Assembly (NCBI GenBank): GCA_000310025.1
Contig: FN648788.1
Location: 1 to 43,298 of the forward strand
Direction: 5' to 3'
Source: Ectocarpus siliculosus
Lineage: Eukaryota; Sar; Phaeophyceae; Ectocarpales; Ectocarpaceae
DNA: 43,298 bases
Shown: positions 1-43,298 of the stretch, in pieces
Position numbering within the stretch: position 1 is the stretch's first letter
Layout of the letters: each line of letters opens with the position of its first letter
The notes under the pieces: generated by a model
The model's database searches: none
What the model saw: only the letters and a program-made list of their open reading frames with translations
Told to the model about the DNA's origin: nothing
Position numbers and translations under genes: made by a program

Positions 1-1476
1 AGAGGAGTCGACTGGGCCAGGGTCGGCTTGTTTCCGTAAGGAAACCCACATGTTCGCGGTTGGTTATCGAGGTATTCCGCAGGTAATCGCTGCTCACTCA
101 CAAGAGCCCCCCTTCGGCGCTTCGCAATGGACCGCTCAGTCAGGTGGGATTTCGCAACCGATTTTCGTATTCGGGACTGGTACATGGACTACGCGATATC
201 ATGTCGACATATCTATTTCGCAATACTAACGATCATATCCTAATGAAAATCAACAATTATCTCCAGTTCAGGGATAGGAATACATTCAGAAGCAGCTCGG
301 GTAGCCCGGAGATCTGTCCCGCTGTCAGTATGCGCCTGCCCTTCTATACGACTCTACCGCGGCGCCAACGATATCCAACACCAACCTCGCAGATGACTGA
401 ATAAGGACCAAGACAACGTTTAACGTTCTTACACTTCATCGTGTCTACACTACAGACAACTAGGTCGAGCCTGATACGGACTACAGTGAGAAAACCCTGC
501 TGTTGGTGCCAAGTTGGCAACCTCACCGTCGCGAATAGGTAGAGCTGCGACAGGAAACTCTCGCCAATCGCAGTCCGTGCCTACGATATCTCTTGTGGTC
601 CCACTGATCGTCCCATGTACACGTCTACCACTCGTTTCTGTATCACATCGATACCACCTTGTGATATTTTTCTTTCGCACTGCTTCCTTTTGCCTAGGCC
701 GATAATCGCACAGGAGCATCCGAACAGATAACATGAAAGCACCCATATCGTTCACAATGCAACACGACGAATCCGTCTCGCCTCCGCGTGACATTCCGCC
801 AAAGATGAAAGCCCAATGTATTGTACGTTGCAGATATGTCTCGGAGATCCATCCCCTCTGATTCCATACTCTTGGTACACTCATAGCCCTTGTTGGTGCA
901 GAGCATAAGACCAACACCGAGTGGGCAGTGGCACACGTGCATCGAGGAACACGACTATTGCTTCACTCGTGTTGCCACCAAGAAAATAGGTATGACGCCC
1001 GGAGGTCGTCGACGCGTCTGCCGAACAAGAGAAGTTTCATGTCAACGTCGCTTTTTTCTAAAATGCCAAAGAGAGAACAATTAATTCCTAGCAACACTAC
1101 ATTTGGGTTCAAGTGCCCAGCTACGAACCACGTCCACCGTGCTACCGACTAGCCCGCGAACTGTGTCCCGAACGTTGACCGACTTGCCGTAGCCGACTTC
1201 GGAATGGTGACCGGCTCGCCGAACAAGTTGGCGACACAAGCCCCAAGCACGACGTCGATGTTGCCAAGCGAAGCACGTAAGTAAGTTTTTTTTGCCGCTC
1301 CCGTGGACTGCTGACCACGCCTCCTGCCCGAAACATATAACCTTCTACGTACGACTTCGGAAGCTGGATACTGCAGTACAATCTATTCGAAGTGAGAGAC
1401 CTCCATTTTGCCGTCTTCCTAGGTAGTAGTGTCGCGGTTGGTTGATGCCTTGATGAAGCAGCCACGGAACGGAAAA
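1..1476 (-). other. 3' flank of gene 5 with decayed conserved blocks
   Basis: No intact gene. Two blocks are shared with the 3' flanks of genes 1, 3 and 4: about 940-1045 (minus: Asp-x-x-Met-Lys-Leu-Leu-Leu-Phe-Gly) and 1125-1200 (minus: SVNVRDT..GSTVDV). The motif GGCTGCTTCATCAAGG lies at 1448-1463 just past the stop. Confidence 0.5.
1448..1463 (-). other. Conserved 16-nt motif after the stop codon (five copies in window)
   Basis: GGCTGCTTCATCAAGG occurs 13-15 nt beyond the stop of every gene: 1448-1463, 15324-15339, 21837-21852, 32602-32617, and with one mismatch at 39210-39225. Read in one frame it is Gly-Cys-Phe-Ile-Lys, like the start of a WSC domain, but its frame relative to the stop varies between copies. 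Confidence 0.7.
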
Positions 1477-4400
1477 TCAAAGGGTTTGGTACACCGACAT
1501 GGTGTACGCGCCACCGCACATCTCGTCTGAGTTGCCCGAGCAGGGCATGTCGCAGACGCTGAAGCCGTTGGCATCGTAGTCGACGTTGTCGCCGCACCAG
1601 CACTGTTTCATGCAGCGGCATGAGTATACAGGGGGCGCGGACAGGAGTAGATTGAATGGGTATGGTCAAGACACTACGGCAACACGAATCATTGCAAGAT
1701 TCGTCGAATCAATCTCATGCTGACGACCGTGGTCACCCAAATCCCACGAAAGCGTTAGACACGTTCCACATGCCACTTGTTGTTGATCAGTACTACCCGT
1801 TGGCCACGTGAACAAGAGGTCATACCTCTTGAGAATACTGGGTTCCATAGTAGGCCGAGCCGGTGCAGAGCGTCGCGCAGAGCTTGTCGTTCGTTCATGT
1901 ACGTGTGCACACGAGAAATGGTCGATTGCCCGGGTAGTGAGGGGAAGAATAGTTAGAACCCAATCAAAAGGGAGACACGTCGAGGAGCGGGGGATATTGG
2001 CAACGAGTTGGGTGCATGAATGAGTTGACAGTTCCTGTGCGAGGACCAACGGGGAAACAACAACAACAACAACAACATTGCAATGTAACGAACACAAAAA
2101 TCAATAGTTCATGTTGATCGACACTCTAGACCCAAACAAGCTAGCGACGTTTGGTCGGCGCATCGCTCACCTCTGCGGTCATAGCGGAGGTAGAACTCTC
2201 CCACTCGAAAATGCGGTCGTCGGCGGGGTCCGAGAAGCACCCAAGGTATGAGGGGTCCTGGGCGTAGACATCCATGCTGTAAGACCCCCCACATGTTTCA
2301 TCCGAGTTGCCCGTGCAGGCCATGTCGCAGTCACCGACGCCGTTGACGGAGTATGGGGCGTTGATGTCACCGCACCAGCACTGGTTTGGAAAAGGGGTGG
2401 GTGAAGGGTGGTGCAAGCGCGGACCACGCGGTCTCGTGTTTGTTCATGGGGGGAAGCTAATGCCGGAAACAACTTTTGCACGAAAATGAAAGAGGTATGC
2501 AGATGGGTGCGATGATGGCGGTGGTCCAAGCATCTTCTTAGGAGAGCATGCGTACAACCGCGTATTGTTGACGAATGCCCAGGTGTGTTCTCAGAGGAAC
2601 TCAAGGAGGTCATGCCTGCACGAAGCAACATATCCCGAGGGCGGCAAAGTGGTTGTTTCTTCTTATCGTCTGGCCGGGGCACCCACCGGACACGCAAACA
2701 CTTTTGACGGACCTCGCCAATCGGAACAATGTTGGGCCGAAGCGCATCGACTATCAACGACACATCGTACAAAAGGAAGACGGGGGACTTGGGAAGGATG
2801 CATTTGTCCTCGCTTCGCCTGATACGGGCGGCACTGGTTTGCGTTCCTCGCTCTTTGCATTTCGACTCCTTGTTCCAATCGCTTGTTTACTAAACCCTGC
2901 CGGGCCGTCAACCTTCTGCAAGTTGCACTGGAAGTTAACGAGAAATAACATATGGTGCTGGCTCTTGTCTACACAACGGCAGTTTGGCGACAGCGCAGCT
3001 CGAGTTTCAGTTGGTGGGCACGACGATATACCCTCCTCTTTCAGCCGTTGGTGTCGGATAATTGCGCAATGCTGCCAACAACAACGATACAATCTGTGAG
3101 AACCATAAACGGACCAATTTGGCGGCATACTTGCCTTGGGTATTATTTGAATGGTCATCATGGGCCGCCAAATATATCCAGGCGGAAACAGACGCCCCTA
3201 GACGACTTCAGAGGTAGTTAGGCCAAACCATCGATTTGCCCCGGACTTTCTCAAATGTCTCAATCTTCACCGGTGTTTTCTTAGAGGATGGCGTTCTCAT
3301 GGCGTGGCATGCCAATGAAGGGAAACCCGATACCCGCGGTACTGACCGCGCGAGCGCGTTTGCTCGCAGCATTCAGGGCAATGTCACACCACAGTATCCA
3401 GCACGAAATGAAATTGATCGAGACATGGACGGATTGTGCACATAGGCCAGCGAAAACGAAACTGTTGTCCAAGGCAGACCGAGAGCTACATCGCAGCCAC
3501 CCAACAGCTACTTCCGCAAAAAAAATGTACACGGCGCTGTATCTATATGCTTGAACGACTTGGTTCGAACACGTGGTTGTCCATTGTTGGAAATAGCCAA
3601 ACGTAAGATTTGAATTTTGCATCTGGCTACCTCAGCAACACCAAGATCGACATGGCCCTGCACGGCGGCGTGGAGACAGTCAACCAATGACGTTAGAAAG
3701 CCCGGCCATCATACTGCCACACGGCACTTGAGACAAGGCCGGCCGTAATTATTGACAACCGATCCGAACCCATCCGAATGGTGAGGGTTTGAGCCACAGA
3801 TTCTGCTATCATAGTGCTCTCACCTCTGACGAGTACTGCGTTCCGTAGAAGGCCGAATCGACGCATTGCGACGCGCAGAACTGTCGTTTCGGGGGGATCG
3901 TGCGCGGTTGTGGGGATCGATCGACAGAAAGAGAGGCAATGAGAGATTAGGTGAAGGTCAACCGAAACAAATATAGAAGGGCAAGGTGCAATGACAGTGA
4001 ATTGGCTTCCACGACAATTTCTAGAGCCTCTTACATTTGACGGGCGACGACAACGCGGCATCCAAAACGGAAATCATACAGTGTGCAACGCATCGGTAAC
4101 TCCAACCGTAGCAGAGACACAACCCTAAGGACGTATGCGTAACCGAGCAAACAAATGCCACCTAGACACGATTTTTGTCACTCTCTCCTCACCTCGGCGG
4201 TGTTGACGCTAGACGCTCCGTTCTGCTCGAAAACGCGGTTGTCGGCTGGGTCGGAGTAGCAGCCACGGTACGAGGGATCCACAGTAGGGATGACTACATT
4301 GTAGTTCTGGTAGACACTCATGCTGTAGAAACCTCCACAGATCTCGCCAGCGTCTCCCGAGCAGAACATGTCGCACTCGCCGGCACCGTTCGAGTCGTAG

Positions 4401-7400
4401 TCGGCGTTGTCACCGCACCAGCACTGTTACGTTCGGCAGCATGGAGAAAGGGGAAGGGGAAAGAGTGCAGGGAGAGGCCTCATCATTACGTACATGACGT
4501 TGATATCTCAACGCCGTACAGTGTGCTAAGTGGGGTGGTGCAGCGTCAGGGAACGGTTGCCACAGTAGTAGCAGACCCAGAAAGATCTGGCTTGCACAAA
4601 AGCAGGCCTCATGAAACCGAAAAAGGTCGGGAGAAGCAACGAACGTCCATCCCAACACCTGTTCTATTGACCAAACGAGCAGAAGTGCTCGAGGACGGCC
4701 GTGGAACGACCGAACCAGTTCCTCCGCGATAGTGTACGGAAAGGGTGATTCGTAGCCAGCAACCGCTGAATTCTCCTACCAAAAGCGAAAAGCCAGCGAG
4801 AGCAGCTGACGGGTAGTCGAAAAACCCGGTTTTTCAATCGCCGGTGGATTGAGAGCAGCACACGTTTTCCAGGTCACAAGCCCAGCAGAAGGAAACAGAC
4901 ACATCCGCCAGTTGGTTTGTCCGACGCTTACGAAAACCACCGTATCATTTTGGAAACATTGATTCGCAGCGTGGCAGACCCGTTGTGTGCAAGCTACAGC
5001 GTGGCGAAGTACAGCGTACGAGAGGCCGGCCAGATTGGAGGTGCGTCCGTGGCTTGGGCGCAGTCAATTAAACATGGCCGTCGCCCCGATTGTTTAACGC
5101 CCACTTCATCACACACGATGAGGTTGGCACCACATTAGAGACGAATTATCCATGACTGTGCGCACCACATGCCCTGGAATCTCACCTGTGTCGAATATTG
5201 CGTTCCATAGTATTGGTACGCGCTGCACTGCTCCAAGCAGACCTGTGGTCGTGTGGGTCACATTAGGGGGATGCCAATCGTTGATCGACGGGAGACGATG
5301 TGGATTGTGTGTGGGGCGTCGGTGATGTGTTGGTCCACTGATGACCTCGAACGTTTGCGCGAACGGCGTTGCAACGACTTTCCACGAATGAGCAACAGTA
5401 CCGTGAACAGAGTACAAACCAAGTGGCATAATCAAAAGGGCACATCGCCAGCTCAACCCAAGAGTCTGATCCATACTGGCATCGCTGGCTCACTCACGTC
5501 TGACGTCATGTCGTCCGAAGTAGCCACCAGCTCGAAAATGCGGTTGTCGGCTGGGTCGGAGTAACATCCATGGTAGTCGAGGTTGCCGTCTACGTCGTGC
5601 CAGCGTATGGACATCGCATCAAACCCGCCGCAGAACTCGCCGTCGGTAGATCCAGCGCACGGATAGTCGCAGACACCCGGGCCATTTTGCTCGTAGTCGG
5701 CCACTCCCTGATCGCACCAGCACTGTCTCCAATAGTGGTACACACGAACAGCGAGGCCAGAGCAGAGCGAAAAAGGGAGAGCATTTAGTCTTCACGAGGA
5801 GGGGCCGTCACCTGGGGATGATGATGGCCGGGCGAACTTTGGCAGACTGAGACATTACCCAGAAGCGCGGCACATTCTACCAGGGTTAGAAGAAACCCTC
5901 GGAATGCCAGGCGGGTCATGATCGTGTCTGCACCTACTCTGCTTCAAATCAAAATGTTCCCCCCATGCGTATGTTGGCGGTCTTGCAACCTCTCCCCTTT
6001 CGTACGACAATCAATCGCAAATTGGAACGCACTGGCGAAACATCTCTCTGCCGGGAAGTAGGTGAAGCACCTCAGGGTGTCTTTGCCACAGAGAAAGTAG
6101 CATATCCTGACCGAGACAGGGTCTCTCTTTCATCCGAATGCAACGGCAGCATTCAACCTCGAGGGATCTTCTTGGCTTTGGTGTTGAATGACGAAGTCGG
6201 AGTCCGCAACAACACTCCGGCATCGCACTCACTCTTTCGTTGCCGGAGGAAGGGACTGACTCTACAATCCGATTGCAGGTTATTGAATAAAGTAGATAAA
6301 CACTCAGCTCACCTCAGTTCCATACTGCGTCCCATAATACGCGTAAGTGTCACAGAGGCCTTCGCAGACCTGCAGCGTGGAATACAGCAGGGCGTCGAAT
6401 GGCGCATCATTTTCATTGGGTGAGCATTTGTCCATCAGCCGTGGCGCACAGGTCACATGGAAAAACGTAGGTTGTTGTCGACGAATGCTATAGGTACGAT
6501 GTTGTGACGCTACAGCGGGATAATGGAGAGAGACTCGTCTGCCTAGTCACGGAGATCGTAAAACGTTCTTCTATCCCAAACTACGACCGCAGCACGCAAT
6601 ATCGTTTCCTGGCCTCATTGACTGAACTCATGATCGAATGGCCGGGCGATGACGAGAATCACACAGCCTTCTAAAAACTCCCATATTGTCCTTCACGTCC
6701 CAACAACGGCTTGACGATAAGATGCGCCACATTACGGTGGCCTCGGAGAGTGAAGACAATGCGCACAATGCCCAAGGAAAAGCCCGAACCCAACTTCAGG
6801 GCGTGGTTGTACGAACCCTATCGCAAATCTGTTCTACTGGTTCATCACCTCTGTAGTCATGTCGTCCGATGTGGCGACCTGGAGTACAAATAACCGGTAG
6901 TCCCCCGTGTCGCTCCAGCACCCAAGGTAATTGGGGTCGTTCGAGTAAACGGAGAGGGCGTAGGAGCCGCCACAAATCTCGTCAGAGTTGCCGGAGCAGG
7001 CCATGTCGCACACGCCGGGGCCGTTCTCGGCATATCCCACGTTGTCACCGCACCAGCACTGTTTTGAAAGAAACCGCGAAGGGTCCAGATAGGAGAAAGG
7101 GGGGTGGCCTGAGACGGGCGCAACACGTGTCGTGGTTGCCAGAGTGGCGTGAGGTGTTGCTCCGTACGCAGAGTGGGGTGAGAAAGGCAAGCGTGGCGGT
7201 AGTGGATGCGTCGACCTACGGTCCAGAAAGAACGAAACGAAAAGCGTTGTTTTGAATTTCAAGAAGGACTCGTTCATGCGTTGTTCCCGAACGCGAGGCG
7301 ACCGTCCCACGTGACGAAAGCGTCTTTCGGTTTGTCAATACAGTCCGCTGTGGTGATGATCAAGAGAGAAACACTGATCTTCCATGTTGCGTGTAGCGCA

Positions 7401-8668
7401 AACGGAAAGTTAGCGTGTCAAGGGGCAAACAACCAGTCAGAAACGAGAAGGCACAACCAAACGTATGACTGTGCACGTGGTCCCGCACAGCCAACACTCA
7501 ACAACAACAACAACAACGTCATCTTGATCAGCGTACGAACCCGATATTTTCAATTTTGATCATTCTTACCTCTGTCGAGTATTGGGTCCCATAGTAGTCC
7601 GACCCGGAACAGAGGTCGGAGCAGACCTGTCGTCCAAGGGTCGTGTGCATGAGTGGTCATACGATCGACAACCAGCATAGCGCAGCGCGGGGAGCAGTGA
7701 TGGGCAGAAAGCAATAGAGCAACACGAAAGCGACTGTGAATGAGTGGACAACTCCTGTGCGACTGCCAACACGACAAACCAACGACAAACACCAACAGTA
7801 GGCACCGCAAAGAGCACCTTACATCTCACCTATAAACCTTCGCGCTACAACCAAGCACACACTTCCTAGCGTGCTTCCGCCCGCCGATCCGCTACTCACC
7901 TCTGCGGTCATTTCGGAGGAAGAAGACTGCCACTCAAATACTCGGTTGTCGGCAGGGTCCGAGAAGCATCCTAGGTAAGATGGATCATCGGACTGACCTG
8001 CTCGGTGAATAGTCAGACCGCGCGGACCTCATGAACTGAGAAGTAAGGACCAAAACCTACTGAAGTAGGTAGTCACACTTAGGGGCTGTGAGACAGTACG
8101 AAGCAACGGAGGGAAACAGTTTGCTTGCATGGACGGCGATGCCCTCTTGATGCTCAGAGGCGTCGTGAACTGCGTATTCGGAGTTTGTGCCTCATGCCTC
8201 GGGCTCTTCCTACTCTGAACTAAGATAGTGTAAAGTGACACGGTGGCGCCGAAGCCACAACGAGCACCCCGTTGATGGTACTTCATACTCCACGTATTTA
8301 GCGCAGGTCGGAATCATGTTGTCCAGAGCATTCAGTCTTGGCTGCGGGTAGAAGACGATCCAGCCTCCTCAGAATCAAAGCCGCTCCTGCAACCGTCGAG
8401 AACCTTCCGCTCTGGTACTGGCCGATAGTCGTTGAAATAATGGAAATGATTTGACGGCCGAGGATCTCACGAACGACCCTAGAACTCTGACTCTACCTTG
8501 TGCGCGTTCACGAGTTTGCAACCTTTCCCAGACCGCCCGGGCGCCCCTTTCGAGTCATTTTTGGTATGCATAGTAGCCACGACAAGTGACGACGTACCAA
8601 GACGCCATTCTCTCACCAATGACGACTCCGAGAAGGAGCGTCGGTAGCACCACCGAAAGGAGATGCAT
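1477..8668 (-). CDS. Gene 5: secreted five-WSC-domain protein, 12 exons, intact
   Basis: Exons (5' to 3' on minus): 8617-8668, 7900-7997, 7570-7626, 6849-7058, 6313-6369, 5498-5722, 5186-5242, 4193-4423, 3824-3880, 2171-2380, 1826-1882, 1477-1602. Together 1437 nt, 478 residues. All borders are GT-AG, intron 1 phase 1, the rest phase 0, and the frame stays open to a TGA. Residues 1-18 (MHLLSVVLPTLLLGVVIG) are a signal peptide. WSC domains lie at about 25-107, 113-198, 208-290, 304-387 and 393-475, each with the eight-Cys pattern (GCF, CxxxC, CWC, CDMxC, CGG). Domain 2 ends in the variant block opening CWCDQG, with SIR instead of SVY. There is no transmembrane or GPI-like tail, so a soluble extracellular or wall-associated protein is likely. 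WSC domains bind polysaccharides in known cases; the ligand here is unknown. The start is set by the homologous first exon of genes 2 and 3. Confidence 0.87.
2057..2078. repeat. (CAA)n microsatellite conserved in the intron before mini-exon 5
   Basis: Six CAA units here, five in the gene 2 copy (about 33210-33228), with short versions at about 15980-15996 (gene 4) and 22488-22502 (gene 3), all at the same intron position. An unrelated run lies at about 7500-7518 in another gene 5 intron. Confidence 0.8.
8617..8668 (-). other. First exon of gene 5: signal peptide
   Basis: A 52-nt coding first exon: ATG, 17 codons and one base, then GTGAGA. The split codon is completed by GT at the acceptor of the next exon (7900-7997), giving Gly-Gln-Ser-Asp-Asp-Pro before YLGCF. 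It has a hydrophobic Leu-rich core with small residues at the end. The 5' untranslated context (CTCGAGGTCAAG before ATG) is identical in genes 2 and 3. Confidence 0.85.
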
Positions 8669-8989
8669 CTTGACCTCGAGATTGCTGAAAAGCTGACACC
8701 CTGATGCATTATTACATGTCCGACGTACACGGGGGGTTGGTTAGAAGGTCACCTGTAGCCGGTCTTGCAGGTGCTTTAATGTATCCCACGGACAGCAGTA
8801 CAGGCCCGTGACAGTACTGTACCCCGACACAGCTACGCCACCACGGCGTCCGGACTGTTAGGCTCCTACGAGGCAGCAGGGCAAATGCCAGGCAGGAAGG
8901 AAGGCCAAACTTCGTAGGAATTGCCCGCGGTTTGGAGTGTCGACTACCTTCTCCGACCGCCAGCGCCGCACCGCTGTCTCCGTTCTGGG
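8669..8989. other. Gene 5 upstream region, unmatched
   Basis: The leader matches genes 2 and 3 for about 35 nt above the ATG (to 8703), then diverges. No TATA-like element or gene is recognised up to about 8990, where similarity to the other upstream regions resumes. Confidence 0.4.
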
Positions 8990-9510
8990 GGCTGGGTTGG
9001 GTATATACAGGTGAGATAGTCTATGCTGTCACTACGTGTAGGCAAAGCATTACGCTCACAGCAATTGCGTTGTTGGGGGCTTCAAGATGTCTATGCTGCT
9101 CGGGGGTGCAGACAGAGGGGAGAAGATGTGAGCTACAGGGCGAGGCGAGGGACTGGGCGGTATCTCTCGGAAAAACCACACATGCGATCTCACCAGCTCT
9201 CACCACCCGGTAAAATGCGGGAAAATTATTGTGGGCAAAACGTAGAGTAGGCAAATGTGAGCGTGCGCTCAAGATAGATGGCGAGGTTGCGTGTGTGTTG
9301 ACACGAAGCCTGTTATGTCCGTCTACGGCACTTACATTCATGTCCTGGTTCATGTGGTAACAGAGACGCAGCTGACGCGGGTCGCACTGGCACACTGGCA
9401 GCACACCGCCGTCGACAGCACGCCAACGGCCAGCACGCACGCCACACGTGGCTCACTGGGCGAACCCGACAGTCCCGAGACCACCACCGAGGTTCTAGGA
9501 GCTGTAGCTC
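8990..9510. repeat. Upstream block shared by genes 2, 3 and 5
   Basis: Shares gttgggggcttca / cttgggggcctca, tgtgagcgtg and gggcgaac.cgacagtcccg with 28980-29420 and 35290-35700 in the same order. No coding constraint is visible, so it may hold promoter-distal or regulatory DNA kept by duplication. Confidence 0.6.
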
Positions 9511-10594
9511 ATTTTTGATCCTTTTTATGGCGTACTCTGTCTGTATTCTTTATGTATGCATACACTACAGTACATATAGCACATGCACAGACTGTTCAAT
9601 AGCACGCAAGCCGTCGTGTGGCGCTCATGTCGAGAATCCCGCAGCTGCCGGCCTCATGGGGATGGAGTCTGATCTCGTTGATCGACCCGGTTACTTACAG
9701 CGGTTGTGGCGCGCTCGTGCTCACCTGTCGCTTTGCAGCCCCGGCTTGGGGCAGGCATCCATTGTAGTAGAAATTTCTTGAGTACTCTGACTAAGCGATG
9801 GGGCTGAAGGGATGTCCTATCGACAGCTTCAAAACTACGCAACATTGTCGCTCTCAACACAATTGAAAACCTCATGGGCCTCCCGCTGCAGCAGAAAAAG
9901 TAGCAGCAGCACAAGCAGCAGCTCGGATCGCCTACATCAGGAGGGATACTGTATTCCCTGCTGCCAGTCAGTTTCCACTTGCCCGTCTACGCGATGCTGC
10001 CACAACTCCAATTGTAACCTACTCCGTACACCCTTGCAGACTAGGACCTGCAGAGGCCCAACTCCACGATCTTGGTATATACCCCTTGTCTACACTTGGC
10101 ATGAAAGCCGAGAAAAATACAACCAAACTGCGAGATAGCCCTGCATGCGGCTGTATTGTCCACACATGTCCTACATAGTAAATAGTTGACTGGCAAGAGT
10201 AGAGGTCGAGAGCGGCGAGTGGGAAACAATACCTTAGCCGATCGCGGCCCCTATCTCTAGCAGATATACACCCTCTTCCCCCACAATTATCCCATGTAGA
10301 CTTACACGCCCATACCAAACCGTCTGTCATGATGTGACCACCTTGTAGGGTCCATTCTCCCTCGAAAAACACGCTGTGCTATTCTACGAGTACTTTTTGT
10401 GTATTCGATCGTCCAGAACCTTGTCCTTCGTTCTCACCCCGAACATCAAACGTCCAAACACTGAAGCAAAGAAATGGTTCAAAGTGCGCCTGCGCGTCTG
10501 CTTTCGATATTCCTCCGACTCGAATGCCCGATGTTGGTACCCTGCGTTGCAGACGTATCGAAGAATCCTGCCCCCCTACGTTGGTTCATGCAGT
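9511..10594. repeat. Distal 3' flank of gene 4, paralogous to that of gene 3
   Basis: Collinear with about 20230-21040 (for example gtcttatcggcagcttcaaa and ggcctcatgggcctcc patterns) with many indels, so non-coding. The LTR element interrupts the match at 10594/14527. Confidence 0.65.
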
Positions 10595-10925
10595 TGTTAG
10601 GATAATCCGAACTGGGGGTAGCTTGTCGCAAGACGTGTGTTGAATGGGGTGTCGGCAACTCGGCGAACTCGCGCCAAGGAGGAAAGATGCGCTGGGTTTG
10701 TTGTACAGACTTCTTCTTCACATGAAAAACATGGACTCACATGAACACATGAACACATGGACACATGGACACATGGACAGACATGAACTGCACGCACGCG
10801 TGCACGCACCACCATGAGGGGGCGACGCAGTATACAACAGGGGTACCTTGCACACCCTGGAAATACATTCCACGTACCACACAATCCTACATCCACTTGG
10901 CATTGCTACAAGAGTATATCTATCA
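10595..10925 (-). repeat. 3' LTR of the copia element
   Basis: 331 bp, near-identical to 14190-14526; five rather than six minisatellite units and a 2-bp extension (agagtatat for agtatat) account for the length difference. Confidence 0.85.
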
Positions 10926-10936
10926 GCCCCCCTGCT
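10926..10936 (-). other. Polypurine tract of the copia element
   Basis: Directly inside the 3' LTR the minus strand reads AGCAGGGGGGC, in the position and of the composition expected for the plus-strand primer. Confidence 0.6.
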
Positions 10937-11210
10937 TGTGACCATGCCATGTCTTTTTCGATCCTCAAGAACTCCAAAACACAAGAAAATAAACTCAGAA
11001 ACTCAACTCAACTCCAGAACAATAGCCTCACTGGCTAGACATCAATTCCCATCCCCGGTCATATCAGATATACTTCTTCGAGCTTCAGTGAACTAATTGC
11101 CCCCCAGCCTAGAATACCATCCATTGAGAAAAACCATAGGCAAAAATGCAAAATGTTGCTGCCACCCTAGTTGTTTGATCACACACAAAATAAACCCAAA
11201 CATCAAAATA

Positions 11211-12110
11211 TTAATCCATACTCATTACGAAGTTACGATGAAACTCGAAATTTCCCACGTTAAGTGCCTTCGTGAGGAAGTCAGCATGTTGATACGCCGA
11301 TTCCACGTGAAAAATCGAAATCTCCTTCCTGCATACCAAATCCCTGATAAAGTGGTGCCTTACGTCGATGATGTGCTTCGAGTTACTGTTGCTATAATCG
11401 GGTTCTGCGCCAACTGAATAGCCCCCTGGTTATCCTCGAACACCGGAATACACGGCATATCGGCTTCTGGCAACATGAAACGCCATACTTGCCTCAGAAA
11501 CAACACTTCCTTCATCACATCCGCAAGGGAGACATACTCCGCCTCTGTCGTGCTTAACGTAACGCACTTCTGCGTCCTTGAAAACCAAGAAATACATCCC
11601 CCCCACACATCACCAACCCTCCTGACACAGACCTCCTATCGGCAGCCTTACTTGCATAGTCTGCGTCTGCGAACACCTCCATGCTCAACCCTGCTACACT
11701 ACCCCTCCTGAATGTAATACCCAAGTCACTAGTCCTTACCACATACCCCAAAATACCAAGACCTGCTCTCCAATGGATTTCTTTGGAAGAAGCACACTAC
11801 CGTGCTACCGCTCTCACTGCGTTCGCGATATCTGGCCTCGTTTGCGTTGCCAGCCACATCAATGATCCTATCAGCTCACGAAAAGGCCTTGATACCACTT
11901 CTTCATCTTGGTCACACTCTGAAAGCTTCAACCCTACAGGAAGAGGAATTTCCTTCCCGTACTCTACCCCAAACTCCATCCCCAACTCTTCAGCGTACGT
12001 CTGCTTCGACGTCTTCACAGTCCCTGCATCCCAATTTTCCAAGAATAAAATCTCCTCTACCACCTGCTCCCTCAGGTTGTGATCGCTGTTCACAACCAAA
12101 CGTCCTGTGA
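11211..12110 (-). pseudogene. Copia RT C-terminus and RNase H remnant
   Basis: The pieces in order match the end of Ty1/copia Pol: RPFRELIGSLMWLATQTRPD (RT end, about 11797-12099), VFADADYASKAADRRSVSGG (RNase H start), TLSTTEAEYVSLAD, VFEDNQGAIQLAQNP, then SNSKHI.DVRHHFIRDLV and QHADFLTKAL with a TAA at 11211-11213. It carries a TAG nonsense codon at 11797-11799, a frame change at a G7 run near 11596-11608, and another near 11400. Upstream RT catalytic motifs, integrase and protease are absent. Confidence 0.85.
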
Positions 12111-13741
12111 AAACCCCGAAAATAAAATCCTACTCGTTCAGGCTCGACCTCGTACTCAAAAAGACCAAACACAAAGCCGAAGCAACACAAACCAAAGCCA
12201 AAACAATGAGAACACCAAATAAGAAAAGTCACACCATTTGTCACACGAAGTATTTTTTTCCGGCCCATCAACCCCAGCGCTTTCATCCATCCCTCCTGCC
12301 ACTGCTTCTTCCCCGCGGTAGCGACCCTCGCCTCTACCGCGGCCACCCTTTTCTGCTGGCATCGCCGCGGCTCGGGCTTCATCAGGTGCCACGTATGTAT
12401 CCGCCTGGTTGGGGTGTGTGCAGCTGTTTCTCCGGAGGGATTGACTCGGCAGTGCAGGGGAGATGGCGCATCCGAAAGGGAAAGGTAAAGGCAAAATCAG
12501 TCACCCAAAGCGTCAATTCAGCACGTGGCACTGCTGGGGAGAATAGCTTGCAATACGCCCACTGTTCTGCGCAGCAGTGATAGTTGTCTTTCGCATTCTG
12601 TACGACATCATGGTTACCTATCAAATCGAACGCCAATCTACGACTGAGGTTAATTAATCCTCTTTCGCAAAAGTGACACAACGATTCTTGCGATTTGTCT
12701 GACAAGGTTAATTATTCCTCGGTCACGCAAACAACAATGTTGGATCCATGTTAGAGCTTACACAGCTGTGTTTCTGATCAACAACCCAACACATATTTTT
12801 ACTGGTATACTGCTTTCGTGCATACAGTGTTCTGGTACGAAATGGAGATCATTTCCATGTATTCCTGTCGGTTACACAGACCCCTGACCAAATTTCCAAG
12901 TGTATCCCCCTACAACTCCTACCGCTAGACATGCAACAGACTCCTGTTCGTAACACGCAACTCATTGTCGGTAGAGGGTACAAAGATTCATGACGCCTTC
13001 GCATATCCCGTTATCGACGTGAACGCAAAAATAATGAGTCGGAGATCAATCTCTGTATTTTAACACATACGGGACAAAATATTCCCACCAACTTCAAAGC
13101 ACTCAAGAAGGTATATGCAGTCGCTTGGTTAGGATTCGCTGATAATCTCATCTAATCTTTCAGTTTCTGTGGGTGACTGGCAACCTTACGTGGCGTAGTA
13201 GCCATACAACCTCGCAGTTTTGTGGGTGACTGGCAACCTTACGTGACGCAATATCCATTTAACCTCGCAGTTTTGTGTGGGTGACTGGCAACCTTACGTG
13301 ACGCAATATCAATATAACCTCGCAGTCTTGTGTGGGTGACTGGCAACCTTACGTGACTCAATATCCATTTAACCTCGCAGTTTTGTGTGGATCACTGGCA
13401 ACCTTATCAAGAATAGAACGCCCTTTGATGGGGTCTACTGCTGTACCTCTCAGGAAAAACATGTGCAAGATGATGACGCGTATGTATGCAGAACTCAACA
13501 AGGTGTGCTGTAGGTTTATCGGAGCACACCCAAACGAAATCGACGAAGACAAGCATGCAAGCACATATACCAAAACCACTTCAGACGTAAAACGGTGAGC
13601 AAATCATCACGTGTCTGAGCGGATCTACGACCTTAGTAGGCGCATGCTGATGGTGTTGCTGCTCGGCATCTCCAGTGTTATAACAACATTCGAAATTGGC
13701 TCTCAAAAACCTGTACTCCAACCTGGACATCGCCACTAGAA
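12111..13741. other. Copia interior without recognisable genes
   Basis: Outside the 55-bp repeats this 1.6 kb holds only short broken frames. A Gly/Arg/Glu-rich minus-strand frame (12156-12494) could be gag or pol debris, but no motif supports it. A pol of normal size would not fit here. Confidence 0.5.
13168..13406. repeat. Tandem ~55-bp repeats inside the copia element
   Basis: The phrase gactggcaaccttacgtg recurs starting near 13174, 13227, 13282 and 13337, with a partial fifth copy ending about 13406; unit spacing is 53-55 bp. Units share caatatccatttaacctcgc with small changes. No coding role is evident. Confidence 0.85.
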
Positions 13742-14116
13742 TCAAACACACCCGTAAATGGGGCTACATGTATTACATACAGGACTGACACGGATGGTGT
13801 CCTTAGGGGTTAAGACTTCCCTGGTTTCCTCCCCCGGGGTGTTGGTCCTTCGCATTGCCCGCGCGAAGGACTCAACGAGACGGTCCTCCAACGATCGTGG
13901 CTGGTCTTCAGGTTGCGGGTCTAACGCTGTTCCAGCCGGCCGAGCATGCCGGGGATCGCCTCCATCGGGGGGCTTGTCCACGCTCTCTGATGCGGGACGC
14001 TTCTCTTCGGTAAACTTGATTTTTTCTTGTACTCCCGACTCCACTTCCTCTTTGATGTGCGCCGATAATGCTTGGCGGTCCTCTTCAGTTAAGCTGCTGA
14101 GGTCGAGGGCTTCCAT
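13742..14116 (-). CDS. Truncated gag-like reading frame of the copia element
   Basis: A 124-codon frame starts at ATG 14116, 73 nt inside the 5' LTR, where copia gag begins. It is acidic and charged (MEALDLSSLTEEDRQALSAH at the start, then a Pro/Asp-rich stretch and EDRLVESFARAM). No CCHC knuckle remains, so only an N-terminal part survives. The gag assignment rests on position and composition, not on a recognised motif. Confidence 0.5.
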   Translation of the reverse strand: MEALDLSSLTEEDRQALSAHIKEEVESGVQEKIKFTEEKRPASESVDKPPDGGDPRHARPAGTALDPQPEDQPRSLEDRLVESFARAMRRTNTPGEETREVLTPKDTIRVSPVCNTCSPIYGCV

Positions 14117-14189
14117 GATCTACTTCTCTAGCCGAACCCTTTTGTAGCTAACCTCACCTCGGGATCCCGTGTGATATCACACGCTAGCG

Positions 14190-14526
14190 TGTTAGGATGA
14201 TCCGAACTGGGGGTAGCTTGTCGCAAGACGTGTGTTGAATAGGGTGTCGGCAACTCGGAGAACTCGTGCCAAGGAGGAAAGATGCGCTGGGTTTGTTGTA
14301 TAGACTTCTTCTTCACATGAAAAACATGGACTCACATGAACACATGAACACATGAACACATGAACACATGGACACATGGACAGACATGAACTGCACGCAC
14401 GCGTGCACGCACCACCATGAGGGGGCGACGCAGTATACAACAGGGGTACCTTGCACACCCTGGAAATACATTCCACGTACCACACAATCCTACATCCACT
14501 TGGCATTGCTACAAGTATATCTATCA
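14190..14526 (-). repeat. 5' LTR of the copia element
   Basis: 337 bp, reading TGATAG... to ...CTAACA on the minus strand. It contains an 8-bp minisatellite (acatgRac on plus, about 14334-14381) with six units against five in the other LTR. It is followed by interior sequence GCTAGCGTGTGATATCAC, where a primer site would be expected, but I could not assign a tRNA. Confidence 0.85.
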
Positions 14527-15351
14527 GCAGTGCACTCTGTACTCACAACCCCTATTCATGTCGAAGATCATAGACTTACTGTCCATCGACCGAGCTCTGC
14601 CAAGTGCGTCAAGGAGCACGACTGATCAACGCTTCGTTCGCGTGGACGCCATGTTGAGCGTATCACCCCCAAGGTCAGCGACATACGTGCCGAACAAGAG
14701 ATGGTCCATGGCAGCATCGACAACCAGAAAATATGTCACTAAGTCACATGCGGGAGAATTCAGAATCAATCGCTAAACTATGTCTTCGAGCTCACCTCAG
14801 TAGTGCTACCATATCCACTGTACTATCGCCTACCACCCTGTTTGAGTGCCGGACGTTTACCAGCTCGTCACTGCCGGTTTACTGGGGATGGTGACTGACT
14901 GACCGGAGACATTCACGCGGCACAGGCTTTACCCCTGGGGCGATGTCGACGGAATGTCGCCTGGGGGAGAACTTGATAAATCGGATTTCCTGCAGCTGAC
15001 CAGATGGTCGCTGCATGGACGACGAACGTGCCCTGCTAGATCCTTGTGGAGTTGTCAACTCCTCATCCACTGCTTCTTGCCCAACATTTCCCACAAAAGC
15101 TCTACATGGTACCCTATCGAGAACCCACACACGTGCGTGCGTGAAGGGCTTACCACGCATTGCCTTTGCGAGTCGAGTGGACCGCTGACCACCCATACGG
15201 AATGAGATTGGACCTTGTACGTACGACTTCGGGCGTATGATGTTGCGCCGCACAACTACGATACACACGATAATTTCTTGCCCGTTAATACATTTACAGG
15301 TGAAACGTGGCTTCGGTTGGGTACCTTGATGAAGCAGCCGTGGGGTGGAAG
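14527..15351. repeat. Proximal 3' flank of gene 4, paralogous to that of gene 3
   Basis: Continues the match with 21041-21865 after the LTR element. It contains the decayed blocks VDAAMDHLLFG..VADLGGDT (about 14610-14725, minus, followed by TGA) and VNVRHSNRVVG (about 14800-14870) ending at a donor-like CTGAG|GTGAG at 14795. Confidence 0.65.
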
Positions 15352-18300
15352 TTAAACGGTTTGGTACACCGACATGGTGTACGGGCCACCGCATATCTCG
15401 TCGGAGTTACCCGTGCAGGACATGTCGCAGATGCCGAAACCGTTGGCAGCGAAGTCGGCGTTATCATCGCCGCACCAGCACTGTTTCATGCAGCAGCATC
15501 AGTCAATAGGCAAGGGGGCTTGTGAACGGGCGGAGAGCACCGATGGACAAGAAACTACGGCAGCTTGAATCATTGCGAGACACGAACCATTTCACGCTGA
15601 CGGCCGTAGCCCACCAAAGCACATTATAGCGCTTGACGCGTCCCGAACTCCACACGTTTTGCACGACACTCCCCCGCATAGCATCATTTACACCCGTTGG
15701 ACGCGTATATCAAGAAGTCGTACCTCTTGAGAATACTGGGTTCCGTAGTAGGCCGAGCCGGTGCAGAGCGAGGCGCAGGCCTGGTCGTTGGGTCATGTAC
15801 GTGTGTATGCGCACGAGCAACGGTCGGTATAGTCAGGGTAGGAGGGAAAAACAAGTCGTGAGCGCCAACTCGAAAGAGAGATACACGGAGGAGCGCGGTG
15901 TGTTGGGCATACAAAATGGCGAACATTAGTTGACACTTGGTATGCAAGCACCGCACGATGTTGATATCGAGGAAGAACACAACAACAACAACATTACGAA
16001 GGACGTTTACGAATGCGCGATACTCATGTATTGACCTTTGAAGCAAACCAACGTCTTTGGCTGGCTAACTGTTCACCTCTGCGGTCATATCGAAGGTAGA
16101 ACTCTCCCTCTCGAAAATGCGGCCGTCGGCGGGGTCCGAGAAGCACCCAAGGTACGCGGGGTCCTGGGCGTATACATTCATCCTGTACGACCCCCCGCAG
16201 ATTTCTTCGGAGTCGCCTGAGCAGGCCATGTCGCAGACGCCTTCGCCGTAGACGGAGTATTGGGCGTTAAAATCACCCCACCAGCACTGCTTTCGAAGGG
16301 ATGGAACAGTGGGGGGCGACGAGGGGCGTAGACAGACAAAAACGACAATATTGAGGGAGGTACAGTACGTAGATGGGCGCGAAGCTGATGGTGGTGTCAG
16401 CAGGTGGTGCATGCCACACAAGAACCGGAGGCAGGAGGAACAACGAGCAACCACAATCGGCTCGAGGGGAAGCATTCTCCGATATCCACGTACCGCGATC
16501 ACCCATGGCAACACCCACAACGTCGACGACGAATAATCTTACACGTCGTGCTCTGAGCACTTGGGAAGAAGATTCTGGAGTGTTTCCGAGCCATGTGCCC
16601 TCTTTCAGTGCGCGTTAAGACCTGGCGTGCGGTTTGGATTCTGGTCGCCTGTACGGTGTAAATACAACCAAGGCCATGACAAAGTTAATACATGGAATCG
16701 GAAAGCAATACAAGCTGCATTTGAGGTCGGACTACTTCCGAACAGTCCCGGGAAAGTGACTGATGTAGAGAGTGAATCACACTAGATGTAGAGAACCAAC
16801 ACAAAGCCGCGGAGACTATGGACCGTGACTCCTGAACGAATATCAATACAGAACCGGACCCATCCGATCGACGGGGAAACTGGATTCAACTGTTACAGAG
16901 TCCTCACCTCACTCGAGTACTGCGTTCCGTAGAAGGCCGAGTCGGGGCATTGCGTCGCGCAGAGCTGTGGTCGTGTGGGTAACGGTGAGTGTCCACGATG
17001 ATGGATCAAGAGGACGAGGGGGAAGGAGGAGTCAGGGAAAACTCAACACTAAGAGCGACAACGTAGATGTGCTGGGTGCAGGGATGGCGAGTTGACTTCC
17101 GGAACGTTTTCTAGAGCCTCGGACATTTCACGGGCAACCACAAGGCGACATCGGCATCGGAGAGCATGGGCGTGCAGGGCACCGACCAAGCGGAGGCACC
17201 AACACAACTTCTCAGAATTTCCTCAAGTGCCTAACAAGGTCCGGAATTGATCCAGGAGAGCACAGTGTCATCAACGGAGGGATGACGCAAGACGATAGAC
17301 AGCAGGACCAGCCCAAAGGGTCGCCGCCACCTTCTAGTGTGACGTTTCCCAAGCTGACACAGCTCACACAGCTGACGTCGTTTGACTCCAAGCGCCCAGC
17401 ACATCTCACCCAACGGAAACGAACAGTTTACAAAGCTAAAGTGGATACATTCAACAAATGCCTCTGTTGACCCCTCTCTTACGTCTAGGGTCATCTCGTC
17501 AGAGGAAGCGTTCTGCACGAAAACACGGTTGGTGGCTGAGTCAGAGTAGCAGCCACGGTACGCGGTGTACCCACGATCCACGTAACCCTGGTAGACACTC
17601 ATACTGTAGGGACCTCCACAAATCTCGCTGACGTCGCCCGCACAGGGCATCACGCACTCGTCGCTGGCACCGTTCGCATCGTAGCCGGCGGTCTCGTCAC
17701 CGCACCAGCACTGTTGAGTTCGAGAGTATCCAGAAAGGGGAGGTAGGGGAGCACAGTGAGTGAGAGGGCGCGGGTTTCATCGTGATTTCGTGGTACACAA
17801 GACGCTTGTTGGCAACGCCATAGCTTGGACTACTGTGGGTGGGTGGGAGTGACGTGAGGCCACAGCTGTCAACGTGTATCGGGAAAACATCAGACAGGAG
17901 GATCTGGCCTACAAACGAGCAGGCCTCAGTGAGTTCAGGCGATCGCCTGAAGCATCAGCAAACGTCCTACGTAACCTATGTGATTGACTGAACATGCAGG
18001 ATTGTTCGTTTCTCCAAGGAACTGCCGATCCCGCACGTTCCGCGATGGCGATGCGAATGGCCACCGAAACAAGGCAGTGGCCGACAATGTGGAACGCCCA
18101 CTCCGACGCGCATGATGTTTTTGCAACGCCACGTTGGGGTAAAGTTAAGGCGAGCGATCGTGATCCACACCAACTATTTTCGCGTGTATGCTATGAGTCT
18201 CACCTCTGCCGAATACTGCGTTCCGTAGTACTCGTACGTGCTGCAGTGCCCCAAGCAGACCTGTGGTCGTTCGGGCACAGTAAGGGGAAGTCAACGGTCA

Positions 18301-19341
18301 GTCGAACGAAACACGACGAGCGAACAGAGGGCGACGTAGATTGGTGTGGGAGGTGGCGGCTGTGCCACGGCAAACCACCATGTAACCAGCAACAGCACCA
18401 CGCGGAGTGCAAACCGTTACGGATCGGCACAAAAGCGAATCTACAGCTCAACCCAAGCAAACGGACCAAACGAATCGGGGTTCCGTTGCTTACTCACCTC
18501 CACAGTCATGTCGTCAGAGGAAGCCACCAGCTCGAAAATGCGGCTGTCGGCCGGGTCGGAGAAACATCCAAGGTAGTCAGGGTTAATGTCAACTTCGTGC
18601 TGGCGAATAGACATAGCGTTAAACCCGCCGCAGAACTCGTTGTCGGTGGATCCAGCGCACTCAAAGTAGCAGACACCCGGGCCATTTTGCGCATAGTCGG
18701 CCGTGCCCTCATCGCACCAGCACTGTTTCAAGGACACAAACAGGAGCGCAGCCAGAAGGGCATAGAGCAGTTGGGCTTCACCAAGATATGGTCCGTTTCC
18801 TGGGGGTGATGAATGGAAGCCGAGTTCGATAGACTGCGCCAATGTGGAGAACCGCGACATCTCTCGTACCACAGAGAGGGAGAAGGTCGTGATGCCGAGC
18901 GTACAGTAGTATTCGTATTTATTCACGTCCTCCACTACAGTGAAAGCAATCCTGCCAAAAGTGTCTGTTTCGGTCTGGAACAATCCTCTCACTGCCGTCA
19001 GTGCATACTTGGAATCCAATAATGAAGCGATGACTTGTCGGTCGGTAAGCATGTCAATCTCCTGGAGGTGTATGTGCTTCAGACGAGGTTTCCTTCTCAA
19101 AAGGCGTAACTGACGAAACATAGTCATGTTCTTGACTCGGAACGGGCAGTCCTTACGGCGCCTCCGAGGGCTCCTAACTTGAATGACGAAGTCAAAACCG
19201 ATGACATCTCACCGGCGTCTCGCTCACACAACCGGCCTCTACAACCCGATAGATATAATTGAAGTAACTAAACGCTCATCTCACCTCGGTTCCATACTGC
19301 GTCCCATAATAGGTATAATTGGCGCAGAGACTCTCCCAAAC
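15352..19341 (-). pseudogene. Gene 4: 5'-truncated WSC-domain gene, probable pseudogene
   Basis: Exons: 19285-19341, 18498-18722, 18204-18260, 17483-17710, 16908-16964, 16077-16286, 15724-15780, 15352-15480 (TAA stop). The joined frame is open, 339 residues covering the rest of WSC2 through WSC5. The signal-peptide exon, the first WSC half, the first mini-exon and the second large exon, all present in genes 3 and 5, are absent between 19342 and 21865. Two invariant cysteines have become Trp: in the 19285-19341 mini-exon (VWESLC for VCEGLC) and in 16077-16286 (CWWGD for CWCGD). Sequence upstream of the first exon, homologous to the gene 3 intron, is open in frame to an ATG at 19563-19561, so a leaderless product is conceivable. 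Truncation plus broken disulfides favours a pseudogene. Confidence 0.8.
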
Positions 19342-21865
19342 CTGCGACGTTGAATACAACCGGGCGTCAAGTGGCGCATTGTTTTCGAGACGGTGAGTAT
19401 TTTGCCCGTCAATCGTGGCGCACAGGTCAGTCCGAAAACACAGGTTGTTGGCGCATGCACTTCGTGTTGTGTTGTGATGTGGAACTGGCTGATCAAACAC
19501 CGTAAGTAGCCGTTGGTGTTGAACAGAGGCGTATTGACAAACCTCGTTCGTTAGATAAACCATCCCATTACTGATATACTGTAGCGGTTTGGGAGAAAAG
19601 GGCTCGATTCGTCTGCTCGTGAACAAGGAACTAGTTGTCGGCTGACTTCACATGCGATTTCTCTGCGTGTGTTCGCCGCGAAAAATAAAGAAAGTTTGGG
19701 TGGGGCGCGTCGATCGATCAGAAATTGAATATCGAACTGTAATGTGGGCCCGGATCAGCTATCCGTCGGTACGTGGTATACGTGAACCACCATGGCCTAG
19801 AAATGCCTTACTTATGTAAAAAGGCATGGGGGTCTATGTAAGCCACCTACGTGGCGTCAACGACTTTTCACCCGCTGAGCACCAACACTGAGAGCACGGG
19901 TGATTAGATTCGCATGGTTCCGCTCGGATGCAGACAAACGTACGTGCGACTGGGACACCTCCTACGGCGCCAGACGAAACACCCAACATTTCTGCATGTG
20001 CGCTATGCAAGGGCTGACAAAATGAAGCGAGGGGCTTATCATCGGGACCGGGACCTTAGAAAACAATAACAAGTGAAGTCTATGTACGTATCACGCCTTT
20101 TTAATACTGAGACAATTACTCGTTCTTTCGCAGTGCTTGATTCGCCTCACACCAGCGGGGAGCTGGTTAAGTTCGTATGTACGCCCGACCCGAACGCACT
20201 CCAGGGTTGAAAACTCGCAGGGAATTATTTCAGTAGAATATGCACGCTTTGATTGATTCATTTTATTGTATGTATTCCGGCTGCATAAGCCATGTCTTAT
20301 CGGCAGCTTCAAACTTCAAACCACGCAACATTGCCACTCTCAACACAGTGGAAAGCCTCATGGGCCTCCGGCGGGAGTACGAATTGCATCAGCAGGTCGG
20401 AAAGCGTTGGGGTAGTTTCTGCTGCCAGTTTCCACCCGCCCATCTACGTGACACTACCACAACTCCAGTTTTATCCTACAACCTTTCAGACGACTGGGAC
20501 CTGCGGAAATCCAACTCCACTATTGGTACATACCCCTTTCCTTCACTTCAGACATGAAACCCGAGCACGAAATACAACCCAACTGCGAGATAGCCCTGCG
20601 GGCGGCTCTAGTCGACGACCTGACCGGCATGAATAGGTCGAGAGCGGTGAATGAGAAACAAAACTTTCGCCGATGATCCGTACCTCCTGCATTTCTACAC
20701 GCTCTTGCCCCACGATGCCCCCCTGTACATGCCCACACCAAACTCTCTGTCATATTTGTGACCACCTTGTGGGGGTGTATCAACCTCTAACACGCTTCTT
20801 CCTAGCTACTGTTCTTCTTGGACGATAGTGCAGAACAGAGTCCGTCCTTCTCATCCCAAGCCCGCGAAAATCTACAGAAACATCAAACATCCAAACATTC
20901 AAGCAAAGGTGTCGTCCAAAGTTCAGACACCAATCATTCCCCCCTGCACCGCTGCTTTCGATATTCTTTCCAGCTGAATACCCGATGTTGGTACCGCGCG
21001 TTGCAGCATATGGTGGAATCCTGCCCGCCTACTTCGGTTCAGTGCACTCATAACTGTTGGTGTCGAAAACGTAGACCTACACCGACCAAGCTGTGTCACG
21101 TGCGTCGAGGAACATGACTGACAAACGCTTCGCTCGTGTGGCCGCCACGTTCAGTGTATCGCCCCCAAGGTCTGAGACGTGCCTGCCGACCAAGAGATGG
21201 TCCATGGCAGCATCGACATACAGTCAACATGTCAGCAAGTCACTTGAGAGAATTCGGAAAAAATCGCAATACCGTCGTCATAGAGCGCACCTCAGTAGTG
21301 CTGCCATATCCAGTACAGTAGCGCCCAACACGCTATTCGAGTGCCGGACGTTTACCCGTTTGGTCACGACCGGATTTTCTCGCAATGGTGACTGGCCGGA
21401 GAATTCACGCGGCACAGACTTTACCCCTAGGGCGACGTCGACGGAATGTCGCCTGGGGAAGAAATAAATATGTATTCTAGATAGGCTATCGTTTTTCCTG
21501 CAGCTAACCAGATGGTCGCTGCATTGACGAGCAACGTGCCCTGCTAGGTCCTTGGGAGTTATCGATTCCTCAACCATTGCTTGGTTCTTCCCCGACGCTT
21601 CTCACAAACCACAACAGCTTTACATGGTACCCCATCGGCACCCACACACGTTCGTGAACGTACCTACGTATGCATTGCCTTCGCGGTTCACGTGGACTGC
21701 TACCCACGTAACCGGTATTAGATAGAACCTTGTGCGCACGACTCCAGGTGTTCGATATTGCACCGCCTAATTGCTATACACGAGAAATTCTTGCCTCTTG
21801 GCCCATTTTTGAGCGAAACGTGGATGGTGTTCGTTACCTTGATGAAGCAGCCGCGGGGCGGCAAG
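19342..21865. other. Gene 3 3' flank and unmatched segment
   Basis: 20230-21865 is the gene 3 3' flank, paralogous to the gene 4 flank, and keeps the empty site of the LTR element near 21036-21050. 19342-19640 still matches intron DNA of genes 3 and 5. About 19640-20230 matches nothing else in the window; it includes a small hairpin (atgcctt ... aaggcat, 19803-19827). The missing 5' exons of gene 4 should have been in or near this segment. Confidence 0.5.
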
Positions 21866-24800
21866 TCAGACGGTTTGGTACACCGACATGGTGTACGGGC
21901 CACCGCACATCTCGTCGGAGTTACCCGTGCAGGGCATGTCGCAGGCACCGAAACCGTTGGCAGCGTAGTCGACGTTGTCGCCGCACCAGCACTGTTTCAT
22001 GCAGCAGCATCAGTCAATAGGCAAGGGGGCTTGTGAACGGGCGGAGAGCACCGATGGACAAGAAACTACGGCAACTTGAATCATTGCGAGGCACGAGCCA
22101 TTTCACGCTGACGGCCGTAGCCCACCAAAGCACATTATAGCGCTCGACGCGTCCCGAACTCCATACGTTTTGCACGACACTCCCCCGCAAAGCACCATTT
22201 ACATCCGTTGGACGCATGTATCAAGAAGTCGTACCTCTTGAGAATACTGGGTTCCGTAGTAGGCCGAGCCGGTGCAGAGCGAGGCGCAGGCCTGGTCGTT
22301 AGGTCATGTACATGTGCGTGTGCACGAGCAACGGTCGGTATAGTCAGGGTAGGAGGGAAAAACAAGTCGTGAGCGCAACTCGAAAGAGAGATACACGGAG
22401 GAGCGCGGTGTGTTGGGCATACAAAATGGCGAACATGGTTGACACTTGCTATGCAAGCACCACACGATGTCGATATCGAGGAAGAACACAACAACAACAA
22501 CATCACGAAGGACGTGTACGACTTCGCAGCACTCACGTATTGGCCTTTGAGGAAAACAGACCAACGTCTTTGGTCGGTTAATTGCTCACCTCTGCGGTCA
22601 TAGCGGAGGTGGAACTCTCCCACACGAACATGCGGCCGTCGGCGGGGTCCGAGAAGCACCCAAGGTACGCGGGGTCTTGGGCGTAGACGTCCATGCTGTA
22701 GGACCCCCCGCAAGTTTCTTCGGAGTCGCCTGAGCAGGCCATGTCGCAGACGCCTTCGCCGTTGACGGAGTATGGGGCGTTGATGTCACCACACCAGCAC
22801 TGTTTTCGAAGGGATGCAACAGTGGGGGGTGACGAGGGGCGTAGACATACGAAACGGCCAATATTGAGGGAGGTACAGCACGTAGGTGGTCGCGAAGCTG
22901 ATGGTGGTGTCAGGAAGAGCGGCTTGCCACATGAGAACTGGAGGCAGGAGGAACAACGAATAACCACAATCGCCTCGAGGAGAAACATTCTTCGATCCAC
23001 GTACCGCGATCACCCCCATGGCCATACCTACAACCTCGTTAACAAATAAATGATCGTAGGCGTTGTGCTCTGAGCACTTGGTAAGAAGATTCAGGAGTAA
23101 TTCCGAGTCATGTGCCCGTCTATTCAGTGCGCGTTAAGACCTGGCGTGCGTTTTGGATTCTGGGCGCCTGTACGGTGTAAATACAACCAGATAAATTTAT
23201 CAATGGAGTCGGAAAGCAATACAACAAGCTGCAATTGTGGTCGGACTACTTCCGAACAGACCCGGGAAAGTGACTGCTGAGTTAATGTTGTAGAGAGTGA
23301 ATAACAACAAATGTAGAGAATCAATATAAGGCCAAATGTAGAGACTCAATAAGAGGCCGGGGAGACTATGGACCATGACTCCTGAACGAATGTCACAACA
23401 GAACCGGACTCATCCGACCGACATATTTCGGACCCTGTATTCAACTGTTACAGCGTCCTCACCTGACTGGAGTACTGCGTTCCGTAGAAGGCCGAGTCGG
23501 CGCATTGCGTCGCACATTGCTGTGGTCGTGTGGGTAACGGTGGGTGTCCGCGATTATGGATCATCAGGACGAGGGGCGAAGGAGTACTGTAGTTAGGGGA
23601 AAACCAACGCTAAGAGCGACAACGTAGATGTGCCGGGTGTAACGATGGCGGGTTGACTTCCGGAACGTGTTCTAGCGCCTTAGACATTTCGCGGGCGACG
23701 GCAAGGCGACATTGGCATCGGAGAGCATGATCGAGCAGCGCATCGACCAAGGGGAGGCTCCAACAACTTCTCAGAACTTCCTCAAGGACCTAACAAGGTC
23801 CGGAATTGGCTCAGGAGAGAGGAGAGTGCCATCAAGGAAGGCATGATGAATGATGAACGTCAGCAGACCCAGCTGACAGTGGGCTGCCACCTGCCAGTGT
23901 GACGTTTCTCAAGCTCATCAGCTCACACAGCTGACATCTTTTGACTCTAAGCGTGCAGAAAACCTCATCCGACGAAAACGAACCTCATACAAAGCTAGAG
24001 TCGATACAGTCTACACACGCCTCTGTTGCCCTCTGTCTCACGTCTGCGGTCATCTCGTCAGAAGAAGCGTCCTGCACGAAAACACGGTTGGTGCCTGGGT
24101 CGGAGTAGCAGCCACGGTACGCGGGGTCCACAGGGATCTCCACATCATTCTGGTAGACACTCATACTGTAGGGGCCGCCACAAATCTCGCTGGCGTCGCC
24201 CGCGCAGGGCATCACGCACTCCTCGCTGGCACCGTTCGTGTCATAGGCGGTCTCACCGTCACCGCACCAGCACTGTTGCGTTCGGCAGCATCCCGAAGGC
24301 GAGAGAGGGGAGTGCAGTGAGTGAGACGACGAGGGTTCGATCGTGACGTCGTGGTCGTGGCATACACGATGCTTAGATGGCAACGCCATAGCTTGGACTA
24401 CTGTAGGTGGGTGGGCGTGACGTGAGGTCACGGATTTCAACGTGTATCGGCAAAGCCCGGGAAAGGAGGATCCGGCCTGCCAACTACTGTAGCAGGCCAC
24501 GATGATCAACTACTGTAGCAGGCCACGATGATTTCAGCCGATCACCTGAAGCATCAGGTAAGGTCCTTCCAGTAACCTATGCTATTGACCGCATATGGGA
24601 CCTTGTTTCTGTCTCCTAGGAGCATCGGCGATCCAGCACGTTCCCAGATGGTGTATCGAACCGCGGTGGTACGTAGGGCCACCAAAACAAGGGAGTGGCC
24701 GAGAATGTGGAACGCTCACTCCGACCCGCATGATGTTTTTGCAACGCCACATTGGAGTAAAATTAAGGCGCGCGATCGCGATCCACACCAATTCGTTTTG

Positions 24801-27800
24801 CGTGTGTGGTACGAGTCTCACCTCTGTCGAATACTGAGTTCCGTAGTACGGGTACGCGCTGCAGTGCCCCGAGCAGACCTGTGGTCGTTCGGGCACGGTA
24901 AGGAGAAGTCGATGGCCAGTCGAAGGAAGCGAGGCGAGTAAACAGAGGGCGACGTGAATTTGTGAGGGAGGTAGCGGTGGTGGGTTGGTCTAATGATGAT
25001 TCCGAAAGCTGGGGTGAACGGCTGTGCAACGGCAAACCACTATGTAACCAGCAACAGTACCACGCAGAGTACAACAAGCCTTCAGTCGTCGACAAAAAAT
25101 ACATCAGCAGCTCAACCCAACCAAACGCACCAATCGAATCGGGGTTCCGTTGCCTACTCACCTCCTCGGTCATGTCGTCAGAGGAAGTCACCAGCTCGAA
25201 AATGCGGTTGTCGGCCGGGTCGGAGAAACATCCAAGGTAATTGTCGGGGTTGGTGTCTACTTCGTGTTGGCGAATGGACATAGCGTCAAACCCGCCGCAG
25301 AACTCGCCGTCGGTGGATCCAGCGCACTCATAGTCGCAGACGGCAAGACCATTTTGCGCATAGTCGGCCGTGCCCTCGTCGCACCAGCACTGTTTCGAGG
25401 ATACAAGCAGGAGCACAGCACGAAAGGGCGAGAGAAGTTAGGCTTCACCAGAATGGTCCATTTCCTAGGGGCGATGAATGGAAGGCCGAGTTAGATAGAC
25501 CGCGCCAATGTGCAGAACCGCGACATCTCTCCTACAACAGGGTTAGAGGGAAAGAGTCGTGATGCCGAGCGCACCAGGAACCTATCGGTGTCTATTGTAC
25601 ATGTGTATGCACGTCCTCCGCCACAGTGAAAGTAATCCCGCCATGTGTCTGTTTCGGTCTGGCACGTTCCTCTCACTGCCGTCAGTCCAAACTTGGAATC
25701 CAATGATGAAGCGATGACTTGTCGGTCGGCAAGCATGTCAATTTACTCGCGGTGTACGGGCTACAGACGAGGTTGCCTTCTCAACCAGCGTAACTGACGA
25801 AACAGAGTCTCCTTTTTGACTCGGAACGGGCAGATCTTACGGCGTCTCCGACGGCTCCTGACTTGAATGACGAAGTGGCAGCCGTTGACAACTCACCGGC
25901 GTCTCGCTCGCACAATTCTCGCCGGAGGGAGGGACTGGCCCTACAACCCGATAGGAGGATATCCTAAAGTATCTAAACGCTCATCTCACCTCGGTTCCAT
26001 ACTGCGTCCCGTAGTAGGCATAGTTGGCGCAGAGACCTTCGCAGACCTGCATCGTGAAATACAGCCGGACGTCAAGTGGCGCATTGTTTTCGAGACGATG
26101 AGTGTTCTCCCGATGAATCGTGGCGCACAGGTCAATCCGAAAACGTAGGATGTCGTCGCATGCAAGTCGTGTTATGTTGTGATGTGGACCTGGCAGATCA
26201 AACACCGTACAGCAGTTGGAGTTGATCAGAGGCGTCTTGACAAACCTCATTCGTTAGATAAACCACCTCACTACTGTATACTATAGCGGTTTGAGAGAGA
26301 GCGGCTTGATTCGCCTGCTCGTGAAGACGGAGCTCGTCAAGTGTTCTTCTATCCCCGTCCACGACTGCCGCACCCGATGTCATCGGGATTTCGTGGGCTT
26401 CCGAAGGGTGGGCTAACGAGGTTGAGAATCGCTTACCTTTGAAGGCCTCTATTACTCTTTTCGTCCTAAGCACGGATGAACACCAGTATGAGCCATATCG
26501 CGATATCCTCGGCGAGTGAGGACAATGCACACAATGCACACACACACAGCCCAAACTCGGCTACTTGGCGTGCTTATTCAAGAGCATAATCTAATCTACT
26601 ACGCTGGTTCCTCACCGCAGTGGTCATGTCGTCTGATACGTCGATCCGGGTGGAAAACAGCCGTGTTTCCGCCGTGTACGGATCGCTCCAGCACCCCAGG
26701 TAGTCGGCGTCGTTCGAGTAAATGGAGAGCGCGTACGACCCGCCACAGATCTCGTCAGAGTTACCGGAGCAGGGCATGTCGCAGTCGCCAGCGCCGTTGG
26801 ACGCGTATCCGACGTTGTCACCGCACCAGCACTGTTGTTTAGGAACGAACGGCATACGTTCCGAATGATTAATGGGGTGGGGCCAAAAGGAGTGCAAGGG
26901 CGTCATGGTTGCGAGAGTGGCGTGCGGTGTTGTTCCCTAATGAGACAAGAATGAGGAAAGCAAGCGTGGCGGTAGTCGTTGCTTCGAACCAATGTCGCCG
27001 AGGAGAAGAGAAAATCAATCACGACCAGCATCTCAATTGGCAAGGATACTCTCGTCCGTCTCCCCCGATCGCGAGTCGACCGTTCCAAATCGATCAAGGT
27101 TTCTGTGCCACCTTAAGCCAGAACCACTAAACTCGCTTGTGTAATACAACAGGGGGCCAAGGAGCGAACAGCCCGTGAAACTATTGTACACTGGGGGCCT
27201 GCCAAACGTTTAGGCTTCGGACGTTTTCGATATTCAGTGGGCCCGATGCCCAAGGTACGACTATGCACGTGATGTCGCGACCTCCACCTCCGAATCACTG
27301 AATCATCTTCGATTCGTTTGTGCGATCACGATGCCGATCGGCACCTCCTCTATTGGTCGGCTAATGCACTCAACCCCATTGTTTTGAAATTTGGGATTTT
27401 TACCTCTGTTGAGTACTGGGTCCCATAGAAGTCCGACCCGGAGCAGAGCTCGGAACAGGCCTGTGGTCGAAGGGTTGTGTGAATGCGTGCAAAGCGGGCG
27501 TTGGTCACCATTAGGGATCCGTGGAGCAATGGCGGGCGCGTGTCCACAGGAAGCGCCATGGCCGCACTAGGCGTGTCATTGGCCTTCACGGCTCACAAAG
27601 CGAATTTGAAAGCGCGGATAACTCCTGTGCAATTTTCTGACGACATCAGCAAAACCAACTTCCGCGAGCAGGCGTCGAAAAGAGGTACACTCCAACTCGC
27701 ACGTAGACCCCTTCGTGCCGGCATTGCAAAACAACCAAGTGACACACGTGTCCTAGCGTGTGTCCGCCCACCATCGATCGATCCTACTCACATCTGCGGT

Positions 27801-28502
27801 CATAGCGGAGGTAGAAGACTGCCATTCGAAGACGCGGTTCTCGGCAGGGTCCGAGAAGCACCCGAGGTAAGATGGGTCATCGGACTGACCTGCTCCGGCA
27901 ACACGATAATCTCAAGAACTGAGAAACTTGCTCCAATGTGCAAAGCCTCAGGAGGCACGCACGTATGTACTCACACCGCGGAGCTGGACGGTTGGCCTAC
28001 AGTAGCTATTCGTTTCAGTTTGGAAGGTGATTGCCCATTGAGTGGTGCTCTACACCTTGCCCTGGTCAACAACTGAATTATTTTCGGAGAAGGCGCTCCG
28101 GGTCTCGGGATATTCGTTTCTGGACTTGTTCAAGTGTAAGGTGACTGAGGAACCACAAACGGAAACGGTAAAAACTGCGTAACTGCGTTGTTGTTACATG
28201 TGTTTGGCTCATTTTCGTCTGCACTCAGTCGTATGTAGTTGCGCGTATAACACAATGTCTTAGCAGCTCGGGAGCATGAAAACCGCTTGTGGGAGCGTCG
28301 AGAATCTTTTTTCTGTTTCTGGTGCTGTGCTACACTGACCTGATCGGTTGGCTTCAGAGAGCATTCCCGATCCATTCACGGAGTTTTCGCTATAGTAGCA
28401 GAGTGTCAGAGGACGATGCAGGTCCTGATCTTTGTGTCAACTAGACTCACCAATGGCGACCCCGAGGAGGAGCGTCGGTAGCGCCAGCGAAAGGAGATGC
28501 AT
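21866..28502 (-). CDS. Gene 3: secreted five-WSC-domain protein, 12 exons, intact
   Basis: Exons: 28451-28502, 27792-27889, 27404-27460, 26616-26831, 25990-26046, 25162-25389, 24822-24878, 24042-24272, 23463-23519, 22590-22799, 22235-22291, 21866-21991. Together 1446 nt, 481 residues, TGA stop. Residues 1-18 (MHLLSLALPTLLLGVAIG) are the signal peptide; mature protein probably starts near Gln-Ser-Asp-Asp. Five WSC domains follow, in the same order and with the same exon phases as gene 5, and each exon most resembles the exon at the same position in gene 5. All eight Cys per domain are kept. Exon 4 carries a two-residue insertion (DPYTAETRLF) relative to gene 5. No membrane anchor is visible. 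The likely role is binding extracellular or cell-wall glycans; the specific ligand cannot be read from sequence. Confidence 0.87.
24481..24532. repeat. 26-bp perfect tandem duplication in a gene 3 intron
   Basis: caactactgtagcaggccac plus gatgat occurs twice head to tail (24481-24506 and 24507-24532). It appears once or in diverged form in the paralogs, so it is a recent local event. Confidence 0.85.
28451..28502 (-). other. First exon of gene 3: signal peptide
   Basis: A 52-nt exon with ATG at 28502-28500 and donor GTGAGT, phase 1. It differs from the gene 5 first exon by a few conservative codons and shares its leader sequence. Upstream, the next ~2.4 kb is paralogous to DNA upstream of gene 2. 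Confidence 0.85.
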
Positions 28503-30930
28503 CTTGACCTCGAGATTGCTGGAAAGCTGACACCTGAACAGCAATAGACCATTGTTCATCAGGGATACGAGCGCGATGGTCGTTGGGTCACTATTTGCGG
28601 CTATTTGCTTATTCACTCTTTTCCATATGCGTTCTATGTATGCTGGCGATTATGGAGTTTGGGTGGAGAAACGCTTGTCGAAAATCTCGATCAAGGGTTC
28701 CGTTATACCACAAGCATTACTACAGCTTGTAGATTATCTCACTTCGGGATCGAGAGAATGTGGGAGTACATGGGTTGCGTTCTTTTCTCTGTGGGTGAGC
28801 AGATCATGCCTGCCACTGCCTGTAGTTTCAAGAGCGCACGGGTACGTCTAGATTGAGATGAAAACCCAAACACGCAAACGTCACGTCATCCCGCTGTAAA
28901 CAACGTTGAACAAATTCTTTGTGCAACAGATACAGTGTAGTCTTGTAGACGACCTGGAAGGAAATCATCTATAATCGATGTACTGCGACAACATAGACCA
29001 CTCACAGCACGTTCTTGGGGGCCTCAGGGGTTCTTGATCTGCTCGGGAGTGCAGACAGGGGGAGAAGAAGCAGAGTGTGAGCTGGTGGGCGAGAGGGCGG
29101 ATGCCGTTCTCTCGGGTGTTTCACATGTGATCTCACACGTGGTAACTTTGCTCGAAATTGTGTTGTGGGCAACAGGGAGACCGACAAGTGTGAGCGTGTG
29201 TTCGGAAGAGCCGGCGGGTTGCGCAATTGTTTCAACGAAGCGTCTGACATCATCGTGTCACTTCCTTCTGTTCGGTTCATTTTCTTGTGGACAACGGTGA
29301 TCTACAGTACACTAAACGTCAACGGAAAGGGCCTACCGTGTCACATGTCTGTTGGCGGCGGGCTGCACTCTTCTTGCAATCGATGATTGGGCGAACCTGA
29401 CAGTCCCGGACCACCGAGATCGCGATGGGTTTGTGGATTTCCACGAAGTGCTGTAGTATAGCAGTGGGCCCTATGCGTGAACGAGTGGGTCCTGGAAAGC
29501 TAGTCATTGGCACGAATGGGGACCGTTTAGGTCTAGGCCCAGTCCTGGGGTGGTATGCAGAGATGCGAAGTTGGTTGGTACGTTATCAGGCATCATGTGA
29601 GGGCTGTCACGCCGTAGATTTCGGGGAAATAATCTGGCTCTCGGAAGTCCCGTATCCTGCTATCCTGCTTCACGCATTCACGGGTTGCTTTTCAGGATTT
29701 CAGGATTGTGTCGGCAACATACAACCGTTGGCGGTGTGCTGGATCACAGGGCGCTACTACGGTCCAGGAAGGACTCCATGCTCCTATGCCGGTACGGTAT
29801 CGTGGTCTGGGTCCAAAAGGGGGCACAATCTGCCACAACACTCTTCCGGGATTGTTTTTTCACATGGGCAGCTCATGGGCAGCCCGTGAGCAATAGGCAT
29901 GAGCTGCACATGGGCAGATCATTATGCCTACGTTGGGCGCACCCGGTCAAGGATGTGTAAATATGAAATAACGCAATCCAGACCAAGCATTGGCCCTGTT
30001 ACCCTGTGAAAGTACAGTGCACATAGAATCTACGCAGGTATACGTTTGTAGTGTTTGACGGTCCTTGCCATTCTTCGGGTAATCGACAATCGTCAAGGTA
30101 TTAGATCCGGACCCAAATATGGTCGCTTCTTGCTGGGGGCACACTGAGAAACGCTGACAGAATAGGGCGAGTATATCCATTCTTAACCAATCGTTGGACG
30201 TCCTGATGAAAGAGTTAAGGTTAGGGTTGGGGTTTCCACGGTGAGTATTCGATGGGCACTGCCCATTGTGAGCATGTTGAATACCTGCGATGACCTCCGC
30301 TTGGGAATGCCCATGAGCGCGCCCGTGGGCCGCCCACCATAGGGTAAGTTGCAGTGAATTACATCTCTCACGTTTGGCAGCCTATGGGACTGCGCGTAGT
30401 CTTGTCCGCAGCCCATGGGAGAATGAGCATACTGCAAAAGCAAGTGTGGGAGACCCAGAGAGCAGGGACGTGCAGGCACGATGTTATCCAAGCCATATGG
30501 GCGATACATATGTCTCGCGTGATCCTATTACGGTTAACAAAGACTTCGCAGAATACGTGTAATTTAATCCTACAACACACTTATCGGCCCAGAGTGAAAA
30601 TTATGTCATTGCCTGGGACGCGCGTGGGGAAATATCGAACCCACGAGGTCGCCGTCGGAGGCAAACGTGCATCACACCGTGGTGCGTCTCGACCTCAGAG
30701 CTACGAGTTTCAAAGTATGATTTGGCATCTACATACAGCGCCAGACATGATACTATACGGCAAGCAAGACAGAAGCGAATCAAACTCTACTCTGAGAACT
30801 CAACACAACCGACCGTCGCAAGCATCGAAAATCACGATGATGTGCAAGAACAACCCGACGTCCCGCAAATACCAAAGGCAGGTCTACGAAAACCATGAAA
30901 ATTATGCCAAACAAGCCTCACTCATGAGAG
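28503..30930. repeat. Gene 3 upstream region, paralogous to gene 2 upstream
   Basis: Collinear with 34444-37300 over most of its length; anchors include aaaatctcgatcaagg, gacctggaaggaaatcatct and gaaagtacag..gtagaatctacgcagg. Open frames of 154 and 236 codons on plus (29425-29889, 30354-31064) are broken by indels and stops in the paralog, so they are not genes. The first 200 bp above the ATG is the likeliest promoter zone, but no core element is recognised. Confidence 0.65.
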
Positions 30931-31162
30931 GAGCAGGCAGACTTCATCTCAACGTTCGGCTCCATTCAGCCACAGAATACGATGAGTGGGCCAGTGGGCA
31001 ATGCAGTGCACAAAGAATGGTCACAAGCCGAGGAACCTCCACCTACTACTGTAGATGGCATTAGCCGAAGAACTTGCACCAACTAGAGAGCGCCCTGGCA
31101 AAGATTGAGGTCCCACGAGCCGCACACGACCCAAACCGCTGCCGTGAATGAATGAGAACTCA
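30931..31162. other. Spacer between gene 3 upstream region and duplication copy B
   Basis: No gene or repeat recognised; it ends at the left junction of the duplicated segment (aatgagaactc / agaggagtcg). Confidence 0.4.
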
Positions 31163-34002
31163 GAGGAGTCGACTGGGTCAGGGTCGGCTTGTTTCCGTAA
31201 GGAAACCCTCATCTTCGCGGTTGGTTATCGAGGTATTCCGCAGGTAAGCGCTGCTCACTCACAAGAGCCCCCCTTCGGCGCTTTGCAATGGACCGCTCAG
31301 TCAGGTGGGATTCCGCAACCGATTTTCGTATTCGGGACTGGTACATGGACTACGCGATATCATGTCGACATATCTATTTCGCAATATTAACGATCATATC
31401 CTAATGAAAATCAACAATTATCTCCAGTTCAGGGATACATTCAGAAGCAGCTCGGGTAGCCCGGAGATCTGTCCCGCTGTCAGTATGCGCCTGTCCTTCT
31501 ACTCGACTCTACCGCGGCGCCAACGATATCCAACACCAGCCTCGCAGATGACTGAATAAGGACCAAGACAACGTTTAACGTTCTTACACTTCATCGTATC
31601 TACACTACAGACAACTAGGTCGAGCCTGATACGGACTACAGCGAGAAAACCCTGCTGTTGGTGCCAAGTTGGCAACCTCACCGTCGCGAATAGGTAGAGC
31701 TGCGACAGGAAACTCTCGCCAATCGCAGTCCGTGCCTATGATATCTCTTGTGGTCCCACTGATCGTCCCATGTACACGTCTACCACTCGTTTCTGTATCA
31801 CATCGACACCACCTTGTGATATTTTTCTTTCGCACTGCTTCCTTTTGCCTAGGCCGATAATCACACAGGAGCATCCGAACAGATAACATGAAAACACCCA
31901 TATCGTTCACAATGCACCACGACGAATCCGTCTCGCCTCCGCGTGACATTCCGCCAAAGATGAAAGCCCAATGTATTGTACGTTGCAGATATGTCTCGGA
32001 GATCCATCCCCTCTGATTCCATACGCTTGGTACACTCATAGCCCTTGTTGGTGCAGAGCATAAGACCAACACCGAGTGGGCAGTGGCACACGTGCATCGA
32101 GGAACACGACTATTGCTTCACTCGTGTTGCCACCAAGAAAATAGGTATGACGCCCGGAGGTCGTCGACGCGTCTGCCGAACAAAAGAAGTTTCATGTCAA
32201 CGTCGCTTTTTTCTAAAATGCCAAAGAGAGAATAATTAGTTCCTAGCAACACTACAGAGGGTTCAAGTGCCCAGCTACGAACCACGTCCACCGTGCTACC
32301 GACTAGCCCGCGAACTGTGTCCCGGACGTTGACCGACTTGCCGCAGCCGACTTCGGGATGGTGACCGGCTCGCCGAACAAGTTGGCGACACAAGCCCCAA
32401 GCACGACGTCGATGTTGCCAAGCGAAGCACGTAAGTAAGTTTTTTTTGCCGGTCCCGTGGACTGCTGACCACGCCTCCTGCCCGAAACATATAACCTTCT
32501 ATGTACGACTCCGGAAGCTGGATACTGCTGTACAATCTATTCGAAGTGAGAGACCTCCATGCTGTCGTCTTCCTAGGTAGTAGTGTTGCGGTTGGTTGAT
32601 GCCTTGATGAAGCAGCCACGGAACGGAAAATCAAAGGGTTTGGTACACCGACATGGTGTACGCGCCACCGCACATCTCGTCTGAGTTGCCCGAGCAGGGC
32701 ATGTCGCAGACGCTGAAGCCGTTGGCATCGTAGTCGACGTTGTCGCCGCACCAGCACTGTTTCATGCAGCGGCATGAGTATCCAGGGGGCGCGGGCAGGA
32801 GTAGATTGAATGGGTATGGTCAAGACACTACGGCAACACGAATCATTGCAAGATTCGTCGAATCAATCTCATGCTGACGACCGTGGTCACCCAAATCCCA
32901 CGAAAGCGTTAGACACGTTCCACATGCCACTTGTTGTTGATCAGTACTACCCGTTGGCCACGTGAGCAAGAGGTCATACCTCTTGAGAATACTGGGTTCC
33001 ATAGTAGGCCGAGCCGGTGCAGAGCGTCGCGCAGAGCTTGTCGTTCGTTCATGTACGTGTGCACACGAGAAATGGTCGATTGCCCGGGTAGTGAGGGGAA
33101 GAATAGTTAGAACCCAATCAAAAGGGAGACACGCCGAGGAGCGGGGGATATTGGCAACGAGTTGGGTGCATGAATGAGTTGACAGTTCCTGTGCGAGGAC
33201 CAACGGGGAAACAACAACAACAACAACATTGCAATGTAACGAACACAAAAATCAATAGTTCATGTTGATCGACACTCTAGACCCAAACAAGCTAGCGACG
33301 TTTGGTCGGCGCATCGCTCACCTCTGCGGTCATAGCGGAGGTAGAACTCTCCCACTCGAAAGTGCGGTCGTCGGCGGGGTCCGAGAAGCACCCAAGGTAT
33401 GAGGGGTCCTGGGCGTAGACATCCATGCTGTAAGACCCCCCACATGTTTCATCCGAGTTGCCCGTGCAGGCCATGTCGCAGTCACCGACGCCGTTGACGG
33501 AGTATGGGGCGTTGATGTCACCGCACCAGCACTGGTTTGGAAAAGGGGTGGGTGAAGGGTGGTGCAAGCGCGGACCACGCGGTCTCGTGTTTGTTCATGG
33601 GGGGAAGCTAATGCCCGAAACAACTTTTGCACGAAAATGAAAGAGGTATGCAGATGGGTGCCATGATGGCGGTGGTCCAAGCATCTTCTTAGGAGAGCAT
33701 CCGTACAACCGCGTATTGTTGACGAACGCCCAGGTGTGTTCTCAGAGGAACTCAAGGAGGTCATGCCTGCACGAAACAACATATCCCGAGGGCGGCAAAG
33801 TGGTTGTTTCTTCTGATCGTCTGGCCGGGAAAACCCACCGGACACGCAAACACTTTTGACGGACCTCGCCAATCGGAACAATGTTGGGCCGAAGCGCATC
33901 GACTATCAACGACACATCGTACAAAAGGAAGACGGGGGACTTGGGAAGGATGCCTTTGTCCTCGCTTCGCCTGATACGGGCGGCACTGATTTGCGTTCCT
34001 CG
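31163..34002. repeat. Segmental duplication, copy B (3' part of gene 2 and flank)
   Basis: Second copy of the 2.85-kb segment; it begins agaggagtcgactggg and ends gcgttcctcg. Its right junction falls in what was intron 1 of gene 2, replacing that gene's native middle and 3' exons. Confidence 0.9.
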
Positions 34003-34443
34003 TGTACATTTTTGCATCGGACTTGATGAAGCAGCCTCGGGATATTCATTCCTTGACATATTTCGATGAAAGATGGCCGAGGGACCACAACTGGTCAAAC
34101 GGTGTTGCTGTTACGTTTGACCCATGTGTCTGAGATTACACGTATTTTACACAGTCGTAGCTGCGCGCAGGACACGATGCCTGAGCAGCTCGGGAGTATT
34201 GAATCCGCTCGTGGGAGCTTCGAGAAACTTGTTTCTGCTTCTGCTGCTGTGCTACACTGACTGAATCGGTTGGCTTCAGAGAGCATCCCCCATTCATTTA
34301 CCTTGAGTTATCATAATAGTAGGCAGAGTTTCAGAGGACGATCCACTTCCCGATCATCTAGAGTCATGCTTTGTATATCATTGCCTCTCACCAATGGCAA
34401 CCCCGAGGAGGAGTGTCGGCAGCACCAGCGAAAGGAGATGCAT
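32631..34443 (-). pseudogene. Gene 2: chimeric WSC gene, signal exon joined to a copied gene 5 3' end
   Basis: Recognisable exons: 34392-34443 (signal peptide MHLLSLVLPTLLLGVAIG, donor GTGAGA), 33322-33531 (C half of WSC4, N half of WSC5), 32980-33036 (mini-exon), 32631-32756 (terminal, TGA). The last three are near-identical to gene 5 exons because 31163-34002 duplicates 1-2850. The signal exon ends in phase 1 but the next recognisable exon starts in phase 0, so direct splicing would shift the frame. The first WSC half-exon that corrects the phase in genes 3 and 5 is missing. No substitute exon was found in 33532-34391, although 34023-34037 contains a WSC-like GCFIK-coding stretch. It is either non-functional or uses an unrecognised exon. 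Confidence 0.72.
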
Positions 34444-34721
34444 CTTGACCTCGAGCTTGCTGGAAACCTGACACCTTAACAGCAACATACCATTGTTCAT
34501 CAGGAATACGTGCGCGATGGTAGTTCGGTCACCATTCGCCGCTCTTCGCTCATTCACTCTTCGTGTGCCCTTCGTGTGCTGCGTTCACTGTAAAAAGGCG
34601 ATTGTGGAGTTCGGGAGGAGAATCGATCGTGGAAAATCTCGATCAAGGCTTCGTGATACCACAAACATGGGTGTTGTCATTCAATATTTGCAAGGCGTAT
34701 AACGACACCTTCCTGGTAGCC

Positions 34722-34944
34722 GTACGCAAGGAAGTAAGCACAAGATGCCTAACACCCTTGGCAGGATGTAGCGCACACTTCATGCGACTCGCCCAAAATC
34801 TCACGGCGCTTCGCGCTTGGTGATGTGAGATCCTGGTCCGGTGAGAACCCGGCGTGCTCCGCCCCGGCTTTGTAGGGATGTGAGGCCCATGGTCTAGCGA
34901 CTGCGGCATGCACAACTATGAGTAGAACCCCCCCCCTGGTAGCC
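34722..34944 (-). mobile_element. Possible tRNA-derived SINE-like insertion, 223 bp
   Basis: Flanked by a 10-bp direct repeat CCTGGTAGCC (34712-34721 and 34935-34944) and absent from the paralogous region of gene 3. On the minus strand it has a box A-like TGCCGCAGTCGC and, about 50 nt on, a box B-like GGTTCTCACC. No second copy is in the window, so the family cannot be confirmed. Confidence 0.35.
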
Positions 34945-34984
34945 TCCTACACATAGAATCAGTTCCAACGTGTTCTTCACACCG

Positions 34985-35140
34985 GGGTATTTGTGATGTT
35001 TGGGAATTTGAGTTTTCACCTTTTAGTCCAGACGTGCCGTGTGCATTGGCAGACATGATCTACTCACCCACAAAGGAAATAACACAACCCATGTAGTCTA
35101 CTCCCACATTCTCTCAATCCCGAAGTGAGATAGTGTGGCT
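34985..35140 (-). repeat. Segment inverted relative to the gene 3 upstream region
   Basis: Its reverse complement matches about 28730-28890 (shared: gatctRctcacccaca, cccacattctctc.atcccg, cgaagtgagata). Flanking sequences on both sides match in direct orientation. Confidence 0.7.
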
Positions 35141-37300
35141 CCTGAAGGCCATCGGAGAAACACGCTACAATACTCTTTTTTCTGCCGTAGATACAGCAGT
35201 AGATCGGGTTGACTGTACAGCGAGCGGCAGGAGACCTGGAAGGAAATCATCTATCGAATGTACTGCGACAACATAGACACAACATCCACACTCACAGTGC
35301 GTTCTTGGGGGCTTCAGGGGTTCTTGAGGTGCTCGGAAGTACAGAGAGGGCGAGAAGAAGCAGAGCGTGAGCTGGTGGGTGAGAGGGAAGATGACATCCC
35401 CCCGGATATTCCACGTGTGACCTCACACGTGATCATTTGCTCGAAGAATCTTGTGGGCAAAAGAGACCGACAAGTGTGAGCGTGTGTTCGAAACAGTCGA
35501 AGGGTTGCGTAATTGTTCACAAGACAGGTCTTACATTCTTTTTTCATGTCACCGCATTCGTTCGATCCATTTTCTTGTGGACAATGGGGATTTACTGTAC
35601 ATGCCAACTCAAGGGCTTCCGCGTCACATTTCTGTGAGTGGCGGGCTGCACTCTTCTTGATCTGACTCGGCAAACCTGACAGTCCCGAGACGGCCATCGG
35701 GATCGCGATGGGTATGTGGATTTCCACGAAGTGCTGTAGTACAGCAGTAGGCCCTATGCGTGCACGAGTGCATCCGACATACTGGTCATTGGCACGAATG
35801 GGAACCGCTTATTAGGTGTAGGCCCTGTTCTGGTGTGGTATACAGAGATGCTGTATTGGTTGGAATGTTTCTTATCAGGCACCCCGTAAGTTCTGTCACT
35901 CCATAGATTTCGGGGAAATTTTCAGGCTCTCAGAAGTCCCGTATCCTGCTGTCCTGCTTTACGCATTTATGGGTTGCTTTTCTGGATTGCGCTAGCAACA
36001 TGCAGCCGGTGGTGGTGTGCTGGATCACAGGGTGCTACTGCGGTCCCGGAAGAACTCCATGCTCCTATCCCCGTACGGTATCACTGGGTCCACAAGGGGG
36101 CACAATCTACCACAACAACTTCTGGGATTGTTTTTTCACATGGACCAGCTCCTGTCCTGGGCAGCCCATGAGCAATGCATGAGCTGCACATGAGGTGTCC
36201 ATGGGATGTCTGTGAGGTGTCTACGGCCGGTCCGCGAGCAGTTCCATGAGGTGCCCATGGGCAGACCATTTTGTCTACACCGTCAAGGATGTGCATATGA
36301 AAGAACACAATCCAAACCAAGCATTGGTCCTGTTACACCCTTGTGAAAGTACAGCAGTGCGTGTAGAATCTACGCAGGTAGGCAGTATGCCGTACAGTGT
36401 GTATAGTCTACACCCAGTATTTGACGGTCGTGCCTGCAATTCTTCGGGTAATCGTCAATCATCGAAGTATTATTATATCTGGCTCAAATGTGATTTCTTC
36501 TTGCTGGGGGCACACTGAGATTTGCTAATAGAGCAGGGCGAGCACAATCGTTGGACGTCCTGCTGAAAGGGTAGGGTTTGGGCGCATAACCATCGTGGGT
36601 TTTCCAGGGTGAGTATTCGAAGGGCGCTGACCATTGTGAGCATGTTGAATACCTGTGATGGTCTCCGCTTGGGAATGCCCATGAGCATGCTCGTGAGCCG
36701 CCCACCGTAGTGAAACACGTCTCTCACGATTGGCAGCCTGTGGTACTGTGCATTGTCTTGTCCCATGTCTTTGTGTTCCGTGGGCAGTCCGTGGGAAACT
36801 TAGGAAAACTGCCAAAAGCAAGTGGGGGAGATTCCAGAGAGGAGGGACGTGCACGTACGATAGCCGAGCCAGATAGGCGATATATATGTCTCACGTAATT
36901 CCATCAGGGTTAAAAAAGAGTGGGCGGAATACGTGTGATTCTATCCTACAACACACTTAGACTATCTGCCTACAATGAAAATGATGCCGTTGCGTGGGAC
37001 GCGTGTGGGGAAATATTGACCCACGAGGTAACCGCCGGAGACACGCGTGCACCACACTGTGGTGTGTGTCGACCTCAGAGCTAGGGTATTCAAAGTATAC
37101 TTCGGCATCTACATACAGCGCCAGTCATACGGCAAGCAAAGACGGAAGTGAACTGGACTCTTTGAGTTTTCAACATGTCCGACCGCCGGAACCAGCGAGA
37201 ATTACGACGATGTACAAGAATGCACAACGAAAAATAATCGGACGCTCCTTTGGAACGAAAAGGCCTGCTGAGTCTACGAAAACCACAGAACGCACGTGTT

Positions 37301-37960
37301 TGTTGTACGTTTCAGTACAGCAGTAAAATATGCTCGAAGTAGATATATCGCCGCGGCCTGAATCCCCAGTATGAGTGAGTCGTGCCTGCTGTGACGAAGG
37401 TGGTTCGTTTCTTTATGGGGGCAGGCAATGCCACAACCTTCTTTGCGTCTGACACTCGTTGTTTCGAGAGACGCATGCTGCACTGATGGACGTCCGATCA
37501 AACGTGACGTGCGGTACGTGTGGTCTAAGTTGGCCAGCGGCCTATACCTCAACCATACTGGCCTTAGAAAAAGCCTTGAGGAAAGGTATGGGAAATTTTA
37601 TCCTCATGTACTGCTCGAATGGAGACGAACGAACGTATTCGCGACTGAGACACACCTTGTCAGGCAACGGACGCAACACCTAACATCGACTCTGTGCGGC
37701 TGGTGTAATAGAGCTCTGTATAGGACCCCAGAGCGGCTAGACGATGTGACAAAGAAAGAAACCTCTGAATTATCTCGCACGGGAGGAGGTGAAAGTGTAT
37801 GGACGACGTTCGCGGCCGTGACAACTTCTGAAAAATCAACACCTACTAGTGTGGCTCGTTTCTTACCCCTAGCCGGATTCATTCCACTGATGAAAAACCG
37901 CAACTAGCTGAATATTTAGCCTGTAACCCACTACCAGGTAGTAGTTATTTTTTACAATGT
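37301..37960. other. Unassigned region downstream of gene 1
   Basis: No family recognised. A plus-strand frame of 159 codons (37428-37907) overlaps others in different frames and has no paralog or motif, so I do not call it a gene. Confidence 0.3.
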
Positions 37961-39239
37961 CCTCACAGCAGACTTGCTTCAAGCAACACTCCCAACCCAT
38001 GAAAATAGCTACCAGCGACCCTCCAGCTGCAGCGGAAGTAACCGCAGCACCTCGGATAACGTGGAGATCTCCTGTCAGAGTCCACCAACCAGTCTATTCG
38101 ACGCCACACCGCACATCCAGCCACAACATCCTACACCGTTACAGACGACTAACAGCTGCCGAGGTCACGACTCTGAAACTTGTGCATGCACCCAAATGCA
38201 CCCTGTCCAAACCCCAGACACGAAAACGACGCCTGATCCAGACAATTTCATTTAGGCAGCCCTGTTGGTGGCGCTAGCTGAACGGTATGAGTAGGGAGTG
38301 GAGCGACGGGAAAATCAACCCTTGCCGATCACCGTGTGTATGTCCTGTATTTTTGGACGATATTGCCCACTGATGGTCCCATGGACACGTCTACAAACAT
38401 GTTATGTGATGTTGGCATCGCGATGTCGCGTTTGCACTCCCTCAAAAAGACTACCTCCTACGACCGAACGACTAGAACCTTGGCACTCCTTCTAAACCCT
38501 ACCCCAAAAACTCTTACAGGAACATGCCAACAAACAATGTACGCACGTCTCGCCAAACCTTTCACCAATCCCACCTCCGCTTGTGCATTCGGTATTCTTC
38601 CAAAGGTGCAAACCCTTGATGCACTAGGCGTTGCAGAAATGTCTTTCAGATCGAACGTCTCCATTCACACTACATACAGTGGTACGTTCGTAGCCCTGGT
38701 CAATGTCGAAGAACATCGAACACACCGACCGAGCTTTGACACGTGCGCTGAGGAACACGACTTTTTGTATCGCTTCACTCGTGTGGATGCCAACTTAGGC
38801 GTCAGGCCCGGAGGTCGCCGAAGGGTCTGTCCGAACAAGAGGGTGTCCATGGCAATGTCGAATATTCGTGTCAAAAGTTACACATGGTACATGCCCGAGA
38901 AAGCAGAACACAGACTATGGTTAGGCGTGGTCTCAGCGCCCACCGAACTATGTACTGTAGCGCCTCTTACGTGCGAACCGTGTGCCGGACGTTATCCGGC
39001 TCGTCACGGGCGACCTGGGGACGGTGACTGGCTGGCCAGACAGATTCATGTACGCCTGTGGCGTGAACCGCAAACCACTTATCCTGATCGAGACGAAGAA
39101 TCTTCGACCTCCGTCTCCGGGCGCTCGGTGTTGCTCTGACATCTACTCTACGCGAGAAACTCTCACCCATCTTGTCGTCTTCCGAGGAAGCCGGTGTCGC
39201 GTCGTCCTACCTTGATGAAGCAACCATGTGGTCCGCCAT
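37961..39239 (-). other. 3' flank of gene 1 with decayed conserved blocks
   Basis: Shares blocks with the other 3' flanks: about 38700-38860 (minus: DIAMDTLLFGQT) and 38940-39030 (minus: PVTVPRSPVTSR). A 267-codon plus frame (38336-39139) runs antisense through these blocks; in the flanks of genes 3 to 5 the same stretch is interrupted, so it is probably chance. Confidence 0.45.
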
Positions 39240-42200
39240 TTAGATGGTTTGGTACACCGACAAGGAGGAGCTAGAACCGCACATCTCGTCGGGGTTGCCC
39301 GAGCAGGGATGGTCACAGAAGCTGTGTCCGTTGGCAGCGTAATCGGCGTTGTCACCGCACCAGCACTATTTCATGCGGCAGAATCAGCAAATAAAAGGGA
39401 TATGTGAGCAGGAGGAGGCACGGATTTCGTCATAGATGCCACGCTTGACTGGGGGTCTGTCAATAACCCAGGTGAGGTAGGCGAGGTCGGCGGTGGTTGC
39501 AGTATCAGCAAGGGCACCGGCCACAGTTGTGAGAGAAACCCACAAAGTCGTGACAGCATTGTTCTCGAAAACAATGTATATAGGTGGCCCGTTTCGGCTG
39601 GTGGGTTCCTGAGAACGATCATCCAATGAAGAAGTCACATTTGGAAAATGGTCCATTCTTGCGATTGGTATCCCTGTACTTCGTACGTCGTAGTTGCTAA
39701 GCCACATACACATAAACGATGCCACTTCCAAGTCTGTTGCACACATGCACAGTTGGCACATGCACAGTCGGCGTCGAGAGCAGCAAACGAGAAGTACACG
39801 GAGTTAATGTAGCACGCACAGACGATTCCATGTAGCTCTCTCGATTGCTTGGACAAACCAACGTACGATCGATTGAGCCACTGCGTTTAACACTCACCAG
39901 TGAACGGGACCAAGGCGACGAGAAACTGCGTCAACTGGAATCACCACTAAAAAAATCAATACAAACGACAATGACGGCCATAGCCACCCAAGGTCTACGA
40001 ACATCGCAAGGTGCTTTCTGAATACCAATGCTTTTACTGCACCATGTGCCCAATAAAGCACGATTCACACACTATACAGGAGGTATTACCTCGTTGGAGT
40101 ACTGCGTTCCATAGTAGGCCGAGTCAGCGCAGAGCGAGGCGCAGGTCTATTGTCGAGTCATATGCATGCGTTCACACTGAGCGTTTACCAGGGCAAGGCA
40201 CGAAAGAGCAGTGAGAAGCACGTCACAAGGGACTTAGTATGGCGGTATCGGGTGCGTCGGTGGCGAAATGGCCAACAGTTTTGACATTTCCTCGGACTAC
40301 GGCACGGTATGGGGGAAGCCAATAACAAAAACGAACCACAGCAGCGAGACGTATTCAGCAAATGACATGTTTGCGTAAGGGGGGGGGCAGATGTGAGTGC
40401 CAGCAGGACACGTGAGCGATCTGAAACAAACAACACCACCGAATTTTTTCCGCAAATACCGCTCACATCCGCGTCCATTCCGTCAAAAGAAGCTTTCAAC
40501 ACGAACGCGCTGCTGTCGGCGGGGTTCGAGAAGCACCCAAGGTACGAAGGATCGACGGCGTAGACATCCATGCTGTAGTACCCCCCACAGGTTTCTTCGG
40601 AGTTGCCCGAGCAAGGCATGTCGCAGACGCCTTCGCCGTTGAAGGAGTACGGAGTATTGATGTCACCGCCGCACCAACACTGTTCTCGAAGGGATTGGTG
40701 AAGGGTGGTGCAAACAGAGAACAAGGGGTCTCTTCTGGACGTTGCGATACGTCGTTTCCAAGCGTCTCTACGGTACACCTTGTTGAGCCGGCAAGCTCGA
40801 AGAAGGTAAGAGATATCAACGTGCAAAATATTTTGCCATTCTAGCGGTATCGCACCGCTTTGGGGGGTTGCGCACCTGCAGTTTAGAGACAGCAAAAGTT
40901 GCACCTAAGTCGGCGGGAACGCTGAGGGGGTGCTCGGATTCAACCCTTTTTGTGGGGAACCACACTAGTACAACAACAGTAACAGCGATGTAAACATGTT
41001 GCCGGAAGCCTTTGCCGTGGATTGTCTTTGAAGCTCATGGGCCCGCAAACACGACTTTGAATGCTCGTGTAGGTGGTAATGGTGACCATCAAAACCGTCA
41101 CAAGGTACGTTGAACCAACGTCAGGCAGTTGCCGTCCTTCTTGAACAACTGACCCAAATCCATCTGTATGGTGTGGATCTGACACACGATAAAGCCGTGG
41201 CAAATGCATGCGAGCGCTCAAGAATACAGAACAAAACAAACGACCTCACCTCCGTAGAGAACTGCGTTCCGTAGAAGTCCGCGTCGCATTGCGACCGGCA
41301 GAGCTGTTGCCATTTGGGGTTTCAAGTGTTTCCGGATGATCGATCATTAGACGGAGCGGGGAAGGACAAGATAAAGGGGCACGTCAACCGGCAGCAATGT
41401 AGAGGGTCGGGTGCATCGATGGCGAGTTGGCTTTCTCAGTGATCTCGAGAGCCTCTGACAAACATTCACGGACGAAGATAGATGATAACGCGACGTCGAC
41501 GTCGGAAGGAAAAGAGGGTGCCTAACAACACTTCAAAGCAACTACAACTGCACGAAAACAAGACGATCCTGAACAGGTACACGTGACTCCGCAGAAAAAA
41601 CACTACACACGCCTTTCATCACTCTCCCACGCACCTCTGCGGTCATGGCGTCAGAGGACACGCTCTGGAAGAAAACGCGGGAGTCGGCTGGGTCGGAGAA
41701 GCAGCCACGGTATGAAAGGTCCACAGTATTGACGTCGAAGTTCTGATAGACACTCATGCTGTAGAAACCTCCACACATCTCGCCGGAGTCGCCTGCGCAG
41801 GGCATGTCGCACTCGTCGCTGGCGCCGTTTGCATCGTAGTCCGCGTTTTCGTCACCGCACCAGCACTGTTGCGTTGGGCAGTATTGAGAAGCGGGGGAGA
41901 GGGTGAAGTGGCCGAGAGGGGAGAGATTTCTTCGTGACGTTGTAGCATACAGGACTTCAGTCGTGAAGTGGGCCAGGTGGGTGCCATGGTGGTGGTGCGG
42001 CGTCAAGGAACGGCTGTCATTAGCAGCAGAGCAAGAGAATGGAGGAACAGGCGTACCAAAAAGCAAGCCTAATGAGGCGGACGATGGCCTGGAGGAAAAA
42101 CGCACTTTGATCCGATGATCAAGCTATTGACGGATAGAGCAGAATTGCTCGAGAACTGCCGAGAAACCACCGAAACAGAACGTTCCGTGGTGGTATCTGG

Positions 42201-43298
42201 AGAGGGTGGTGCGTACTACAGTAGTCACGCACGAGGCCTCCTACCAAAAGAAAAGTCAGCTACAAAGAGCTGCTGATGGAAGCCAAGCAACCCTACATTG
42301 TCAATCGCTGGTAGATGAGAGCAGTTACAAACGTTTCCCAGTCGGAAATGGTATGGCCCAAGGATGCGCTACTCGGTTGGGTTGCTGCGAATCGTGCGAC
42401 GGTGACATCATTATCGGACAGGCAAGAACATTGAGTGCACTATGGACATGACAGGCGGGATGCGCGCAACCGCAACTCCTGAGGGGGGTCCATGGATATC
42501 AATCATGCAAAAGAGCAGCGAATTACAGCGCACGAGACCGAGATGATCCGAGGCACGTGAGTGGCTTGGAAGAGCCACCGAAACAAGGTCATGTCCGAGC
42601 CTGTTTACGCCCGGTGCGACGCACATGACATAGATCCAACACTATGTTGACACAACCCTCCGCGACGCACACAAAGCACGATCAGTTGTACAACAGTCTT
42701 ACCTCTGTCGAATACTGGGTTCCGTAGTACTGATACGCGCTACAGTGCCCCAGGCAGACCTGTGGTCGTTTGGTCAAATTGGCGGGAGGTCAAGGGTCCA
42801 CAGAAGGGAGGAGACTACAATAGTGGGAAGGGACTGATATGGAAATATGGCCGGTGGTGTGTTAATGTGAGCACGTGCCGTCGGTGATATACGATGCGCA
42901 CGGGGGTCCATGAGTACGGTTCGGCCAGTTCTACACGCTTCGGACAACTCGAGGGAAATTGCAACCCAATGTGTCGAATATAGCCAGCAACGCATCCACC
43001 TCGTAAAGGAGCTACCCATGTGCGCAGCGATTCAAGAACGCAAATTAACTCGACCACTACAAGTGCAACTGCACGCTTCTGGTATCACGCTCTCACTCGC
43101 CTCTGCGGACATGTCGTCAGAGGCAGCCTCCCGCACGAAAACGCGGCTGTCGGCGGGGTCGGAGTAGCACCCAAGGTAGGCGGGGTCGTCGTCGGGCTCC
43201 ACGTCGTTCTCGTAGATATTCATGCTGTAGTAGCCTCCACAAATCCGGGAGGCGTCGCCCGAGCAAGACATGTCGCAAATACCGTCGAGATCGAGCTC
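39240..43298 (-). CDS. Gene 1: WSC-domain protein, 5' end outside the window
   Basis: Exons seen: 43101-43298 (cut by the window edge), 42703-42759, 41635-41865, 41250-41303, 40467-40679, 40090-40146, 39240-39365 (TAA). The frame is open through all seven, 312 codons including stop. They encode the end of one WSC domain and three more, with the exon plan of genes 3 and 5. It is the most divergent copy: one mini-exon is 54 nt instead of 57; large exon 40467-40679 has CWCGGD and an altered start to the next domain (SNPADSSAF, DGMDAD); the terminal exon has CGSSSS in place of CGGxY and CDHPC for CDMPC. The first visible exon ends with a GC donor (GAG|GCGAGT). The signal peptide would lie right of the window. 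Probably functional, less certain than genes 3 and 5. Confidence 0.8.
43099..43100 (-). other. GC splice donor in gene 1
   Basis: At this exon end all paralogs have GAG|GTGAGN, while here the minus strand reads GAG|GCGAGT. The surrounding donor bases fit a GC-AG intron, and the mini-exon acceptor (CCACAG before 42759) is normal. Confidence 0.6.

Follow-up and report, generated by a model that had tools for sequence, protein, structure and literature searches.

Tandem genes for putatively secreted proteins of five WSC domains in Ectocarpus siliculosus, with intact, decaying and partly exchanged copies

What do the similar genes that follow one another along a contig of the brown alga Ectocarpus siliculosus encode, and by which events have they come to differ? 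The window, meaning the whole stretch of 43,298 nucleotides that was analysed (1-43298), contains five WSC genes which lie head to tail and are all encoded on the minus strand. A preliminary description had proposed five copies on one strand, two of them complete genes of 478 and 481 residues, two damaged and one running off the edge, and our spliced models bear this out, with the exact lengths recovered for genes 1 and 3 (G1 and G3), damage in genes 2 and 4 (G2 and G4), and gene 5 (G5) leaving the window. The head-to-tail models of five copies also support the proposed tandem duplication of genes, while the proposal that all five share the same order stands for the full domain order of G1 and G3 and for those two only.

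In the intact genes the exon order is S, X0, then Y and X exons in alternation, and finally a terminal X5 exon with the stop codon. G1 (8668-1477, minus strand) is complete, with 12 exons encoding 478 amino acids and five WSC domains; its exons are S 8668-8617, X0 7997-7900, Y1 7626-7570, X1 7058-6849, Y2 6369-6313, X2 5722-5498, Y3 5242-5186, X3 4423-4193, Y4 3880-3824, X4 2380-2171, Y5 1882-1826 and X5 1602-1477. Likewise, G3 (28502-21866, minus strand) is complete, its 12 exons encoding 481 amino acids and five WSC domains, and consists of S 28502-28451, X0 27889-27792, Y1 27460-27404, X1 26831-26616, Y2 26046-25990, X2 25389-25162, Y3 24878-24822, X3 24272-24042, Y4 23519-23463, X4 22799-22590, Y5 22291-22235 and X5 21991-21866.

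G2 (19341-15352, minus strand) is a 5'-truncated probable pseudogene with eight of the 12 exons, namely Y2 19341-19285, X2 18722-18498, Y3 18260-18204, X3 17710-17483, Y4 16964-16908, X4 16286-16077, Y5 15780-15724 and X5 15480-15352. G4 (34443-32631, minus strand) is an internally deleted probable pseudogene that retains four of the 12, S 34443-34392, X4 33531-33322, Y5 33036-32980 and X5 32756-32631. Seven exons are visible of G5, which runs on the minus strand from beyond 43298 to 39240, the first being cut by the right edge of the window: an X exon, possibly X2, at 43298-43101, then Y3 42759-42703, X3 41865-41635, Y4 41303-41250, X4 40679-40467, Y5 40146-40090 and X5 39365-39240. Leaving aside the broken first intron of G4, 36 of the 37 introns modelled across all copies start with GT and all 37 end with AG, the lone GC donor being that of G5 after 43101. 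A single large gene across all copies is unlikely, because the phase-1 donor of the leader exon is compatible with no acceptor other than that of X0, which is also in phase 1; in addition, there is a stop codon in each of the five X5 exons, and G1, G3 and G4 have leaders of their own.

The identification of the domain as WSC was upheld by a Pfam profile search of G1 and G3, in which the WSC family (PF01822, curated cut-off 27.8 bits) matched five times in each protein, with 249.6 bits (E 1.8e-75) for G1 and 252.2 bits (E 2.8e-76) for G3. No other Pfam family exceeded its cut-off in either protein, and a sub-threshold match to SpeFL was seen in G1. Profile comparison also matched the solved WSC domains of Wsc1 and Kremen (E 1e-7 for Wsc1, PDB 7PZ2). 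Eight cysteine columns and a CGG motif, including both of its glycines, are invariant in all ten domains of G1 and G3, and departures from this core occur in G2 Y2, in G2 X4 and in G5 X5, where CGS stands in place of CGG. Both intact genes start with a short hydrophobic leader exon which, judged by eye from the models, is signal-peptide-like and agrees with the secreted type proposed before. At the other end the modelled G1 and G3 chains stop two residues past the conserved Y-Q of the last domain (SVYQTL, SVYQTV), and because the chain ends right after the fifth domain the proteins look soluble rather than anchored. When calculated with an assumed 18-residue leader, the mature chains of G1 and G3 (460-463 residues) contain no lysine, 7 and 8 arginines, 75 and 76 aspartates plus glutamates, and 40 cysteines, giving both intact copies a pI of about 4.05 and a charge of about -68. 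From positional base composition 8.9 and 8.5 lysines would be expected, a comparison made post hoc.

The exons of the intact genes are of regular size, at 52 nt for S, 98 nt for X0, 57 nt for Y, 210-231 nt for X and 126 nt for X5. In both G1 and G3 the first intron, which follows the phase-1 donor of S, is in phase 1 and the remaining ten are in phase 0, and hence past the first intron the exons are symmetric in the manner of ROCO genes. X0 carries the opening part of domain 1, and each WSC domain of the two genes is interrupted by two phase-0 introns, one cut lying just ahead of the codon before the second cysteine and the other just ahead of the C-W-C motif. As mapped by alignment to Wsc1, for which a core helix and disulphide map are described (PMC9024836), the Y cassette of 18-19 codons holds most of the core helix, and the X cassette of 70-77 codons holds the end of one domain together with the start of the next. 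A six-frame regular-expression search for an unsplit WSC stretch had no match in the window, in line with which all modelled domains are intron-split.

Exons that occupy the same position in different genes had been described as more alike than neighbours within one gene, and this was confirmed by identity means, nearest-relative counts and trees. For X exons, 33 same-position pairs had a mean identity of 73.6% (lowest 43.1) versus 54.8% (highest 68.3) for 33 same-gene pairs, and for Y exons the corresponding means were 81.2% (26 pairs, lowest 55.6) versus 55.2% (29 pairs, highest 68.4). All 18 Y exons and 18 of the 20 X exons had an exon of their own position as closest relative, both exceptions lying in G5. 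The X tree was weak under the default model, with three of 16 inner branches starred, nine open and X3 split; under a simpler model, with two G4 rows excluded and G5_X2 left out of the clade statement, every exon position formed a clade with support of 85/90 to 100/99 and only X2 was starred.

Exon order is colinear among the paralogues except for the G5 edge exon (43298-43101), which by identity is nearer to X3 exons (61, 61, 51 and 52%) than to X2 exons (47, 47 and 43%), some X4 exons reaching 50-60%. The AU test nevertheless does not reject a tree placing it among X2 (p 0.093), and the branch that unites it with X3 is supported at only 69/60. The intron that follows it leans towards the X2 slot, its best three matches being the X2-Y3 introns of G2, G1 and G3, with a best value of 33 that lies at the level of the shuffled control (95% of shuffles at or below 33). 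The X3 exon of G5 is marginally closer to X5 exons (76% vs 75%). A tblastn search with all modelled exon peptides recovered no extra exon fragments, the best match outside the models having an E value of 0.025, and this rules out 'spare' exons outside the gene models.

We then compared substitution at the two codon-site classes using our own Nei-Gojobori code, gene-wide and with the leader exon excluded. Between G1 and G3 (458 codons) dN was 0.115 and dS 0.440, giving a dN/dS of 0.26 (bootstrap 0.19-0.35), and the ratio was below 1 in all nine computable pairs of the ten (0.23-0.46; highest upper bootstrap bound 0.88), the G5 edge exon being counted as X2 in its pairs. Exons of G1 and G3 are 85.8% identical (1369 positions) and their introns 79.1% (4052 ungapped positions). 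G1 and G3 are under purifying selection and are real coding sequence, and with the G1-G3 ratio at 0.26 there is, gene-wide, no sign of the diversifying selection that is expected of recognition repertoires and was looked for on the ROCO model. G2, on the other hand, shows relaxed constraint: with changes polarised by G1, its branch carries 41 nonsynonymous and 17 synonymous changes, compared with 14 and 21 for that of G3 (Fisher p 0.0047). Nine of those 41 sit in X3 codons 41-49 and may reflect a compensating pair of indels, and without these nine, the synonymous changes of that stretch being retained, the p value is 0.027.

The structure of G2 also records damage. Homology between G2 and G3 ends at 19635/26337, and because this point lies within the X1-Y2 intron of G3, G2 lacks S, X0, Y1 and X1. 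In its Y2 exon tryptophan replaces the first cysteine of the helix (VWESLC) and in X4 C-W-W replaces C-W-C (CWWGD); according to the disulphide map described for Wsc1 (PMC9024836), domains 2 and 4 would each lose, through these changes, one PAN-core disulphide out of two. Its decay is probably recent, because the eight exons are frame-intact (all lengths multiples of three, no internal stops) although the G2-G3 introns carry frame-breaking gaps, 54 of them indivisible by three in 2925 positions.

Apart from the leader exon, G4 has kept only its last three exons, so that the phase-1 donor of the leader meets the phase-0 acceptor of X4, which is frame-incompatible. The junction (34003-34036) contains a 33-nt filler at 34003-34035, and a 15-nt word at 34022-34036 is repeated at 1449, 15325, 21838 and 32603, each time in the 3' flank of a copy. 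Upstream, a block of G3 that takes in the leader, intron 1 and the region before them (28235-30850) matches 34157-37220 of G4 in three pieces at 73-79%. We considered a gene common to these two upstream regions and rejected it, as the similarity is scattered over short pieces, several frames and both strands, and no ORF was recognised as common to 28235-30850 and 34157-37220.

According to the preliminary description whole genes were duplicated last, but the youngest visible events proved to be partial. The first is a block of 2.85 kb that covers, in G1 and in G4, only X4, Y5 and X5 together with the 3' flank: positions 1-2850 on the G1 side are 97.9% identical to 31162-34002 on the G4 side, which adjoins the deletion junction at 34003-34036. 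As the match starts at base 1 of the window, it may extend past the left edge. Mismatches number 50 in 2840 compared positions, with one in 393 exon positions and 49 in 2447 noncoding positions. At the full noncoding rate, with one copy neutral, 5.7 exon mismatches would be expected (Poisson P 0.023), and exon constraint in both block copies would place the G4 deletion after the block. However, the two introns between the block exons differ at only four of 508 positions, and against that rate one exon mismatch in 393 is unremarkable (P 0.185), and since the introns are near-identical too, local exchange explains the exon identity equally well, so that the case for a deletion younger than the block is mostly undone. 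The second event is a gene-conversion-like tract shared by G2 (15467-15927) and G3 (21978-22436), where 459 positions align with 15 mismatches (96.7% identity), compared with a G2-G3 background of 85.4% identity over 5050 aligned positions; its score was reached by none of 500 permutations. When exons were removed, a tract spanning 460 positions, 19 of them mismatched, persisted (again 0 of 500 permutations). Both near-identical stretches suggest that the genes have exchanged sequence close to their 3' ends.

For neighbouring genes, Pfam searches of 18 of the 270 ORFs in the window yielded no match above the curated cut-offs, the sub-threshold ones being DUF5683 (E 0.092) and Androglobin_V (E 0.0042), and tRNA and Rfam scans of the window were both empty. 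Searches for relatives among viral contigs, prokaryote genomes and phages gave 50 and 17 pattern matches in two runs, none of which was confirmed by tblastn, and no match in a further one, and as these searches were limited the absence is weak.

What, then, might the proteins do? The preliminary description tentatively suggested recognition or wall remodelling. On balance, we think that the array is probably a tandem gene family evolving by birth and death, whose secreted and soluble lectin-like products, multivalent through their WSC domains, are putative binders of wall glycans. Such a protein would enter the extracellular matrix, where each domain might bind neutral β-1,3-type wall or storage glucan weakly and five domains in series could provide avidity for long chains, through which the wall would be cross-linked or decorated. 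The strong negative charge makes alginate and fucoidan poor candidates for direct, charge-driven binding, except through calcium bridges. Copy number and 3' ends would keep changing through unequal recombination and gene conversion, and the phase-0 split into two cassettes would allow whole domains to be gained or lost without a break in frame. Copies in these different states lie side by side, two intact and under purifying selection and others with truncation, internal deletion or loss of disulphide cysteines. Consistent with a role in the wall, WSC-domain proteins are among the brown-algal wall proteins listed in one account (PMC8307928), and in the sorus of Saccharina japonica a WSC-domain gene is reported to be up 5.36-fold, which its authors read as wall remodelling (PMC11333212). 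Against glucan binding stands the partial conservation of the aromatic residues of Wsc1, for which two functionally needed clusters of six positions are described, along with no apparent glycan pocket and, in Kremen, a WSC domain that touches a protein (PMC9024836). Among the ten domains of G1 and G3, the equivalents of Wsc1 Y24, Y70 and Y107 are aromatic in ten, ten and eight, those of Y64 and Y104 are Q and L/M in all ten, and that of Y22 is, by eye, non-aromatic; three of the six are thus mostly kept and three are not.

The alternative that survives best, although we regard it as unlikely, is that these are secreted pattern-recognition proteins, with an array diversifying towards glucans of oomycete or fungal pathogens as the extracellular counterpart of the exon-shuffling LRR receptors of brown algae. 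Such a role would fit a tandem array that undergoes birth and death and includes broken copies, and it would fit the frame-symmetric exon cassettes; a precedent exists in the brown-algal ROCO genes, which are described as shuffling phase-2 LRR exons under reported diversifying selection (PMC11378527). The gene-wide dN/dS values below 1, the mostly colinear order seen in the nearest-relative counts and the lack of spare exons all argue against it. Less probable again is an acidic, disulphide-rich matrix protein that mainly holds cations such as calcium, or water, and uses the WSC fold as a stable scaffold. The absence of lysine, the low pI and a nominal charge of -9 to -17 in each of the ten G1 and G3 domains fit this idea, but the strict cysteines and CGG core are equally expected of a binder and the observation was made post hoc. 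We are more doubtful still that the Y+X phase-0 cassette is an active shuffling unit, through which a copy gains WSC domains or exchanges them, internally or with another copy. On this view the G5 exon at 43298-43101 would be of X3 type in the X2 slot, and the array would parallel, outside the cell and with lectins, the exon-shuffled immune receptors of brown algae.

It is highly improbable that the array is in part an assembly artefact, in which 1-2850 and 31162-34002 stem from a single locus, or from its two alleles, entered twice. The match does start at base 1 of the window, a place where a repeat might have ended the contig, but the copies differ by about 2% (50/2840), the sequences diverge past the block at 34003, and the remaining copies are too diverged from one another for double placement. 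The least likely of the functional rivals is cell-wall integrity sensing of the yeast Wsc1 type. Wsc1 shares the domain, and transmembrane WSC proteins encoded in the Ectocarpus genome have been named among candidate mechanosensors (PMC6347293), but this reading is largely refuted by gene models whose SVYQTL and SVYQTV ends leave no space for a membrane segment or tail.

Under the favoured reading of secreted glycan binders, the array is a readable and fairly ordinary case of birth and death, in which intact, decaying, deleted and exchanged copies occur together with measurable selection, and soluble multi-WSC proteins become candidate binders of wall or storage glucan in brown algae. Their lysine-free acidic composition is a specific and testable oddity, and the exon split offers a handle on exon-wise recombination of modular extracellular proteins, as reported for the LRR genes of this lineage.

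Comparison with known systems places these proteins near several others. The yeast protein Wsc1 (PDB 7PZ2) shares the domain, including its eight cysteines and the CGG motif (PMC9024836), but spans the plasma membrane and carries one WSC domain, whereas here five lie on a chain that looks soluble. The brown-algal PR-1 proteins with WSC and the WSC proteins of wall models are described with the same putatively carbohydrate-binding domain (PMC12879055, PMC8307928); unlike the PR-1 proteins, those encoded here have no CAP or other partner domain. In the LRR-ROCO genes of brown algae repeats likewise lie on frame-symmetric exons, described as 72 nt long, in phase 2, with one repeat each, shuffled and under reported diversifying selection (PMC11378527), in contrast to two phase-0 exons per domain, a mostly colinear order and dN/dS below 1 here. 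Among the literature matches listed, which comprised titles and abstract openings of mostly open papers and are weak evidence of novelty, none described algal genes for multi-WSC proteins arranged in tandem, nor did the passages cited here on brown-algal WSC proteins. The nearest functional analogue that we found described is WSC3 of Serendipita indica, a lectin of three WSC domains reported to bind long-chain β-1,3-glucan (PMC7816849), in a fungus where 28 of 36 WSC proteins are said to be without a further conserved domain (PMC3192844). Both are expanded families of WSC-only proteins (PMC3192844, PMC7816849), although, as far as the description of WSC3 allows comparison, those of Ectocarpus differ in having five domains rather than three, no lysine, a strongly acidic character and domains split by two phase-0 introns.

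Between G1, a complete copy of the WSC gene, and G2, a 5'-truncated probable pseudogene, we identified an LTR-type element at 10595-14526. It has TG...CA ends and direct terminal repeats, which match each other at 95% identity over 10595-10927 and 14190-14528. The element is flanked by a 5-base target-site duplication, GCAGT, at 10590-10594 and 14527-14531, and is absent from the related stretch near 21046-21061. A Pfam search of five ORFs inside the element gave no match, and because of this it may be non-autonomous. Its interior also carries a tandem repeat at 13164-13406, with 4.5 copies of a 55-base unit at 90% match.

In G4, an internally deleted probable pseudogene, the deletion junction (34003-34036) holds a 33-nt filler. 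A 15-nt word in it recurs in the window only 3' of the genes, in the flanking sequence of four copies, which suggests that a templated insertion was made during repair. The regions upstream of G4 and of the complete copy G3 share a short inverted match (28735-28819 and 35043-35132; 85.6% over 90 positions), which is the sole minus-strand self-match of the window at E 1e-10 or better.

Across the introns of all five genes, acceptors read C-A-G preceded by A-rich bases, and a more pyrimidine-rich stretch sits farther upstream; of the 37 introns modelled, 27 have A at position -4 and 25 have it at -5. In G5, which is cut by the right edge of the window, the intron following the edge exon opens with GC rather than GT (43093-43100, GCGAGTGA); this donor is either damaged or belongs to a GC-AG intron. 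Lysine is entirely absent from the proteins of G1 and G3 (1477-28502) and from the modelled exons of G2, and the visible part of G5 encodes one.
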